From positions 1-64,000 of the forward strand of contig CALKXJ010000003.1 in the NCBI GenBank assembly GCA_938003835.1: a stretch of DNA of 64,000 nucleotides. The letters run 5' to 3'. Of this stretch, positions 1 to 64,000 are shown piece after piece (within the stretch, counting starts at the first letter, position 1; every line of letters starts with the position of its first letter). This DNA comes from an uncultured Bryobacteraceae bacterium (GTDB lineage Bacteria > Acidobacteriota > Terriglobia > Bryobacterales > Bryobacteraceae). The position numbers and the translations under genes were made by a program. The notes beneath the pieces are model-generated. The model was not told the origin of the DNA. It did no database searches and worked only from the letters and a program-made list of their open reading frames with translations.

Positions 1-1
1 G

Positions 2-76
2 GCGATGGTCTGCGAGATCCCGGAGAAGAAGAAGGAGCCGGCCGGCCCGCCCCACGGCGGCGACATGGAGTACTGA
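2..76 (+). CDS. groL: Chaperonin GroEL, C-terminal end (partial)
   Basis: Only the last 24 codons are in the window; the gene begins upstream. Read in the frame starting at base 2, the peptide contains AMVCEIPEKKKEPAGPP and ends in GGDMEY before a TGA. This matches the normal GroEL tail, where the EIPEKK stretch is followed by a short flexible Gly/Met-rich end. GroEL is the cytoplasmic double-ring ATP-dependent folding chaperone. The tail is less Met-rich than the usual GGM repeat, which is a common variation. The gene converges on lptD, with a strong inverted repeat between the two stop codons. Identification rests on a short segment but the motif is characteristic. Confidence 0.85.
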   Translation, partial: AMVCEIPEKKKEPAGPPHGGDMEY

Positions 77-81
77 GCGAA

Positions 82-147
82 ATCGGGGACAGTATACTCT
101 TTCCCCAATTTCCGAAAAAGGGGATTGAGTATACTGTCCCCAATTTT
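82..147. repeat. GTATAC-type inverted repeat between groL and lptD
   Basis: GGGGACAGTATACTC at 85-99 is repeated as its exact reverse complement at 127-141, and inner TTCCCC / GGGGAT segments (101-106, 120-125) can extend the stem, leaving a loop of about 13 bases. The element lies between two convergent genes and is followed by a T-rich stretch, so it could act as a bidirectional terminator. One arm with its flank recurs at 17847-17877, which shows it is a dispersed repeat and not only a local terminator. No transposase lies next to either copy. Confidence 0.75.
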
Positions 148-151
148 CTTT

Positions 152-2473
152 TTAGAAAAGGCGCTCCTGGCGGCGCAGGGTGCCGAAAGAGCCGATGTTG
201 GCAATCGCGAAGGCCACGCGGAACTGGTTTTCGTTGCGGGTCCCGAAACCGAAACGGCGGTACTGGAAGCTGATGCCGCAACAATCGGTGTTGTAGGTGA
301 CCTGCGTGGTGGCGAACTGCATGGTGTCGGAGCGGAAGTCGTAGATGGCGCTGAAGGCGGCGCTCCAGCCGCGTTTGTTCGGATCCCCGACGGCGAGCAG
401 GCCGCGAAACTGATTCGCGGGCGGGCTGAGAACGGGATCCGAACGCACGTGGTTGTGGCCGAGCGAGATCAGGTAGCGGCCGAAGCGGCCGTCGGCGATC
501 AGGCCGGAGTTGACGATGCGGTGTCGTAGCGGATCGTAGTCGCTGCGCCAGGAAACGCCGAGGCCGGTCTCGCCTCCCAGACGTAGCGCCGAAACCACGG
601 GCGAGTAGCGCCGCGGCCCGTCCAGAAAGGCGTAGCCGGTCATCTCGATCGAGCTCAACAGCACGTTGCGGCGGCCCGAGACCACGGCGCCGCCGAAGTC
701 CGGATCGAAGAAGTAGCGTTGCCAGAGCTGCCAGCTCACCAGCTCGCTCACCCGCCCCTTGCGCTTCGCGTAGATCCGATTTACCACCACCAGATCCGCC
801 TCGGTGGTATTCGAGATCAGTTCGGTGGTGTCGAAGACGATGTAGCGGCTATAGTCGCCGGCGCCGCCGCGATGGCGGAAGGCGACGCTCGTCTCGATCA
901 CATGTTTCAGGCGTTCGCCCAGGCGGTCGGGCCCGTCGAAGGTCCGCGCCAGAGCCGGCAGCGCGACGTCGAGCGAGAACTCGTGCATCCCGCGAAAGAC
1001 GCCGTCGCCGCTGATGCGCCCCTCACGCCAGCTTGAATCGTAATGGGTCCCGCGCAGCGTGAGGGCGGGAATGAGGCTGATGTCTTTCCACCGCAAAGCC
1101 GTCATCAGGCGCGGCGCCAGATCCACCCGCTCGACGAACTTCCGCGTCTCGAACAGCGGCTGGTTCCTCCGCAGCAGGCCGAAGCTCGCCCCGAGCGACA
1201 CCCAGACGGGCAGGACGCGCGTGGAGAGCTGGCGGTCGCGCACCCGGAACTCCGCCGCAGGGAGCTTCCGGATCCGGATCACGTCTCCGGGCCGCGTGCT
1301 GTGGAAGTTCTCCCCTTGCGCGTAAATGACATTCAGGCCGTAGCTCGACCAGTTGCGCGTCACATAGGCGGTCGAGTGCACCTCCGAGAAGACCGCTTCG
1401 TTGAACGACTCCGTGAACTCCTGCCGGAACAGGAAGGAGCTCAGATAGTTGACGTCCGCCTTCGCCTGAAAGCCCTTGCCCAGGTCGGCCTCGGCGGTGC
1501 CGGTCAGCAGGATGCCGCCCGCCTTGAGCCGGTTGCCGCCGCCCAAATCGATTCCCCGATCGTTGACTCCGTACAGGACGAAATAGAAGTCGGAGCGCTG
1601 GGTCGGCTTGCCGCGCAGGTCGACATGATGGGCAAAGCCGCGCTGGGTGAAGTACTGCGTACGATACATCAGGTCGTAGCTGCGGCTGATGGCCCAGTAG
1701 TAACCGAGACCGGCCATGTAGCCGCGCCGGGAGGTGTTGCCTGCGTTCGGGGTCAACAGCCCGCTCTTGCGCGGCTTCTCCACCAGCGGTTTGTAGAAGA
1801 CGGGGACGTAAAGCAGCGGGATCTTCCGGATGCGAAACGTGGACCGGTGCACCAGGGCCCGCCGGTCAGGGATGATGTCGAACTTCGGGCCGTTGAGGGT
1901 CCAGACCGGACGGGGAAGCCGGCAGTTGGTCAGGAAGCCGTCGTGGAGAATATAGCGGTCTTTGACCCGCTCGGCCCAGCGCCCCTGAAAGACGAACGGA
2001 TTCTCGCTGAAGAGCACTCCGGGGCGGGGATCGACCTTCGTGGTGGCCTCGCCCCACACCTCATAGAATCTCCCGGTCTGATCCCGCAGATTGTACTCCA
2101 CGCGCTCGGCTCGGAGGCGCTCGCCGCTGGTCAGGTTCTGGTATTCGACCCCGCCCCGGGCCGTCGCTTCACCAGTTTCCTCATTGTAATCAATCTCTTG
2201 GGCGCGAATGAGGGCCTCGGAAGTGCGCAGCTCGGCCCCGCCCCGGAGCCGGTAGAGGCGACCATCGGCCTCCTGAAATGGGGCCGAGATCAGCACCTCG
2301 CCGCGCCCCGGCGTTCCGGGATCCAGGGCGGAAGACTGGGCCCGGAGGTTAGCGGTCGGCAGAGAAATGCCGATAAAAAACAGGAGGATGACAAAAAACA
2401 GGTGACAAAGTACTCGAACTATGGTACGAAGGTAATAGAGCTGAGGGCGTGCCCCGGTCTGCCGTCCGCTCAA
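152..2473 (-). CDS. lptD: LPS-assembly protein LptD
   Basis: Outer-membrane beta-barrel that inserts lipopolysaccharide into the outer leaflet, working with LptE and receiving LPS through the Lpt periplasmic bridge. A hydrophobic export segment (about residues 22-46) ends in a possible LRAQ cleavage site. It is followed by an OstA/LptA-like domain with the ADGRLYRLRGGAEL and ARGGVEYQ stretches, then a long barrel beginning near RKIPLLYVPVFYKP. The length of about 773 residues fits the family. The start is uncertain: the open frame reaches 2584, but that would overlap the divergent zinc-ribbon gene, and the first in-frame start outside the overlap is a TTG at 2473 with no clear Shine-Dalgarno. 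The gene indicates a Gram-negative outer membrane. Confidence 0.85.
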   Translation of the reverse strand: MSGRQTGARPQLYYLRTIVRVLCHLFFVILLFFIGISLPTANLRAQSSALDPGTPGRGEVLISAPFQEADGRLYRLRGGAELRTSEALIRAQEIDYNEETGEATARGGVEYQNLTSGERLRAERVEYNLRDQTGRFYEVWGEATTKVDPRPGVLFSENPFVFQGRWAERVKDRYILHDGFLTNCRLPRPVWTLNGPKFDIIPDRRALVHRSTFRIRKIPLLYVPVFYKPLVEKPRKSGLLTPNAGNTSRRGYMAGLGYYWAISRSYDLMYRTQYFTQRGFAHHVDLRGKPTQRSDFYFVLYGVNDRGIDLGGGNRLKAGGILLTGTAEADLGKGFQAKADVNYLSSFLFRQEFTESFNEAVFSEVHSTAYVTRNWSSYGLNVIYAQGENFHSTRPGDVIRIRKLPAAEFRVRDRQLSTRVLPVWVSLGASFGLLRRNQPLFETRKFVERVDLAPRLMTALRWKDISLIPALTLRGTHYDSSWREGRISGDGVFRGMHEFSLDVALPALARTFDGPDRLGERLKHVIETSVAFRHRGGAGDYSRYIVFDTTELISNTTEADLVVVNRIYAKRKGRVSELVSWQLWQRYFFDPDFGGAVVSGRRNVLLSSIEMTGYAFLDGPRRYSPVVSALRLGGETGLGVSWRSDYDPLRHRIVNSGLIADGRFGRYLISLGHNHVRSDPVLSPPANQFRGLLAVGDPNKRGWSAAFSAIYDFRSDTMQFATTQVTYNTDCCGISFQYRRFGFGTRNENQFRVAFAIANIGSFGTLRRQERLF

Positions 2474-2524
2474 CCAAAAACCGTAACACGCTCCCCGGGC
2501 CGGCCGCAACCGTCCTCGGCGCTG

Positions 2525-3394
2525 ATGCTGATGACCTGTAGCTATTGCCAGGCGCAAAACTTCGACGACGATCATCGCTGCCACCGCTGCGGCCGGCGCC
2601 TGGAGGCGCCGACGCGTTCGGCCAAAGGGGGAAAGCTGCCGGCGCTCCGAGGCTCAGCGGTACCCCAGCCTGCTCTCCAGCCGGAGCCGCCGGTCGTCCC
2701 GGCTACCTCGCCGCTTCCACCGCGCCAGCGGCCGCTGTTTCCCCAGCGGGTCGTGCGGTTGGATGAGGCTGTGCCTGCTCGCCGCCCCGCGCCGCCTCCT
2801 CCGCTCGAAGCGCATCCCAAGCCCGTCTTCGGCCGGACTCTTCCGCCACTGGGAACGAAAACGCCGCCTCGGCGGCGCAAGGCCGTGCCCGGGCAGCAAC
2901 GCTTGCCGCTCGCAGATCCTCCATCCCCCGTCACGGGTGCGGTCTCGGGTGCGAGGCCGGAACCCACGCAGTACTGTGAGCGGCGCGTTGCCGGCCTGAT
3001 GCACCGGGCCTTGGCGGCGCTGGCCGACGCCGCCGTCGTCCTTGTCGGCATTGCCTTGCTGGTGCTCACCTTCTACATCTTCGGCGGCTCTCTGCGGCTG
3101 GGCGACCGCCTTTCTCAAGTCGCGCTGGGGCTCACTGCCGCTGCTCTGTTTGCGTTCTACCGCATCTTACCTGTTCTCTGGAACCGGGACTCTCCGGGCA
3201 TGGTCTGGACGCACCTTCGCCTTGTGAATTTCGACGGCTTGCCACCGACGCGGCGGCAACGGCTCCTGCGCCTGGCGGGCGTCATGGTGTGCTACGCCTC
3301 GGCCGGTTTCGGTTTCGTCTGGGCGCTGACCGACCAGGAACGCCTAGGCTGGCACGATCACATCTCCAGAACGTTTCCCAGTCCCCGTCTCTGA
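2525..3394 (+). CDS. Zinc-ribbon and RDD domain membrane protein
   Basis: The 289-residue product starts with a zinc ribbon (C5, C8, C19, C22; CSYC and CHRC pairs), continues through a long Pro/Arg-rich low-complexity linker (about 30-140) and ends in an RDD domain beginning at YCERRVAGLMHRALAALAD. Three hydrophobic helices follow (ADAAVVLVGIALLVLTFYIF, ALGLTAAALFAFYRILPVLW, GVMVCYASAGFGFVWAL). RDD proteins are integral inner-membrane proteins of mostly unknown role, some linked to ion transport. ATGs at 2525 and 2531 are both possible starts. The gene is divergent from lptD with little room between them. Confidence 0.7.
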   Translation: MLMTCSYCQAQNFDDDHRCHRCGRRLEAPTRSAKGGKLPALRGSAVPQPALQPEPPVVPATSPLPPRQRPLFPQRVVRLDEAVPARRPAPPPPLEAHPKPVFGRTLPPLGTKTPPRRRKAVPGQQRLPLADPPSPVTGAVSGARPEPTQYCERRVAGLMHRALAALADAAVVLVGIALLVLTFYIFGGSLRLGDRLSQVALGLTAAALFAFYRILPVLWNRDSPGMVWTHLRLVNFDGLPPTRRQRLLRLAGVMVCYASAGFGFVWALTDQERLGWHDHISRTFPSPRL

Positions 3395-3576
3395 CCGAGG
3401 CGAACTTCGAGGTGCGCTGCCCAAGCGTGGCGAGCTTGATTGCCGAGGCGGGCTTCGTGGTAGGATAGCCGCGGGTGGAAGATGGGCCTGCCGGCCCGGC
3501 GGCGCTCGCTGCCTGAACCATAGAAGCCGCGATCCGGCGCACGAGGCTGCTCCGTTCGAGCGCGCGCCGATTGATT

Positions 3577-4857
3577 ATGTCGTTACGGGATCTGCCTCCG
3601 GTCAAGACGCTTGTGCTGCTCGCCGCCCTGGCGCTTCTGGCCTATCTGCCGAGCCTGAGCCTGCCGCTGCTCTCCGATGATCACACCCAGATCTGGCTGG
3701 CTCACCGCTACGGGCCGCCCTCGCGCTGGGCGGAGCTCGCCGCTGATCCACTCTACCGGTGCCGGGCCACCTCCATCCTGCTCACCTATCTGACCGAGCG
3801 GCTGTTGGGCGTCTCCGCTGTCGTACTGCACGCTTCCAGTCTCCTGCTCCATGTGCTGAACACATGGCTCGTATTTGCTCTGGGCGCCTGGCGGGCGATC
3901 GGCTGGCGCGTCTCGGCGGTCGCGGCGGCGTTCTTCGCCTTCTATGAAGGCCATCAGGAAGCCGTCATGTGGTACGCGGCGCTGCCCGAGCTGCTCGTAT
4001 TCTTCTTCGGCCTGGCGGCGCTGGTAGCCTGGGTGATCTGGCTGGAATCCGGCGGGGGCCGGCGCGGCGCCTATGTAGCCGCCTTCTTTCTCGTCGTCGC
4101 GGCGCTGCTGTCGAAGGAGTCGGCGGTGGCCTTTGTGCCGCTGATGTTCGTCGCCGCCTGGACCGCTGGGTTGACCCTGCGCCGCATCGGCCTCGCGCTG
4201 CTGCCCTTCGGCATTGTCACCGGCTTCTACGTGGCGCTCAATTACGCCGGGCGTGCCGCCAACCACCATTATTCTGACGGAACGTTCTCCTTGAGCGCGC
4301 CGTTCTGGCTCACCCTGCCGCACTCGGCGCTGCGGATGCTCTGGATCTGGGGCCTGGCGGCGTTGATCTGCCTGCTGGTGTGGCGCAAGCGGGAGTGGGC
4401 GCGCCTCGGCTTGCTGGCCGGCTGCTGGATGGTGTTCGCGCTGTTGCCTTATAGCTTCCTGACCTACATGACGCGCGTGCCCAGCCGCCACAGGTATCTG
4501 GCCGGCGTGGGTCTCGCCTGGCTCGTCGCCGCCGCGTGGATCGCTCTAGGCGAGAGTCTCCGGCGCCGGCGGTTCGCCGTGGTGACGGTAGTGGCTTCAG
4601 CCGTCGTCCTGCACAACTGCACTTACTTGTGGACGAAGAAGCGGGACCAGTTCCTGCGGCGGGCCGAGCCGGTGCAGGCCCTGATCGATTATTCACGCCA
4701 CGCGGATGGAGCCATTCACATCCGCTGTTTTCCCTATGGCGAGACCGTGGCGCGGCACGCCGTGGAGATCGGCGTCGGCAAGCCTGCGTCGCTGGTGGTT
4801 TGGGACCCGGAGGGCCGAGAGGGGAAGGACGCCTTCTGCTTCCCGACTCACCCCTAG
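3577..4857 (+). CDS. Polytopic membrane protein, GT-C glycosyltransferase-like
   Basis: A protein of about 426 residues with around ten hydrophobic helices. The first extracytoplasmic loop carries an acidic pair in a LLSDDHTQIW context, as in GT-C (PMT/ArnT-like) enzymes that use lipid-linked sugars, and helix 3 is followed by FYEGHQEAVMWYAALPELL. A soluble C-terminal tail (HIRCFPYGETVARHAVEIG) resembles that of other bacterial membrane proteins of this type. The GT-C assignment is inferred from topology and the acidic first loop; no substrate can be named. A TTG at 3571 is an alternative start. The gene stands alone between the RDD gene and the TonB receptor pseudogene. Confidence 0.5.
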   Translation: MSLRDLPPVKTLVLLAALALLAYLPSLSLPLLSDDHTQIWLAHRYGPPSRWAELAADPLYRCRATSILLTYLTERLLGVSAVVLHASSLLLHVLNTWLVFALGAWRAIGWRVSAVAAAFFAFYEGHQEAVMWYAALPELLVFFFGLAALVAWVIWLESGGGRRGAYVAAFFLVVAALLSKESAVAFVPLMFVAAWTAGLTLRRIGLALLPFGIVTGFYVALNYAGRAANHHYSDGTFSLSAPFWLTLPHSALRMLWIWGLAALICLLVWRKREWARLGLLAGCWMVFALLPYSFLTYMTRVPSRHRYLAGVGLAWLVAAAWIALGESLRRRRFAVVTVVASAVVLHNCTYLWTKKRDQFLRRAEPVQALIDYSRHADGAIHIRCFPYGETVARHAVEIGVGKPASLVVWDPEGREGKDAFCFPTHP

Positions 4858-4889
4858 CCGGGACCGCGGACGGCGCCGCCCCTGCGAAC

Positions 4890-7714
4890 CTAAAACACCA
4901 GTTTGGCAGTCAGCTGAATTGCGCCGGGAGTAGTTCTGCACCGGGGTCACCTGGCCGAAGTTAGCCGCCGTCGGCTGGATGATGGGCCCGGAGGAGTTCG
5001 TTTGGTTCATCGCGTTGAGGGCCTCCAACCGGATCTGGAGGTTGACGCCCTCAGCGAGCGCCGTGTTCTTGAGGACCGACAGATCCCAGTTGTTTAGCGG
5101 GTGCGGGCGCAGCCAGCCGAAGCGGAGCGGGAAGGTGCGCAGTTGCCGGGCCGTGTCGATCAACTGGGCCGAGCTGGTGACGAAGCCGTCGGTGTTGAAC
5201 CAGCTCTCGATCGTCTTATTGTCTTTCCGGGTCGTGCTGACATCGCCGAAGAACATGACGCCGCGGTTGGAGCCCACGGCGCGGATCGGGTCCACGGTGC
5301 GATTGAAGGTGATCGGCACGCCGCTTTGGAAGACAGAGATGCCCTGAAGCTGCCAGCCGCTTACCCGCTTCGACGCCACCGGGTGTAGCGAATTGCCGAT
5401 CCGCTTGCCCTTGCCGAACGGCAGCTCCCAAATGCCGCTCGCGGCGATGCGGTGCGGTGTGTCGAACGCCGAGATCGTCTCGATGGGCATCGGGTCGGTA
5501 GCGTTCAGATATTCGACCGCCTGCATGAACTTGGAAAACGTGTAGCTCGCCATCAGGGTGTAGCCGTGGGAGAACCGTTTCTGGACGCTCGCCTGAAGCG
5601 AGTGGTCCCAGGTGTAGCTTTGGTTGGTGCTCAGGGCGATGGTGCCGAATTGCGGATCGGGCCGCAGTAGCCGCTCGACCGTGATGGTCGAAGAGGTGTG
5701 CAGCGTCGTGCCCGGCATCAGCCCGCGGAACGGGTTCACCGTGTTGCCGCTCAAGCGCCGGATGACGGCGTCGTCGCGGTGGGGCCGGTGCTCAGGTACT
5801 GCCGCGGCTTCGCGTGCAAGTCGCGCAGGATCTCGATGCGAGTGCCGCGGTGACCCACGTAGGCGATGTCGGCCACGGAGCCGCCGGCGAGCTGCTGCTG
5901 CAAGCCGAACTGCCAGCGCTGTTCATACGGGGTGAGTGGATTGACGTGAAAGGGTCGCAGGTTCTGGTTGAGGAAGGTGGTGCCGCCGCCTTTGGCGCCG
6001 AGCGGCTCGCCGATCTGCGGAACCGGATTGAGCACCGAGTTGGGGAAGGTGAGGCCATCGTCGTTGGAGGGCGAAAGTTCGGTGATGCTCGAGAAGCCGT
6101 CCTGCACCACATCGCCGCGCCTCTGCCCGAGAAAGCCGAAGAAGACGCCGTAGCCGCCGCGCACCTTGAATTCGCTTAGCGGGAGCTCGGGCAAGGGACT
6201 GCGCGCGCAGGCCGCCTGGGCCGCCGCCTCGCTCGCCTGGATGAAGTTGGGATCGAAGCCGCGCACGCTGCGGTTGAAGCGCTCCGTCATCGGGCCTTCG
6301 TACTCCTAGCGCCGGCCGAGGTTGAGCGTCAGGCGTGCGGTCACCTTCCAATCGTCCTGGAGAAACAAGCCCCAAGTCGGCGACTGCTCGGCATAGCTGG
6401 CCAGGCGGGTGATGGTCGCCGAGGTGGGCAGGCCGAGCAGCAGCGCGGCTACGGAATGGCCCATCGGATGAATTTGTTTACCGCCTCTAGCCCGGCGTAA
6501 GCCCGCCTGAGCCAGTCCTTTGAGACCCTTTGTGGCGCCCTGAAGATTTCGCTGGACAAACTCCGCCTTTTCGGCTACCGCGGGGGCGGATGGGTGAATC
6601 CGAGGCACGCCGCTGAAGGGGTTGTAGATCTGGTAGGCCGCACCGCCCGCCGCCAACAGGCCTGAGAAGTCCCCGTTGCATTGTTCCTCGGTTGGCACAG
6701 CGCAGACGGTGCCGCAGTTGTTGCGGGGCCGCGGTTCCTGGAGGCCCTCGTAGCCGACAGGAAGAAGGTCCGATTCTTGCCGTTGTAGAGCTGCGGCAAC
6801 CAGACCGGACCGCCGACATGGGCACCCCAGCGGTTGTAGGAAGAGGACGGCTTGGGCCGCCCTTGCAGATCGTTGAACCAGTCGTTGGCGGTGAGCGCCG
6901 GCGTCCACTTGGACTAATAGGCAGCGCCGTGCAGGGCGTTGGATCCGGACTTGATCGACATGTTGATGACGCCGCCCTGCGTGTTGCCGAACTGGGCGTC
7001 GAAGGTGGCGGTCTGCACGCGGAACTCCTGGACGATATCGGCCGGCGGCACATCAGTCGAGATAATCTCCATCTCGTTGGCCGTGGCCGTGCTTGGCACG
7101 CCGTCGGTGGTGATGGCGCTCCGGTTGGTGGGGACCCCGTTGATAGCGCAACCGCCGATGTGAGTGGGTTCGAACGGCCGGTTGAGCGTCGCCGCTCCGG
7201 CGTTGAATGACACCCCGGGCGCCAGCCCCACCAGGGCGAAGGGCTGCCCGTGAGCAATGGGCAACTCGGCCACCCGCCGGGAGTCCACCACCTGTCCCAT
7301 CGAGGCTGTCGAGGTGGCCAGAAGCGGGGTTTCACGGCTCACTGTGATGCTCTCGGGGGCCGCGCCGATCTGAAGGGTCAGGTTCACTTCGACGCGATCG
7401 TTGACGCGAACCTCGATGCCTTCCCGGACCAGGCGCCGGAACCCCGACGACTCCATCTCGATCCGATAAAGACCGGGAAACAGGAACGAGGCCTGGTAAA
7501 GACCCGCTTCATTGGTGGTGAGGGCGACGCGGGTGCCCATCGCCATGTTCGTGACCACCCCCGATGCGCCGGGGATGGCCGCTCCCGACGGGTCGAGGAC
7601 GCTGCCGGCGATGGTGCCGCGAGCCTCCTGCGCCGAGATAGGCGCCTGCCAGAGGGCTGCGAACGCCAAGGCGACGAAGGACACGACGAGCCAGTGACTT
7701 TTTTCGATGCGCAT
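4890..7714 (-). pseudogene. Decayed TonB-dependent receptor (Oar-like)
   Basis: The N-terminal part (signal peptide from ATG 7714, then a carboxypeptidase-regulatory-like domain GTIAGSVLDPSGAAIPGA and a plug domain) reads well to an in-frame TAG at 6914-6916, with receptor sequence resuming in the same frame after it. The reading then shifts frame near 6760 (FFLSA to VGYEGL), meets a second TAG at about 6306 inside what should be an LGLRYEYEGP strand, shifts again near 5760-5790, and shifts once more near 4905 before the expected C-terminal IQLTAKLVF ending at 4890. At about 940 codons it is also shorter than the intact homologue at 59008-62502 and lacks a block after the GVPRI stretch. At least five lesions mean it is non-functional. 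The intact gene is an outer-membrane receptor for large substrates. Confidence 0.85.
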
Positions 7715-7824
7715 AGGCACTCTGCCTGGGAGGACGCACACCCTCCTCCCCTGCCTTGAGGTTGGGCCCGGGCGGCCGGAAGTACAAGGAGGGGCACGCA
7801 AAGGAATTCTAAAAAGTTCCTAAA

Positions 7825-8621
7825 ATGACGCCGGCGTTCAGCCCGCGGTCGCCTCTGGTATTCCGCTTCGGGCCCTTCACCCTCGACCCGGCGGCCAAGG
7901 TCTTGCTGCGCAACGGCCGGCCGGTCCGCCTCACCCCAAAAGGCCGTGGAAACCCAGCTCGTACTGGTGGAGAACTTCGGCCGTGTGGTTCCGAAGGCGG
8001 AGTTGGTTGATGGCCGCGGTCTGGCCGGACCGCGCCGTTGAAGAGGCCAACCTGGTGCAGAACATCGCTGTGGTGCGCCGGGCACTGGGCGTTGAACAGG
8101 GGCAGCCGGGCCACATTGAAACCGTTCCCGGACACGGTTACCGGCTGGTGGGAGCGGTCGAGGCGCTTGAGGAGGAGCCGGCGCTCGAACTGCCCCAGGC
8201 CCCCTCGCGTGCCCGAGAATTTCGCCGCCTGGTTTGGGCGGTTCCCTTGGCGACGGTCAACGTGGCCGTCCTGTGGCTGGCCCGCACTTGGTGGCCAGGC
8301 GCCGGTTTACCGGAGTTTCGCCGGATCCCGGTTACCCGTCTGGCCGGCAAGGAGTTCCATCCCGCCATCTCACCCGACGGCACGGCGGTGGCCGCCGACG
8401 GCATTTCCTATCTGGGCAGTCCGGGGAACCTCCCAGACCGCCAAGTGGTCTTCTTCCTCGAGTTCGCCACCGGCCGCAAGCGGCTCATCATCGAGTATCC
8501 GGAGCCGCTGCCGCCCATCGGCGCCGGCCCCTTCTCGCTCTCGCCCGACGGCCGCCACCTGCTTGCGGTACGCGCGGAGGCGGCCAACAGCGATATCGTC
8601 CGTGTCAAACCGTTTTGGTGA
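7825..8621 (+). pseudogene. Broken CadC-like winged-helix regulator with beta-propeller remnant
   Basis: The opening residues (LVFRFGPFTLDPAAKVLLRNG, RPVRLTPK) are the start of an OmpR/PhoB-type DNA-binding domain fused to the membrane, as in CadC/ToxR proteins. One frameshift at the AAAA run near 7940 and a second at about 8005 separate this from the middle (KAVETQLVLVENFGRVV, read in a second frame) and the end of the domain (AAVWPDRAVEEANLVQN, HIETVPGHGYRLVG, third frame). One membrane helix and the first WD40/TolB-like blades (EFHPAISPDGTAVA, FSLSPDGRHLL) follow, but the protein stops after about 265 codons; full relatives are usually far longer. The adjacent TonB receptor is also dead, so the two were probably lost together. 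Confidence 0.75.
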
Positions 8622-8666
8622 GCTTCTTTGGCCTCCAAGGGTACAATGGGCGGACAGGAGGGTTCC

Positions 8667-9104
8667 ATGAACGCTGCCAAGTACCTGCTCGCCATGTCGA
8701 TGGCCGTCTCGAGCGCCTGGGGTGCCGACGGCAAGCTGATGCATTGTTTTTATTTCACGCCGATCGAGGCCGCCACGCAGGCCGACTGGAACGAATTCCG
8801 CAAAGCGACGCTGGATCTGCCGGCCAAGATTCCCGGACTGCGCCGCGTCTGGATGGGCAAGCTCCGGGCACCCTTCCGGCAGGTGACTGCCGACCGCGAA
8901 GCAGTCAAGCGCCTGGGCGCCGGCGAGAAAGACGTCTCCGCGACGGTGAATGTGCGTGTCCGCGAGTACGGCGTGTGCATGGAGTTTGACGACGAGGCGG
9001 CCCTCAAGGCATACGCCCCGCATCCGGCGCACAAGGAGTGGGAGACCGTTTACGGCAAGGTGCGCCAGCCGGGCACCATGACCTTCGACATCCTGGTGGA
9101 ATGA
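8667..9104 (+). CDS. Secreted Dabb-type alpha-beta barrel protein
   Basis: The 145-residue product has a signal peptide (MNAAKYLLAMSMAVSSAWGA) and one stress-responsive A/B-barrel (Dabb) domain: HCFYFTPIEAATQADWNEFR, then LPAKIPGLRRVWMGK, and a second half with YGVCMEFDDEAALKAYAPHP and HKEWETVYG. Dabb proteins are small dimeric ferredoxin-fold proteins, often of unknown role and sometimes acting as cyclases or chaperones. The ATG at 8667 has an AGGAGGG ribosome-binding site at about 8655-8662, so this start is preferred over the upstream extension. It lies directly after the regulator pseudogene. Confidence 0.7.
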   Translation: MNAAKYLLAMSMAVSSAWGADGKLMHCFYFTPIEAATQADWNEFRKATLDLPAKIPGLRRVWMGKLRAPFRQVTADREAVKRLGAGEKDVSATVNVRVREYGVCMEFDDEAALKAYAPHPAHKEWETVYGKVRQPGTMTFDILVE

Positions 9105-9145
9105 GCAGGCCGTCGCGGGCCGCAGTTCTTGTAAACTGATGGCTC

Positions 9146-9925
9146 ATGGCGATTCCGAACCCTTTCTCCTTAGAAGGCAAACGCGCGCTCGTGGCCGGCG
9201 CCAGCCGGGGCATCGGTCTGGCCATGGCGCGAGGTCTGGCCGAGGCGGGCGCTCACGTCATCCTGGCGGCCCGCACCCGTGAAGCGCTGGAGCGCCAGGT
9301 GGCGGCTTTCCGCGCCGACGGACTTTCCGCCGAGGCGCTCGAGCTCGACATTGCTGACTCCCAGTCGATCCGGGCCGCAGCCGAGGCCGCCGGCGACGTC
9401 GACATCCTGCATAACGTGGCCGGCGCCAACATCCGCAAGTCCTTCCTCGACTATACGCGGGAGGAATACGAGTTTCTGCTGCAAACCAACCTGCACGGCA
9501 TTGTCGAGTTGACGCGGCTGGTGGGCAAGCGGATGATCGAGCGCGGCCGCGGCGGCAAGATCGTCAACATCGGCAGCCTGATGTCGTTACGCGGCCTGCC
9601 GTATCTGTCGGTCTACGCCATCACCAAGAGCGCGCTGGCCGGCCTGACCCGGGTGCTGGCCGCCGAGTGGGGCCGCTACAACATTCAGGTCAACTGCATC
9701 GCGCCGGGCTTCATCCTCACCGATCTTAACCGCGAGGTCTGGAAACGGCCGGAGCTCAACGAGTGGCTCAAGGGTGTGCAGGCGAATCCCAAGCCGGGAC
9801 GGCCGGAGGACATCGCCCCGCTGGCGGTCCTGTTGAGCTCGCCCGGATCGGACTATATCACGGGGCAGGTGATCGCCGTCGACGGTGGCTACACGGAGAC
9901 GGCAGTCTGGCCGTTCGAACCCTGA
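9146..9925 (+). CDS. SDR family NAD(P)-dependent oxidoreductase
   Basis: A classical short-chain dehydrogenase of 259 residues, the usual length. It has the cofactor glycine motif in the form VAGASRGIGLAMARG (residues about 14-28), an NVAGANIRKS motif, the active-site YAITK tetrad element (Tyr and Lys) preceded by the catalytic Ser region GSLMSLRGLPYLS, and the C-terminal ITGQVIAVDGGYT signature. The closest family by pattern is gluconate 5-dehydrogenase/2-deoxy-gluconate dehydrogenase-like SDRs, but the substrate cannot be fixed from sequence. It is a probable cytoplasmic enzyme. An ATG at 9139 is out of frame; the start at 9146 matches the family N-terminus. Confidence 0.85.
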   Translation: MAIPNPFSLEGKRALVAGASRGIGLAMARGLAEAGAHVILAARTREALERQVAAFRADGLSAEALELDIADSQSIRAAAEAAGDVDILHNVAGANIRKSFLDYTREEYEFLLQTNLHGIVELTRLVGKRMIERGRGGKIVNIGSLMSLRGLPYLSVYAITKSALAGLTRVLAAEWGRYNIQVNCIAPGFILTDLNREVWKRPELNEWLKGVQANPKPGRPEDIAPLAVLLSSPGSDYITGQVIAVDGGYTETAVWPFEP

Positions 9926-9962
9926 AAGGCGCCACGGATCCCTCTGGCATACTGGAAGCAGG

Positions 9963-12380
9963 ATGCGGTGGTTCGCGCTCGGTGCGAAACTGTGTCTCGG
10001 CGTACCCCTGGCTTTTTCGGCGACCTGCCCCAGTGGGGCTCCGCTCATTCACTTCCACCTGATCGTTGAACCGGGCGACGACGCGCCGGGGCACTCCGTT
10101 CGCTCGGTGAACCGAATCGTCCCCGGTCAAAAACTTGTCTACAACCCGATCAAGCCTCTGCCCGAGCATCTCAAGAAGGCGCAGGTGGCGCTCGTGCTCG
10201 CCTCGTCGCGGCCAAGCGAAGGACTGGTGGTGCTCGAGCCCAAGTCGGCCCGGGCGCTAGCCGCCTGGAAGGTTCCCGTCCGCGCCTCGGTCGTGGCGCT
10301 CGTTTACGGACCGCAAGGCCTCGACACAAAAAGGGTGAGCAGCCTGCTCAAGAAGGACCGGGAGCTGGTGGACCAGCTCGCTGACTACGCGCAGCAGACG
10401 GCCAGCACCGAGACGCTGCTCAACGCCCTGGCGGCCTGGGATCGCTCGCCCACGGCGACGGAGAATCTCAACGCGGCGCTCGTGGGCTTTTCGGCCGCTT
10501 TCGGCCGGCCCTTGCCGACCCTCAACCGCAATGCGCCGCTTGACGAGCAGATGGCGACGTTGATGCGCGCGCTGAACCCGGCGCTTTCCACCTACGACCC
10601 GCTCGCTCCGGAGCCCCAGCAGCGCATGCAACAGTCGGCGCTGCTGGCCGCTACCGTGGGTGGCCTTTTCTTCGGCGGGCCGGTCGGGCTGGCCGCCGGC
10701 GGCGCCTCGATGTTCGTCAACCTGAGCTCGATGATGTTTCCGGACACCGATTTCCGCTCCGCCTTCGCGCAAGCCGGCCCGGGCGAATCTTATCTGATGT
10801 GCGCCCGGCGGGACCGGCCGCGCTCGCGGACGCGCTTGGCCTATCTTTGGGCGGTGCGCGTGCCGGACGCCGATCCGCCGTCGCTCGAAATTGTCGCTCC
10901 GGCGCGTCTGCTCGCCGGAGCGCGCACCGCCGTCGGCGCCCGGGTGGGCGACAACACGGCCTGGAGGAACCTGCCCCGCGTGCGCGACTGGTACTTGGTC
11001 TGTTCCTCCGACTGCGGAGGCAGGATCCCGGTCAAGGTCCGGCCCGTGCCCGAGAAGGAATCTCTGGAGATCGATTTGACGGGCGCAGCCTCGGCCTCCG
11101 GGACCTACAAGCTCGCAGGCACCTGGGACTGGGAGACATTTGAGGTAGCCGGCGAGCTCGAAGTTCACGGACTTTCCGGTGAGGCCCCACGCCTGGCCGC
11201 CGGTGCGGCAGACCGGCTGGTGAAAGGCTCCGGCCGGGTCTCAGTCGAGATCGAAGGCAAGGACCTCGAATTTGTCGAGAAGGCCGAACTTCTCGCGGCG
11301 AACGCCGATTCCGGCGCCGCCCAACCGCTCGAGTTCACGCGAAGGAACGAGTCGGCGCCGGGGGCCGTCTCTCTCGCGGTCAGCCTCGATACGAACGCGC
11401 TGGAGCCCGGCAGCTACCGGCTCCGTCTCAATTTCCCGGAAGGAACGGTGCGGGAACTCTCTTTGCGGCTTTTGCCGCCGCATCCGAAATTGGAAGGCCT
11501 GCCGATCCGCGTCAACCTCGGCGAGCCTGCGCAGCGAGTGCTGCTTCGCGGCTCGGGGCTGGAGCGGATCGAGCGGATCGACTCCCCGCTGGCCGAGATC
11601 GAGCTGAGCGACGGCGTGGCCGCGGGCGGTCGCGAGGCCCTTGTTCGCCTGGGCCGCAAGGCGGCGCGAGGCGACCGCATTCCGTTCGAGCTGCGCGTCG
11701 AGGGGCTCGAGCAGCCGCTGGCAGTGCCGGGTGCACTCGAAGTGATCGGACCGAGGCCCCGCATCACGGCGGCGCAAGCCTCGCTGCCTCAGACCCTGGG
11801 AGTCGAACTCGCCGAGGGCGAGCTGGCTTCCGGCGTGTTCGCTGGCTTCTCGCTGCGCGTCGAGCCGCTCGAGGGGGCGCCTTTGGCCCGCGTGGAGTGC
11901 CTGGAAAAAGAGTTGACCATCCGCGCTGAGACCGCGCGCGTCGACGAGACGCGTTCTTCTCTGCGGCTGCGTCAGGCCGGCGCCGCTCTGTTTCTCTCGC
12001 TCGATCCCGGCGCCTTTGGCCGGCCCGGTTGCACGCTTACGGTTGTGGTGTCGACGGATGCACAGGGGCCCTCGGAACCCCTCGAGCTGGGACGCGTGGT
12101 GCGGCTGCCGCGGATCGATAAGTTCGAGGTCACCGATCAGAAGGTCGGCGAGCTCGGCTACGCGGCCACGCTCGAAGGCGAAGAATTGGAACTGATCGAG
12201 CGCGTCGGCTGGGACGCAGAGGCCGGCCTGCCGGTCACCGAACTGCCCGTGCCGGTGGCCGGCGGCAACAAACAGAGCCTGCGCGTTACCGTCCCGTGGC
12301 CCGCTCCGAAGCCGCGAGCGCCGCTTTACGTCTGGTTGCGAGGCGAATCCGAGGGACGCGCCACCAGCGCGCGTTACTGA
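9963..12380 (+). CDS. Large secreted protein of unknown function
   Basis: I do not recognise this 805-residue protein. It has a Sec signal peptide (MRWFALGAKLCLGVPLAFSA) followed by a mature part starting near Cys. Residues about 225-260 contain a glycine-rich hydrophobic segment (LLAATVGGLFFGGPVGLAAG) that could sit in or against a membrane. The remaining 550 residues are rich in Val, Leu and charged residues with repeating beta-like patterns (VSVEIEGKDLEFVEKAELL, RVLLRGSGLERIERI, LEGEELELIERVGW), reminiscent of tandem IPT/TIG-like or other Ig-fold domains. It follows the SDR gene by 37 bases and may be co-transcribed. Confidence 0.6.
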   Translation: MRWFALGAKLCLGVPLAFSATCPSGAPLIHFHLIVEPGDDAPGHSVRSVNRIVPGQKLVYNPIKPLPEHLKKAQVALVLASSRPSEGLVVLEPKSARALAAWKVPVRASVVALVYGPQGLDTKRVSSLLKKDRELVDQLADYAQQTASTETLLNALAAWDRSPTATENLNAALVGFSAAFGRPLPTLNRNAPLDEQMATLMRALNPALSTYDPLAPEPQQRMQQSALLAATVGGLFFGGPVGLAAGGASMFVNLSSMMFPDTDFRSAFAQAGPGESYLMCARRDRPRSRTRLAYLWAVRVPDADPPSLEIVAPARLLAGARTAVGARVGDNTAWRNLPRVRDWYLVCSSDCGGRIPVKVRPVPEKESLEIDLTGAASASGTYKLAGTWDWETFEVAGELEVHGLSGEAPRLAAGAADRLVKGSGRVSVEIEGKDLEFVEKAELLAANADSGAAQPLEFTRRNESAPGAVSLAVSLDTNALEPGSYRLRLNFPEGTVRELSLRLLPPHPKLEGLPIRVNLGEPAQRVLLRGSGLERIERIDSPLAEIELSDGVAAGGREALVRLGRKAARGDRIPFELRVEGLEQPLAVPGALEVIGPRPRITAAQASLPQTLGVELAEGELASGVFAGFSLRVEPLEGAPLARVECLEKELTIRAETARVDETRSSLRLRQAGAALFLSLDPGAFGRPGCTLTVVVSTDAQGPSEPLELGRVVRLPRIDKFEVTDQKVGELGYAATLEGEELELIERVGWDAEAGLPVTELPVPVAGGNKQSLRVTVPWPAPKPRAPLYVWLRGESEGRATSARY

Positions 12381-12390
12381 CGCGACACCC

Positions 12391-13065
12391 TCAGCCCGCG
12401 GCGGCCCGGGCGAGCGCTGGGGCCGCCCGCGCGGTCACGGCCCCGCACGGGCAGGTGTCCTCAAGGAACGCATAGCCGCGCAGTTGGGCGATGACGCTCT
12501 CGCGGACCAGATGAAGCCCCTCGTGCGCCTCGCATTCGTAAGCCAGGAGTTCGCCATGCGCGTCCCGGTACTGCTCGAAGACGGGTGCTTCGAAAGCGCG
12601 CCAGAACAGCTCGCGATCGGCCGCGGTCAAGGGCGCCTGTGACGGTCCGGTGAAAGCGAGCACGCCGAATTCCAGTGGTCCAAGAGGGGCTGCACCGTCA
12701 AGGACGGCCTGAGCCAGCTCCCTGAGCGCCGGCACCGGGCCGGCGATCGCCCCGGGGGCGAACCGCCGCAAGGCGCCGGCGGAGAGTTCCATGAACACGC
12801 GCGCGCCCGAGCCCACGCGGAACCAGGGCCTGAGTACGGCGAGGCGGATGCCGGGCCCCCAGGGTGTGGCGATCGGCACAGGCCGCTGTCGCAGCCAATC
12901 TCGGGCTCTGAAATCGATTCGAGGAACGCGGAGGCGGACGACGACCCGGGGAACCCGAACCGCGCGACGGGGGAGGTGCTTGCGGTGGCCGACAAGCGCC
13001 GGCAAGAGGGGACTCCTCTCCTGCCGGAAGGTCCCGGGTAGCCGGCAGCGGACGGCTACGCGCAT
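12391..13065 (-). CDS. Hypothetical protein, weakly like the C-terminal part of CoA ligases
   Basis: A 224-residue Arg/Ala-rich reading frame with no clear start signal. The second half has a pattern (FEQYRDAHGELLAYECEAHE, GLHLVRE) and a final DTCPCG that faintly recall the C-terminal region of phenylacetate-CoA ligase/F390-synthetase proteins, where a Cys-Pro-Cys-Gly motif follows the LHV segment. The N-terminal nucleotide-binding half of such enzymes is absent, so if related it is a truncated or diverged derivative. It converges on the 805-residue secreted protein and ends 10 bases from it. Both function and start are uncertain. Confidence 0.45.
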   Translation of the reverse strand: MRVAVRCRLPGTFRQERSPLLPALVGHRKHLPRRAVRVPRVVVRLRVPRIDFRARDWLRQRPVPIATPWGPGIRLAVLRPWFRVGSGARVFMELSAGALRRFAPGAIAGPVPALRELAQAVLDGAAPLGPLEFGVLAFTGPSQAPLTAADRELFWRAFEAPVFEQYRDAHGELLAYECEAHEGLHLVRESVIAQLRGYAFLEDTCPCGAVTARAAPALARAAAG

Positions 13066-13139
13066 ACCTTCAAGCTTGTGGAGATGTTTGATACCAGAAA
13101 GAAAGTGGGCCGGCGAGCAAATTTCTCTCAGCGGAGGGT

Positions 13140-14048
13140 TCAGCCGAGCAGCCCGGCCAGGTTCTCGCCGAAGATCGCCCGCGCGTCCTCAGCCGTCACG
13201 CCGATCGCTTCGAGCGCCTTTACCTGCTCGTCGAAGATCGCCCGGTGCCAGCCCCGCGGGAAGAAGGACGAGTCGGTGCCGAACAGCAGCCGCCGCGCCC
13301 CGGCCACTTCGAACGCTCTCTCGAAAACCATCCTAAGGTCGACCGGCGGCGCCTGGTAGCGCATCCAACTGTTGCTGCTCGAAGTGTCCAGAAAGACGTT
13401 CGGGCACAGGTCCGCCACCATGAGCGCCTCCCGGAAGTAGCCGGCGCCGAAATGAGGGATGACAAAGCGGACCTGGGGATACCGTAACGCGACGCCGTGG
13501 AGATCGACCGGGTCGGAGAAGCGCAACTCGAACGGGGAGGCGAGGCCGAGCTTCTTGCGCACGCCGACCGTCAGTACGCCGCAGTGGACGAAGACCACCG
13601 CACCGTGCGCCGCCGCGAGCTCGAGCACCGGCCGCACGCGCTCATCGTGCACGAAGTAGCCGTGCATGGCCGGAAGCAGCGAGATGCCTCGGAGGCCGCG
13701 CTCGAGCGCTCGTTCGGCCCGGCTCAGGGCATCCGGAGCGAGCGGGTTCAGGAAGAAGTAACCGAAGAAGCGCTTGGGGAAAGCCCTGACGGCGGCGATT
13801 ACGGAATCCTCGTCCCCCGGCAAACTGGCGATCAATACCGCCTGCGCCACGCCGTGCCGGTCCAGCTCCTCCACCCACCGCGCGGCGAGCTTCTCCGGCT
13901 CCTCCGGCGGCATCTCCCAGCCCAGGATCGGCCCCATCTGCTCGACCCGCAGCCCCGGCTTCTGCCCGGCAAGGAGCGTGAAGTAGGAGTGCGAGAAGAA
14001 ATGTACGTGGGCGTCGCGGACTTCGAGTTTGCCCCAGGGCGCCTGCAT
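13140..14048 (-). CDS. Amidohydrolase family protein (TIM-barrel metal enzyme)
   Basis: The 302-residue product carries amidohydrolase-2 metal-site motifs in order: DAHVHFF (HxH) at the N-terminus, a mid-protein VFVHCG, VIPHFGAGYFREA for a further His, and the C-terminal GTDSSFFPRGW aspartate. These fit the ACMSD/2-pyrone-4,6-dicarboxylate hydrolase branch of decarboxylases and hydrolases acting on small carboxylated substrates. The ATG at 14048 touches the stop of the upstream transketolase subunit, so it is the last gene of a three-gene operon and probably acts in the same sugar or ring-cleavage pathway. The specific substrate is unknown. Confidence 0.75.
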   Translation of the reverse strand: MQAPWGKLEVRDAHVHFFSHSYFTLLAGQKPGLRVEQMGPILGWEMPPEEPEKLAARWVEELDRHGVAQAVLIASLPGDEDSVIAAVRAFPKRFFGYFFLNPLAPDALSRAERALERGLRGISLLPAMHGYFVHDERVRPVLELAAAHGAVVFVHCGVLTVGVRKKLGLASPFELRFSDPVDLHGVALRYPQVRFVIPHFGAGYFREALMVADLCPNVFLDTSSSNSWMRYQAPPVDLRMVFERAFEVAGARRLLFGTDSSFFPRGWHRAIFDEQVKALEAIGVTAEDARAIFGENLAGLLG

Positions 14049-14049
14049 A

Positions 14050-15021
14050 CTAGCGCTTGCGCGCCAGGGCGCGGCGCACAGCCTCCACAATGTTGCGCGC
14101 CACCAGGCCGTATTTTTCCATGAGGGCAGCCGGCGGTCCGCTCTCGGCGTAGGTCTCGCGGATGCCGACGAACTCCATCACCGTCGGGTGCAGCTCGGCC
14201 ACCGTCTGCGCGACGCGGACGCCGAGCCCGCTGTCGATCAGGTGCTCTTCGGCCACCACGATCGCGCCGGTTTCGGCTGCCGCGCGCCGCACCGCCTCGC
14301 GGTCGAGCGGCTTGATGCTGTACATGTCGATGACGCGCGCCGAGATTCCCTCGCTCTCAAGCTCTTCGGCCGCCCGGATGGCCTCCGCTACCAGCAGGCC
14401 GGTGGCGATGATCGTCACGTCGCTTCCGGGAATCAATTCGACCGAGCCGCCGATGTGAAACTCCTGCCCGGGCGTGTAGACCACCGGCGCCGGCGGCCGG
14501 CCCGCGCGGATGTAGACAGGCCCGTCATGGTAGGCCGCCACCGGAACCAGCGCCTTCATCGCCACCTCGTCGGCGGGGTTCAGCACCACGAAGCCAGGGA
14601 GCGCGCACATCAGGGCGATGTCCTCGATGGCCATCTGCGAGGGGCCGTCTTCGCCGATCGAGATGCCCGCATGCGTACCCACCACCTTGAAGCTCTTCAC
14701 TTGCGGATAGGCCACCGCCACGCGGAGCTGCTCGAAGCCCTTGTTGATGACGAAGCAGGAAAAGCTCGAAACGAAGGCGATCTTGCCGGAGGAGGCCAGC
14801 CCGGCTCCGATGCCGACCATGTTGGCCTCGGCGATGCCGCAGGAGAAAAAGCGCTCCGGGAAGGCCTGCGCGAACTTGTGCGTCATGGTGGACTTCGACA
14901 GATCGGCGTCGCAGACCACGATGCGCGGATCCCGTTTGCCGAGCTCGAGCAGAGCGTCGCCGAAGGCCGCCCGCGTGGCGGCGCCCCGTCTCAGTTCAAA
15001 GCGCGTCGTATGAGCCGACAT
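14050..15021 (-). CDS. Transketolase, C-terminal subunit
   Basis: The 323-residue product is the pyrimidine-binding plus C-terminal half of a split transketolase: TRAAFGDALLELGKRDPRIV, the catalytic-Glu region FSCGIAEANMVGIGAGLA, the GEDGPSQMAIEDIALM loop and the C-terminal regulatory fold ending VEAVRRALARKR. It pairs with the gene upstream to make a ThDP enzyme moving two-carbon units between sugar phosphates in the pentose phosphate pathway. Its start ATG overlaps the stop codon of the N-terminal subunit (ATGA-type overlap at 15021), indicating translational coupling and a 1:1 complex. Split transketolases are common in archaea and several bacterial phyla. Confidence 0.88.
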   Translation of the reverse strand: MSAHTTRFELRRGAATRAAFGDALLELGKRDPRIVVCDADLSKSTMTHKFAQAFPERFFSCGIAEANMVGIGAGLASSGKIAFVSSFSCFVINKGFEQLRVAVAYPQVKSFKVVGTHAGISIGEDGPSQMAIEDIALMCALPGFVVLNPADEVAMKALVPVAAYHDGPVYIRAGRPPAPVVYTPGQEFHIGGSVELIPGSDVTIIATGLLVAEAIRAAEELESEGISARVIDMYSIKPLDREAVRRAAAETGAIVVAEEHLIDSGLGVRVAQTVAELHPTVMEFVGIRETYAESGPPAALMEKYGLVARNIVEAVRRALARKR

Positions 15022-15842
15022 CAGGCAAGCTCCTTGAGGGCCAGCTCGACCTCTTCGGGCGTCGGCGCGATGCCGTGCCACTTCGGAACGTTCTCCATAA
15101 AGGAAACACCCTTGCCCTTCACCGTGTGCGCGATCACCACCGTCGGGCGGCTCTTGATCGTCTCGGCTTCGGTGAAGGCCCGCTGGAGCGACGGAATGTC
15201 GTGGCCGTCCAGCTCGATCACATGCCAGCCGAAGCCTTGCCACTTCGCCGCGAAGGGTTCGAGCTCCATGACGTCCTTGATGAAACCATCCAACTGGGCC
15301 TTGTTGTAGTCGACGATCGCCACCAGGTTGTCCACCTTATGAAACGCGGCAAACATCGCCGCTTCCCAGATCTGCCCTTCCTGGCTCTCGCCGTCGCCCA
15401 GCACCACATAGGTGCGGTAGCTCTTGCCGTCCAGCCGGGCGGCGAGCGCCATGCCCAGCCCGATCGACAGGCCCTGGCCGAGCGAGCCCGTGGAGGCCTC
15501 GAGCGCCGGAATGAAGCGCCGGTCCGGGTGGCCCTGGTAGATCGAGCCCAGCTTGCGCAGAGTCTTGAGCTGATCCACCGGCGTGTAGCCGGCCTCGGCG
15601 AGCACGGCATACAGCGCCGGGCAGCCGTGCCCTTTCGAGAGAATGAACCGGTCGCGGTCCTCCCAGCGCGGGTTCCGCGGATCATGTCGCATGACGCTGA
15701 AAAACAGCGTTACGAGGATTTCCACCGCCGAGAGCGACCCGCCCGGATGGCCCGAGCCGGCCGCCCCGGTCATCTCGATGATGTGCCGGCGCACGCGACG
15801 GCAGATGAGTTGGAGTTCTTCAAGAGTGCGGATTTCAGGCAT
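15021..15842 (-). CDS. Transketolase, N-terminal subunit
   Basis: The 273-residue ThDP-binding half of a split transketolase. It shows GAAGSGHPGGSLSAVEILVT near the N-terminus, SKGHGCPALYAVLAEAG, the magnesium/diphosphate signature GDGESQEGQIWEA and IVDYNKAQLDG that closes it. The start is set at ATG 15842 (MPEIRTLEELQLIC) because a GGAAAG ribosome-binding site lies 9 bases upstream; the open frame extends 13 codons further. It is the first gene of a transketolase-amidohydrolase operon, divergent from the double-ACT gene. Confidence 0.88.
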   Translation of the reverse strand: MPEIRTLEELQLICRRVRRHIIEMTGAAGSGHPGGSLSAVEILVTLFFSVMRHDPRNPRWEDRDRFILSKGHGCPALYAVLAEAGYTPVDQLKTLRKLGSIYQGHPDRRFIPALEASTGSLGQGLSIGLGMALAARLDGKSYRTYVVLGDGESQEGQIWEAAMFAAFHKVDNLVAIVDYNKAQLDGFIKDVMELEPFAAKWQGFGWHVIELDGHDIPSLQRAFTEAETIKSRPTVVIAHTVKGKGVSFMENVPKWHGIAPTPEEVELALKELA

Positions 15843-15943
15843 CCGAATAACTTTCCACTGTATCACAGCGGAACTTGCCAACTGCCCGTCGAAGACGCTA
15901 CCCTTACACTGATCAAACGTTTCTGTTCATTGGGAGGATTTGG

Positions 15944-16357
15944 ATGGCAACTGCGATTACGAAAGTGGACCGCTTCTCTGTCGACGTGCCGCATCAAGCG
16001 GGCGAGGGTGCACGAGTGCTGGAGGCGCTGGCCGCCGAGAAAGTGAATCTGATCGCGGCCTGGGGCTATCCGCTCGGTGATTCCGGGCAGGCCCGCATCG
16101 AGCTGGTGCCCGCTGACAGCGCTGCCCTTCGCGCCGCCGCTCGCAAGGCCAAAATCAAACTCAACAAGGAGGCCGTCTCCTTCCACGTGGTGGGACCGGA
16201 CAAGCCCGGCGCCGTCGCCGCGGCCCTGCGAAAGCTGGCCGATGCGGGCATCAGCATCCACGCGCTCCAGGCCGTTTCCTCGGGCTCTCGTTACGGCTGC
16301 CTGCTCGAGGTGGCGGCTTCGGACGTCCGTAAGGCCGCCAAGGCGCTGGGCCTGTAG
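15944..16357 (+). CDS. Tandem ACT-domain protein
   Basis: A 137-residue protein built of two ACT domains. The first (1-68) contains FSVDVPHQAGEGARVLEALA and the second (69-137) FHVVGPDKPGAVAAALRKLA followed by DAGISIHALQAVSSGSRYGC, the usual pattern of an amino-acid-binding beta-alpha-beta regulatory module. There is no catalytic domain, so it probably works as a stand-alone ligand sensor. A GGGAGGAT ribosome-binding site precedes ATG 15944, which excludes the longer open frame. It is divergently transcribed from the transketolase operon with about 100 bases between, which could hold promoters for both. Confidence 0.75.
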   Translation: MATAITKVDRFSVDVPHQAGEGARVLEALAAEKVNLIAAWGYPLGDSGQARIELVPADSAALRAAARKAKIKLNKEAVSFHVVGPDKPGAVAAALRKLADAGISIHALQAVSSGSRYGCLLEVAASDVRKAAKALGL

Positions 16358-16391
16358 CCGCAGCCGGTCCCTCGACCCTGCCACAGGAAGG

Positions 16392-17810
16392 TCACACCGG
16401 GTCGTTCCAGGGGCGGTCGCCCGGCCAAGCTTCCAGGGCCTCGCGCCAGAGCTTCCAACGCTCGCGGAAGTAGGCTAGCTGATCGGGTCGGCCGCCCTCG
16501 CGCGCCAGGTTGCGCTCCTCGAGCGGATCGTTGCGCAGCTCATAGAGTTCCTCGAACAGCGGTTGCGTATCGAGATAGCGCGTATACTTCCACTCGGTGG
16601 TGCGCACGCCTTCGGTCCGCGGAATCCAGGCGTGAGCGAACAGATGCTCGTAGAACCACTCGGTGCGCCACTTGACGCTGCGGCCCCCGATTAGCGGCGT
16701 CAAGTCGCGCCCTTGCATCGGCGGAGCCGCCGCTCCGGCCAAGCTCAGAATGGTCGGGGCGAGGTCGATGTTGAGCGTCATCTCGCTCCGGCGCGTTCCG
16801 CGGCGTGATCTCTCCAAACGCGGATCGTAGACGACGAGCGGGACGCGAATCGACTCCTCGTGCATGAACCATTTCCCGGCCAGGCCGTGCTCGCCGAGAT
16901 AAAAGCCGTTGTCGGAGGTAAAAAGGATCACCGTGCTGTCGGCGGCGCCCATTTTCTCCAACTGTTCCCGGATGCGTCCCACCACCGTGTCGACTTCGGT
17001 GATCAGCCGGTAGTAGGCCTTGACTGACTCCTGATAGAGCGGCGGCGTGCTGAAGCGGACCGCCCAGCGCCTGCGGGCCTCCGAACGCTGCACTTCGAGC
17101 GGCAGGATCTCGATGTAGCGCACCTCGGCCGTCTTGGGAACCGGAATCTCGACGCCCCGATAAAGGTGAGCCGTGGCGCGGGAGTGCAGGAACTGGCGCG
17201 GATCCTCATCCTGCACATGAGGCGCTTTGAAGCTGACGGAAAGGCAGAACGGCTGTGTCGGCGTCGAACCCCGCAGGAACTCGACAGCCTGATCGCCCAT
17301 CAGTTCGGTGAGGTGGACGCTCTCATCAGGGCGTTTGGGGAAGTAGTGGCCCTGCCCGGGGAAGCCGCGAAAGTAGTCGAAGCGGTCGGCGGGCATCCGG
17401 TTGCCGACGCCCCACTTGCCGATGAAGCCGGTGCGGTAGCCGGCGCGGCGCAGGATTTCGGGGTAGATGCGCCGGTACTGGGCCTCGGAAAAGTCGGTCT
17501 CGAAGTCATTGATCTTGTGGGAGCGCAGATAGAGGCCGGTAAACAGGCTCGCCCGGCTCGACATGCAGATCGACGTCGTGACGAAGTGATTGGTGAAGAC
17601 GACGCCTCCGGCCGCCATCTGGTCGATGTTCGGCGTCCGGATGATGCGGTTGCCCATGCATCCGAGCGTGTCCCAGCGCTGATCGTCGGTGACGAGCACC
17701 ACGAGGTTCGGGCGCCGGCCGGCGGCACCAGCCAGCGGGGAGACCGCAGCCAGGTAGAGGAAGCGGCGGCGCGGCAAACCAACGACTGGTCGAGGCATCG
17801 AGAACAGCAT
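16392..17810 (-). CDS. Sulfatase (arylsulfatase/choline-sulfatase family)
   Basis: A 472-residue sulfatase of the formylglycine-dependent family. The metal-binding VVLVTDDQRWDTLGC motif opens the domain, and the active-site segment ICMSSRASLFTG contains the Cys expected to be converted to formylglycine (C-x-S-S-R variant of C-x-P-S-R). The second metal motif is TSDNGFYLGEHGLAGKW. The N-terminus (PRRRFLYLAAVSPLAGAAG) is a likely Tat or Sec signal, so it acts outside the cytoplasm to release sulfate from esters, which could supply the sulfate reducer. The ATG at 17798 is an alternative start. Its start abuts the stop of the DUF362 gene upstream. Confidence 0.88.
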   Translation of the reverse strand: MLFSMPRPVVGLPRRRFLYLAAVSPLAGAAGRRPNLVVLVTDDQRWDTLGCMGNRIIRTPNIDQMAAGGVVFTNHFVTTSICMSSRASLFTGLYLRSHKINDFETDFSEAQYRRIYPEILRRAGYRTGFIGKWGVGNRMPADRFDYFRGFPGQGHYFPKRPDESVHLTELMGDQAVEFLRGSTPTQPFCLSVSFKAPHVQDEDPRQFLHSRATAHLYRGVEIPVPKTAEVRYIEILPLEVQRSEARRRWAVRFSTPPLYQESVKAYYRLITEVDTVVGRIREQLEKMGAADSTVILFTSDNGFYLGEHGLAGKWFMHEESIRVPLVVYDPRLERSRRGTRRSEMTLNIDLAPTILSLAGAAAPPMQGRDLTPLIGGRSVKWRTEWFYEHLFAHAWIPRTEGVRTTEWKYTRYLDTQPLFEELYELRNDPLEERNLAREGGRPDQLAYFRERWKLWREALEAWPGDRPWNDPV

Positions 17811-18929
17811 TCAAAGTATATCCCCGGCCAGTTGCCCGCCGCGCGAAAATGGGGATTGAGTATACTGTCCCCCATTTCCCCTGGCTGCATGTGCCCACGG
17901 ATCCACTGCGGCGAGGCGGATTCCGCGCTGGGCGGGGATGTCGTCGATCAGCGCGAACGGTTGGCGGAGCGAGCGCCAGTCCTCGCCCCGCTGCGCAATG
18001 TGGGCCTCGCGGATCGGCCCCAGGCGGCCGGAGGCCCAGGCGAGGTAGGCGATCTTTCGCGGATCAATGCCCATCAGGCGGGCGCAGGTGGCATCGACGG
18101 CGGCAAGGTTGCGGCCCACCACGAGCACGCCCGCAGGCCGCGGCGCGCCCAGGATCGGCCCGTCGCCTTCCATGCCCACGATGCCGTCGACGATCGCCAG
18201 ATGCACGGGGACGCTGGCGGCAATATCGACGATCGACTGGTGGATGCCTTCCTGGTGGAAGACGTTCTTGGGCCAGCCGTAGACGCTGCCCGGCATCAGG
18301 CCGAACAGGTTCTTCAGCGACAGCGTCACGCCGGTCCAGTGATGCGTCTTGAGCTTCGGCATCGACACCACCAGGTCGGCCTGGCGCAGCGTCGCGGGCA
18401 AGAGGAGCGAGTCGAGCCTGGTGAAGCGCCCGCGGTTGGGAACGCGGAAGAAACTGTCGGTGTTGAGATCGACGAAGGGGATGCGATCTTCGACGAGCAC
18501 CTCGGCCAGGCCGGACTCTTCGAGGACAAGCAGGCTGTCGCGGACGTGACCCGCGCCTTCGGCCACCGTCACCGAGGCCGCACCCAGGCGAAGGAAGGTC
18601 TCCGCCGCCGCCCGGATGAGGAGCGGATGGGTGTTGATGTGGCTGTGGGCGCGGTTGGGCTCGACGAGGTTGGGCTTGAGCAGCACGCGCCGGCCGCGGA
18701 TCCCCTCCGGCCCCCAACCAAGCTCGCGCAGGGCGCGCATGAGAAGATCGCCGAGCGGAGAGTCGTAACGTTCCGCCCGACCGATGAAGACCTCGGCAGT
18801 GAGGCCACCCTCGTGCGGCCCGTGGTACCACCAGCCGGCGCCCAGGCCGGCGGCGCCGCCCGCTCCCAGCAAGGCCAGGAAGCTCCGCCGCGAGCGCTCC
18901 GGTTTTCCCGATCCATCAGGTACCGGCAC
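17811..18929 (-). CDS. Tat-exported DUF362 domain protein
   Basis: The 372-residue product begins with a twin-arginine signal (RSRRSFLALLGAGGAAGLGA) and carries the DUF362 core: VLLKPNLVEPN, the LGAASVTVAEGAG segment, MPKLKTHHWTGVTLSLKNLF and the LAIVDGIVGMEGDGPILG motif. DUF362 proteins are poorly understood; several relatives bind metals or Fe-S clusters, but no ferredoxin cysteines are visible here. GTG 18929 has an AGGAGG ribosome-binding site and lies next to the stop of the cyclase-like gene. The last 30 or so residues (QYTQSPFSRGGQ) are encoded by a dispersed DNA repeat, so the natural C-terminus has probably been rewritten. Confidence 0.75.
   Translation of the reverse strand: MPVPDGSGKPERSRRSFLALLGAGGAAGLGAGWWYHGPHEGGLTAEVFIGRAERYDSPLGDLLMRALRELGWGPEGIRGRRVLLKPNLVEPNRAHSHINTHPLLIRAAAETFLRLGAASVTVAEGAGHVRDSLLVLEESGLAEVLVEDRIPFVDLNTDSFFRVPNRGRFTRLDSLLLPATLRQADLVVSMPKLKTHHWTGVTLSLKNLFGLMPGSVYGWPKNVFHQEGIHQSIVDIAASVPVHLAIVDGIVGMEGDGPILGAPRPAGVLVVGRNLAAVDATCARLMGIDPRKIAYLAWASGRLGPIREAHIAQRGEDWRSLRQPFALIDDIPAQRGIRLAAVDPWAHAARGNGGQYTQSPFSRGGQLAGDIL
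17847..17877. repeat. Second copy of the GTATAC repeat, inside the DUF362 3' end
   Basis: AAATGGGGATTGAGTATACTG followed by TCCCCCATTT repeats the right arm and flank of the element at 116-147 almost exactly. Here only one arm is present, and it lies within the coding end of the DUF362 gene and just upstream of the sulfatase start. The repeat has kept the reading frame open. Confidence 0.75.
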
Positions 18930-18930
18930 G

Positions 18931-19800
18931 TCAGCCTCCTACCTTTGCGAGCAGCCCCTGCGGAGCCAGCGCGGCGGTCAGCAGCACGGCGAGCGAGCCC
19001 GTCTCATAGGGTCCCAAGCGGTCGGAGGCTGCAAGAGCCTCCTCGATCCACGCGGCGGCGGCCGCGGGCCGGGCGTTCCAGGCGGTCAGGCCGAGCAAGG
19101 CCCACCCCAGGCTGAGCGGCGCACGTACCCGTTTCACCGCCTCCTCCAGATAGCGGATGCTTGCGTTCACCTTCTCGCGGGGAGTGACTCCGGCCAGCGC
19201 CACAAGGGCGGCGCCCGTGGTGTCCGGCATTGGGCGCAGCGGCTGCCCAAAGACCATGGTGTTGCCGTAGTTCCATCCGCCTGCGGGAAGCTGGCGGTCA
19301 AGCAGTAAGGCGACAGCCTCGGCGACGCGCGGATGCTCGCCCCGACCCGCCCGCCGGAGCGCCAGCAAGGCCAGGGCGGTGGGAACGACCCAGGAGTGAG
19401 TGCCGAGGACCCAGGGCCAGCCCCGGATCGAGCTGTCGTGCGCGACCGGGTCGTCGGGCTCCCGCTTCCAGTGCCGACCCGTGTGGCGAAGGAGGAACTC
19501 GGCGGCGCGGGCGACGCGTTCCGAATACAAACTGGTGGAGATCCAGGCCAGCATAGCGGGCGCTGTCGGCCAAATGACATCGCGCAATTCCGGCTGGAGC
19601 GGCACCCGGCCGTCTTCGAGTTGGCGTGCGGCGAGCCAATCGCACCCAGTCGTCAGCCGCCAACTTTCTTCGGGCGTGGCCGCCAGCGCCACGACCGCCC
19701 AGGCGGTGGCGTCCACGGCGGCACCGGCGCCGGGTCGTGCGGCGAAGGCCCCATCGACGCGACGCCGGGACCGCAGCTCTTCGATGAGCTTTCTTATCAC
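18931..19800 (-). CDS. Squalene-cyclase-like alpha-helical repeat protein
   Basis: A 289-residue protein with repeating alpha-alpha units of the prenyltransferase/squalene-hopene cyclase type: AWAVVALAATPEESW, GWPWVLGTHSWVVPTALALL, LLDRQLPAGGWNYGNT (a QxxxGGW-like motif) and TTGAALVALAGV. It is less than half the length of a real hopene cyclase and has no clear DXDD catalytic motif, so it may be a binding or accessory alpha/alpha-toroid domain. GTG 19800 is preferred because GGAGG lies 7 bases upstream. It is translationally adjacent to the DUF362 gene, so the two probably work together. Confidence 0.6.
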   Translation of the reverse strand: MIRKLIEELRSRRRVDGAFAARPGAGAAVDATAWAVVALAATPEESWRLTTGCDWLAARQLEDGRVPLQPELRDVIWPTAPAMLAWISTSLYSERVARAAEFLLRHTGRHWKREPDDPVAHDSSIRGWPWVLGTHSWVVPTALALLALRRAGRGEHPRVAEAVALLLDRQLPAGGWNYGNTMVFGQPLRPMPDTTGAALVALAGVTPREKVNASIRYLEEAVKRVRAPLSLGWALLGLTAWNARPAAAAAWIEEALAASDRLGPYETGSLAVLLTAALAPQGLLAKVGG

Positions 19801-20027
19801 AGCACGACCTCCTCGCAACGCGCTGCTCGATGTTCTCCCTGCCTTTCTTTATCGTCAGATCGGCTACGATTCCGCGATGAGACGGCGGGAGCGCGCCGTA
19901 GGCGAAGCGGCTTGGATCCTCAGGCGCTCGTCAGCGTCTGTTACGGGGGAGACAGCCGAGGTAAAAATCCACGGTGCCGTGTCCGATAAGCTCATCAGGA
20001 CTGTTTTAGCGATTTAAAAAAGCTGCC

Positions 20028-20561
20028 ATGCAACCCCTGCCGACGGCCACGCAGTTTCTGCTGGTAGGATTCGTGTTAGCTGCCGCGCTCTTCGATTTGC
20101 GCGACCGACGCATTCCGAACTGGTTAAATCTTAGTGCCCTGCTGCTCGGTTTCGGTTTGAACTTTTTCCTCGAGCAAACCTCGGGCATATGGCAATCCTT
20201 GGGCGGACTGATCCTTGCTTGCCTCATCTATTTCCCCTTATATCTGCTACGCGTCATGGGGGCGGGCGATGTGAAGCTTATGGGCGCCGTCGGCGCAATC
20301 GTCGGAGCGGGTAACTGGCTGGTCATCTGCGTCCTGGCTGCGCTGGTGGGAGGCCTGCTCGCCCTTGCGCTGCTGCTCGTGCGCGGCCCGCTGCTTCACA
20401 CGCTGCGCAACGTGGGTTTGCTGATCTGGGAGCTGGTGCACCTGCGCCCTCCCTACGCCCGCCACCAGGAGCTCGACATCTCCCGCGGCCTGACGCTGCC
20501 GCACGGGGCCAGCGTAGCCTTGGGAGCGCTTCTGTTTGTTTTCCTGCGTCGCGCAGGATGA
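20028..20561 (+). CDS. A24 family prepilin peptidase (CpaA/TadV-like)
   Basis: A 177-residue inner-membrane aspartic protease with about five membrane helices. Both catalytic aspartate motifs are present: FDLRDRRIPNWLN near residues 21-34 and RVMGAGDVKLMGAVGA near 74-90. It lacks the N-terminal zinc/methylase domain of PilD, so it is of the short CpaA/TadV type that cleaves leader peptides of type IVb/Flp pilins. No pilus genes are in this window. The C-terminal 40 residues (RPPYARHQELDISRG) appear soluble. Confidence 0.85.
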   Translation: MQPLPTATQFLLVGFVLAAALFDLRDRRIPNWLNLSALLLGFGLNFFLEQTSGIWQSLGGLILACLIYFPLYLLRVMGAGDVKLMGAVGAIVGAGNWLVICVLAALVGGLLALALLLVRGPLLHTLRNVGLLIWELVHLRPPYARHQELDISRGLTLPHGASVALGALLFVFLRRAG

Positions 20562-20661
20562 GGTCGCTGGTGCTCTCTTTGGATATGCTCGGTTCCACGT
20601 CGCCCGTGCAGGCGGAAGCGTGCGCCGGACGACGGGCCGGACAGTTGCTGCGGCCTAGAGC

Positions 20662-22194
20662 ATGCCAGGCGTTCAGCCTCGGACGGACCCCGGTGGAGGC
20701 ATGGAATCGGGCGCCGTCGGGGTAGCGGCTTCTGAGCGCACGCAAAGCTCCGCTGCCCGTGATCGCCTTCTGGCGGCGGGCTTCACCCTGCTGGCGCTGC
20801 TACCCTGCTTCTGGCAGAGGCGAATCCAGGCGGGCGACTTTTCGAGCCACCTTTACAACGCCTGGCTTGCCATTGAGATCCAAGAGGGTCGCGCGCCGGG
20901 CCTGGAACTCGCCTGGCAGTGGACGAACATTCTATTCGATCTGTTGCTCGAGGGCCTGCTCCGCGCCGTCGGGGCCGAAGCGGCGCAGCGGATCGCCGCC
21001 TCGCTGTTAGTGCTGATCTTCTTCTGGGGTGTGCTGGCCTTCCTGCGCGCGACTTCCGGACACTGGGCTTGGTGGCCGGCCCCCCTGGTGTGGGCGCTGG
21101 CCTATGGCTGGGTCTTTCATATCGGGCTGTGCAACTTTTATCTTTCGCTGGGGCTATCGAGCTGCGCGCTGGCGCTGATGTGGCAATCAGGGACCAGGCG
21201 GCGGGCGGCAGCCGCCGTGCTCGGTGCGCTGGCGCTGAGCGCCCATGCTATTCCCGTGGCCTGGGCGGCCGGATTGGCACTCTATCAAGCGGCGGCCCGC
21301 CGCCTTGGAACCGCCGGGAGGCTGGCGCTGTTGGCCACCGCCGCGGCGGCGCTCTGGGCTCTCCGGCAAGCTGCCTTTTCCTACCTCGGCGCCGTGGACA
21401 TGCCTTCGCTCGTTTTTTTGGGCGCGGGTCCTGACCAGCTCTGGGTCTACGGAGACCGCTTTCGATTGCTTGCCTCCGCCGCCGCCGGGGTGTGTCTGGC
21501 GCTGGTGGTGCTAGCCGTGATGCAGCAAGGGCTGCGAACGGTGAATCGTCACCAGGTGCTCGCGTGGTACCTGCTGACCGTGATCGCCGCAGAGCTGGCG
21601 CCTTTCGGCCTCTGGCTGCCGGGATACCGGCAGGCGCTGACGTTTCTGCCGGAGCGGATGTCACTGGCGGCCGGCATCATGCTGTGCGCGGTCCTCGCCC
21701 GTTACCGCGCCGGCCCGGTGGAGCGAGCGGCCCTTTGGGCGGTGGTCTTGAGCTTTTTTTCGCTGCTCTATTTCGATCATCGGGCGCTGAACGCGGTGGA
21801 GGATCGCATCGAAGCAGCCGTGAGGCGCATCCCGCCGGGCGAGCGGGTGATTAGCGCCCTGTGCCTCAGCCGGTCTCGGATCGACGCCCTGGAGCACATG
21901 GTCGATCGTGCCTGCCTCGGGCGGTGTTATAGCTACGGCAACTATGAGCCCCAGTCGTGGCAGTTCCGGGTTCGGACTCGGGAGCCGAACCGCTTCGCCG
22001 TGGCCGATCTCAACACCATGATCCGCATGCGGACCGGCGAGCACGTCGTACAAAGTTGGGAGGCGCCGCTCTATGAGCTGTACGCCTGCGAGGAAGGTCG
22101 CGAGGTTTGCGTTCGGCGGCTCGAGGCGGGCGACCGAACTTCACGCACCTGCCTGGAGGCGATGCCGCAGGTGCGCCGGCGCCATTCTCCCTGA
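20662..22194 (+). CDS. Polytopic membrane protein of unknown function
   Basis: A 510-residue protein with about ten hydrophobic helices and a soluble C-terminal domain (ERVISALCLSRSRIDALEHM, CLGRCYSYGNYEPQSW). The first loop after helix 1 (QAGDFSSHLYNAWLAIEI) holds an Asp in a position like that of GT-C glycosyltransferases, and its downstream neighbour has a similar design, so glycan or lipid-sugar transfer is a reasonable guess. No family-defining motif is visible. The start is uncertain between ATG 20662 and ATG 20701. Confidence 0.5.
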   Translation: MPGVQPRTDPGGGMESGAVGVAASERTQSSAARDRLLAAGFTLLALLPCFWQRRIQAGDFSSHLYNAWLAIEIQEGRAPGLELAWQWTNILFDLLLEGLLRAVGAEAAQRIAASLLVLIFFWGVLAFLRATSGHWAWWPAPLVWALAYGWVFHIGLCNFYLSLGLSSCALALMWQSGTRRRAAAAVLGALALSAHAIPVAWAAGLALYQAAARRLGTAGRLALLATAAAALWALRQAAFSYLGAVDMPSLVFLGAGPDQLWVYGDRFRLLASAAAGVCLALVVLAVMQQGLRTVNRHQVLAWYLLTVIAAELAPFGLWLPGYRQALTFLPERMSLAAGIMLCAVLARYRAGPVERAALWAVVLSFFSLLYFDHRALNAVEDRIEAAVRRIPPGERVISALCLSRSRIDALEHMVDRACLGRCYSYGNYEPQSWQFRVRTREPNRFAVADLNTMIRMRTGEHVVQSWEAPLYELYACEEGREVCVRRLEAGDRTSRTCLEAMPQVRRRHSP

Positions 22195-22205
22195 GGCTAC
22201 TCAGC

Positions 22206-23519
22206 ATGGAAGACGAGCTCAACCCTCGGAAACCGCTTCCTTGGCGCGATGGGTCAAGAGCTGATGACGGCCGGCCGGAGGGGGCCGAAAGCAGCCGTTC
22301 GGTGCTGCTGATCGGCGTGGGCGCATTGATCACTGCCTGGCTGAGCCTTCTCTGCCTGCCGGGTGCGGGTTTCGGGGAGGGCTTTGAGGCGGTGCATATT
22401 GCGCGGACGGTTGCGGAGGGCGGCGGATTTGCCAACCCGTTCCCCGGGCGGCCAACCGGACCCACCGCCCACCTGCCGCCTTTGTTCCCCTTATTGCTGG
22501 CCGCCCTGTTCAGGCTGCTCGGTTTTGCCTCGCTTGCGATCGCCTTCGCTTCGAGCCTTTGCCTCACGGCTCACGTTCTCCACAGCATGCTGCTCGTTCC
22601 GATGGCGGCGATTCTGGTCGGGTCGCACCGTGTGGGCGCCTGGGCGGCGCTCGTCGCCATGGTCGCGCCGCCGCTGCTCGTGCTGCCGCAATGGGAAGGG
22701 GTGTATGCCGCCGCCGGCCTGATGCTGTTTTGCCTTGGTAGCCACCGCTGGAGTGTAGCGGGGGGCCTCAGCGCCGGATCAGCCGCGCGGTGCGGGGCGG
22801 CCGCCGGGGCGCTCGCCCTTCTGAACGCAAGCACCCCTCTCGTCATCGGCACGTGGTTGCTTTGGCTCGCCGGGCGCCTCGCAGCCCCGGCCAAAGTGAG
22901 GGTGAAGTTTCTGTTCCTGACCGCCATCTTCGCCGGCCTGGCTGTTTCGCCCTGGATTCTGCGGAACTGGCTCGTTCTGGGCGCGCTCGTGCCCCTGCGG
23001 AGCAATTTCGGCCTTGAGCTGGCGGTCTCGAACAACCCGTGGGCTTTTCCGTCTCAGCGTGAGAACTTCAGGCGCCCGCATGTTGCCCGTCTTCACCCCA
23101 CGTTCGGCCCCGAGATCCGTGAGGAGATTCGCCGGGAGGGTGAGATCGCCTTCAACCGGCGGAAATGGGCCGAGGCGCTCGAGTGGATCCGCGGGAGCAA
23201 GGCAGCCTTTCTGAAACTCACCGCTGCTCGCGTGGCGCAATTCTGGTGGCCGGTCCATGAGATCTCCGGCTTCCATATCTTTGCGGTTCGGCTGGTAACC
23301 CTCGCTGGGCTGGCCGGCATGGTGGTGATGGTGATGCGGCATGAGCCGGCCGCCTGGTTCTTGGCCGGCGCCTCAGTGCTGTTTTCGCTGCCATATGCCG
23401 TGGTTCATGTCAGCACGCGCCTTCGATTCCCGATCATGTGGCTCAGTCTGCTCGGCGCAGGCTACTTTCTCGATTGGGCGATCCAAGCTCTCCGGTCGCT
23501 GTGCCGCTGCCGGATGTGA
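22206..23519 (+). CDS. GT-C-like membrane glycosyltransferase
   Basis: The 437-residue product has a helix, an acidic first loop (GEGFEAVHIARTVAEGGGFA), then GPTAHLPPLFPLLLAALFRL, the arrangement seen in ArnT/GT39/GT83 enzymes that transfer sugars from polyprenyl phosphates on the outer face of the inner membrane. Eight or more further helices follow, with one long extracytoplasmic loop (residues about 265-345). The start is ATG 22206; the upstream extension overlaps the previous gene. The gene's 3' end overlaps the convergent GT2 gene by 77 bases. Confidence 0.6.
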   Translation: MEDELNPRKPLPWRDGSRADDGRPEGAESSRSVLLIGVGALITAWLSLLCLPGAGFGEGFEAVHIARTVAEGGGFANPFPGRPTGPTAHLPPLFPLLLAALFRLLGFASLAIAFASSLCLTAHVLHSMLLVPMAAILVGSHRVGAWAALVAMVAPPLLVLPQWEGVYAAAGLMLFCLGSHRWSVAGGLSAGSAARCGAAAGALALLNASTPLVIGTWLLWLAGRLAAPAKVRVKFLFLTAIFAGLAVSPWILRNWLVLGALVPLRSNFGLELAVSNNPWAFPSQRENFRRPHVARLHPTFGPEIREEIRREGEIAFNRRKWAEALEWIRGSKAAFLKLTAARVAQFWWPVHEISGFHIFAVRLVTLAGLAGMVVMVMRHEPAAWFLAGASVLFSLPYAVVHVSTRLRFPIMWLSLLGAGYFLDWAIQALRSLCRCRM

Positions 23520-24402
23520 TGGCCCCTGCATTTCCACGGCCCACCGCCCGCCGGCCGGCGGCGAGCCATTCGGCGAGGAAGCAGGCCGGGCGGCGGCGGT
23601 TGAAGTAGAGGCCAAGCGGGAGGCTCAAGGCGAATTTGAATGCCGTGGGCTTCAGTGGCTCGAAGAACTGGTCGCGGCGGTCGACCAGGTGCGCGGCATA
23701 GGCGAAGACGGCCCTGAGGGGCGCGTAGCCGTAGTGGTGCACGAGCAGTCGGATGTTCTCCTTGAACACCCGGCGGCGGGCGCCCAGCGTGATCGTGCCG
23801 CGCCGCATGCGCGAGGCGGCCAGGCGCACCGGAATTCGCTCCAGCTTCCAGCGTCGCGACAGGCGGATCCAGAGGTCGTAGTCGAAGGTGTGAGGCCAGC
23901 GGGGGTCGAGTCCGCCGGCGCTCTCGAACGCCCGGCGGCGCAGGAAGACGGCCGGCTGGCAGAGGAAACACTCACGGGCGAGCAGGCACGGATCGAAGTC
24001 GCGCGTGGGATAGTCGCCGATGAGGCGGCCGGAGGCATCCACCCAGACCCCGTCGCCATAAACCGCGCCGGCGTCCGGATGCGCCTCGAGCGCAGCGACG
24101 GCGGCGGAAATCGCGCCGGGAAAGTAATAGTCGTCGGCGGCGAGCCACGCGAAGACCTCGCCGGTGGCCTCGGCGAAGCCCCGATTGATCGCTTCCACCG
24201 GGCCCGAGCCCTGCTCGACCACCACGCGAAGGCGGTCACCGAAGCGGGACAGAATTTCGAGCGTTGGGTCCGTGGAGCCGCCATCGACGACGATGTATTC
24301 GATCGAGGGATAGTCCTGCTCGAGGACGCTGCGCACCGCCTCTTCGATATGAGCCGCCGCATTGAGCGAAGGCGTGACGATACTCGCCAGGGGCGGGTTC
24401 AC
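23443..24402 (-). CDS. Family 2 glycosyltransferase
   Basis: A 319-residue GT-A fold enzyme: SIVTPSLNAAAHIEEAVRSV at the N-terminus, the YIVVDGGSTDPTLEIL nucleotide-sugar motif, AADDYYFPGA as the DxD-equivalent and QPAVFLRRRAF downstream. A C-terminal extension of about 100 residues is basic. It probably transfers a sugar onto a surface glycan or lipid carrier. The GTG start overlaps the TGA of the oxidoreductase gene upstream (GTGA), so translation is coupled. The last residues run into the convergent membrane protein gene. Confidence 0.8.
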   Translation of the reverse strand: MNPPLASIVTPSLNAAAHIEEAVRSVLEQDYPSIEYIVVDGGSTDPTLEILSRFGDRLRVVVEQGSGPVEAINRGFAEATGEVFAWLAADDYYFPGAISAAVAALEAHPDAGAVYGDGVWVDASGRLIGDYPTRDFDPCLLARECFLCQPAVFLRRRAFESAGGLDPRWPHTFDYDLWIRLSRRWKLERIPVRLAASRMRRGTITLGARRRVFKENIRLLVHHYGYAPLRAVFAYAAHLVDRRDQFFEPLKPTAFKFALSLPLGLYFNRRRPACFLAEWLAAGRRAVGRGNAGAITSGSGTATGELGSPNRESSLRRAD

Positions 24403-25397
24403 TGCCAGCCCGAGAGGTTCACTGCGGCGGCGCGGGCGGCGCTCTCATAGGCCGCCTCGACCGCGGCGAACGTTTTCAGGTATTCGCGGCCTGAGGTCTC
24501 GAACTGGCGGCCCTCGAGCAAGCACTCGATGAAGTGGCGCTGCGTGGCGAAGACGCTATCGCCCCTGTAGCCCTGCTCGGGCGGCGGCCCCCAGACCTTT
24601 TCCTCTCCCGAGAAAATCTCGCCGGTGGCGCGCACCAGAAGGCTGCCCTCCTCGCCGTCGAAGCAGGCCTCGCCCATGGCCGGGCCCGGGGGGACGGGAT
24701 CGGCGAAGCGGTGGCTCTCGATGAGGCCGGGGATGTCCCAGACGTGCCGCAGCAGCAGCGCCGCCTGATCCTCGCCCGCGATCACGGGGTTAACGCGCCG
24801 AACCTCGGCATAGATCCGGGCAATGTCGCCGAAAAGGAAGCGGGCCGTATCGATCTGGTGCACGAGCGTCTCGTAGATGAGCAGCCGAGGCATCTGAACG
24901 AAGTAAGGCTGGCGCGGGTAAGGGGCCGGCCCCAGCCCGTCGCGCTGCCGGACGTGGAACCAGTAGCCGATGGGCCGGCCAATGTCGCCGCGCGCGATAC
25001 GGCGCGCGACTTCGCGGTACCAGGGCTGCCAGCGCCAGTTTTCATGAATCATCAACGGGATCCCGGCGCCCTCGGCGACCTCGACCATGCGGACGGCCTC
25101 GGTCCAGTCGCGCGCCATCGGTTTCTGGCAGATCGCCGGGATGCGATGGGCGGCGGCGAGGCTGACCAACTCGAAGTGAGTATCGGGCCGGGTGGCGATA
25201 TCGAGGAAATCGGGCCGCTCGCGCTCGAGCATTTCGGCGGCGCTAGCATAAGCCGCCGGGGCGAAGGCGCGGGCGCGTTCCAGAACCGGATCGGCTGCGG
25301 CCACGATGCGGACCTCGGGGATGCGCGCCCAAGCCTCGAGCTGAAACCGGGCGAAGTAGCCGCAGCCGGCGATGGCGCCGCGAAGCGGTAGCTGCAT
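24399..25397 (-). CDS. Gfo/Idh/MocA family oxidoreductase
   Basis: A 332-residue NAD(P)-dependent sugar oxidoreductase. It has an N-terminal Rossmann motif GAIAGCGYFARFQ, the conserved Lys-Pro of ICQKPMA (equivalent to EKP), HENWRWQPWYREV in the active-site region and HQIDTARFLFG near the C-terminal catalytic His. The start is ATG 25397; the longer open frame is not needed. The gene sits between a radical SAM enzyme and a GT2, consistent with building or modifying a sugar donor, though the substrate is not known. Confidence 0.8.
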   Translation of the reverse strand: MQLPLRGAIAGCGYFARFQLEAWARIPEVRIVAAADPVLERARAFAPAAYASAAEMLERERPDFLDIATRPDTHFELVSLAAAHRIPAICQKPMARDWTEAVRMVEVAEGAGIPLMIHENWRWQPWYREVARRIARGDIGRPIGYWFHVRQRDGLGPAPYPRQPYFVQMPRLLIYETLVHQIDTARFLFGDIARIYAEVRRVNPVIAGEDQAALLLRHVWDIPGLIESHRFADPVPPGPAMGEACFDGEEGSLLVRATGEIFSGEEKVWGPPPEQGYRGDSVFATQRHFIECLLEGRQFETSGREYLKTFAAVEAAYESAARAAAVNLSGWQ

Positions 25398-25410
25398 GAG
25401 AGTTTGTCCT

Positions 25411-27153
25411 TCAGGCCTGGCCGACCACGCGGAAGGGGCTTGCGCCTTCCACGCGCGTGGTGCCGTAGACGCTAAACGGCTGGCCGTCCTGAAGACGGGC
25501 CAACTCCTCCAGTGTACTGCTGCGGTGCTTGGCGACGAGACGGGGCGGGCGGGCCGGCGGGGGCGGCGTCGTGTCGCTGAGGTCCAGATAGAGGTGGCCG
25601 CGCAGACGGTGCTCCGGGATGCCGGCAAAGCGCATGGCGGGATAGCGGAACTGCGGCCCATGGACCCAGCGACCCCGCAGGTAATAGAAGGCGAACATGC
25701 CCGCTTTCCAGAGCCAGTTCGAACTCTCGTTCACGACGCCAAGCTCGCGGCTCTGCTTCCAGGCGGTGAGGATGAATTCCCACTGAAGCCGAGTCAGCTC
25801 GCGCGGCTTGAGCGCCCGGCCGGAGGCCATGCGCGTATCCTCGAGCGGGGTGAAGATCGAAGGCACGTAAATCACCTTGTTCTTGCGCAGGCGCTTAAGC
25901 AGTTCAAGCGACTGCTTGATGTCGTCGTCGGTTTCGTTCGGCAGGCCGACGATGAAGGTGTAGACGGGGAACCAGTGGTTCTCGTTGAGGATGTTGGTGC
26001 CTTCGACGACGATCTCCTGCCAATCGCGTATGTCGAAGGGCAGCGCCTTGCCGCTCATGGTCATAGCGGCCAGGCGCGGCGAGCCGGTCTCGATGCCGAT
26101 GAGCGGGGAGAGGATGCGGTTGCCCGGGTAGGTCGAGCGGGGATTGCGAAGCACGCTTTTGGGCAAAAGGATCTTCGAGAGCTCCTTGATGAGATGAGGA
26201 TTGACGACGGCCGGGGCGAGGGTGGCATGCGAGAGCGGCACGTAATCGACGCCGGGGACGCTGGCCACCTTCTCGTAGAAGTTCACGAGCGCATCGGCGT
26301 TGGGGATGTAGAACGGGGCGCTGGCGCCGTAGATGAAGATGTCTTCCGAGACGGCGAAGATGATGCGGCCGCCCTCGCGCACGTTGGCGCGCACAGCCTC
26401 GAGCAACTGCTCCGGCGGGATCGAGATGCGCGTCTCGAGCGTGGGCGAGCAAAAGGCGCACTGGCGGCCGCAGCCGCGGGTCATCTCGACGATGCCGAAG
26501 GTGGAGCGGCGCAAGGGGACGCGAAGATCTTCGAGAGCGGGCTCCGGGGCGTGGACCACCGGCGGCAGCTCCTCGCCGGCGTCGGCGCGCTCGAACAGCT
26601 CGAGGATGACGCGCTCGCCGCGGCCGATGACGACGCAATCAACGCCCAGGCGCTCCATCGAGCCGGTCTTTTCGATCTGCCAGGCGCCGGCGCCGCCGAC
26701 GATCACCTTGGGCCTGTACTTGCGGATCGCCGGGTGGAAGAAGATGCGCTCGCTCTCATAGGCGTTGATGGGACGGGCCGAGCTGCCGAAGATATTGCTG
26801 TAGACGCCGGTGGAAAAGGCGGTGCCGATCGGGTTGTGAGCGCTGACGCCGACGGCGCGCGTGCGCGGCCCGACGAAGAGATCAAGCTGATCGGGATGAC
26901 AAACGGCGACGTCCTCTCTCGGATACTCTTCGAGCAGGATGGCCTCGGCGATGCGCAGCCCGTAAGGCATCACCACCGCCGTGCCGTCGGGGTAGGTCTG
27001 CTGCGCGAGCATCTTCTTGTAAAGAAAACGGGGAGCGAACTGGGCGGGCACGGAAGCATAGACCATCTGCTTCCACGGGCTGAAGCCCTGCTCGGTACTC
27101 TCGGTGTCGGGAGCGGTCAGAACAAAACGAACTCCCCTCGGGTCGTAGGCCAT
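25411..27153 (-). CDS. B12-binding-domain radical SAM protein
   Basis: A 580-residue protein with an N-terminal cobalamin-binding-like Rossmann region (VAVCHPDQLDLFVGPRTRAV, VIVGGAGAWQIEKTGS, CVVIGRGERVILEL) and a radical SAM barrel with the cluster motif TRGCGRQCAFCSP (CxxxCxxC) near residue 230. Such enzymes cleave S-adenosylmethionine and often methylate unactivated carbons in lipids or natural products. The C-terminal 150 residues hold no recognised motif. It heads an operon with the oxidoreductase and GT2 genes (13 bases to the next gene). The reaction is not predictable from sequence. Confidence 0.8.
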   Translation of the reverse strand: MAYDPRGVRFVLTAPDTESTEQGFSPWKQMVYASVPAQFAPRFLYKKMLAQQTYPDGTAVVMPYGLRIAEAILLEEYPREDVAVCHPDQLDLFVGPRTRAVGVSAHNPIGTAFSTGVYSNIFGSSARPINAYESERIFFHPAIRKYRPKVIVGGAGAWQIEKTGSMERLGVDCVVIGRGERVILELFERADAGEELPPVVHAPEPALEDLRVPLRRSTFGIVEMTRGCGRQCAFCSPTLETRISIPPEQLLEAVRANVREGGRIIFAVSEDIFIYGASAPFYIPNADALVNFYEKVASVPGVDYVPLSHATLAPAVVNPHLIKELSKILLPKSVLRNPRSTYPGNRILSPLIGIETGSPRLAAMTMSGKALPFDIRDWQEIVVEGTNILNENHWFPVYTFIVGLPNETDDDIKQSLELLKRLRKNKVIYVPSIFTPLEDTRMASGRALKPRELTRLQWEFILTAWKQSRELGVVNESSNWLWKAGMFAFYYLRGRWVHGPQFRYPAMRFAGIPEHRLRGHLYLDLSDTTPPPPARPPRLVAKHRSSTLEELARLQDGQPFSVYGTTRVEGASPFRVVGQA

Positions 27154-27222
27154 CAGGCGTCCTCCAGTCTTGTGGTTCCTAACGAGTCTATCCGGACCGG
27201 GCGCATTACGCCAACCCGGCGC

Positions 27223-27666
27223 TCAGCGGTAGGCGATCACCTCGATCTCCACCAGGCAACCGGGCAGCGGGATGTTGGCCACAGCCACGGTGGTGCGCGC
27301 GGGCGGATTGGGGCCGAAGCGGCCGCGATAGACCTCGTTCATCGCCGCGTAGTCGCGGATATCGGCCAGGTAGACGTTCACCTTGAGCGCCTTCTCCATC
27401 GAGGAGCCGACGCTTTCGAGGACCTTCTGGATGTGGGTGAGCAGCTTGTCGGTCTGGGCGCGGATCCCGGCGACGTCGTTCAAGCCGGAACCGGAGACGA
27501 AGACGAGGTTGCCGAAAGTGACGGCGCTCGGAAACAGCGGCGTGCCCTCGGGTTTGGGGCCGAGGTAGTGGACCTCTTTCTTGGCTGGCTGCGCGGAGGC
27601 GGGCGCGGCGAAGGCGGCCCCCAGGCCGGCAGCGAGCAGGCTGCGGCGGGTTTCGTCCGACATCAT
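27223..27666 (-). CDS. Exported RidA family protein
   Basis: The 147-residue product combines a twin-arginine-like signal (DETRRSLLAAGLGAAFAAPA) with a RidA/YjgF domain: FGNLVFVSGSGLND, the trimer-interface LESVGSSMEKALKVNVYLAD, the conserved Arg of NPPARTTVAV and the VEIEVIAY ending. Cytoplasmic RidA hydrolyses reactive enamines and imines; an exported form suggests a different substrate or a structural role. It follows the DUF362 gene by 31 bases and is probably co-transcribed. ATG 27663 is an alternative start. Confidence 0.8.
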   Translation of the reverse strand: MMSDETRRSLLAAGLGAAFAAPASAQPAKKEVHYLGPKPEGTPLFPSAVTFGNLVFVSGSGLNDVAGIRAQTDKLLTHIQKVLESVGSSMEKALKVNVYLADIRDYAAMNEVYRGRFGPNPPARTTVAVANIPLPGCLVEIEVIAYR

Positions 27667-27697
27667 CGATTCTCGAGTTCTCCTTTCGCGAAAAGGC

Positions 27698-28948
27698 TCA
27701 GAGCTTGTACTTGTCGTAGTCGAACGGCTCGTCGGCCAGGTGCAGCGTTTCGCCCTCGCGGCGCATGTAGACGGTCCGGAGCGGCGTGCGCTCGAAGTCG
27801 GTGAGCTTGCGCGGCACGGGCTGGCCGTCGATCCACTCATAGACGGGAATCTCCCAGGGGTTGAAGGTGTCGCTCAGGCCGCGCTCCTTGGCCACGCGGT
27901 ACAGATGGACGTTGCCCGGCTCGTGCCCGCCCAGCCACAGGCCGATGACATCCAGGCGAAACTTGTCCTTGCTGAACATCACAAGGTTGGTCAGGTAGTC
28001 ATTGCCGACGTGGAAGCCGTCGCCGTCGCGGCCGTAGATGCCTTCGATCATCGCCAGGCCGGTCTTGAGCACGCTCTGGTTGTCGCAGGTCTTTTGGCAC
28101 CAGATCTCATGCGCCAGCGGGTCCGGGTAGGCGCCCTTGACCGGCTGGTCGTAACGGTAGTAGCCCATCTTGCGGTGGCTTTCGAAGTAGCGCATGACGC
28201 GCTGCTCCACCTCGCGGCAGATGTCGGGCTTCATGAACTCGGGCACGCCGGTCACCATCGACCAGCCGGGGCAAAAGCGCACGAACGGGGCCACGACCAG
28301 ACCTTGTTCGTTCTTGACCGACTGGGTCAGGCACATGCCGTGAGCCTTCCATTTCGCGATGTTGAGCAGCCAGGTGTCGGGCGCATTCACCGGCCAGTAG
28401 TGGGGAATGCGCTGATAGACGACCGCCTCGGGGACTTTCGACCAGACGATCTCGTCGCTGCGCCGGAAATCCACGGGGCGGAATTCGGGCTCGTTCATCT
28501 CGATGCCGTGGCGGTCGTTGATGTCGACGAAGCCGCGATAGTTCCAGGCCCAGCGCAGGTTGGCCTCGACGAAGCTGAACTTGCGCACGCCGCGCTCCTT
28601 GAGCGCCATGACGAGGCCCTCATAGAAGTCCGGGTCGGTGCCAGTGCCCCAGTTCTCGACATCGGGACGCGAGCGCGAGCGCACGCTGATGACGTTCGGC
28701 TTGAGCACCACACGGTGCGAGACCGGCACGCCAGGTTTATCCATCGGGACGAAGATTTCCCGGCCGAGCTTCAACCCGGCGGCGAGCTTGGCCTCCCGGT
28801 CCATCTTGTGCGGCACTTTGGTCCGCAGGATGAAGACCGCTTTCGGGTTGGCCTCGATAAATGGGTGAAGTCCAAAATAGCCTGCCGGCGCGGCCTTCGC
28901 CGCGGCCGCTCCCAGAGATCCCAGAAATTCGCGACGTGAGAGAATCAT
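27698..28948 (-). CDS. Tat-exported DUF362-like protein
   Basis: A 416-residue protein that begins LSRREFLGSLGAAAAKAAPA, a twin-arginine signal, followed by HRVVLKPNVISVRSRSRPDV and a KFSFVEANLRWAWN segment that place it near DUF362 proteins, then LLNIAKWKAHGMCLTQSVKN and AMIEGIYGRDGDGF. It differs from the DUF362 protein at 17811-18929 and is a separate branch. The function is unknown; no Fe-S ferredoxin motif is seen. The ATG at 28948 overlaps the stop of the upstream gene by four bases. Confidence 0.65.
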   Translation of the reverse strand: MILSRREFLGSLGAAAAKAAPAGYFGLHPFIEANPKAVFILRTKVPHKMDREAKLAAGLKLGREIFVPMDKPGVPVSHRVVLKPNVISVRSRSRPDVENWGTGTDPDFYEGLVMALKERGVRKFSFVEANLRWAWNYRGFVDINDRHGIEMNEPEFRPVDFRRSDEIVWSKVPEAVVYQRIPHYWPVNAPDTWLLNIAKWKAHGMCLTQSVKNEQGLVVAPFVRFCPGWSMVTGVPEFMKPDICREVEQRVMRYFESHRKMGYYRYDQPVKGAYPDPLAHEIWCQKTCDNQSVLKTGLAMIEGIYGRDGDGFHVGNDYLTNLVMFSKDKFRLDVIGLWLGGHEPGNVHLYRVAKERGLSDTFNPWEIPVYEWIDGQPVPRKLTDFERTPLRTVYMRREGETLHLADEPFDYDKYKL

Positions 28949-30456
28949 CGTGTCCCAGCCTCTAGTTCGAGGATAGCGAACTGACGCAGGTCGCGGAGCT
29001 CGAACTCGGTGAGCGAGCCGCGAAGACGCGGCGCCAGCTCCCGCGGTTCGTCGAGCTCGGGCGCGCGGAGCCTCACCTTCGGGTAGCGGCCGAAGAGCTG
29101 GACGAGGAAGTCGGGCTCGTGGTCGCGGTGCCAGCGCGTGCCGTAATCGATCAGCACGAGCGAAGCCGGGGCGCCATCGCGGCGCAACAGGCCCACGACG
29201 GTCTCGGCGTTCCAGAGGCGGAGGTCACGCTCCTTCCAGCCAAGGACGGCAAGGACGTCGAGGGCCAGCTCGTAGGCGTCGATGACCGGTTCCGGATAGG
29301 CGATCAGTCTCCCCTTGCCGATGCTATAGGCCGTGCGCCCGTTCTCCTCCCGCCCGGCGGGAAGCTTCCGGGCTTTCCACCACGGGTCATGGCCTTCGAG
29401 GTCCGGCGAGACCAGCAGCCTTCCGCCCGCTTCGACAAATCGCCAGAGGCTCTCGGTGACCGCGGCCGGCGGGGTGACGTTGACCGCCACGACCACCGGG
29501 TGGCGCCTGGGATCGAAAGCGGGCGGCTTCTCCAGGTGGACGGCGGCCGGCGTGGCGTTCATCCGGTAGAGCATGTTGAGGACTTCGCCCGAGGCCTCTT
29601 CCGTGCCGGCCAGAACCAGCACCCGCGCGCCCGGCGGCGCCTCGAAGCGGGCGGCCTCGCGCCGCAGCAAGGCGCTGGTCCTGGCAAGCGCCTGCCAGCT
29701 TTCGCGGGCTTTGGCTTCCCCGGCCAGCAGCGCTTCCCGATACGGGTCCGGCAGCGCGAGGACGAGATTGCCGCCGGAGGCCATGGCTTCTGCGAGGGCG
29801 ATTTCGACCGTGTGGTAACCAAGGCGGCGGTCCGCGGGGACCCCCGCGGCTTCATTGGGCCGGTAGCCTGCGAGAGCGGGCCGGTTCGGGAAGCGCGCGC
29901 GCAGCCAGGCGTACAGCCAGAAGTTCGAATCGACCCAGGGCATCGCAGTGGCCGAAGCCTGGGAGGGATCGTGAGGCTTGATGCCGGGCCAGAGTCCCTC
30001 GACAAGCACGGCGTAAGCCGGGGCGAGGTCCCAGGCCACTTTCTCTGAACGCAGGAAAACAAACTGAGGGACGTTGGCGCGGGCGGTGATGAAGCGCCGC
30101 ACGTCAGTTTCCTCGCCCCAGGCTTCATAGGCGAGCGCGGCGAAGCCGGCCTCGAGCGCCTCCCGGGCCTGGCGCTCGAGCTCTTCTGCCGAGGCCGCGC
30201 CGCGGATCTCCGCCACGGGCACGATCGCGGCCTTCCGGCAGGCTTCGAAGAACTCCTTTGCCGGCGCCGGAGCCGCGGGAACGAACAGGGCGCCGGCGCC
30301 GACCTCACGCGCAAGCTCAACCGCGCGCGGGTCGGCCTGCGGCCAAGCGAGCAGCACCTGGCGAAGCGGATCGAGCGCCTCGAGACGCGGCGCCGAAACA
30401 ACAAGAAGCAGGAGGACAGGCAGAAAGCGGCGCATCCAGGCGATCGATGATATCAT
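28945..30456 (-). CDS. Secreted protein of unknown function
   Basis: I do not recognise this family. The product of about 500 residues has a signal peptide (MRRFLPVLLLLVVSAPRLEA, using ATG 30435) and then alternating beta-alpha segments resembling a TIM barrel in the first half (GAGALFVPAAPAP, AAIVPVAEIRG, QFVFLRSEKVAWDL) and a Rossmann or glutamine-amidotransferase-like second half (ARVLVLAGTEEASGEVLNML, HPVVVAVNV, EAGGRLLVSPDLEG). It heads an operon with a DUF362 and an exported RidA protein. ATG 30456 would be only nine bases from the divergent creatininase ATG. Confidence 0.6.
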   Translation of the reverse strand: MISSIAWMRRFLPVLLLLVVSAPRLEALDPLRQVLLAWPQADPRAVELAREVGAGALFVPAAPAPAKEFFEACRKAAIVPVAEIRGAASAEELERQAREALEAGFAALAYEAWGEETDVRRFITARANVPQFVFLRSEKVAWDLAPAYAVLVEGLWPGIKPHDPSQASATAMPWVDSNFWLYAWLRARFPNRPALAGYRPNEAAGVPADRRLGYHTVEIALAEAMASGGNLVLALPDPYREALLAGEAKARESWQALARTSALLRREAARFEAPPGARVLVLAGTEEASGEVLNMLYRMNATPAAVHLEKPPAFDPRRHPVVVAVNVTPPAAVTESLWRFVEAGGRLLVSPDLEGHDPWWKARKLPAGREENGRTAYSIGKGRLIAYPEPVIDAYELALDVLAVLGWKERDLRLWNAETVVGLLRRDGAPASLVLIDYGTRWHRDHEPDFLVQLFGRYPKVRLRAPELDEPRELAPRLRGSLTEFELRDLRQFAILELEAGTR

Positions 30457-30465
30457 TCAACCAGT

Positions 30466-31311
30466 ATGGCAGCCTCCTTCTCCCGACGGCATCTGATGGC
30501 GACACTCATGGCAGCTCCGGGAGCCGAGCTTTCGGCCACCGGCATCACGCGCGCCGGCGACAATTACGTGCACATCCGCAAGGTCCGCTTGTGGGAGAAC
30601 ACGCGCCGGGAGTTCCGTGAGGCGCTCGAGGGCGGCGTGCTGCGCGGGGTGATCGTCCCGACCGGCAGCACGGAGCAGCACAACGAGCACCTCGCCATGA
30701 TCCACGATACGGCCTCGGTGACGCTCGTTGCCGAGCAGGTGGCACTGGCGCTTTACCCGAGCGTGCTGGTGGCGCCACCCGTCTCCGTCGGGATTTCTCC
30801 GCACTGGATGGATCGCAAGGGAACGCTGACGCTCAGAAAGGAGACCTTCCTGAACGTCGTCTTCGAGATCTGCGAGAGCCTCCAGATCCACGGCGTGAAG
30901 AACATCTGGATTCTGAACGGCCACGGTGGCAACGTGGCGCCGCTCAAGGAAGCGACGCCCCAGTTCCGGCGCAAGCTCGGCATCAACATCCAGTTCAATG
31001 CCTACTGGGACGCCTACACGCCGGAGATCATCCGCAAGTACATGGAGAGCAACCGGGCACCCGGGCACGCCGCGGAATTCGAGACCTCGTTCGCGATGGC
31101 CGCCTTCCCGGAGCGGATCCACTGGGAAGGCGTGGATTACGAGAAGGCCAAGCCCCGGCTGGGCATCAAGACGCCCGAGGCTGCCGCCGAGGACGAACAG
31201 TTCTTCAAGGAGGCGAAGCTGGCGAGCACCGCCAAGGGCGAGGCGATGATCCGCATCGCGGTCGAGTGGGGCGTCAAGCGGATGCGGGAGATCATCGGCG
31301 CCGGCGCCTGA
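30466..31311 (+). CDS. Creatininase family protein, probably exported
   Basis: The 281-residue product shows the creatininase/FapB-like metal motifs: VPTGSTEQHNEHLAMIHD with the Glu and His ligands and the conserved Asp, ILNGHGGNVAPLKEA in the middle and PGHAAEFETS for the final Glu. Members are zinc amidohydrolases acting on creatinine, formamidopyrimidines or related cyclic amides. The N-terminus (SFSRRHLMATLMAAPG) looks like a Tat-type signal, which is unusual for this family. It is divergent from and almost touching the secreted-protein operon. The substrate is unknown. Confidence 0.78.
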   Translation: MAASFSRRHLMATLMAAPGAELSATGITRAGDNYVHIRKVRLWENTRREFREALEGGVLRGVIVPTGSTEQHNEHLAMIHDTASVTLVAEQVALALYPSVLVAPPVSVGISPHWMDRKGTLTLRKETFLNVVFEICESLQIHGVKNIWILNGHGGNVAPLKEATPQFRRKLGINIQFNAYWDAYTPEIIRKYMESNRAPGHAAEFETSFAMAAFPERIHWEGVDYEKAKPRLGIKTPEAAAEDEQFFKEAKLASTAKGEAMIRIAVEWGVKRMREIIGAGA

Positions 31312-31320
31312 CGGATTCCC

Positions 31321-32649
31321 TCACGCCAGCTCCTCGGGCAGCGAGGGCACCCGCCCGGCCCGGGAGAGCGCCAGCGCGTAGCCGATGCCGGCGAGGAGCC
31401 ACACGCCTCCGGCGAGCTTGGCCGCCACCGGCAGGCTGAGCCAGATCCACAGGCAGAAGAGAAACCCAAGTGCGCTCGCGAGCGCGCCGCGCCGGAGTCC
31501 GAACGAGCGCAAGGCGGCGAGGTTGACTCCCATGAAGGAGAGAAATGCGCCGAAATTAAGCAAGGCGGCGGCGAGCTCGTAGCTCGCAAGCAACGCGCCG
31601 GCGAAGGCCACGGCGGCCAGCAGAAGGATGTTGTGGGTCGGGTTGTGGCGCCGCGGATCGACATAGCCGAACAGGCGGCGGGGCAGGGCGCCGTCGCGTC
31701 CCATGCCGTACAGCAGGCGAGCCGCGCCGGCCTGGCCGGTGAGCCCGCTTCCGAAACAGGAAACGATGAGAACGATCGCCACGCTTTCAAACAGCGCTTT
31801 GCCGCCGACGCGCGCCGTGACGTCGAGGAAGGCGGTCTCGAGGTTGGTGAACGAGCGGTAGTCGGACCAAACCTGCTGGGCCAAATAGACCTGGACCGCG
31901 CTCATCAGGCCGGTGAGGACGCACACCAGCACGGTGGCGAGCGGGACGGTGCGTTTGGGGTCCTTGGCCTCCTCGGCCAGGGTGGTGACCCCATCGAAGC
32001 CGATATAGGTGAGCGCGGCGAGCGAGGTGGCCGTGCCGATGGCGGGCAGGTGAAAGGTCTCCGGTTTGTAAAACGGCTCGAGCGCGAACAGGCCGCTCCA
32101 GCCTGCGGTTCGGAAAAGAAAACGCGCCGCCAGGATCAGGAACGCGACGATAATCACCGTCATGCCCGCCAGCAGCATGCGGCTGGTGCGCGCCGTGTAA
32201 CGGATGCCCCGCAGGTTGAGCACCGTCATAACGGCGACGGTCAGAAAGGCCCAGGCCGGATACGGGACTGCCGGAGCGAGCCTTCCGAGCGTCAGGGACA
32301 CATAGATCGTGTTCAGCAGCGGAATGATCAGATAGTCCAGCAGCATGGCCCAGCCGGCGAGGAAACCCAGCCGGGGGTGCAGGCCACGCCCGACATACAC
32401 GTAAGCCGATCCGGCCGCCGGAAACAGGGCCGCCATGCGGCCGTAACTCGACGCGGTGAAAACCATGGCCACCATGGCGATGAGGATGGTGGTGACGGCG
32501 TGGCCGTGGGAGCGCTCGGAGGCGATGCCGAAGATGCCCACGGGGGCCATCGGCGTGATCAGCACGATCCCGTAGAAGATCAGGTCGCCGAGCGAGAGGA
32601 CGCGTTCCAGGCGCGGGGCAGCGCCGGCCGGGACAGGCGTTTGCGACAT
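31321..32649 (-). CDS. APC family amino acid permease
   Basis: A 442-residue inner-membrane transporter with about twelve helices. It has the APC helix-1 pattern (FYGIVLITPMAPVGIFGIAS), the helix-6/8 region TYIGFDGVTTLAEEAKDPKR typical of amino acid/polyamine permeases, and a gap-free length for the family. It imports an amino acid, amine or similar solute with protons or sodium. It ends 9 bases from the convergent creatininase gene and lies 42 bases after the mannonate-dehydratase-like gene, so it may be co-transcribed with that gene. Confidence 0.82.
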   Translation of the reverse strand: MSQTPVPAGAAPRLERVLSLGDLIFYGIVLITPMAPVGIFGIASERSHGHAVTTILIAMVAMVFTASSYGRMAALFPAAGSAYVYVGRGLHPRLGFLAGWAMLLDYLIIPLLNTIYVSLTLGRLAPAVPYPAWAFLTVAVMTVLNLRGIRYTARTSRMLLAGMTVIIVAFLILAARFLFRTAGWSGLFALEPFYKPETFHLPAIGTATSLAALTYIGFDGVTTLAEEAKDPKRTVPLATVLVCVLTGLMSAVQVYLAQQVWSDYRSFTNLETAFLDVTARVGGKALFESVAIVLIVSCFGSGLTGQAGAARLLYGMGRDGALPRRLFGYVDPRRHNPTHNILLLAAVAFAGALLASYELAAALLNFGAFLSFMGVNLAALRSFGLRRGALASALGFLFCLWIWLSLPVAAKLAGGVWLLAGIGYALALSRAGRVPSLPEELA

Positions 32650-32691
32650 GGAACCGCCTATCCTATCGCGGCCGCCCGGCCGCCGGGGCGA

Positions 32692-33759
32692 TCAGCCGCG
32701 CGCCTCGCGTTCCACCCGGTCGCGTAGCGCCTTCATGTAGCCCAACGTGAAGGCGGTGTTCACGTTCGGGTAACCGCCGCCGGGCACGTGGTCCGGAATG
32801 ATGAGGCCGCGGAAATCCACCTCTTGGAGCGCCTTCATCACCTGATACATGTCGACATAGCCCTCGTCGACGAACGTCTCCCGGAACTTCGGCAGCGGCG
32901 AGGAGACGTTGCGGAAGTGAACCTTGAAGATCCTCTTCTGCGCGCCGAAGTGACGCACTGCCTCGACCGGGGAGAGGCCCATCGCCTGGCCGCCCTCCGC
33001 CCAGGTGCCGATGCACAGGCAGATGCCGAAGTTCTCCGAGCCGGCGATTTCGAAGGCGCGCCGGTAGGCTTCCGCGTTGCGAAAGATGCGGGCGACACCG
33101 CCAAGGGTCTCCACGGGAGGATCGTCCGGGTGAAGGCCGATGCGCACCTTGTTCCTCTCCGCCGCGCCGATGACGGCGCGAATGAAACGCGTGAAGGTCT
33201 CCCAGATTTTCTCTTCCGGGTACTCGCCGCCGTGCGAATTGGGAAGCTTGCGCGCCACGTCGAGATCGAACTCGCGTGTGGAAGCGCCGCCGCGCGCTGT
33301 CGCGATTGCCGTCTGGTAGTAGCCGGGCACCGAGGGGATCTTGATGTTCGCCATGTGGGCGTAGGTGGTGTAGCCGATTCCGGCGCGGCCGAGGTTGTTC
33401 AAGTACTCGCGGTACTGTGCAACCTTCTCGTCGAAGCCCTCGAGACCGAGCACGATCGTGGGGTCGCAGTGCAGGTCGAGGATGCCGACGTTGAACAGCT
33501 CGACGCCGCTGGCCTCCAGACGCTTGCGTGTGGCGATCATCCAGCCGGCATTGTTGTTGCTGATCGTCGTCCAGATGGAGACGGCATCGATGCCGGCGTG
33601 GCGTAAGATCGCCAAGTCCTCCTCGGTCGGATTCGGCGGGAAAAAGGTGCCGATCTTCATCGGCGAGCGCGAGCGATCCTCCCGCGCGGCGAGCGCCAGC
33701 AGAGCCCCCATGGCCCCGCCGGCGCCGGCGCGCAGAAAATGACGGCGGCTGACCGGCAT
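32692..33759 (-). CDS. Tat-exported mannonate dehydratase-like TIM-barrel protein
   Basis: A 355-residue protein with a twin-arginine signal (PVSRRHFLRAGAGGAMGALL) and a UxuA/sugar-isomerase-like barrel: KVRIGLHPDDPPVETLGGVA, FGICLCIGTWAEGGQAMG, IFKVHFRNVSSPLPKFRETF and LIIPDHVPGG match metal-site strands of mannonate dehydratase (IHPDDPP, CxGT, HxRN, DH). Real UxuA is cytoplasmic, so an exported form suggests another sugar acid or an extracellular role. The start ATG 33759 follows the fused HybB-cytochrome gene by 56 bases on the same strand. Confidence 0.7.
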   Translation of the reverse strand: MPVSRRHFLRAGAGGAMGALLALAAREDRSRSPMKIGTFFPPNPTEEDLAILRHAGIDAVSIWTTISNNNAGWMIATRKRLEASGVELFNVGILDLHCDPTIVLGLEGFDEKVAQYREYLNNLGRAGIGYTTYAHMANIKIPSVPGYYQTAIATARGGASTREFDLDVARKLPNSHGGEYPEEKIWETFTRFIRAVIGAAERNKVRIGLHPDDPPVETLGGVARIFRNAEAYRRAFEIAGSENFGICLCIGTWAEGGQAMGLSPVEAVRHFGAQKRIFKVHFRNVSSPLPKFRETFVDEGYVDMYQVMKALQEVDFRGLIIPDHVPGGGYPNVNTAFTLGYMKALRDRVEREARG

Positions 33760-33815
33760 GGCGGTGTCCCTTGCGCGAAATTTTCCCCAGTATATGTCAG
33801 TTGCTGCCGGGCCGC

Positions 33816-35636
33816 TCAGTAAGGCGGCAGCACGACGCGTTTGCCGCTTCGCTCCAGGCGCCGGGCGGAGACTTCGGGTAGATCGATGAAGTCCTCCAGG
33901 CCCTGATGGCAGGCGCCGCAGCGGGTCATCTCCTCGCCCAGATTGGCATGGCAACCGATGCAGAGCTGGTGCATCGCCTGCACGTAGCCGACGGCTCGGT
34001 AGCCTTTAACCTCGATCGGCGAGCCCTCGGGAATCAGATCCTTGTGGCAATCATTGCAGTGCCGGGCGGTTTCGCGGCTGCGCAGGGCGCCTTTGCGATG
34101 GCAGTCGACGCAGCTCAGGTTGGCGCCGCGCGCGGAGGCGTGCCAATCGTGCCGGAAGGCGTCCGACGGCAGGTACATGTCCCGGTGGCACTCGCTGCAA
34201 GCGGTGTTGCGGTCCCGCGGCAGGTTCATGTGATGGCAGCTCACGCACGAGTCCTTGCCGCCGGCGACCTCCTGGTGCGAACTGTGCCGGAAAGTGACGC
34301 CGAAGCCGTCGAGGTTGCCGTCGATGCGAAGCTCCTCGCCTCCGCGCGCATGCCGCACCGGCGTGGGACTGATGCCGCGGCTTTCGGCAGGCTGTGGCGC
34401 CAGCAGGGCGAATCCCACGGCGGCGGCGAGAATGAAGACTAGCGAGTAGGCTTCGGCCGCGGCTCGCGGAGGCCCAAGCCAGCGAAGGCGCGCCCTGTCG
34501 GCTTCGGGCAGCTCATCGGCGGCGGTGGCGGGATCGGCCGGGCGCTTCTCCCAGATCCGGAAGCGCTCCACCATGAACATGAACACCAGTACGGCCATGG
34601 ACACCACCCCGCAGGAAATTGCCAGCTCGGTCCAGGAGGGCAGATAGTAGCCCCGCCCGGTCTGCATGAACCCGCCGACATTGATCCGATTGACCACCAC
34701 GCCCCAGACGGCGAGTCCGGCAGTGATCCATTGGCCGGTCCGAGAGAAGCGCACGGCGGGAATCGAAAGCAACAGGACCGGCACAATCACCATGAGGGCG
34801 ATCTCGAACCAGAACATGGCGGTCTGCCACTCCGGCGTCCACAGAAGAGGAAGCCGACCCCGCCAGGCGAGATCAGCCAGTCGAATCGTCAGGTAACCGA
34901 GCAATACCCAACGCGCGCCGGCCCCAAAACGCGCCAGCAGCGCGGTCTCTGGCTTGCGGTGATACAGCCAGGCGGTGGTGTGACTTTCGAACATGACCAT
35001 CATCAGGCCCAGCCCGACCGCGGAGATGAAAAAGTTCACCGGCAACAGCGGCGAGTACCAGAGCGGATGCAGGTGATAGGGCATCAGCAAGAACAGGGAC
35101 CCGAGCGAGGACTGATGCAGCGTGGAGAGGCCGATGCCGGTGATCACCAGCGGAAGGCGGATCTTCAGCAGGGCCCGCCGGATCCGGGCCAGTGCGCTGA
35201 ACTCCTCGGCCGGCACGGGAAAGAACTCGAGCGCCAGCACAGTGAGGTACAGCATGACGCACCAGCCGACCTCGAACAGCGGCGAGCGCGGGTTCCAGTA
35301 GATGATCAGATGCCACATGTTCCACGGCAGGCCGAGGTCGAACACCAGTCCGGCTACGACGGCCAGGTAGCCGAGGAAGGCCGTCAGCACGGCGGGACGG
35401 ACGACGGCCCGGAACTCGTTCAGCCGGAAGATATAGACGATCGCGGTGACAATGAACCCCCCGGCGGCCAGCGCCACGCCGCTCAGCACGTCAAAGCCGA
35501 TCCACAGCCCCCAGGGAGTCGCGTCGGAGAGGTTCGTGGTGGCTCCGAGACCATACAGAAAGCGGCCGGCCGCCACGGCAAGCGCCAAGCCGGTGAACAG
35601 CCAGAGGATGAGCTTGACGACGCGCGCTCTATGCAT
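33816..35636 (-). CDS. HybB/NrfD-like quinone-reacting subunit fused to a hexahaem cytochrome c
   Basis: A 606-residue fusion. Residues 1-410 form a ten-helix NrfD/HybB/DsrP-type membrane protein (GLWIGFDVLSGVALAAGGFI, ESHTTAWLYHRKPE and NRINVGGF are family marks). Residues 430-585 hold six CxxCH haem sites, at C464, C480, C509, C527, C559 and C573, in a cytochrome c7/class III-like pattern with extra His residues for bis-His ligation. Such proteins pass electrons between the quinone pool and periplasmic carriers. It ends an operon with HybA-like and cytochrome b genes and follows the dsr cluster. ATG 35636 has a GGAGG site and overlaps the HybA-like stop. Fusing the two is unusual; Hmc/Tmc/Qrc complexes usually use separate subunits. 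Confidence 0.85.
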   Translation of the reverse strand: MHRARVVKLILWLFTGLALAVAAGRFLYGLGATTNLSDATPWGLWIGFDVLSGVALAAGGFIVTAIVYIFRLNEFRAVVRPAVLTAFLGYLAVVAGLVFDLGLPWNMWHLIIYWNPRSPLFEVGWCVMLYLTVLALEFFPVPAEEFSALARIRRALLKIRLPLVITGIGLSTLHQSSLGSLFLLMPYHLHPLWYSPLLPVNFFISAVGLGLMMVMFESHTTAWLYHRKPETALLARFGAGARWVLLGYLTIRLADLAWRGRLPLLWTPEWQTAMFWFEIALMVIVPVLLLSIPAVRFSRTGQWITAGLAVWGVVVNRINVGGFMQTGRGYYLPSWTELAISCGVVSMAVLVFMFMVERFRIWEKRPADPATAADELPEADRARLRWLGPPRAAAEAYSLVFILAAAVGFALLAPQPAESRGISPTPVRHARGGEELRIDGNLDGFGVTFRHSSHQEVAGGKDSCVSCHHMNLPRDRNTACSECHRDMYLPSDAFRHDWHASARGANLSCVDCHRKGALRSRETARHCNDCHKDLIPEGSPIEVKGYRAVGYVQAMHQLCIGCHANLGEEMTRCGACHQGLEDFIDLPEVSARRLERSGKRVVLPPY

Positions 35637-36405
35637 GATCGGCCTCCTGGGGAGGCCGGGGCTCCGGCTCACGCTCGAGTTTCATGCGGCGTTGGATCAC
35701 CCAGTTGACGGCGGCCATGGCCGACACCACGCCGAGAAATGCAAACGGCACGGCGTTCATGGCGAGCTTGGTTCGCTCCGGCACAGGCTCATCGGTCAGC
35801 TCCTGGCCGCGTGTCAAGAACGAAAGATCGATGTCGGAGATGTAGAGGACCGACGTGCCGCCCACCTCCGTTTCGCCCCACACTTTGTCCAGATACTTGC
35901 CCGGGCTCTCGCGCAGGCGCTGGCGCGCGACTTCAAGAAGATGCGCTCGCTCGCCGAAGATGGTCGCCTGCGTCGGGCAGGCCTCGGTGCAAGCGGGCTG
36001 CCGGCCGGTGCTGATGCGCGAGTAGCAGAAGATGCACTTGCGGATGTAAGGAACCGGCTGATCCCAATCGTAACGGGGGATGCCGAAGGGACACGACATC
36101 ATGCAGTAGCGACAGCCGATGCATTTGCGGCGAGCATAGATGACCGCGCCGGTCTTGGTCTTCTCCAGCGCTCCCACCGGGCAGGCCGATACGCAGGCCG
36201 GCTCCAGGCAATGGCGGCACTGTTTACGGACGTACTTGCCGTCCGGCCGGTCGATGACCGACGTCCAGTTGCGGGCGGATAAGCCGTCTTCGAGGTTCCA
36301 GCGGCGCGGGAAGTCAGGCGGCAGATTGTTCTCTTTCTTGCAGGCGATGACGCACTCCCGGCAGCCGATGCACTTGGTGGTGTCGGTCAGGATCGCGAAA
36401 GACAT
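35629..36405 (-). CDS. HybA/HmcB-like four-cluster ferredoxin subunit with C-terminal membrane anchor
   Basis: The 258-residue product carries four [4Fe-4S] motifs: CIGCRECVIAC (C12-C22), CRHCLEPACVSACPVG, CIGCRYCMMSCPFG and CIFCYSRISTGRQPACTEAC with CPTQ. Near the C-terminus one membrane helix (NAVPFAFLGVVSAMAAVNWV) anchors it, as in HybA, FdhB and HmcB. It should wire electrons between the HybB-cytochrome subunit and a partner on the periplasmic or cytoplasmic face. No signal peptide is visible at its N-terminus, so the side of the membrane is not certain. The gene overlaps the fusion gene by 8 bases. Confidence 0.85.
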   Translation of the reverse strand: MSFAILTDTTKCIGCRECVIACKKENNLPPDFPRRWNLEDGLSARNWTSVIDRPDGKYVRKQCRHCLEPACVSACPVGALEKTKTGAVIYARRKCIGCRYCMMSCPFGIPRYDWDQPVPYIRKCIFCYSRISTGRQPACTEACPTQATIFGERAHLLEVARQRLRESPGKYLDKVWGETEVGGTSVLYISDIDLSFLTRGQELTDEPVPERTKLAMNAVPFAFLGVVSAMAAVNWVIQRRMKLEREPEPRPPQEADHA

Positions 36406-36412
36406 ACCTTCG

Positions 36413-37111
36413 TCAAACCTCCTCGGCGGAAGTCGTCGGGCTTACAGGCGCCGGACGCGGGCGGTAGGTGATGGACAGCGCCAGAATCTCCGCCAGCGGT
36501 CTCCAGGGTGATCGGACGACGTAACGGGCCAGGGGCTCGAGCACGCAGTCGGCCACGCGGGTGAAGGGAATCACGGCCAGGATGAAGTTGCCTGAGTAGA
36601 CGTGTAGGAGCATCAGGAAGCGATAGGACTCGGGTTGAAAGGCGAAGTTGGCAGCCAGGTAGCCCGAGGCCACCGGCACCAATAGCGTCAGCACCCAAAT
36701 GGGCCGGCGGCCTTCGACCACTCCGCGCGCCAGGTCGATCGAGCTCATCAGGAAAAGCGCAGCCCCGGCGGCCACCGTGGCCACCGCCAGCCAGTCGGAA
36801 ACCTCCTTCGGAAGGGCGAACCAGGCGAAGCCGACCGCGCGGCGCCAGGCGAAAACGTGAGCGGCGACAAACAGTGGCAAGGCGATCAGTCCGGTGTGGA
36901 AAACCGTGAGCAGCAGGGCGCGCGCCGCTGTCCAGAGCGCGCCAGGCCGCACCGTCGGGCCACGTCGCGCCGGCGGGGCCTCCGCTCCGGAATGGTTGTT
37001 GTTGCGCGTGCGGAGAAACGCAAGCACCACCAGGCGTAGCAGCCCAAGCAGCATCAGGGCGAATGCAAAACGGAAGAGTGGCCCGCGACCGAATTCCAGC
37101 CAATCGAACAC
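36413..37111 (-). CDS. Cytochrome b-type membrane subunit (NarI/HmcE/DsrM-like)
   Basis: A 232-residue protein with about five membrane helices and several His in helix positions (TVFHTGLIALPLFVAAHVFA, LMLLHVYSGNF) typical of the NarI/DsrM/HmcE family of dihaem b proteins. The GTG at 37111 (VFDWLEFGRGPLFRFAFAL) has a GGAAGGAG ribosome-binding site 11 bases upstream; the long open frame to 37345 would overlap the TauE gene. It sits 7 bases before the HybA-like gene and so belongs to the same three-subunit membrane redox complex. The substrate side is not known. Confidence 0.72.
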   Translation of the reverse strand: MFDWLEFGRGPLFRFAFALMLLGLLRLVVLAFLRTRNNNHSGAEAPPARRGPTVRPGALWTAARALLLTVFHTGLIALPLFVAAHVFAWRRAVGFAWFALPKEVSDWLAVATVAAGAALFLMSSIDLARGVVEGRRPIWVLTLLVPVASGYLAANFAFQPESYRFLMLLHVYSGNFILAVIPFTRVADCVLEPLARYVVRSPWRPLAEILALSITYRPRPAPVSPTTSAEEV

Positions 37112-37208
37112 CGTGTCCTCGTCTCCTTCCCCTCGCCGGGTTACGCAGCCCCTACCCCGCCGGTGGAATCTCTCTACAGACCAGTGTAGGATAATTGGAG
37201 CTGAAAAT

Positions 37209-38132
37209 CTATACCAAAAACTGTCGGATATAGCTCGCCGCGATCCCCAGCACCACCAGGCCGAGCCCCAGGCGGATCCAACGCTCCGGGAGATATTTCT
37301 GCATGCGGGCCCCGACGAAGGTCCCGGCCAGGCCGCCGATGCCAAACAGCATGCCGAGGAGCCAATCCGGACGCACCGGCACCGGCGCGGATTCGCGCCA
37401 GATGCCCAGCAGCTCGAAGAAGACCACCCCGGCGATGGAGGTTGCGAAGGTGCCGAACAGGGACGCGCCGGCTACGGTGTAGATGGGCAGGTGAAAGACG
37501 CTCACGACGAACGGCGCGATGATGGCGCCGCCGCCGATGCCGTAGATGCCCCCGGCGATGCCGACCGCCAACGAGAGCGCGAACAGCGCCAGCGGGCTGA
37601 AGGAGAACGTCTCGCCCCAGAACTCGTAGTCGACCCGGCGCAGCGAGACGCGCCGGGTCCGAACGACAGCCTCCTTGGGGAGGCGTCCGCTGAACTTGGC
37701 CTCGATGGCGCGTTTGGCGGCGCTCGAGCTCCGCCCGCCGGTGAAGAACTCCGCCAGCAGTCGCGAGCCGAGCCATGCCAGCACCAGGCCGACGAAAAAC
37801 TTCGCCGAACGCGCGTCGGAAAGGTAACGGACACGAACCAGGGCGCCCAGAACGATGCCGGGCAGCGTGCCCGCCAGCGTCGTCCAGGCGATCGGCCAGG
37901 CCATGCGGCCCTCGCGGATGTATTGCGAAACGCCGCCGGGGATCGCAATGACGTTATAGAGCAGGTTAGTGGCGCTGACGGCCGGGCTGGTGAAACCCAG
38001 CACGCTCATCTGAAAGGGCAGGATCAGAAAGGCGCCGGAGACTCCGGCCGGACTCACCAGCGTGGAGATCGCGAATGCCACCAGCGGGGGAACGATGGGC
38101 GAGACATCCACGCCGGAGGTAGGGAAGTGCAC
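37209..38132 (-). CDS. TauE/SafE family sulfite or sulfonate exporter
   Basis: About 307 residues with eight membrane helices in two related halves (FAISTLVSPAGVSGAFLILP, FALSLAVGIAGGIYGIGGGA), the GGxxGIGGG-type pattern of TauE/SafE (DUF81) transporters. The family moves sulfite, sulfoacetate or other small sulfur anions across the inner membrane. Its position 80-90 bases after the YeiH and small-membrane-protein genes argues for handling sulfur anions. A TTG at 38147 has its GGAGG directly attached, so GTG 38132 is preferred, but the start is uncertain. Confidence 0.8.
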   Translation of the reverse strand: MHFPTSGVDVSPIVPPLVAFAISTLVSPAGVSGAFLILPFQMSVLGFTSPAVSATNLLYNVIAIPGGVSQYIREGRMAWPIAWTTLAGTLPGIVLGALVRVRYLSDARSAKFFVGLVLAWLGSRLLAEFFTGGRSSSAAKRAIEAKFSGRLPKEAVVRTRRVSLRRVDYEFWGETFSFSPLALFALSLAVGIAGGIYGIGGGAIIAPFVVSVFHLPIYTVAGASLFGTFATSIAGVVFFELLGIWRESAPVPVRPDWLLGMLFGIGGLAGTFVGARMQKYLPERWIRLGLGLVVLGIAASYIRQFLV

Positions 38133-38229
38133 AGGTTCTTGTCTCAACCTCCGCAGTCGATCTTACCGCTTGCGGGCGCAGGCCGAAGCGGCGAAGCGGA
38201 GATGCGCGGGATCGGTCGGGCCCGTTCGT

Positions 38230-38382
38230 TTACAGGAACAGCTCGCTGAGCCAGACGAGTGCGCCCAGGGCCACCAGACCGATGGTGATGCTCCAGGCGA
38301 TGAGCTTTTTTTCGATCGCCAGCAGCGGCTCGTGCTCCATCTTGCGGAGTTCGTCGGCCAGCTTCGGCTCTTCGGACTTCAT
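38230..38382 (-). CDS. 50-residue single-helix membrane protein
   Basis: A short ORF of 51 codons with ATG 38382 and a CAAGGAG ribosome-binding site (38390-38397, minus strand) about 7 bases upstream. The N-terminal half is charged (MKSEEPKLADELRKMEHEPL) and the C-terminal half is one hydrophobic helix (LIAWSITIGLVALGALVWLS) ending ELFL. It lies 28 bases after yeiH and before the TauE gene on the same strand, so it may be a small accessory subunit or regulator of either transporter. No family is recognised. Confidence 0.7.
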   Translation of the reverse strand: MKSEEPKLADELRKMEHEPLLAIEKKLIAWSITIGLVALGALVWLSELFL

Positions 38383-38410
38383 CGGCACGACTCCTTGAAG
38401 AAAAAAATCC

Positions 38411-39847
38411 CTAAATCTGCGGCGGCTTCAGGCCCCGGAAAAAGACCCAGGAGATCGCCAGGCCGACCCAGATGATGAAGCCGAACAGGCACAGCACATA
38501 AACGGCGGCCAGGCGGCCGATGCCCTCTTCCCACAGCTTGCGGAAATTCGAGACCACGCCGATGGTGAAAAAGGTCATCACGAAGAAGGCGGAACGAAAG
38601 ATCGAGGCCTCGGCCATGGCGGCCTTGAGTTTCGCGATCGCTCCGGGGGCGGCCCAGGCGACGAGCAGCACGACAAAGAAGGTTCCCATGTAGCCGAGAA
38701 CGAATTTCGGGAAGCGCTCCCAGATCTGCCGCGAGCTGACTGCTCCGCCGCGCCCTTCGATCTTCGAGGACCAGATCCAGGCCAGCACAAAGGCCCAGAC
38801 GCCGATGAAGATGTCGATGAAGACCTTCACCGTGGCGCTGGTGCCCATGATCCAGCCCTCCTGGTAGCGGATGTTGTGCAGCGCTTCGGTCTTGGCCAGG
38901 ATGAGCGATTCGGTGATCGCGCCGCTGGCCACGGCGGCGCCGTCTGTCTTCACCGCCAGAGCCATCCACGCGCCGGCGACCATGGGCTCGTGATAGAGAA
39001 AATGCTGGGCGAGGAAGGGCAGGATGAGCAGCTCGACGACGGCGAAGATTACCACCAGCGAGGAAACCATGATCGGCACCACAGGCCGAGCCCGGATGGC
39101 CGAGCCGGTGGCGATCGCCGCCGAGACGCCGCAGATGGAGATGCCGGAAGCCAGCGGCGCCGCCCATTCGCGGCTGAAGCGGAACCACCGCCGCGCCACG
39201 TAGTAGACCACGGCCCAGAAGATCAAGTAGGCCACCAGAATGGCGCTCAGCCCCTGGAACATCACCGAAGTGGCCAGCGCCACCTGTTCTGCCGCGCTGA
39301 TGCCGAGAGCGCCGCCCAGGATCACGATGGCGGTCTTGACATAGAGCTCCGGCCGGATCGCCTCACGCCAGGCCGAGGCGGCGCCCGGGAAGAAGTTCCC
39401 CACCAGCAGGCCGACGATGAGCGCGATGATGAAGCCGGCCTCGGGCGTCAGATTGAGCGACCAGCCAATGCCGTATCTGCCGAGCTCGTTCGGCGTCGCC
39501 GCAATGCGAGCGTAGCTGCCGGCGATCCAGCACAGGTAGCTGATGAAGAATACCGCCGTGAAGCCCCTGACGAACGGCCGTAGCTCGGCGCCGAGCGCCC
39601 GCGCCCCGACCGCCATGACCGCGGTGAAAAACAGATAGGTGACAACGAGCGCGGCGAGGCCGGGCAGCCAGGCATAGGTTTTCGAGACCGTGGTCAGCGC
39701 GGCTCCGGGCTCCGTCCAGACGTTGGTCTTCACCGCCCAGCCGAGCAGGTCGGCGCCGGCCAGCAGCCCCAGCGAGAGCAGGAAGATGAACAGGCCCAAA
39801 TAAAAGGCAAGCCAGTCTTCATTCAAAGGCGCACGTCGCGGTTGCAT
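38411..39847 (-). CDS. YeiH-family putative sulfate exporter
   Basis: A 478-residue inner-membrane protein of the YeiH/DUF340-type PSE family, with about ten to twelve helices (ALVVTYLFFTAVMAVGARALG, AEQVALATSVMFQGLSAILV, SGISICGVSAAIATGSAIRA, KTDGAAVASGAITESLILA). The repeated Gly/Ser-rich helix breaks are family marks. It is annotated in many genomes as a putative sulfate exporter, but transport has rarely been shown. Its ATG 39847 is directly adjacent to the dsrP stop at 39848 (TGAATG), so it is translated as part of the dsr operon. It is longer than typical YeiH, with an extra N-terminal membrane segment. Confidence 0.8.
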   Translation of the reverse strand: MQPRRAPLNEDWLAFYLGLFIFLLSLGLLAGADLLGWAVKTNVWTEPGAALTTVSKTYAWLPGLAALVVTYLFFTAVMAVGARALGAELRPFVRGFTAVFFISYLCWIAGSYARIAATPNELGRYGIGWSLNLTPEAGFIIALIVGLLVGNFFPGAASAWREAIRPELYVKTAIVILGGALGISAAEQVALATSVMFQGLSAILVAYLIFWAVVYYVARRWFRFSREWAAPLASGISICGVSAAIATGSAIRARPVVPIMVSSLVVIFAVVELLILPFLAQHFLYHEPMVAGAWMALAVKTDGAAVASGAITESLILAKTEALHNIRYQEGWIMGTSATVKVFIDIFIGVWAFVLAWIWSSKIEGRGGAVSSRQIWERFPKFVLGYMGTFFVVLLVAWAAPGAIAKLKAAMAEASIFRSAFFVMTFFTIGVVSNFRKLWEEGIGRLAAVYVLCLFGFIIWVGLAISWVFFRGLKPPQI

Positions 39848-41011
39848 TCAGGCCCCCAGGTACTCTCTCACCGAGAGCGTGATTTTATAGAACACTGTGA
39901 TCATAAGAAAGCCCACCGCCCAGATGCCGAGCGCGATCGAGATCTCCGGCAGCGTCGGCGCGTACTCGGTGACGGCGCCGAGCGGCGAGGGGACGAAGCC
40001 GCCCACGATCAGGCCGATGCCCTTGTCGATCCACAGCGAGAGGAAAACGGTGACGCAGGCCACGGCCAGGATCTTCTCGTCATGCCGGAAGCGCGGCACC
40101 AGCAGCAGCACCAGCGAGGCGACGGCCAGCAGCACCGACGTCCACATCCAGGGCACCAGCGAGCCATGGCCCTCCAGGCCGACGAACAGATACTTGAAGT
40201 GCTCCTGGTGCTCCGGGATGCCGCTGTAGAAGACCGTGAACAGCTCCATGAGGACAAAGAAAACGTTCACCACCATCGCGTAGGTGACGATCAGCGCCAG
40301 CTTCTGAATGGGCTCGCGGCCCACATCGAACCACGTGAAGCGCCGGAGAATCATGCACAGCAGGATGAGCAGCGCCGGACCGGCCGAAAAAGCGGAGGCC
40401 AGAAAGCGCGGCGCCAGCAGGGCCGTCAGCCAGAAGGAGCGCCCCGGCAGGCCGTTGTAGAGGAACGCCGTCACCGTGTGAATGCTGATGGCCCAGGGGA
40501 TCGAGATCAGGATCACCGGCTTGATCCAGCCGGGCGGCGCGATGCCCTTGCGCTCGGCGGTCAGGGTCACCAGGGCGATCACGGCGTTCAGGACGAGGTA
40601 GCCGCTGAGCGAGACCATGTCCCAGAACATGATCGAGTTGGGCGTCGGATGCAGGATCACGTTGAGCACCCGCGCCGGCTGGCCCATGTCGACCAGGATG
40701 AACAGCATGCACATGGTCACCGCCGAGATGGCCAGGAATTCGCCCAAGATGGTGACCTTGCCGAAGACCTTGTAGTTGTGCAGGTAGTACGGCAAGACGA
40801 CCATCACGGCCGAGGCGGCCACGCCCACCAGGAAGGTGAACTGGGCGATGTAGAGGCCCCAGGTGACATCCCGGCTCAGGCCGGTGATGGCGAGCCCCTG
40901 GTCGAGCTGGCGCAGATAGCTGGCAAAACCCAGGGCGATGACGGCGGCCAGCACGCCCAGCCACGACCAGTACCGGCGGCCGCCGACGACGGCTTTTTCA
41001 AACATGAACAT
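39848..41011 (-). CDS. dsrP: DsrP, NrfD-family quinol-interacting subunit of DsrMKJOP
   Basis: A 387-residue NrfD/HybB-type membrane protein with ten helices, in the DsrMKJOP order. Marker stretches include TWGLYIAQFTFLVGVAASAV, MGQPARVLNVILHPTPNSIM, WDMVSLSGYLVLNAVIAL and SVLLAVASLVLLLVPRF. DsrP is thought to exchange electrons with the menaquinone pool and pass them through DsrO and DsrJ in the periplasm. It follows dsrO by 9 bases and is directly joined to yeiH downstream. Confidence 0.93.
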   Translation of the reverse strand: MFMFEKAVVGGRRYWSWLGVLAAVIALGFASYLRQLDQGLAITGLSRDVTWGLYIAQFTFLVGVAASAVMVVLPYYLHNYKVFGKVTILGEFLAISAVTMCMLFILVDMGQPARVLNVILHPTPNSIMFWDMVSLSGYLVLNAVIALVTLTAERKGIAPPGWIKPVILISIPWAISIHTVTAFLYNGLPGRSFWLTALLAPRFLASAFSAGPALLILLCMILRRFTWFDVGREPIQKLALIVTYAMVVNVFFVLMELFTVFYSGIPEHQEHFKYLFVGLEGHGSLVPWMWTSVLLAVASLVLLLVPRFRHDEKILAVACVTVFLSLWIDKGIGLIVGGFVPSPLGAVTEYAPTLPEISIALGIWAVGFLMITVFYKITLSVREYLGA

Positions 41012-41020
41012 GGCGGCACC

Positions 41021-41800
41021 TCAAATCAAATAAAAGACCTGCGGCGCGGTGCCGAGTTCCGGCTTGCGCCGCAGCGTGAAGTTCTCCCTCACCAGGCGGC
41101 GCACCTCCGAGCCGGGATCGGCCAGATCGCCGAAGATGAGCGCCTTTTCGGTGCAAGCCTCGACACAGGCGGGCAACTGGCCGCGGGCAAGCCGTTCATC
41201 GCAAAACGTGCATTTCTCCACCACGCCCTTGGTGCGGGTCGGATAGGCGCCGTTGATCTGAACCAGATGAGGGCGCGGATCGGACCAGTTGAAGCTGCGC
41301 GAGCCGTACGGGCAAGCGGCGACGCAGTAGCGGCAGCCGATGCAGCGGTGCCAGTCCATCATCACCACGCCGTCGCTGGCCCGCTTCCAGGTGGCCTTGG
41401 TGGGGCAAACGCGCACGCACGGCGGCGCGTCGCAGTGGTTGCAGAAGACGAGCACGGGCCTGCCGGCGAGCGCCTCGGGAAGATGCTCCGGATCGTGGGC
41501 GGGGAAGGCGTGTTCGAAGGGCTCTTTCCAGATCCACTTCACCTCGCGCCGCGCGTCGGCGATCTCGGGCACGTTATGAACGCGGTGGCACGCCTGGATG
41601 CACTTGTCGCAACCTTCGTCCTTGAGGCACTTCTTCGTATCGATAACCATGGCCCACCGGCGCCCTTTAAGCGCCGCCGGATCGGGCGTGGTGAGCTCAT
41701 CCTGGGCTTCGGCGATGAGGCCCGCGATCTTCGAGCCGGCCAGCGCCGCCGCCAGTCCGCAGCCGGTGATGCGCAAGAACGTCTTTCGATCAATCGACAT
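41021..41800 (-). CDS. dsrO: DsrO, periplasmic four-cluster ferredoxin subunit
   Basis: The 259-residue product has a Tat-like signal (IDRKTFLRITGCGLAAALAG) and a ferredoxin body with CLKDEGCDKCIQACHRVH, CNHCDAPPCVRVCPTKA, CIGCRYCVAACPYGSRSF and CTFCDERLARGQLPACVEAC. The first cluster has the DsrO-type CxxxxCxxC spacing. It pairs with DsrP and the cytochrome DsrJ on the periplasmic side of the DsrMKJOP complex. Its start overlaps the dsrJ stop by 11 bases. The length and order (M-K-J-O-P) match classical sulfate reducers. Confidence 0.93.
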   Translation of the reverse strand: MSIDRKTFLRITGCGLAAALAGSKIAGLIAEAQDELTTPDPAALKGRRWAMVIDTKKCLKDEGCDKCIQACHRVHNVPEIADARREVKWIWKEPFEHAFPAHDPEHLPEALAGRPVLVFCNHCDAPPCVRVCPTKATWKRASDGVVMMDWHRCIGCRYCVAACPYGSRSFNWSDPRPHLVQINGAYPTRTKGVVEKCTFCDERLARGQLPACVEACTEKALIFGDLADPGSEVRRLVRENFTLRRKPELGTAPQVFYLI

Positions 41801-42224
41801 GCTGACCTCCCGGAGCCCTGAGCGCCGCCCGCTCGCCGGCGCCGCCTTTGAGCAGGGCGGGGTCGACGTGGCAGTCCCAGCAGTAGGGCTTGACGCCCGC
41901 GTAGTTGTGGCACTTGTCGCAGAAGTCCGCCTTGCTGGTGTGACAATCCATGCAGGTGGAGGTAAGACTCATGTTGTAGGTCTTGTCGCCGATCTTGACC
42001 AGCCGCTTGTCGTTGCGCACGACCTCGTCGCGCCACCGCATGAGCACGTCCATGTGCGACGCCCGCATATAGTCGGTCGGGTAGATGCAGGTGTCGCCCT
42101 TGACGGCCTTCTGAAGCTCGGGGGCGGCCGAGGTCGTTCCCGCGGCCTGGTTGTACCAGATGGGAAAGGTGATCAGGCCCAGGAAGGCGACCAGGCCGAG
42201 CAGAATCCACGGACGGTCACGCAT
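41790..42224 (-). CDS. dsrJ: DsrJ, triheme cytochrome c
   Basis: A 144-residue membrane-anchored cytochrome with three CxxCH sites: CMDCH (C91-H95), CDKCH (C102-H106) and CWDCH (C115-H119). An N-terminal helix (PWILLGLVAFLGLITFPIWY) serves as anchor. Cys46 in the GDTCIYP motif corresponds to the cysteine known to act as an unusual axial haem ligand in DsrJ. The protein has been proposed to work in sulfur redox chemistry at the periplasmic face. ATG 42224 overlaps the dsrK stop by 8 bases. Confidence 0.93.
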   Translation of the reverse strand: MRDRPWILLGLVAFLGLITFPIWYNQAAGTTSAAPELQKAVKGDTCIYPTDYMRASHMDVLMRWRDEVVRNDKRLVKIGDKTYNMSLTSTCMDCHTSKADFCDKCHNYAGVKPYCWDCHVDPALLKGGAGERAALRAPGGQHVD

Positions 42225-43842
42225 GAGTCACCTCCGGAGGCTGGATCGAGGCGAGCGGCTGGCCGCGCAGGTCGGTGGTGCGCGGCTTCTCGCCCTCCAT
42301 CACCAGAGCGTTGCCGACCAGCTCGTGCACTCCCGCCACCTCCACGCCCGGCACCCAGTAGTCGAGCAGGGGCGGCAGCGTGGCCTTGTCGATAGCGCAG
42401 ATGCAGGTGAGCAGGTTGACGCCGAAGCGGTCGCGAACGTACTTCACCGCGTTGGCGCGCGGCAGCCCGCCGCGCAGGCGCATCTCGAGGTTCTCGTCGG
42501 TGCCGAGGCCGGAGCCGGAGCCGCAGCAGAAGGTCTGCTCGCGGATGGTGTTCTCCGGCATCTCGTAGAAGTGCCGCGCCACGTTTCTGAGGATGTAGCG
42601 CGGCTCCTCGAGCAGGCCCATGGCGCGCGCCGGGTTGCAGGAGTCGTGAAAGGTGACCTTCCAGTGATCGTTCCGCGAGGGATCGAGTTTCAGCTTGCCG
42701 TGACGAATCAGGTCGGCGGTGAACTCGCAGATGTGAATCATCTTGGTGGAAGCGGCGTGCTCGAAGCGCGTGCCGGTGACGGGCGAGACGGGCACCTCGA
42801 GGAAGTCGGCCGGGCCGTTCATCGTGTCCATGTACTGGTGAATGACGCGCCACATGTGGCCGCACTCGCCGCCGATCAGATACTTCACCTTGAGCCGCCG
42901 AGCCTCGCGGTACATCTTGTCGTTGAGGCGCTTGATCATCTCGTGTGAGGTGAACAGCCCGAAATTGCCGCCCTCGCTGGCGTAGGCGCTTACCGTGTAG
43001 TCGAGACCGACGTGGTGAAACAGCAGCAGGTAGCCGAGCAGGGTGTAGTAGTGCGGTGAGGCGAAATAATCGGCCGAGGGCATGATGAAGAGCACCTCGG
43101 CGCCCTTCTTCATGATGGGCACCTCGACACGCACGCCGGTCAGATCCTCGAGCTCGTCGACGGCGAATTCGATCGAATCTTTAAAGCCGTGGGGCTGCAC
43201 GCCCAGGTGGTTACCCGTCCGAAAGCAGTTGGCGACCGGCTCGATGGCCCAGTTGATGTTGCAGCCGACCAGATTGAGCAGCTCCCGGGCGAGCATGGTC
43301 ACTTCGGCAGTGTCGATGCCGTAAGGACAGAAGACCGAACAGCGCCGGCACTCGGTGCACTGGTAAAAGTAGTAGAACCACTCCTTCAGCACGTCGACCG
43401 TCAGATCGCGCGCGCCCGCAAGCTTCGGCGCCAGGCGCCCGGCGAGAGTGAAATAGCGGCGGTAGACGCTGCGCAGCAGCTCGGCGCGCAGCACCGGCAT
43501 GTTCTTGGGGTCGCCCGAGCCGATGTAGAAGTGGCATTTGTCGGCGCAGGCGCCGCAGCGCACGCAGATGTCCATGAACAATCGGAAGGAGCGGAACTTC
43601 TCCAGGCGCTCCCGCATGCCCTCGAGGATGATTTCGCGCCAGTTCTCCGGCAGCTTCCAGTCCTCGTCCATCGGCTGCCAGTCGCGCGGGTTCGGCATCT
43701 CGAGGTACTTGAGATTCTTGGGCGCCGCGGCGTAGCAGAACGTTCCCCGGCGGAATTGCACTGGGGTGTGCATCCAGTCGCGGACCGGCGGCCGGTAGTC
43801 GATCTGGACGAGCTCATCAGGTTTGGGAACCGTCTCCGACAT
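42217..43842 (-). CDS. dsrK: DsrK, HdrD-like catalytic subunit
   Basis: A 541-residue cytoplasmic protein related to heterodisulfide reductase HdrD. It has two N-terminal [4Fe-4S] motifs, CVRCGACADKCHF (C93-C103) and CTECRRCSVFCPYGID, and two CCG-type Cys-rich segments, of which VTFHDSCNPARAMGL and TFCCGSGSGLGTDEN form a non-cubane active site. DsrK is thought to reduce the DsrC trisulfide made by DsrAB, linking sulfite reduction to the quinone pool. It is 3 bases from dsrM and overlaps dsrJ. Confidence 0.94.
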   Translation of the reverse strand: MSETVPKPDELVQIDYRPPVRDWMHTPVQFRRGTFCYAAAPKNLKYLEMPNPRDWQPMDEDWKLPENWREIILEGMRERLEKFRSFRLFMDICVRCGACADKCHFYIGSGDPKNMPVLRAELLRSVYRRYFTLAGRLAPKLAGARDLTVDVLKEWFYYFYQCTECRRCSVFCPYGIDTAEVTMLARELLNLVGCNINWAIEPVANCFRTGNHLGVQPHGFKDSIEFAVDELEDLTGVRVEVPIMKKGAEVLFIMPSADYFASPHYYTLLGYLLLFHHVGLDYTVSAYASEGGNFGLFTSHEMIKRLNDKMYREARRLKVKYLIGGECGHMWRVIHQYMDTMNGPADFLEVPVSPVTGTRFEHAASTKMIHICEFTADLIRHGKLKLDPSRNDHWKVTFHDSCNPARAMGLLEEPRYILRNVARHFYEMPENTIREQTFCCGSGSGLGTDENLEMRLRGGLPRANAVKYVRDRFGVNLLTCICAIDKATLPPLLDYWVPGVEVAGVHELVGNALVMEGEKPRTTDLRGQPLASIQPPEVTHA

Positions 43843-43845
43843 GCG

Positions 43846-44844
43846 TCACTCCTTGTCCAGTGGCAAGCCGGCGGCGACAATCTTGTCGCGAAACTCCTCC
43901 TCCCACTCCTCGTAGGTGTGCACCTTAACCGGATAGTTCCATGGGTTGACGTGCCGCCGGGCGCGGTTGTTGTTGGCCAGGTTCCGTGTGGGACTGAGGA
44001 AGACGCCGGGCATGTGCACCAGCTTGCTGAAGGGGAAGTAGGCCAAAAGGACGCTGAGCAGGAATAGATGGACGAACACCAGGGGGCTCACGGCCGCGGG
44101 AACCACCGGACTCAGCGTGATGAGACCTACGGCGAGCTGCTTGACGGCTACGATGTCGACCTTGGTGAAGTACCGCATCAGCAGGCCGGAGCTCACCAGG
44201 CCGAGCAAGAGCATCAGGGCAAAATAGTCCGTAAAGAGCGAGACGTAGCGGATCTGGGGGTCCCACAGGCGCCGGGCCAACAGGTACAAAAGGGCCACCA
44301 GAATGATCACGCCGCTCCAATAGAGCACCGGTGCGCCGATCTGAAAGAAGCCGTCGAGGTTCTGCAATGCCAGCACAAAGGCCGGCACCGGCTCCATGAA
44401 GAATCGCAGGTGTCGGAGAAAGACGATCAGGAAGGACCAATGGAAGGCGAGCGCCGCCAGCCAGAGCCACTTCTCCTCGCTGTAGACCAGCTTCGGGCCG
44501 GCGTGCAGCTCCGCTTTGGTGTTGCGGAACAGCGAGCGGAACAACAACACCTCCAGCGCCATGCGCCCCAGCACGCCCCAGCCCGTGGCCGGATTGTCCA
44601 GCCGGGCGTGCTTGAGCCACGGCAGCGAGCGTTGCTGGCCGCAGGTGGTGGGGATCCGGAAAGGCACCGGCGAAGCGGCCCAGCGCAACACGCGCCAGGC
44701 AATCCCTCCCAGGAAGACGGCTACGGCCGCCAGCGGCACGACAGCGCCAAAGAAAAATCGCAGCGCTTCGATGCGGCCGGCCGCATAGCCGGCCGCCACG
44801 AGCAGCAGAACCGTGATCAGCGCAGGCAACACGTGCATAGCCAA
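43846..44844 (-). CDS. dsrM: DsrM, cytochrome b membrane subunit
   Basis: A 332-residue NarI-like dihaem cytochrome b with six membrane helices (VLPALITVLLLVAAGYAAGR, FGAVVPLAAVAVFLGGIAW, LAALAFHWSFLIVFLRHLRF, LVFVHLFLLSVLLAYFPFSK). The C-terminal segment (MPGVFLSPTRNLANNNRARR) is the conserved DsrM cytoplasmic end next to DsrK. It takes electrons from menaquinol to the DsrK Fe-S centre. It begins the MKJOP set, 37 bases after the RsbRD-like gene. Confidence 0.93.
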   Translation of the reverse strand: MAMHVLPALITVLLLVAAGYAAGRIEALRFFFGAVVPLAAVAVFLGGIAWRVLRWAASPVPFRIPTTCGQQRSLPWLKHARLDNPATGWGVLGRMALEVLLFRSLFRNTKAELHAGPKLVYSEEKWLWLAALAFHWSFLIVFLRHLRFFMEPVPAFVLALQNLDGFFQIGAPVLYWSGVIILVALLYLLARRLWDPQIRYVSLFTDYFALMLLLGLVSSGLLMRYFTKVDIVAVKQLAVGLITLSPVVPAAVSPLVFVHLFLLSVLLAYFPFSKLVHMPGVFLSPTRNLANNNRARRHVNPWNYPVKVHTYEEWEEEFRDKIVAAGLPLDKE

Positions 44845-44881
44845 CCTCTTCTTCGGTCCTCCGGCGGAGCGATGCGGCCCG

Positions 44882-45376
44882 CTACATCCTCCGGCCGGCG
44901 GCTTTCTCGAGCACGAACAGGCGTTGCCGGGCCTCGTTTACGCGGATCTCGGCGACCTTTTCCCGGCACTTCATGTACAGATCAAAGGCGACAAGGGCAA
45001 GTTGGTCGATCCGTCGGTCGAGCGCTTCGAGCGTGGCGCCGCTAGCGGCGAGGATCTCCCGGAGAATCGGTTTGAGGAAAAAGATGAAGCCGACCGCTTC
45101 GCTGGCGCGGAAGTCCTGGACGGCGCGGATATGCATGATTTCGTCCAGCACACCCTCGATACGCGCGACGTCGAACGCACCGGAGACCTCGTCAAACAGC
45201 AGGGGCAAGCCCTCCCGCAAAGCGTGTCCTACCGGGTTGCGGAACCGATCCGGTTCGCGGGCCAGGAACCGGGAGGTCTGCTCGGGATAGGTGGCCAGAA
45301 CCCGTGCCAGCCACCGGCCGACAACGGCTTCCCGCTCGGCGGCGGAGACGGCGATCAGCGGCGGGCCCGGATCCAT
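44882..45376 (-). CDS. RsbRD-like N-terminal domain protein in the dsr operon
   Basis: The 164-residue helical protein resembles the RsbRD N-terminal domain: WLARVLATYPEQTSRFLARE, NPVGHALREGLPLLFDEVSG and an IHIRAVQDFRASEAVGFIFF-like segment. Proteins of this type are found next to dsrM/dsrC in several sulfate reducers, with no proven role. There is no sensor or kinase domain. It lies 19 bases after dsrC and 37 bases before dsrM, consistent with a regulatory or assembly helper for DsrMKJOP. Confidence 0.75.
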   Translation of the reverse strand: MDPGPPLIAVSAAEREAVVGRWLARVLATYPEQTSRFLAREPDRFRNPVGHALREGLPLLFDEVSGAFDVARIEGVLDEIMHIRAVQDFRASEAVGFIFFLKPILREILAASGATLEALDRRIDQLALVAFDLYMKCREKVAEIRVNEARQRLFVLEKAAGRRM

Positions 45377-45395
45377 CGGCCGGCTCCTTCCCGGA

Positions 45396-45713
45396 TCAGA
45401 CGCAGCCGGTCGGCTTGGGCAGCCCGGCGAGTTTGCAGGCGCCTTTGGCCGGCCCCGACGGGAACAGCTCGTAGATCTCGTTAAGCTTGAAGCCGGTCTC
45501 CTTGCACAGCTTCCGGATCATGGGGGCGATGCCGAACTGGAGATAGTAATTCCGCAGGTAGTGGATCACCTTCCAGTGCTTGTCGGTGAGTTCGGTGACC
45601 CCCTCGGTGGTGGCGAAGTCCTTGGCCACCTCCTCGTTCCAGATGCTCGGGTCCTGCAAGAACCCGTCTTCGTCGACTTCGTACTGTCTTCCGTTGACTT
45701 CAAAGATTGGCAT
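45396..45713 (-). CDS. dsrC: DsrC sulfur carrier protein
   Basis: A 105-residue DsrC/TusE-fold protein with the full C-terminal arm: ACKLAGLPKPTGCV, in which Cys93 and the penultimate Cys104 are separated by ten residues, the pattern needed to form the DsrC trisulfide with sulfite-derived sulfur. The insert YYLQFGIAPMIRKLCKETG is typical of true DsrC. It is the substrate of DsrAB and DsrMK. An AGGAG-rich ribosome-binding site precedes ATG 45713. It sits between dsrL and the RsbRD-like gene. Confidence 0.95.
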   Translation of the reverse strand: MPIFEVNGRQYEVDEDGFLQDPSIWNEEVAKDFATTEGVTELTDKHWKVIHYLRNYYLQFGIAPMIRKLCKETGFKLNEIYELFPSGPAKGACKLAGLPKPTGCV

Positions 45714-45776
45714 ATTCCTCGTTCTCCTAACCCGCTCTGGTTGTTCCGGCCGGCCCGAGGCGCGGCCGGAGGCCGC

Positions 45777-47438
45777 CTAGATCATTTCGATATAGCCGCA
45801 AGGGCACGCTTCGGCACATTTCTTGCAGCCGTTGCACAGCTCGAGCTTGATTTGGTAGTGCTGGCCTTTGGGCAGGCGCACGAATGCATTGTTGGTGCAG
45901 TACATCCAGCAGGTCTCGCAATCCATGCACAGCCCGCAGGACATGCAGCGCTTGGCCTCCTCGAGCGCCTCGGCCTGGCTCAGGCCGCCTTCGATTTCCT
46001 TCTCGAGATCGCGCTCCTCGACCGGCAGGCGCGGCCGCTCGTGGCGCGGCATCGGCTTGTACCAGTCGAGCTTTATCCGGTCGGCGGTGATCGGCGGAGG
46101 CAGTTCCGGCTTGCGCAGGGGCTTGCCGCGGAACCGGGCGTCGATCGCCTCGGCGGCAAAGCGACCCTGTCCGATGGCGATCGACGCGATGCCGAGCGCC
46201 ACATCGTCGCCTCCGGCCCAGATCCCTTCGAGGCGCGTCTCGCCCCATTCGTTCGTCTTGATCCAGCTTTTGCCCTCGCGAAGCGTGACGAAGCCGTCGA
46301 ACTCCGGCTCCTGGCTGATGGCCGCGATGATGGTGTCCGCCTCGACGTCGAACTCCGAGCCGGGCTTGGGCACCGGGCGCGGGCGGCCGGAGGCATCCGG
46401 TTCGCCCAGCTCCATGCGGATGCAGCGCAAACCGGTGGCGCGCCCGTTCTGGCAGAGGATCTCGACCGGGGCGGCCAGGAACTCGATCCGGACGCCCTCC
46501 TCGAGCGCTCCTTCGATCTCCGGCTTGATGGCCGGCATCTCGGCGCGCGTGCGCCGGTAAAGCATCGTGACCTCGGCGCCCAGCCGGCGGCTCACCCGGG
46601 CCGCGTCGACCGCGGTGTCGCCGCCGCCGATGACCACCACTTTCTTGCCCACCTCGACCCGCTCGCCGGAGTTCACCTTGTTGAGGAACTCCGTTCCGGT
46701 GAAAACGTTCGGCGCGTCCTCGCCCGGCACGCCGAGCCGCAGGCCCTTGTGGGCGCCGATGCCCACAAAGATCGCCGGAAACTCGCGCCGCAGCTCCTCG
46801 AGCGTGATATCGCGGCCCACGACGACCCGGGTGCGGAGCTCGACGCCGAGCGCCAGGATCCGGTCGATCTCGGCATCGAGGATGCGCCGCGGCAGCCGGT
46901 ACTTGGGGATGCCGTAGCGGAGCATGCCGCCGGGCCGGTCGAACGCCTCGAAGAGGGTGACCGGATAGCCCCGCCGCGCCAGTTGATAGGCGCAGGACAG
47001 CCCCGCGGGCCCCGAGCCGATGACGGCAACCCGCTCCGGATACTTCTCTTCGCTCAGGCGCACCAGCGGCCAGCCCTTCTCGAGAGCGTAGTCGCCCAGG
47101 AAGCGCTCCAGCGCGTTGACCGCCACGGCACCGTCCTTGAGCGCGCGGTTGCAGTTGTCCTCGCACGGGTGCGGGCAGATGCGGCCGCAGACCGCCGGCA
47201 GCGGATTGCGATCGGTAATGATCTCCCAGGCCATGCGGTAGGCCTGCTCGTGTGTGCGGCCGTAGGCCTCCGCCTGCGCGATCAGCGTCAGCCAGCCCCG
47301 GATGTCGGTTCCGGCCGGACAGTTGCCGATGCAGGGCGGCGTCTTTTCGACGTAGCGCGGCCGGAGCGGGCTGATCTCGCCCGCCCCCAGGCTCACCGCT
47401 TTGATCTCGATCTTCTTTTTTTCCTTGAACAGTCCCAT
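45777..47438 (-). CDS. dsrL: DsrL, NAD(P)H:acceptor oxidoreductase of the sulfur pathway
   Basis: A 553-residue iron-sulfur flavoprotein like the glutamate synthase small subunit. It has an N-terminal cluster domain (CIGNCPAGTDIRGWL, CGRICPHPCEDNC), an FAD motif VAVIGSGPAGLSCAYQLARR, a second dinucleotide motif VVVIGGGDTAVDAARVSRR and a C-terminal double ferredoxin (CMSCGLCMDCETCWMYC, CNGCKKCAEACPCGY). In sulfur oxidisers DsrL accepts electrons from DsrAB and reduces NAD(P); here, within a dsrD-containing operon, it may feed NAD(P)H electrons to DsrAB. The direction is not decided by sequence. Confidence 0.87.
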   Translation of the reverse strand: MGLFKEKKKIEIKAVSLGAGEISPLRPRYVEKTPPCIGNCPAGTDIRGWLTLIAQAEAYGRTHEQAYRMAWEIITDRNPLPAVCGRICPHPCEDNCNRALKDGAVAVNALERFLGDYALEKGWPLVRLSEEKYPERVAVIGSGPAGLSCAYQLARRGYPVTLFEAFDRPGGMLRYGIPKYRLPRRILDAEIDRILALGVELRTRVVVGRDITLEELRREFPAIFVGIGAHKGLRLGVPGEDAPNVFTGTEFLNKVNSGERVEVGKKVVVIGGGDTAVDAARVSRRLGAEVTMLYRRTRAEMPAIKPEIEGALEEGVRIEFLAAPVEILCQNGRATGLRCIRMELGEPDASGRPRPVPKPGSEFDVEADTIIAAISQEPEFDGFVTLREGKSWIKTNEWGETRLEGIWAGGDDVALGIASIAIGQGRFAAEAIDARFRGKPLRKPELPPPITADRIKLDWYKPMPRHERPRLPVEERDLEKEIEGGLSQAEALEEAKRCMSCGLCMDCETCWMYCTNNAFVRLPKGQHYQIKLELCNGCKKCAEACPCGYIEMI

Positions 47439-47471
47439 AAACCCCTCTCCCGGCTGCTGGCCGGCCTGCGG

Positions 47472-47915
47472 TCAGGCGTACGGATAGATGCTGCGTTTGA
47501 AATCGCTCAGGTAGCCGAGCAGCCGCTCATGCTTGCGCTCGTCGTCGATGAGGTACTCGAGCAACTGGCGCTGGATGATGAGCGGGCAGTTCCGCCGGGC
47601 CTGCTCGGCCATCCGCAAGGCGCGCTCCTCGGCCTCGTCGTGGTGCTCGATCATCTGCCAGAGCTCGCCGAGCTCCTCCGGCTGGAGCGAGAAGGCCTCC
47701 TTCTCGAGACTATCCAGGATGGCCTGCTGCACGCGCTTGTGCATCACCGAGTCCTGGCGGAGGATCTCCATCACCAGCCGGATCAGCGGATTCTGCGTCC
47801 TGGCGAGAACGGCGTCGCAGTGGTTGATGGCGTGGTCCTCCACCTGCTGCCACTCCCGTAGCGTCTTTTTGAGCTGCTCGAGCTCCTCGGCTTGCGTTCG
47901 CTTGGTCTCTTTCAT
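47472..47915 (-). CDS. Ferritin-like helical protein in the dsr operon
   Basis: The 147-residue product is all helical, with acidic and His pairs typical of ferritin/rubrerythrin-type di-iron proteins: QVEDHAINHCDAVLARTQN, RQDSVMHKRVQQAI, IEHHDEAEERALRMAEQA and DDERKHERLLGYLSDFKRS. I did not find the rubredoxin cysteines of rubrerythrin. A role in iron or oxidative protection of the Dsr enzymes is an inference. It lies between dsrD (37 bases) and dsrL (33 bases), inside the operon. Confidence 0.7.
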   Translation of the reverse strand: MKETKRTQAEELEQLKKTLREWQQVEDHAINHCDAVLARTQNPLIRLVMEILRQDSVMHKRVQQAILDSLEKEAFSLQPEELGELWQMIEHHDEAEERALRMAEQARRNCPLIIQRQLLEYLIDDERKHERLLGYLSDFKRSIYPYA

Positions 47916-47952
47916 CTTCCCTGTCTCCTCGTCCTCCGGTGCGCGCGGCGGA

Positions 47953-48201
47953 TTAGTCCGGCGCCGCTCCCTCTTTCTTGGGCAGCGTCACGTAGCTCCC
48001 GCCGAAGTAGCTGTAGACAGTGCGGCCGGAATCCATCAGTTGCCGCAGGGCCTTCTTGCAGTCCTCCTTGCTGCAATTCTCCTCGCCGTATTTGGCGATC
48101 ATCGCCTTGGTCAGGTCGCTCGCTTTGAGGTTCCGTTTGCCCTCGCACTCGACGACCATCTTGTACATCTCTTCCGCGATCTCCTCGATCGGTACAGGCA
48201 T
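47953..48201 (-). CDS. dsrD: DsrD, allosteric activator of DsrAB
   Basis: An 82-residue winged-helix-like protein. The DsrD pattern is plain: EGKRNLKASDLTKAMIAKYG, SKEDCKKALRQLMDSGR and TVYSYFGGSYVTLP. DsrD binds and stimulates DsrAB and is regarded as a mark of reductive, sulfite-consuming organisms. It is next to dsrB (9 bases) as in Desulfovibrio. Together with DsrL in the same operon, this is a notable combination. Confidence 0.93.
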   Translation of the reverse strand: MPVPIEEIAEEMYKMVVECEGKRNLKASDLTKAMIAKYGEENCSKEDCKKALRQLMDSGRTVYSYFGGSYVTLPKKEGAAPD

Positions 48202-48210
48202 GGCAGCCTC

Positions 48211-49293
48211 CTACATACGAATATGAGTCGACCGGGCATAGGTCAGGCCGGCGTGCTTGAAGTCGTCGATATGGTAGCGCGTGAAGGGAATGCCGGTGAG
48301 CTCAAAGAAACGCGGCCAGCCGATACGCTCGATCCACTCACCCATCCGCTCGTATTTCCGCGCGTTGGCGGCGTAGACGTTGACGATGTTGACCACCGCG
48401 TCGACCACCTCGGGCCAGCGCGGCGGATTGTTGGGCAGAAACGGGATGGCCAGCTTGGAGAACTTCGGCGCGGTGCGCGCGTTGGAGACCTTGCCGCCCA
48501 CCCAGATCGACAAGCCGTCGGTGTCCGGGTTGTTGAGCGGCATGGCCGGGCAGACCGTGTAGCAGTTGCCGCAGTACATGCACTGCGCCTCGATCACCTC
48601 TACCGACTGCCGGCCGTCGACCGTAGCGGGCCGGATGGCGCCGGTGGGGCAAGAGGCGATCAGCGTCGGCACCTCGCACATCTTGCGCAGGGCGTCGTGA
48701 TGGATCTTCGGCGGCCTTCGGTGGACGCCCAGGATGGCGATGTCCGAGCAGTGCACGGCGCCGCACATGTTCAGGCAGCAGGCCAGCGCCACGCGGAGCT
48801 TGGCCGGCAGGCTCTCGCTGGTGAAGTGATCATAGAGCGCGTCCATGACACACTTGACGATGCCGCTGGCGTCGGTGGCCGCCGAGTGGCAGTGGACCCA
48901 GCCCTGGGTGTGCACCACGTTGCTGATGGCGTTGTTGGTCCCGCCGACCGGGAAGCCCATCTCCTGAAGCTCGCGCTTGAGCGGCTCGATGTTGTCCGGA
49001 TTGTCGAGCAGGAACTCGACGTTGTTCCGGCTGGTGAAGCGCAGGTGGCCGCCCGAGTATTTGTCGGCGAGCGCCGCAATCTGCCGGAGCGTCTGCACGC
49101 TCAGCAGCCGCGGCGAGCCGGCACGCACCGTCCAAACGCGGTCGCCGGACTCGGCCACATGCACGAAGACGCCCGGGGCGATCCGTTCATGGTAGAGCCA
49201 CTTGCCGTAATTCTTCTTGATGATCGGCGGCAGGAACTTCTCGTAATGGGGCGGCCCGATGTCGGTGATTCGCTTGGCGGGTTGAGCTGACAT
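48211..49293 (-). CDS. dsrB: DsrB, dissimilatory sulfite reductase beta subunit
   Basis: The 360-residue catalytic partner of DsrA. Siroheme/[4Fe-4S] cysteines are seen at [12 protein letters not shown] (C172, C173, C177, C182), and a ferredoxin domain has C215 and C238-C248 ([13 protein letters not shown]). Conserved substrate-side residues appear in [14 protein letters not shown]. The protein reduces sulfite in the alpha2beta2 complex, with DsrC as acceptor. It follows dsrA by 32 bases and ends 9 bases before dsrD. Confidence 0.96.
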
Positions 49294-49325
49294 GATCGTG
49301 TCCTCCTTTCCTCTGTCTTCGCCTC

Positions 49326-50516
49326 TCAGGCCTGCTCTTCGTCGGTGCGGAAGAAGATGTAGGGGTTGTCCCGCGGCGCCGAGACCATCTCCGGCACCGG
49401 CTCCAGTCCGATGGCATCGAGGAAGTTGGCCATGCCGACGCGCTGGATCAGCTCGCCGATGCGCTCGCGGTTCATGCCGTGCTCGTCCCAGAACTCCCAG
49501 ACCCGATTGATGAGCTCCTTCACGGTCTCCTCGAGCTCCTCTTCCGGCACGAACGGGATCAGAACGCTCGACAGCAGCGCCCCTTGGACGATCGGCGCTT
49601 TGGCGCCGATGAGGATGGTGGCGCCGCGCTCCTTGCCCGGCCGCAGCGCCTTGGGCATCACGTTAATGCAGTGCATGCACCGGACGCACTCGCGGTTGTT
49701 GATGGTCAACTTCGCGCCGTCCCATTCCATGCAGCGGGTGGGGCAGCGGTCGACCACGTCCTTCTGGATGTTGACGCCCTCGGCGGCATAGGCGGCCACG
49801 GCATCGTCATCCTGCTGGATGTCGTCCTTCCAGGTGCCGATGATCGATAAATCGGCCCGGGCGATCGAAGCGACGCAATCGTTGGGGCAGCCGGCGCACT
49901 TGATCTTGAACTTGTAGGGGAACGGCGGCCGGTGCAGCTCATCCTGGTAGGTCATCGTCAGGTCGTAGCAGAGCTTCAGCGTGTCATAGCAGGCCCATTC
50001 GCACCGGGCCGGCCCCACGCAGGCCGAGGGCGTCCGCATCGAGGAGCCGGAGCCGCCCAAATCGAACCCGTTGGCCGTCAGCTCCTGAAAGCACGGTTCG
50101 AGCTCCTCGGTCCGGGTGCCGAGAAAGATGATGTCGCCCGTCGAGCCGTGCATGTTGGTCAGGCCTGAGCCGTGCCGCTCCCAGATATCGCACAAGGTGC
50201 GGAGCGCATCGGAGGTGTAGAACCAGCCGGCCGGCTGGTTAATGCGCATGGTGTGGAAATGAGCCACCCGGGGGAACTTCTCCGGGACGTCGGAGTAGCG
50301 GCCGATCACTCCGCCGCCGTAGCCAAGCACTCCGACGATGCCGCCGTGCTTCCAGTGCCCGATCTTTTCCCGGTAGGACAGCTCCAGTTGCCCTAGCAGG
50401 TCGTCGCACATCGGTGAGGTTTGCCGAGCCTTCTTGATCTCGGTGACAAAGCTCGGCCAGGGGCCCTTCTCGAGCTCATCGAGAAGCGGCGTGTCGATTT
50501 TCTCCGCAACCGCCAT
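49326..50516 (-). CDS. dsrA: DsrA, dissimilatory sulfite reductase alpha subunit
   Basis: A 396-residue alpha subunit. It shows the CX5C (C166-C172, [10 protein letters not shown]) and CX3C (C210-C214, CAGCPNDC) signatures that bind the siroheme-coupled cluster, and a ferredoxin insert (C258, C277, C280, C283). [17 protein letters not shown] is a conserved DsrA stretch. It forms the sulfite reductase with DsrB. ATG 50516 has an AGGAG ribosome-binding site, and the gene begins 23 bases after the qmoC stop. Confidence 0.96.
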
Positions 50517-50539
50517 GTCGAATTCTCCTATAGGATATC

Positions 50540-51670
50540 TTAAGACCCTTTACTGCGATTTTCCAGCATAATCGCTTCTCGCCTCTCCCGCACCGCCGCC
50601 ATCGCCACCGTCCGGTAGCAGAAGTGCGCCAGCTTGGAGTACGGGGCGTAGCCGAGCAGCAGGAAGATCAGCACCAGGTGCACATAGTAGACCAGGTACA
50701 TGCCGGGGACCTGGCCCTGCCGCAGGAACTGGCTGGCAAAGCCGGTGACGATGACCCCGGCCAGCACGATCAGAAAGAACCAGTCAAAGTAGGTGCTGCG
50801 GGTGCGCTTGAGGGGGTCGCCGGCCCGATCCGCCACCAGGATTGCCACCCCGATGAGCGAACCGGCCGCCGCGAGATTGGCGAAGATCTTCAGCGGGCTG
50901 GTGGCTGCAAGCGGCGTGTGAACCAGACCCGCCATGTGACCCAGCCCCACAATGGTGCCCACCGCGGCCAGCCCGACGAAGCCCCACAGGGTGAGCAGGT
51001 GACCCCAGTAGCGGGTTCGCTCGGCGCCGCAGTCGGCAAAGCGCCGGTGCGTGGCGATCTCGGCGAGCGTACCCGGCAAATTGGCCAGGATGGGAGCCGT
51101 GGCGCCGCCTGCCCGCAGCGCCCGCACGAACCGGGTCATTCCGATCGCGAAGCTGAGTAACACGAACCCGGAGAGGCTGAAGAACAGAGCCTCGAGCACC
51201 GGAATGGGGAACTGGTTGGCGAACTCCATCCGGCCGGGATAGACCGAGTCGGCCTCCGGGCCCCAGGCCCAGAGCGCGCCGAAGAGCAGCAGGGGGACCA
51301 GCACCAGCAGGGGCAGCATCTGCGGGTTGTTCACCCAGCGGCCCAGAAAGCGCGGCCAGGTGAAGTACTTGATCGCCTCGCGCCTCAGGGCGCCGAAAAC
51401 ATCGCCGGGGCGCGCTCCGCGCGGGCAGTGCGTGGTGCAGTCGCCGCAGTTGTGGCACAGCCAGATTGCCGGGTCGCTGAGCACCCGGTCCTTGAGGCCC
51501 CACTGCGCCGCGAGCATCTGCCGGCGCGGGAAAGGCGCCTCGTCGGTCGAGAGTGTGCACACCACCGAGCAGGTGGCGCACTGGTAACACTTCTTCAGAT
51601 CCGCGCCGCCCGAGCCGATTACCTCCCGGAGGAACTTCGTGTCAGGCTGGACCAGAAGCGTTTCAGCCAT
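50540..51670 (-). CDS. qmoC: QmoC, membrane subunit of the quinone-interacting oxidoreductase
   Basis: A 376-residue fusion of a HdrC-like ferredoxin part ([13 protein letters not shown] and [19 protein letters not shown]) with a HdrE/NarI-like cytochrome b part of about six helices. Together with QmoA and QmoB it moves electrons from menaquinol to APS reductase. Its C-terminal region ([20 protein letters not shown]) is the standard QmoC ending. It follows qmoB by 12 bases. Confidence 0.94.
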
Positions 51671-51682
51671 CGCTAGCCTCCC

Positions 51683-53944
51683 TCAGAAGCCCTTGTACGG
51701 ATTCGGGCCGAGCTCGGCCACGTGCGAAGCGAACTCGTCGATCAGCGCCGGCAGGCGGTCGTACTCGTTGATGGCCACTTCGGCCAGGCGCAGCCGCTCG
51801 GACTCGAGCCGCAACCGGTCGAGTGTCTCCTTGACGTTCGTCATGCGGCGGTTGGCCAGTTCGCTGCCGGAGACGAAGTGGCACTGGTAGTTTTCGCCGA
51901 ACTTGCAGCCGAGCAGCAGGATCCCGTCGATGCCCCGCGAGAGCGCGTCGGCGATCCAGACGATGTTGAGCGAACCCAGGCACCGCAGCGGGATCACGCG
52001 CACGTAGGTGCTGTAACGGCGCCGGTGGTAGCCCGCCAGATCGAGCGCCGGGTAGGCGTCGTTCTCGCACATGAAGACCAGGATGCGCGGCTTCTCCTCG
52101 AACTCCTCGGGCACCTCGATCGACTTGATCATCGCCGCGATCATGTCCACGGAGTAGTTCGGGAAGTTGATGATGCGCTCCGGGCAGGCGCCCATGCAGA
52201 TGCCGCAGCGGCGGCACCGCAGCACGTTGAACTGGGGCGTGCCCTTGGCGTCTTCATTCAGCGTGCCGAACGGGCACTCCTCGGTGCACCGCTTGCACTG
52301 CGTGCAGCGCTGGAGGAAGAAGTCCGGGTAGGAGAGATCGCCCGCCCGCGGGTGGACTGCCTCGCCCCGAGCCGCCATCTCGACGGCCTGGATCGCCTTC
52401 AGCGCGGCGCCGGCGGCGTCCTCCTCGGCCCGAGCGCCGTCCATGGGCGCCCGTACCGCCCCGGCCGCATAGATGGCCGTGCGGCGCGTCTCATAGGGGA
52501 AGCAGATGAAGTGTGAATCCGGAAAGCCGTACTTGAGCACCGGAAGGTCTGGCCCCTGGCGGTAGCCGAGGTTGAGGATCTCGGTGTTCTCGTGGTGCTT
52601 GAGCTCTTCGACGCGGCGGGCGGCCTCGGCGCGCTGCGCGGCGCTGTCGCTGTGGAGCACCTTGAGCTGGTTGTCCTTGAGCTCGCGAATCGCCGGACCG
52701 TCGGCCGAATTGGGCACCATGCCGGTGGCCAGCACCACCAGGTCGGCGTGAATCACCAGATCGGCGCCCAGGGGCGTCCCGGTCACGGTCACCGCCAGCC
52801 GGCCGTCCGACAGCGTCTCGACGCGGGTGACCTCGCCCTTGGTGAAGAAGTTGAGCGCGTCGTCCTGGGCCGCGCGGTAGAAGCGCTCGTACTGGCCCGG
52901 CGTGCGAATGTCTTTGTAGATGACGTAGATCTTTGCCTCCGGGCTGTCCTCGCGGATGTACCGGGTCTGCTTGAGCGTGGCCAGGCAGCAGACCGAGGAG
53001 CAGTAGGGCAAGTGCTCGGGGTCGCGTGAGCCGGCGCACTGCACGAACACCACGTCGGAGACCGGCTTGCCGTCCGAGGGACGGCGGATCGGCCCCTGGG
53101 CGGCCATCCGCTCCAGCTCAACGCCGGTGATGACATCCGGGCTCAGACCGTAGCCCAGATGAGAGAGCCGCGTGGCGTCGTAAGGCTTCCAGCCAGTGGC
53201 CATCACGATGGCCCCGACCCGGTCGGCGAGCTCGCCCTCGGCGGTGGCGAGCGTGACGTCGAACTGGCCGGGTTGGCCGTCGGTGCGGGCGATCCGCGTC
53301 GAGGTCAGCACCCGGATCTTCGGATGATACAGAGCCTCTTCGATGCGCGCCTTCAGGCCGTCTGCGGCAAGCTCGATATAGGGTGGCTGGCCGGGGAAAC
53401 GCTTGCGGACCGACGCAAGGAAGCCCCCCAGGCGCGGCTCCTTCTCGATGAGCAGCACTTCATAGCCGGCGGCCGCCGCCTCGAGCGCCGCCGTGAGGCC
53501 GGCGATGCCGCCGCCCACCACCATGATCTTGCGCGAGACCGCTTCGGCGGCGGGCGCGGGCGCCTTGGCCTTCTGCGCCTTGGTGACGCCCATGCGGAGG
53601 TAGTCCTCCGCCATCATCTGTGTGTCCTCGTCACCAGGCGGCTGGCACCAGGCGACGTGCTCGCGGAGGTTGACCCGCTCGACCACGAGTTCGCTCGGGA
53701 AAACAAAGGCCTCCGTCTTGGCGCGCGGCGAGCAGGCGGCGAGCACGATCTTGTCCACCTTGCGGGGCTCGCCGTCCAGGTCCTGGCGAATCAGCGCGAG
53801 CCCTTCGGGGCCGCACAGGTAAGGATGCACCTGGACGCTCGCCGCCTTGAGCTCGCCGGTGGCGAGCTTGGCGAGCTTCGCCGTATCGACCGCTTCCCCG
53901 ATGCCGCAGCCGGCGCAGATATAGACTCCGATCTTCTCAGGCAT
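51683..53944 (-). CDS. qmoB: QmoB, HdrA/MvhD-like flavoprotein
   Basis: A 753-residue protein with an N-terminal CxxC segment (GVYICAGCGIGEAVD), the FAD motif VVGGGIAGLTAALEAAAAGY, two ferredoxin motifs (CTQCKRCTEECPFGTLN, CRRCGICMGACPERI) and a C-terminal MvhD-like part (ILVFMCENDAYPALD, VIPLRCLGSLNIVWI). This order is that of QmoB. It channels electrons, possibly with flavin bifurcation, toward AprBA. ATG 53944 overlaps qmoA by 8 bases. Confidence 0.94.
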   Translation of the reverse strand: MPEKIGVYICAGCGIGEAVDTAKLAKLATGELKAASVQVHPYLCGPEGLALIRQDLDGEPRKVDKIVLAACSPRAKTEAFVFPSELVVERVNLREHVAWCQPPGDEDTQMMAEDYLRMGVTKAQKAKAPAPAAEAVSRKIMVVGGGIAGLTAALEAAAAGYEVLLIEKEPRLGGFLASVRKRFPGQPPYIELAADGLKARIEEALYHPKIRVLTSTRIARTDGQPGQFDVTLATAEGELADRVGAIVMATGWKPYDATRLSHLGYGLSPDVITGVELERMAAQGPIRRPSDGKPVSDVVFVQCAGSRDPEHLPYCSSVCCLATLKQTRYIREDSPEAKIYVIYKDIRTPGQYERFYRAAQDDALNFFTKGEVTRVETLSDGRLAVTVTGTPLGADLVIHADLVVLATGMVPNSADGPAIRELKDNQLKVLHSDSAAQRAEAARRVEELKHHENTEILNLGYRQGPDLPVLKYGFPDSHFICFPYETRRTAIYAAGAVRAPMDGARAEEDAAGAALKAIQAVEMAARGEAVHPRAGDLSYPDFFLQRCTQCKRCTEECPFGTLNEDAKGTPQFNVLRCRRCGICMGACPERIINFPNYSVDMIAAMIKSIEVPEEFEEKPRILVFMCENDAYPALDLAGYHRRRYSTYVRVIPLRCLGSLNIVWIADALSRGIDGILLLGCKFGENYQCHFVSGSELANRRMTNVKETLDRLRLESERLRLAEVAINEYDRLPALIDEFASHVAELGPNPYKGF

Positions 53945-55196
53945 GGCGCGCGCTCCTTCCCGCGCACTGGAGGGCTTTGAGGGCCGCCGCGGTGGCGTCC
54001 TGCACGGTGGCGGAAACCTCCTCGGGCCGGCGCACGCAGCCGGCCGCATACAGGCCCTTGAGGCCCGGCGGATTGACGGCGAAACGGAATTCGTCGCGAG
54101 CGAACCCGGCAGGCAAGCCCTCCGTGTTCGGCACAATGCCCGTGGCAAGCACCACCAGCGAGGCGCGCACGGCGGTTCGCCTGCCGTTCATCACATCCTC
54201 GGCGGTGACCACCAGATCGCCCGTCGCCGCGTCCTCTTCGATCTTGGCGGCCTTGCCTTTGATGAGCTCGATGCCGCCGGCGGCCGCCTGCCGGTAGAAG
54301 TCCTCGAGCCGGCCCGGCGTGCGGATGTCGATGTAGAAGATCGTGATCCTGGCCTCCGGATAGAGCGAACGCACGTAGGTGGCCTGCTTGAGCGAGGCCG
54401 CGCAACAGACGGCGGAGCAGTAGGGCAGGTGATTCTCATCGCGCGAACCGGCGCACTGGATGAAGACCACCGACTCGGGCGGCTTGCCGTCGCTCGGCCG
54501 CAGGATCCGGCCGCCGGTGGGGCCGCTGGGGGCCGCCAGCCGCTCCAGAATGACGTTGGTGACGACGTTCTTCAGCCGGCCGTAGCCCAGGTTCTCGATC
54601 CGCGTGGCGTCATAGGGAGACCAGCCGGTGGCGGCGATCACGGCGGAGGCGCGGTACGTGCGCTGCTCTTCTCGCTGATCGAGTTCGATCGCGTTATAGC
54701 GGCAGGCCTCCTGGCACGCCGTGCAGCCGTCCGGGCACGCGGCGCGGTCAATCACGTAATAGGCCGGATAGGCCATCGCATGCGGCAGATAGGCCGCCTT
54801 CGTCCGGGACAGCCCGAGATTGAACTCGTCGCTGCGCTCAGCCGGGCAGACCCTGGCGCATTCGCCGCAAGCGGTGCAGGCCGAGGTGACGTAGCGCGGC
54901 GCCAGCTTCACCCTCACCTCGTAGTCGCCCGGCGCGCCGGAAAGCGATTCCACGCTCGCCAGCGTCAATACCTCGATGCGCGGGTTGTTTTTGATCCGGC
55001 GAAAATTGATCTCCAGTCCGCAGCCCGGTGGGCACAGCTTGGGAAAGTACAGGTTCGTGCGCGCCACGCGCCCGCCGAGCGAAGCTTCTTTTTCGACCAG
55101 CACGACGTGAGCGCCGGCCTCGGCCGCTTCGATGGCCGCGGTCATGCCGGCCATGCCGCCGCCGATCACCAGGATCGGTTTTCCGTTCTCAACCAT
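53937..55196 (-). CDS. qmoA: QmoA, HdrA-like flavoprotein
   Basis: A 419-residue HdrA-like flavoprotein with LVIGGGMAGMTAAIEAAEA at the N-terminus, NLYFPKLCPPGCGLEIN, and the QmoA stretch GWSPYDATRIENLGYG. Cysteines C107, C110, C113, C117 and C154, C158, C161, C165 could bind one or two [4Fe-4S] clusters. It sits between the YkgJ-like gene and qmoB with overlapping ends, so translation is coupled. It passes electrons from QmoC/B to AprBA. Confidence 0.94.
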   Translation of the reverse strand: MVENGKPILVIGGGMAGMTAAIEAAEAGAHVVLVEKEASLGGRVARTNLYFPKLCPPGCGLEINFRRIKNNPRIEVLTLASVESLSGAPGDYEVRVKLAPRYVTSACTACGECARVCPAERSDEFNLGLSRTKAAYLPHAMAYPAYYVIDRAACPDGCTACQEACRYNAIELDQREEQRTYRASAVIAATGWSPYDATRIENLGYGRLKNVVTNVILERLAAPSGPTGGRILRPSDGKPPESVVFIQCAGSRDENHLPYCSAVCCAASLKQATYVRSLYPEARITIFYIDIRTPGRLEDFYRQAAAGGIELIKGKAAKIEEDAATGDLVVTAEDVMNGRRTAVRASLVVLATGIVPNTEGLPAGFARDEFRFAVNPPGLKGLYAAGCVRRPEEVSATVQDATAAALKALQCAGRSARHA

Positions 55197-56013
55197 GAAT
55201 CTTCCCCTGCTTCTCCAGTGCCTGGCGGCGCTCGCGCGCGACGCTGGGGCGGATTTTCAGCGTCCTTTGGCGGAAGAGGCTGAAGCGCAGCCACTGCATG
55301 GCGAAATCGAGCAGCTCGAGGTCGTCGGTTCGCATCGCCTCGACGCGCGCCTCATCGACGTCGAACAGCTCGAGGAACCGCGTCTCGAAGACAAAGCGCC
55401 GGAAGCGGTCCACGTCATAACAGGCCATGTAGTACATGTCGATCTGCTGGGGCGTGAGCTCCTCGCTGCGCTCCCAGAAGTCATCGAGCATCAGGTCGCG
55501 GAAGGAGGCCCCCATCATCTCGTACTCCTCGAGGCCCTCCTGCTCGATCCAGCGGCGCACCGTCTGCGGCTCGCCCTGCCCGTGGCCGAGGCAGAGGTCC
55601 TCCTTCACCAGGAAGTGAAAGCGCCGGTCGCTGGCGGTGGGATTCTTCGGGTCGGCGACGCCGAGCGGATACATGCGGCAGGCCCAGGGCCGGTGGGCGT
55701 AGATCCGGCAGCCCTGCTCGCCGACGAACGGGCAGCGCCGGTCCTCCGCGTTCATCTTCAGCAGCACGACGGGGATCTTCTGCTCCGGGGTGAACGGGCT
55801 GATGGTGTAGCGTTGCAGAAACTCGCTTGAGGAGATCTTGAGCGCCTGCTTCATGCGCACGACGTCATAAGGCGTCAGCACGATCGCGACGTCGCGGCAG
55901 CAGCGGGTAAAGCATTCCAGATCGCGCCCGCAGCGGAAGCGGAAAGTATCGTCAAGCCCCAGGCGGGGCATCTCGCCGACGATCTGTTGCGCCAGAGACG
56001 CATCAGCGGGCAT
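55189..56013 (-). CDS. YkgJ-family cysteine-cluster protein
   Basis: A 274-residue protein with the YkgJ (Fe-S/zinc chelating) pattern: [17 protein letters not shown] near the N-terminus, then [21 protein letters not shown] 120-residue C-terminal part ([20 protein letters not shown]) has no recognised motif. Members of this family may help with metal or cluster maturation. It lies between aprA and qmoA and overlaps qmoA by 8 bases, so it is translated with the APS reductase system. The role is an inference. Confidence 0.75.
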
Positions 56014-56296
56014 GGGCGGCCTCCTGGCGCCGGGCATCCAGGATGGAACTGCGCAAGGCGTCGCGCGACCACACCGGTAGTGGCCCCGTTTCTCCGGTCT
56101 GAGGATCCAGCCGCCAGCGGTAGGAGGCGTTGACCTGGTAGTGCTGCAGCATCCAGGCCCAGCCCCGCACGAAGTAAGGACAGTCGTCGTTGAAGCAAAC
56201 CCACTGAAACTCGCCGCTCCAACTGCTGAGCTGCGGATTGGCCCAGCGCACCATCTCGGCTCCGCAGTGGCGGCACCGGACCGGCGTTTCCGTCAT
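56003..56296 (-). CDS. Small zinc-finger protein between aprA and the qmo genes
   Basis: A 97-residue product with a CxxC pair (C8, C11) and CFNDDC (C34, C39), the zinc-ribbon layout of Ogr/Delta-type small zinc fingers. It is rich in Trp and aromatic residues ([25 protein letters not shown]). The gene overlaps the YkgJ-like gene by 11 bases, so it is coupled to it. Similar small zinc-finger genes occur next to aprBA in some sulfate reducers, a point from memory. The function is unknown. Confidence 0.7.
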
Positions 56297-56368
56297 GCTC
56301 GCGCCCTCCACTCTGAGTCTGGGGGAGGCCCTCCGGCGGGAAGGCCTCCCCGGCCAGTCCCTTCCTCC

Positions 56369-58294
56369 TCAGCCGCCGAGCAGCTCATGCTCGCCCGGCT
56401 TGGGGAAAATGCTCTTGATGGGTCTGGTCAGCATCTGCCAGCTATTGGTCTTCGGGTCATAGCGGCAGTTGGCGAAAACCTCCCACTTCTCGTCCATGGC
56501 AGGCTTGTCGGCCCGGAAGTAGTAGCCGGGCCAGCGGGTCTCCTCGCGGAAGAGCATCGTGCGCACGTGGGCCTCGGCCTGCCACATGCGGTGAATGTTC
56601 TCCCAGCAGCGCATCAGCTCATGGAGGTTGGCCGCGGCGAGCTTCTCGGAATCCTCCTTGAGGTAGCCGAGCAGCTCGAGCGCCCGGTTGAGCATCGCCT
56701 CGTTGGTGGTGAACTGTGCGCTGATGCCGCCAGCGTACTCGTCCATGATCTTCTGGAGCCGGAACATGAACTGCCGCCAGCGGATGTAGTTCGGGTTCAC
56801 CTCGGTGTCGGTGGTCTCGTGGGCGTGCTTTTCGTAAAGTTCGAGCGGCCGCAGGATCTCGGCCTTCAGGGCCATCACCTTGGCCTGGTCGATCTCCGGC
56901 ATCGTGTTGTTTTCCACGATGAACTTGATCGCGCTCTTGGCGGCGATGCGGCCCTCGGCGTGTGAGCCAGAGGAGAACTTATGCGAGCTGGCTCCGGAGG
57001 CGTCGCCGGCGCAGAACAGGCCTTTCACCGTCGACATATTCGTATAGCCCCAGAAGTACTCCTCGCGGGTCTCCTCGGTTTGCAGGTCCTCGGGCCCGCT
57101 CACCCAGGCGCCCGAGGCGCCCGAGTGCGAACCGATGAAGTACGGCTCGGCGGCGGCGATCTCCGAGCTCTTCTCTTCCGGCTGGACGTTGGTGGCGGCC
57201 CAGAGCAAGGCCTGCGAGATGGTCATGTCGAGGAAGTCCTCCCAGGCCTCGGACTCGAGCTCGCGCATCTTCTTCTTGTAGGCCTTGTCGTCGCCCTTGT
57301 AGGCCTCGGCGATCTTGGCGATCGCCTCCTCGGTGCGCATGTAGATGGGCCCTTTGCCCTCCTTGATGTCCAACATGCCCAGCCAGTTGCGCAGGTTGGC
57401 CGGAATCGGCTTCACGCGGCCGTAGGGGGCCCACTTCTCGAGCTCGTCGCGGCGCTCCACCATGTAGTCGCCGCCCATGGCGTTCGTCGCCCGGCTCTTG
57501 AACAGCAGGAACCAGGCGCCGACGGGCCCGTAGGCGTCCTTGAAGCGCACCGGGATGAAGCGGACCTCCTGGCAGGTCATCTCGGCGCCGGCCTTGATGG
57601 TGAAGTAGGCCGACGAGCCGGAGTTCCATGGCGGATACCAGGCGCGGCCCATGCCTTCGCCGGAGCTCCGCGGCTTGAAGACGTGCACCGCCCCGCCCAT
57701 GGCCACCAGCGTGGCTTTGGCCCGGAAGATGTAGAAGATGTTGTCGCGGACCGAGAAGCCGACGGCGCCGGCGCAGCGGTCCCCGTCCATCAGCGGGCCG
57801 ACGATGAAGACCCGCTCGTAGATCTCGCCCACGCCGCTTTGAAGCAGGGCGTTCTTGGCCGCCTCGGCGACGACGACCTTGTAGGACTCGCCGTTGATCA
57901 TTAACTGCCAGCGACCCTCATGGACATAGTTGCCTTCCTCGTCCTTCCAGATCGGCAAGCCCCACTTCTCGAACAGGTGCACGGTCGAATCGACGTGGCG
58001 CGCGATGTTGGCCACCAGGTCTTCGCGGGTGATCCCCATCAGGTCGTTGCGGACGTACTCGACATAGTCTTTGACGGTGTTTTTGCCGTCGCGCAGGCCG
58101 ACGTACTGGTTGATGGCCGACAGGCCCATCGCCACCGCGCCGGAGCGGTCGACGGCGGCCTTGTCCACCAGGGTGACCTTCAGGCCGTGCTGCTTGGCCC
58201 AGTAGGCCGCCTCGACGGCCGCGCCGCAGGCCGCCATGCCGCCGCCCAGGATCAGCAGATCGGTTTCGACGATTCGGTCCTCAAAATTCGCCAT
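56369..58294 (-). CDS. aprA: AprA, adenylylsulfate reductase alpha subunit
   Basis: A 641-residue FAD protein of the fumarate reductase-like family: DLLILGGGMAACGAAVEAAY (17-30), then DRSGAVAMGLSAINQYVGLR and RWQLMINGESYKVVVAEAAK, ending in the C-terminal KSIFPKPGEHELLGG. It reduces APS to sulfite and AMP in the cytoplasm with AprB. The gene starts 15 bases after aprB and is followed by the zinc-finger gene. Confidence 0.95.
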   Translation of the reverse strand: MANFEDRIVETDLLILGGGMAACGAAVEAAYWAKQHGLKVTLVDKAAVDRSGAVAMGLSAINQYVGLRDGKNTVKDYVEYVRNDLMGITREDLVANIARHVDSTVHLFEKWGLPIWKDEEGNYVHEGRWQLMINGESYKVVVAEAAKNALLQSGVGEIYERVFIVGPLMDGDRCAGAVGFSVRDNIFYIFRAKATLVAMGGAVHVFKPRSSGEGMGRAWYPPWNSGSSAYFTIKAGAEMTCQEVRFIPVRFKDAYGPVGAWFLLFKSRATNAMGGDYMVERRDELEKWAPYGRVKPIPANLRNWLGMLDIKEGKGPIYMRTEEAIAKIAEAYKGDDKAYKKKMRELESEAWEDFLDMTISQALLWAATNVQPEEKSSEIAAAEPYFIGSHSGASGAWVSGPEDLQTEETREEYFWGYTNMSTVKGLFCAGDASGASSHKFSSGSHAEGRIAAKSAIKFIVENNTMPEIDQAKVMALKAEILRPLELYEKHAHETTDTEVNPNYIRWRQFMFRLQKIMDEYAGGISAQFTTNEAMLNRALELLGYLKEDSEKLAAANLHELMRCWENIHRMWQAEAHVRTMLFREETRWPGYYFRADKPAMDEKWEVFANCRYDPKTNSWQMLTRPIKSIFPKPGEHELLGG

Positions 58295-58309
58295 TGTGGT
58301 ACTCCCTCC

Positions 58310-58750
58310 TTAACGCTTGAGGCTCCAGACCTGCTCGAGACCGAGCGAGCCGGGCTCGGTGAACAGGACGGGGCTGTTGAGGTCGCCAGCGGTGTCGAAT
58401 CCGCCGTGGGGCACAGCGGAACCTTCCGGGGTGGTGCGGATCGGGAACTTGAATCGTTTCAGGGTCCCGTTGCGGAACTTGACCGTCCACATGATCGAGT
58501 CGGTCGAGCGGAGCGGCGTCACCTGCGCGCCCATGGGAACGAAGTCGGCGTAGCCGCGGACCTCGATCGCCTGGGTGGGGCAGATCTTGACGCAGTTGTA
58601 GCATTCCCAACACATGGCCGGGTCCCGGTTGAAGGCTTTCATCTTCTCCTTATCCAGGACCATCAGGTCGTTGGGGCAGATGTACTGGCAAGCAGTCTTG
58701 TCCAGTGCCTTGCACCCATCGCACTTTTCGACGTTGACGTAGCTTGGCAT
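58310..58750 (-). CDS. aprB: AprB, adenylylsulfate reductase beta subunit
   Basis: A 146-residue subunit with two [4Fe-4S] clusters from C10, C13, C21, C25 and C47, C50, C53, C57 (CDGCKALDKTACQYIC; CWECYNCVKICPTQA). The rest (GYADFVPMGAQVTPLRSTDS) is the usual AprB middle, and the C-terminal tail is short. It delivers electrons to AprA. It is the first gene of the long sulfur operon, with a promoter-like sequence about 80 bases upstream. Confidence 0.95.
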   Translation of the reverse strand: MPSYVNVEKCDGCKALDKTACQYICPNDLMVLDKEKMKAFNRDPAMCWECYNCVKICPTQAIEVRGYADFVPMGAQVTPLRSTDSIMWTVKFRNGTLKRFKFPIRTTPEGSAVPHGGFDTAGDLNSPVLFTEPGSLGLEQVWSLKR

Positions 58751-58830
58751 CGGCTCACCTTCCTGGTTGATTCGGTTCCGGGGGCCTGCGGCGCCCCGGT
58801 GGCGTCGCAGGCCTAAACGTACAATTAAGA

Positions 58831-58859
58831 TCTTAAGGTCTGATAGTAGTATTTGTCAA
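58831..58859 (-). promoter_or_regulatory. Putative sigma-70-type promoter for the apr-qmo-dsr operon
   Basis: Read on the minus strand, TTGACA (58854-58859) is followed after a 17-base spacer by TTAAGA (58831-58836), about 80 bases before the aprB start. The -35 is a perfect consensus and the -10 is partial. The 12-base palindrome TTAAGATCTTAA (58825-58836) covers the -10, so it could also be a protein binding site. The region is AT-rich compared with its surroundings. Confidence 0.5.
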
Positions 58860-58973
58860 CAGCCAAACACGCTTTTCTTCCAATCGGCCTGTCGCAGTTT
58901 TCAACGGGAGTAGTTCGGTCCTTTGTTTTCAGCCGATTATCTGGGAAGCTGCGCCTCCGGCGCGGTGGCAGGA

Positions 58974-59002
58974 GGGGGCGCCTCCGGGCCGGAGGCGCCC
59001 CC
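58974..59002 (-). terminator. Perfect hairpin after the TonB receptor gene
   Basis: GGGGGCGCCTCCGG at 58974-58987 is the exact reverse complement of 58989-59002, giving two 14-base arms around one central base, just past the receptor stop at 59008. It is followed by no T-tract on the minus strand, so termination could be weak or need Rho. It separates the receptor gene from the sulfur operon. Confidence 0.6.
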
Positions 59003-59007
59003 GCGGC

Positions 59008-62000
59008 TCAGAAGAACAGCTTCAGGCCAAACTGGATGATTCGCATCGACGTGCGCAGGCTGCGGATTTCGCCCATGCGCGCCGCGTTCGGAACGATCGA
59101 GTCGTTGGTGGTGAAGCCGATGCCGTTCGGCGTGCCGAAGTAGGGCGTGTTAAACGCGTTGACGAACTCGCTGCGGAACTGGAGCTTCACCTGTTCGGTG
59201 ATCGCGAAGTTCTTAAACAGGCCGAAGTCCAGGTTCCTCTGGCCGGGTTCGTCCAGGATGTTGTAGCCGGCGCTGCCGAAGCGGCAAAGATCCGGTCGTG
59301 TCGGAATATTGCAGGTCACGCGCTGAAAGGCCTGCGGGTTGAACCACAACGCCCGCGTGGGGTTTTCCAACCAGGGGTTGCCTACCAGGTCTGGCCGCAC
59401 CGGACCGCCCGTGTTCAGGTCGCCGCCCTGGCCCACCGTAAAGGGAAAGCCGCTGCGAATCGACAGAATCCCGTTGGCCTGCCAGCCGCCGAGGAACTGC
59501 TTGAGCGGCCCTTGGAGGTTCTGGCCGGGCAACTCCCAGACGAAGTGCGTCACCCAGTTGTGCCGCTGGTCAAACCGGTAGCGGCCGCGCGAGCCGCGCC
59601 GATCGAGCGGATCCTGGAAGCTGGCGCCTTCCTGGCCGCCGTTCTCTCCGTCGCCGTGCGACTTGCTGAAGGTGTAGGCGCTGCCGAGCGCCAGGCCCCG
59701 CCCGTAGCGCTTGTCCACCTTGACCTGCAACCCGTGATGGAAGCTTTCGCCGTAGCTATCGATGTAGCGGATGTTGCCAAGCGCCTGGATGCCCAGGTTT
59801 GGCGTGGCCGGGTCATAGACCCGCTGATAGGGCCGCCGCGCCTGGATATTCGTGTTGGGCGAGGGCGGCGCCTGGTTATAGTTGCCGATGCTGTTGCCCA
59901 CGTGCGTGCCCTTACTGCCGACGTAGCCGATGGTGAGCGAGGTGGCAAAGGGCAGCTCGCGCTGGATGTCGAAACTCCACTTCCAGACACTGCCGTCCTT
60001 GTAGTCCTGCGGCAGGTGCAGAAGATTGATCGGCCTCACCACCGCTGCCCCGCCAACCCGTTGCAGAAACGGATCGTCCAGAGTCAGGATCGGCTGGCCT
60101 GGGCGGTACTTGCGCGTGCGGATGGTGTATGGATTGCCGTCGGCGCCGGTCACCGAGATCGTCTTATCGATGTCGGTCACCGACTGGAATAGGAGGCTGC
60201 CGGACTTCGGCGGCATCAGGTTGAAGATGGTCCAAGTGTTGACGTGATTGATGTTGTCAAACCAGCCGGCGCCGGTGCGGATCACCCATTTGTCGGTTGG
60301 CCGGAAGGCAATGCCCACGCGCGGCATGAAGAAGCGCACCCACTGCTTGGCCAGCTTCACCGCGCCGCTTTCGTCCACCCGCGCCGGGAAGATGGTCGGA
60401 ATCAGAGTGCCGTCCGGCGCTTTGTAGCCTTCGCCACGTCCCGGTACGGGGCCCTTGCCCACGAAGTCGAGCGTCCGCCACAGGCCCTTGGAGTCCACCG
60501 GAAAGCCGTTGTAGTCGAAGCGCAGGCCGAGGTTGAGCGTCAGTCTGCGGTTCACCTTCCAGTCCTCCTGCACATAGGCGCCGAAGCGGTTGGCCCGCGG
60601 AAACGTCAGCGGGAGCCCCTCGGCCGACTGCGTGGAGTTCGGCAGGCCAAGCAGGAAGGATGCGAAGGCGAAGCCGGTCTCGTTGCCGCTGAATCCGAAG
60701 AGCCCCTCTTGGAGGTTCGCCGCGCCGCGTTCCATCGACACACGGTAGATCTCGGCGCCGATCTTGAGATTGTGCGCGCCCCGGATCATTGTCAGATGGT
60801 TGCCCGCCTGGATGGTATCCATGTTGTCGTAGCCGTTGCCGGCGGTGAGTTCCTGGAGCGTAAAGCCGAGACCGCTGAAGTTCGGGATGCCGTGCTCGCG
60901 CGGCGTCAGCTTGCGGTTATTGTCCCCGAAGACACGGATCTGGCCGACGCCCAGCGCATCCATGTCGAAATTCGTGTTATCGGTGCGCGGATTCGCCGTC
61001 AGGTCGTCGGAGATGTTGAAGCCGAAGCGAACCTCGTTCAGTGTGTTCGGATTGAAGGTGTGGATCCACTGGCTGGCCAGATTGGTCACCTTCGAGGTCA
61101 CAAAGACCGGCAGATGCGGATTGATGTGGTTGCGCGTCAGGCCGGAGCGATCCCAGGCCAGTCGGGCGAAGACGCGGTCGCGGTCTGAAAAATAGTGGTC
61201 GACCCGCGTGAAGTAGGTGTGGACGTCCACCGGCTGGGGCACCCCTTTGCGCGCGGTGAAGTCGAGCGGATCGGCCTGGCGGAACTCCGCCCGCGGCACA
61301 AACTGGTTTAGCACGTTCAGCGCGCCGGGATGCAGGCGCGATTTCGGCAGGATGTTGTTCGGAAACGGATCGCCGGTGTAGGGATCATAGATTACGATCG
61401 GCGCCCGGAACAGCCGCCCGGTGGCCGGGTTGATCGTGCCCCGCAGCAGCTCGGAGAAGTTCCCCTCGCGAAATTCGTCCAGGGGCCACCACTGCGTCTG
61501 CACCGCCTCGCGACGATCCAGGCGGTACTCCAGGTTGAACGCCCAGAAAGTCTTGTTGCGGCCGTTGTAAATCTTCGGGATCATCACCGGCCCGCTCAGG
61601 ACGAAGCCGAACTGATTGCGCCGGAACGCGTCCTTGCGGGCGCGTTCGCGACCCGCCGGCAGCTCGAAGTTCAGAAAATAGTGCTCGGCGTCGAACTTCT
61701 CGTTGCGCAGGAAGTGGAAGAGCGTGCCGCGAAAGTCGTTGGTGCCGCTCTTCATGGTGATGTTGACGTAGGCGCCGCCGCCAAAGCCGTACTCGGCGCT
61801 GAAGGCGTTGGTCTGAATCTTGAACTCTTCGATCGCTTCGATCGAGGGCACGAAGTTCGTGATGTGGATGCGCGGATCCTTGGCGTCGACGCCGTCCAGG
61901 CTCACCACCTGATGGATTTCGCGCTGGCCGTTGGCGCTGACCGAGAAGCCCTGGCCCGGAATGGGGAAACCGCCAAGGCCGTCGCCGCGCCCCGTGCGCT

Positions 62001-62502
62001 CGCCGAACTGCACGCCCGGAACCAGCACCGCCAGTTGGACAATGTTACGCCCGTTCAGCGGCAGCTCGATGATCCTCTTGTTCTCGATCACCCCGCCGAC
62101 CGTGGCATTCTCCGTTACCAGCGTCACCCCCGAGGCGGAGACCTCGATCGTCTCCGCCACGTCGCCCACTTGCAGGGTGAAGTCACGTCGGACCTGCGCT
62201 GCGGTCTCCAGGCGGACGTTGCGGACCATTTCCGTCTTGAAGCCCTGCATCTCGACGCGGATGTCGTAGTTGCCCACCGGCAGCAGCGGGAAGCTGTAGT
62301 TACCGGTGGCGTTGGTCTCCTCCGTCAGCGTCAGGCCGGTCTGGATGTTCGTGACGGTGACCTTCGCCCCGACGATGACCGCGCCGCTCGGGTCGGTCAC
62401 CAGCCCCTGGATCGACTGGGTAATCGACTGACTCCAGAGCACCGCGGCGCTTACGAGAGAAAGCAGATATCCCACAGCCCAAATGGGCCTACTAGCCGTC
62501 AT
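59008..62502 (-). CDS. TonB-dependent receptor (Oar-like)
   Basis: A 1164-residue outer-membrane receptor. A signal peptide (GYLLSLVSAAVLWSQS) leads to a carboxypeptidase regulatory-like domain (QGLVTDPSGAVIVGAKVTVT), a plug (IELPLNGRNIVQLAVLVPGV, SLDGVDAKDP) and a long barrel ending in the aromatic FGLKLFF. The family takes up large or polymeric substrates in Acidobacteria. ATG 62502 has AGGAG 8 bases upstream. It is intact, unlike the decayed copy at 4890-7714. The substrate is not known. Confidence 0.9.
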   Translation of the reverse strand: MTASRPIWAVGYLLSLVSAAVLWSQSITQSIQGLVTDPSGAVIVGAKVTVTNIQTGLTLTEETNATGNYSFPLLPVGNYDIRVEMQGFKTEMVRNVRLETAAQVRRDFTLQVGDVAETIEVSASGVTLVTENATVGGVIENKRIIELPLNGRNIVQLAVLVPGVQFGERTGRGDGLGGFPIPGQGFSVSANGQREIHQVVSLDGVDAKDPRIHITNFVPSIEAIEEFKIQTNAFSAEYGFGGGAYVNITMKSGTNDFRGTLFHFLRNEKFDAEHYFLNFELPAGRERARKDAFRRNQFGFVLSGPVMIPKIYNGRNKTFWAFNLEYRLDRREAVQTQWWPLDEFREGNFSELLRGTINPATGRLFRAPIVIYDPYTGDPFPNNILPKSRLHPGALNVLNQFVPRAEFRQADPLDFTARKGVPQPVDVHTYFTRVDHYFSDRDRVFARLAWDRSGLTRNHINPHLPVFVTSKVTNLASQWIHTFNPNTLNEVRFGFNISDDLTANPRTDNTNFDMDALGVGQIRVFGDNNRKLTPREHGIPNFSGLGFTLQELTAGNGYDNMDTIQAGNHLTMIRGAHNLKIGAEIYRVSMERGAANLQEGLFGFSGNETGFAFASFLLGLPNSTQSAEGLPLTFPRANRFGAYVQEDWKVNRRLTLNLGLRFDYNGFPVDSKGLWRTLDFVGKGPVPGRGEGYKAPDGTLIPTIFPARVDESGAVKLAKQWVRFFMPRVGIAFRPTDKWVIRTGAGWFDNINHVNTWTIFNLMPPKSGSLLFQSVTDIDKTISVTGADGNPYTIRTRKYRPGQPILTLDDPFLQRVGGAAVVRPINLLHLPQDYKDGSVWKWSFDIQRELPFATSLTIGYVGSKGTHVGNSIGNYNQAPPSPNTNIQARRPYQRVYDPATPNLGIQALGNIRYIDSYGESFHHGLQVKVDKRYGRGLALGSAYTFSKSHGDGENGGQEGASFQDPLDRRGSRGRYRFDQRHNWVTHFVWELPGQNLQGPLKQFLGGWQANGILSIRSGFPFTVGQGGDLNTGGPVRPDLVGNPWLENPTRALWFNPQAFQRVTCNIPTRPDLCRFGSAGYNILDEPGQRNLDFGLFKNFAITEQVKLQFRSEFVNAFNTPYFGTPNGIGFTTNDSIVPNAARMGEIRSLRTSMRIIQFGLKLFF

Positions 62503-62620
62503 TGCTCGGTCTCCTGATTGATTTCTAGCTAAGGAAGCCCTCCACCGCGAGCGGACAACCTGCAGCTGGTCGGCACCCTTCCTTCCGCCCCCCGTATGGC
62601 GGAGCCCCCTCGCTCGCGCA

Positions 62621-62649
62621 ATTATATCCCAGTCCCGCTCGGGCGTCCA
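62621..62649 (-). promoter_or_regulatory. Putative promoter for the TonB receptor gene
   Basis: On the minus strand TGGACG (62644-62649) lies 17 bases upstream of a perfect TATAAT (62621-62626), about 120 bases before the receptor ATG. The leader in between is GC-rich. The gap between this receptor and the aminotransferase is 163 bases, enough for a separate promoter. Confidence 0.5.
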
Positions 62650-62665
62650 GCCCCCGGCGCGGTCT

Positions 62666-64000
62666 CTAGCCCTGCTGCGCCAGCGCGAACCGGGCGGCTT
62701 CCCCCATGAGCCGGATCGCCCGAATGATGGCTTCGGTCTCCTCGAAACCGTAGGAGAGCCGGAGTTGCCGGCGGCCGGCTTCCATCAGCGCGCCGCCCGA
62801 ATCGACGCAGTACTCTCCCGGCAGGTAGACCACTCGCGGCCCGAGCCGCTCCGGCGGGCCGTCGAGTGCCGGATCGCCCGTGGTCCGGCTCAGATAACGG
62901 AAAAACGGCGAGCCGGTGCAGGTCTCGATGCGGGAGAAGGTGAGGTAGAAGTAAAAACCGGCGCGCCCGCCCCGGCAGGACGCAAGATACGGCCCCAACT
63001 CGGCGTCGATCGCCTGCCGGACGGCGGCGGCCTTTTCGCGATAGCCCGCCCGGACGCGTTCGAGCTGCTCGCCGATATGGTGATCGAGCAGCCAGGCAGC
63101 CATCTCCTGGGCAAACAGCGGGGCGCTGAAGCCGGTGTCGGAGGTCTTCTGCACCACCGCGTCCATCAACGGGCCGGGCGGACCGAGCAGATAGCCGATC
63201 CGCAACGCGGGGGCGAGAACTTTCGACAGCGTGCCGATTTCATAGACCAGCTCGAGCGGATCCTCGCCGAGCGCCGAACGGCGCGCTCCGACGCGCGGAT
63301 CGTGGATCAGCAGCTCGTAGGCGAGGTCAAAGAAGACCGGAATCCTGCGACCGAAGCGTTCGCTCAACGACGCGGCGAGCCCGATGAGGGTACTCCGGCG
63401 GGCCTCCGAGAGGATCGTGCAGCTCGGGTTGTTCACCGTGACGACATAGAAGAAGGCGAGCTCGCCGAGGCGCTCGCCGAGCGCGCTCAGCCGTCGCTCG
63501 AGCGCCTCGGGCTCGATGCCCTCTTCGTCTTCGGGCGTCGCGAGAAGTTCGAAGCCTTTGCGCTCGAGCGCGTTCGCGTAGACGTAGTAGACCGGATCGG
63601 AGGTGACGACGATGCCCGGGGCGAAGATCTCGGCCAGAGCGTCCAGGACGCTCGTGGCGCCGCAGGGTCCGATGATGAGGCGCTTGCTCGCCAGCGTCTC
63701 CTCCTTGAGCCACCCCGTGCGGACGAGGAAGCGGCCGATCGAGTCGATAAGGTTCGGCGAGCCCTCCGGCCCGCCGTAGTTGAAGGCCTGCCGGTAGCGG
63801 ACCGGATCGGCGATGATGGCGTCCATGGCCCGGCGCAGCAGATCGACGGGAATCGTCCTTTCGTTGACGTAGCCCACGCCCAGGTTGATGTCGACGCCGT
63901 CGCGGAAGTCGCGCGCGAAGCCTGCCATCATCCGGTTGACCGGCGAGGGCGAGGTCGAGGCGCGCCCGTAAGGAGAGAACGCCGGTGGGGCCAGAGAGCG
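62666..64000 (-). CDS. PLP-dependent aminotransferase class I/II (5' end beyond the window)
   Basis: A class I/II aminotransferase. The PLP lysine is in YEIGTLSKVLAPALRIGYLL, with VTVNNPSCTILSEA and FFDLAYELLIHD (Asp) earlier and GRRQLRLSYGFEETE at the end. The frame has an ATG pair at 63926-63931, but it stays open to base 64000 through SPYGRASTSPSPVNRMMAGF, so the true start is probably outside the window. The substrate, an amino or keto acid, is not known. It is a cytoplasmic enzyme. Confidence 0.82.
   Translation of the reverse strand, partial: RSLAPPAFSPYGRASTSPSPVNRMMAGFARDFRDGVDINLGVGYVNERTIPVDLLRRAMDAIIADPVRYRQAFNYGGPEGSPNLIDSIGRFLVRTGWLKEETLASKRLIIGPCGATSVLDALAEIFAPGIVVTSDPVYYVYANALERKGFELLATPEDEEGIEPEALERRLSALGERLGELAFFYVVTVNNPSCTILSEARRSTLIGLAASLSERFGRRIPVFFDLAYELLIHDPRVGARRSALGEDPLELVYEIGTLSKVLAPALRIGYLLGPPGPLMDAVVQKTSDTGFSAPLFAQEMAAWLLDHHIGEQLERVRAGYREKAAAVRQAIDAELGPYLASCRGGRAGFYFYLTFSRIETCTGSPFFRYLSRTTGDPALDGPPERLGPRVVYLPGEYCVDSGGALMEAGRRQLRLSYGFEETEAIIRAIRLMGEAARFALAQQG

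What the first reader, a model, noticed from the sequence alone, without database searches (positions are those of the whole stretch)
33816..58859. A 25-gene sulfate-reduction super-operon in a probable acidobacterium
Genes for AprBA, QmoABC, DsrABD, DsrL, DsrC and DsrMKJOP lie on one strand in pathway order, with gaps under 100 bases and many overlaps, and six or more extra genes are built in. In most sulfate reducers apr/qmo, dsrAB and dsrMKJOP are separate loci. A single block could be transferred as one unit or be co-regulated from one promoter.
Basis: partly seen in the sequence, partly recalled or inferred. Interest (0 to 1): 0.75.

Follow-up and report, generated by a model that had tools for sequence, protein, structure and literature searches.

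The report
Sulfate-respiration gene block in an acidobacterium
A bacterium of a common soil phylum carries almost all of its sulfate-breathing genes as one 25-gene block with a single likely on-switch; relatives with the same layout are already in print, so this is a good example of something known, with a few unstudied genes inside it.

Summary
25 minus-strand genes run from aprB (58750) to an NrfD–cytochrome c fusion (33816): aprBA, two conserved unknowns, qmoABC, dsrAB, a dsrD candidate, another unknown, dsrL-C-T-MKJOP, then a variable tail (YeiH-like, 50-aa protein, TauE, HmcE-like, HmcB-like, NrfD–hexaheme fusion). Gaps are 97 bases or less; 6 of 24 junctions overlap. The block is incomplete: sat and a CobB/DsrN-type gene lie on another contig, a DsrK-like paralogue on a third.

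The arrangement is not new: Hausmann et al. 2018 report an acidobacterium with all such genes on one scaffold, Thiel et al. 2019 a similar order in another phylum. Of 15 class genomes with aprA over cut-off, 10 have it on dsrA's contig and strand.

New details: the promoter match before aprB holds the palindrome TTAAGATCTTAA, exact only there in this genome and in a related genus; a 147-aa gene predicts as a four-helix, possibly ferritin-like protein; the Hmc-like tail lacks a DsrK-like subunit that 15 of 16 other genomes with the fusion have beside it. AprA and DsrAB trees largely agree within the class and cross family lines. Transcription is untested.

The parts
58825..58859 (-). promoter-like TTGACA-18-TAAGAT (58859-58830), with the palindrome TTAAGATCTTAA (58825-58836) over the -10 box
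   Evidence: exact palindrome once in the 5.0 Mb genome
58974..59002 (-). 13-bp hairpin between the stop of the upstream large gene and the promoter, no T-run
   Evidence: stretch 58940-59011, z -2.38, 1 of 200 shuffles as stable
58310..58750 (-). aprB
   Evidence: TIGR02060 210.6 bits, cut-off 135.65
56369..58294 (-). aprA
   Evidence: TIGR02061 890 bits, cut-off 641.75
56003..56296 (-). 97-aa zinc-ribbon-like conserved unknown
   Evidence: Ogr_Delta 30.3 bits, cut-off 26.3, scanned as the 102-aa form; same slot in relatives
55189..56013 (-). CxxCxxCC (YkgJ-type) conserved unknown
   Evidence: PF03692 over cut-off
53937..55196 (-). qmoA
   Evidence: HdrA-type match below cut-off and position
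51683..53944 (-). qmoB
   Evidence: HdrA/VhuD-type matches below cut-off and position
50540..51670 (-). qmoC
   Evidence: NF038018 395.8 bits, cut-off 300
49326..50516 (-). dsrA
   Evidence: TIGR02064 603.3 bits, cut-off 392.85; solved DsrA chains to 5.5e-179
48211..49293 (-). dsrB
   Evidence: TIGR02066 514.3 bits, cut-off 341.5
47953..48201 (-). dsrD candidate, 82 aa, winged helix
   Evidence: position; AlphaFold2 pLDDT 85.9 and winged-helix matches; no family hit
47472..47915 (-). 147-aa four-helix, possibly ferritin-like protein, no Pfam/NCBIfam family
45777..47438 (-). dsrL (short, YRR motif)
45396..45713 (-). dsrC with two C-terminal Cys
   Evidence: TIGR03342 over cut-off; tail
44882..45376 (-). 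dsrT (RsbRD_N)
   Evidence: PF14361 over cut-off, adjacent to dsrM
43846..44844 (-). dsrM (start may be 44838)
   Evidence: NF038037 516.4 bits
42217..43842 (-). dsrK
   Evidence: NF045796 734.6 bits
41790..42224 (-). dsrJ, 3 CxxCH
   Evidence: NF038038 149.5 bits
41021..41800 (-). dsrO
   Evidence: NF045797 305.8 bits
39848..41011 (-). dsrP
   Evidence: NF045798 477.2 bits
38411..39847 (-). YeiH-family putative anion exporter
   Evidence: PF03601 over cut-off; TIGR00698 far below its cut-off
38230..38382 (-). 50-aa protein with one hydrophobic stretch
   Evidence: found after yeiH in G400, G387, G047; no Pfam family
37209..38132 (-). TauE/SafE-type exporter (start may be 38147)
   Evidence: PF01925 over cut-off
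36413..37111 (-). HmcE/TmcC-like membrane subunit
   Evidence: NF045723 8e-20, below cut-off, scanned as a longer form
35629..36405 (-). HmcB/HybA-like iron-sulfur subunit
   Evidence: NF045715 2.7e-70, below cut-off
33816..35636 (-). HmcC/HybB-like NrfD protein fused to a six-CxxCH class III-type cytochrome c
   Evidence: PF03916 and PF02085 over cut-off; NF045714 below cut-off

Best explanation
This is the sulfate-respiration locus of a probably facultatively aerobic acidobacterium, most likely working reductively: Sat (elsewhere in the genome) makes APS, AprBA with electrons from QmoABC makes sulfite, DsrABC with DsrL (NAD(P)H) and DsrD makes the DsrC trisulfide, and DsrMKJOP reduces it. 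The 19-gene core aprB to dsrP is an inherited and at times transferred cassette of Acidobacteriota (dsrD and the 147-aa gene are missing from it in some members); the tail after dsrP is variable. Most likely the block is transcribed from one promoter in front of aprB, gated by a regulator that binds a palindrome over the -10 box. The tail exports sulfite/sulfate (YeiH, TauE) and adds a compact Hmc-like membrane module that moves electrons between periplasmic c-type cytochromes and the quinone pool. Shown: gene content, order, spacing, conservation, trees, single occurrence of the palindrome. Inferred: direction, single transcript, regulation, the work of the tail and of the three conserved unknowns. 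The confidence below is for the pathway and cassette reading; the single-transcript step alone stands at about 0.65.
For: Curated models over cut-off for 11 core proteins. All 19 core genes in order in L007, L011, L013, L014; the same without dsrD and the 147-aa gene in L004 and, up to dsrK where the contig ends, L009; up to dsrC and dsrT at contig ends in L006 and L012. DsrB over cut-off in 18 of 399 class genomes, the window's included; aprA over cut-off in 15 of 19 genomes tested, 10 of those 15 on dsrA's contig and strand. TTGACA-17/18-TAAGAT in front of aprB in the window, G387 and G181; 1, 0 and 1 of 200 shuffles score as high. Exact palindrome once in G000 and once in G387, both at aprB. 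No minus-strand promoter match inside the block. Reductive signs: DsrL with YRR, DsrC with both cysteines, a DsrD candidate, and one DsrE-family match in the genome, not a dsrEFH trio. Terminal-oxidase genes present. PMC10564751 (passages): in another acidobacterium all pathway genes but dsrJ rose under anoxia.
Against: No RNA data. About two promoter matches per 20 kb, both strands, are expected by chance; none of the other 19 aprB leaders tested carries this site. With one mismatch allowed the palindrome is no commoner than its reversed control (1 and 1 in G000, 1 and 3 in G387), and the window holds 40 perfect 12-base palindromes, nearly all G+C-rich. Terminator-like sites exceed the expectation in 30-44.5 kb (23 against 10.4, sd 3.3), 18 of them on the minus strand, all inside genes as called. 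DsrD is not confirmed by sequence. sat and the CobB/DsrN-type gene are outside the block.
Confidence: 0.8

Rival explanations
1. The same enzymes run in reverse (sulfide oxidation) or in sulfur disproportionation, with oxygen as acceptor.
For: DsrL is present, terminal-oxidase genes are present, three TauE-type genes in the two sulfur loci; Hausmann et al. raise this option (passages).
Against: DsrL carries YRR, which PMC8528874 (passages) ties to DsrL-2; one DsrE-family match, not three; a DsrD candidate is present; transcript data in another acidobacterium point to reduction (PMC10564751, passages). No tree with oxidative-type DsrAB was built.
Confidence: 0.12
2. The block is several adjacent transcription units (apr-qmo, dsrAB-L-C, dsrTMKJOP, export plus Hmc tail) that merely lie together. 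This touches the transcript step, not the pathway.
For: Relatives keep pieces apart or inverted: apr-qmo on the opposite strand in L010 and G183, apr in L016; the tail differs between genomes. Minus-strand terminator-like sites are enriched in the second half.
Against: Gaps of 97 bases or less, overlaps at 6 of 24 junctions, no minus-strand promoter match inside.
Confidence: 0.3
3. A recently acquired genomic island.
For: Gene trees cross family lines.
Against: G+C 0.63-0.68 like the flanks, no tRNA in the window, nearest rows for AprA and DsrAB are members of its own family, G387 and G181. Integrase genes were not sought.
Confidence: 0.08

Closest known systems
Peatland Acidobacteria SbA1-7 sulfur loci (Hausmann et al. 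2018, PMC6018796; section 12 and passages read, figure not seen)
   Same: aprBA, qmoABC and dsr genes with dsrD and dsrL together; SbA2 has all on one scaffold; four syntenic genes of unknown function
   Different: NrfD, Hmc, TauE and YeiH do not occur in the main text; here sat and the CobB/DsrN-type gene are apart. Gene-by-gene match to the figure not possible
Ca. Thermonerobacter locus (Thiel et al. 2019, PMC6338057; passages read)
   Same: sat-aprBA-hyp-hyp-qmoC, then dsrAB-dsrD-dsrN-hyp-dsrL-dsrC; the three 'hyp' fit the zinc-ribbon, YkgJ-type and 147-aa genes (same slots in L046 and L065)
   Different: the passage names only qmoC after the two hyp genes, the window has qmoABC; other phylum; genes on two to four contigs there
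DsrABDNCTMKJOP clusters (Neukirchen et al. 2023, PMC10504309; passages read)
   Same: consecutive dsr genes with dsrT next to dsrM
   Different: apr-qmo in front and dsrL inside here; no dsrN in the block
Hmc/Tmc complexes of Desulfovibrio
   Same: HmcB-, HmcC- and HmcE/TmcC-type subunits with a multiheme cytochrome
   Different: six CxxCH, fused to the NrfD protein; no HmcF/TmcB-type subunit beside it in this genome

Membership tests
bacterial sulfate-reduction gene set (Apr-Qmo-Dsr) | aprBA, qmoABC, dsrAB, dsrC, dsrMKJOP | tested here: met
   QmoA and QmoB by HdrA-type match below cut-off and order
bacterial sulfate-reduction gene set (Apr-Qmo-Dsr) | sat in the genome | tested here: met
   G000:C23:75289-75954, outside the block
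bacterial sulfate-reduction gene set (Apr-Qmo-Dsr) | DsrC with two C-terminal cysteines | tested here: met
   tail GACKLAGLPKPTGCV
bacterial sulfate-reduction gene set (Apr-Qmo-Dsr) | DsrD | tested here: inconclusive
   position and winged-helix fold; no sequence match to a family or to a solved DsrD
bacterial sulfate-reduction gene set (Apr-Qmo-Dsr) | reductive-type DsrAB by tree against oxidative type | not tested
   no oxidative-type rows were put in the trees
DsrL type 2 | YRR motif in the NAD(P)H domain | tested here: met
   YRR at residues 294-296; meaning of the motif from PMC8528874 (passages)
DsrL type 2 | place in a DsrL tree | not tested
   no DsrL tree was built
Hmc complex | HmcB, HmcC, HmcE-type subunits | tested here: inconclusive
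   matches, all below NCBIfam cut-offs
Hmc complex | separate 16-heme HmcA | tested here: not met
   six CxxCH fused to the NrfD protein; a separate HmcA elsewhere in the genome was not sought
Hmc complex | HmcF-type CCG subunit beside it | tested here: not met
   none beside it, and no orthologue in G000: best hit of the G181 protein 36% at C12, against 72-77% in 7 other genomes
ferritin-like di-iron proteins | four-helix bundle with Glu/Asp/His ligand set | tested here: inconclusive
   four helices, pLDDT 92.6; invariant E26 D55 H59 H92 E96 D125 E126 H129 in 22 sequences; Z 9.3 to EncC over 77 residues, rmsd 6.2, within the range of chance for helical bundles
ferritin-like di-iron proteins | bound metal | not testable with these tools
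   needs purified protein

The most novel reading that the evidence does not exclude
A whole respiratory pathway of 25 genes hangs on one private switch: a regulator that reads only this one site in the genome controls RNA polymerase at the aprB promoter, and the operon carries its own oxygen or peroxide guard (the 147-aa predicted di-iron protein, a family without a Pfam or NCBIfam model) so that a facultative aerobe can keep DsrAB usable across oxic spells; the NrfD-hexaheme module, stripped of its HmcF-type subunit, works as a plain cytochrome c:menaquinone reductase feeding Qmo and DsrMKJOP.
Probability: 0.15. Interest if true: 0.55.

Novelty: new member of a known kind. Interest (0 to 1): 0.3.

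Why it matters
Acidobacteriota are widespread in soils and peat, and at least one reduces sulfate and also respires oxygen (PMC10564751, passages). A locus with one predicted switch, found in three genera, makes co-regulation of the pathway directly testable, and three conserved genes of unknown work inside it (zinc ribbon, YkgJ-type, 147-aa four-helix) recur in the same slots in other phyla, which marks them as candidate pathway parts.

Tried and rejected
Rfam search of 33-60 kb at gathering scores: no hit. tRNA scan: none. Repeats: the QmoA/QmoB homology and short families of no evident meaning. Foldseek and VIA for the 147-aa model: no match above the chance level for helical bundles; among the closest were encapsulated ferritins and rubrerythrin-like proteins, with CopM first in Foldseek. 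Pfam for the same protein: nothing over cut-off. DsrD: no solved DsrD chain in the profile search or in the listed fold matches. I first took 38148-38410 for a gap; it holds the 50-aa gene. An early script translated that gene out of frame (that query found nothing); corrected. A guess that G400's dsr contig was C2 was wrong; it is C12. A TATCA-like similarity upstream of aprB in G088 and G400 reads as coding sequence of an upstream gene (by eye) and was dropped. Family f1 as one clade: not rejected by AprA (p 0.10), rejected by DsrAB (p 0.017); no claim made. Of 31 genomes with both proteins, 30 went into the trees; L028 was dropped because its AprA is cut at the end of the fetched locus. Paper searches for an Hmc or NrfD link to dsr in Acidobacteriota and for the unknown genes or a single apr-dsr operon there: I judged the listed rows by title and opening of the abstract only and saw none, beyond the cited papers, that announces this; figures and supplements were not readable, and subscription papers are mostly not held.
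Full report
WHAT IS THERE. The window is the start of contig C3 of a 5.0 Mb, 38-contig genome rated 100% complete. On the minus strand 25 genes follow each other from aprB (58750-58310) to an NrfD-cytochrome fusion gene (35636-33816): aprB, aprA, zinc ribbon, YkgJ-type, qmoA, qmoB, qmoC, dsrA, dsrB, dsrD candidate, 147-aa gene, dsrL, dsrC, dsrT, dsrM, dsrK, dsrJ, dsrO, dsrP, yeiH-like, a 50-aa protein, tauE, hmcE-like, hmcB-like, nrfD-hexaheme fusion. Starts were chosen by Shine-Dalgarno-like sequence; tauE may start at 38132 or 38147. The longest gap is 97 bases, 6 of 24 junctions overlap. A UxuA-like gene and an amino-acid permease follow at 56 and 42 bases on the same strand and may be read through; relatives' copies of these two were not sought systematically.

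IDENTITIES. Eleven proteins pass curated NCBIfam cut-offs (AprB, AprA, QmoC, DsrA, DsrB, DsrC family, DsrM, DsrK, DsrJ, DsrO, DsrP). QmoA and QmoB are HdrA-type proteins in the usual order. DsrL is an NAD(P)-binding GltD-like protein of 553 aa with a YRR motif, which PMC8528874 (passages) links to DsrL-2. DsrC has both C-terminal cysteines. The 82-aa protein after dsrB is DsrD by place; its model is a winged helix, as DsrD is reported to be (title of a reference seen), but no sequence search tied it to DsrD.

NOT ALL IN ONE BLOCK. sat is at C23:75289, just after a gene over the CobB cut-off that may be DsrN or ordinary CobB, a PEP-synthase-like gene and two TauE-type genes on the same strand. 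A DsrK-like gene with a NarI-like partner is on C12. So the 'single block' holds most, not all, of the pathway. In two genomes of another family (G051, G138) the block reaches further: dsrP is followed by a DsrK-like gene, hmcE, hmcB, fusion and sat on the same strand (in G138 with another DsrK-like gene between).

RELATIVES. DsrB passes its cut-off in 18 of 399 genomes drawn from the class, the window's included. Of those 18 plus G166, whose dsrB is cut, aprA passes in 15 of 19. By position, 10 of the 15 have aprA and dsrA on one contig and strand (G000, G387, G088, G084, G364, G096, G051, G138, G166, G068; in G068 dsrB is split over two contigs), one on opposite strands (G183), four on different contigs (G181, G261, G112, G009). 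In G181 a 5.9-kb contig ends in qmoA on one side and dsrD on the other, and C48 ends in dsrB, so its block is probably whole. Among 80 nearest named DsrA loci (the best of at least 584), 46 have 9 kb or more upstream: 13 carry aprA upstream on the same strand and 4 on the other. aprBA, zinc ribbon and YkgJ-type gene stand before dsrAB outside Acidobacteriota too: with qmoABC between in L024 (Polyangiaceae), qmoAB in L036 (aprB beyond its contig end), qmoC in L046 and L065 (Kapabacteria/Ignavibacteria), none in L064 and L066.

EARLIER WORK. Hausmann et al. 2018 (PMC6018796; section 12 and passages) report these genes in peat Acidobacteria, in SbA2 all on one scaffold, with four syntenic unknowns. 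Thiel et al. 2019 (PMC6338057; passages) report sat-aprBA-hyp-hyp-qmoC followed by dsrAB-dsrD-dsrN-hyp-dsrL-dsrC. Neukirchen et al. 2023 (PMC10504309; passages) report DsrABDNCTMKJOP clusters. Dyksma and Pester 2023 (PMC10564751; passages) report that in an acidobacterium all canonical pathway genes but dsrJ rise under anoxia. The architecture is therefore known; this genome is a further member.

ONE SWITCH? Consensus scans of 30-64 kb find no minus-strand sigma-70-type match inside the block and one just before aprB, TTGACA-18-TAAGAT at 58859-58830 (about two matches per 20 kb, both strands, are expected by chance). G387 and G181 have TTGACA-17-TAAGAT and TTGACA-18-TAAGAT at the same place; 1, 0 and 1 of 200 shuffles (letters shuffled) reach the score in window, G387 and G181. 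The other 19 leaders tested, of which two pairs are the same genome, do not carry this site; L007 has a fair match of its own. The -10 box lies in the palindrome TTAAGATCTTAA. It occurs exactly once in the window's genome and once in G387, both at aprB; 0.012 exact copies are expected in 5 Mb from base composition. Against this: with one mismatch it is no commoner than its reversed control (1 and 1 in G000, 1 and 3 in G387); the window has 40 perfect 12-base palindromes, nearly all G+C-rich; G181 keeps only TTAAGATCT. Outside these boxes G387's leader aligns poorly with the other two, while window and G181 also share TATCAGACC just before the palindrome. I read this as an operator over a promoter; the regulator is unknown. 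A 13-bp hairpin separates the upstream gene. Terminator-like sites on the minus strand are enriched in 30-44.5 kb, all inside genes, and weaken the single-transcript reading somewhat.

TRANSFER. AprA (642 columns) and DsrAB (761 columns) quick trees of the same 30 genomes share subgroups: window+G387+G181 (89 and 97), G400+G405 (95 and 94), L006+L007 (97 and 99), L016+L010+G183+G009 (100 and 97), G084+G364 (84 and 93), G096+family f6 (87 and 94) (SH-aLRT, no bootstrap). Both reject family f10 as one clade (p 0.002 and under 0.001) and family f5 (p 3.8e-5 and 0.028). So apr and dsr appear to have moved mostly together, at times between families. The trees differ for G261 and G088 and in deeper branches outside Acidobacteriota. 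QmoC in the same slot comes in two forms: 396 bits here, about 220 bits (below the cut-off of 300) in G138 and G364, so single genes were exchanged or diverged inside the kept order.

THE TAIL. After dsrP the genomes differ: yeiH-like and the 50-aa gene in G400, G387 and G047, with tauE next in G387; none of these directly after dsrP in G181; the Hmc-like set in G051 and G138. Of 23 rows examined besides the window, 19 (16 genomes) have six CxxCH in the NrfD-cytochrome fusion and 4 have none, being unfused NrfD proteins. A DsrK-like gene precedes hmcE in 15 of those 16 genomes (in G261 only its end, at a contig edge), not in G400, nor in the window's genome, which has no orthologue. PMC6303296 (passages) considers HmcC-type proteins likely electrogenic; I infer quinone reduction here.

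THE 147-AA GENE. It sits before dsrL, after dsrB or dsrD, in Acidobacteriota and in some loci of other phyla (L043, L046, L065, L066; with a further gene between in several); 22 aligned sequences share invariant E26, D55, H59, H92, E96, D125, E126, H129. AlphaFold2 gives four long helices, pLDDT 92.6. The best PDB profile hits are designed helical bundles, one of them a di-iron and one a manganese design (E 0.003-0.007); the best VIA fold hits are encapsulated ferritins (Z 9.3 over 77 residues, rmsd 6.2), no better than helical bundles reach by chance. A metal-binding, perhaps oxygen- or peroxide-handling role is a guess that fits a genome with terminal-oxidase genes.

VERDICT. Interest 0.3.

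Noticed in passing
L166:2918-4048, L167:11947-13098 against window 50540-51670: Two QmoC forms (31-35% identical) occupy the same slot in otherwise syntenic blocks; one falls below the NCBIfam QmoC cut-off.
   Followed up: partly
L184:8060-9562: In G400 the hmcE-hmcB-fusion trio stands on another contig than dsr, about 2.5 kb downstream of a serine recombinase gene.
   Followed up: partly
L198 (G000:C23:65000-83586): Second sulfur locus: two TauE-type genes, a PEP-synthase-like gene, a CobB/DsrN-type gene and sat on one strand.
   Followed up: partly
L199:9174-11683 (G000:C12): NarI-like plus DsrK-like gene pair, a possible DsrMK-type paralogue apart from the block.
   Followed up: partly
L004, L008, L009: The dsrD candidate and the 147-aa gene are both missing between dsrB and dsrL; in G400 (L004's genome) a dsrD-like gene lies upstream of sat instead (L197:2630-2854).
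   Followed up: partly
window 58751-58826: The aprB leader can fold into a hairpin (z -1.74, 8 of 200 shuffles as stable).
   Followed up: no
window 31321-33759: UxuA-like protein with a Tat-type signal and an amino-acid permease follow the block on the same strand with short gaps; the 56-base gap before them folds no better than shuffles.
   Followed up: no
window 47953-48201 and its relatives: The DsrD candidate, a marker of reductive metabolism in the literature, matched no DsrD model: 28 sequences against NCBIfam, 10 against Pfam.
   Followed up: partly
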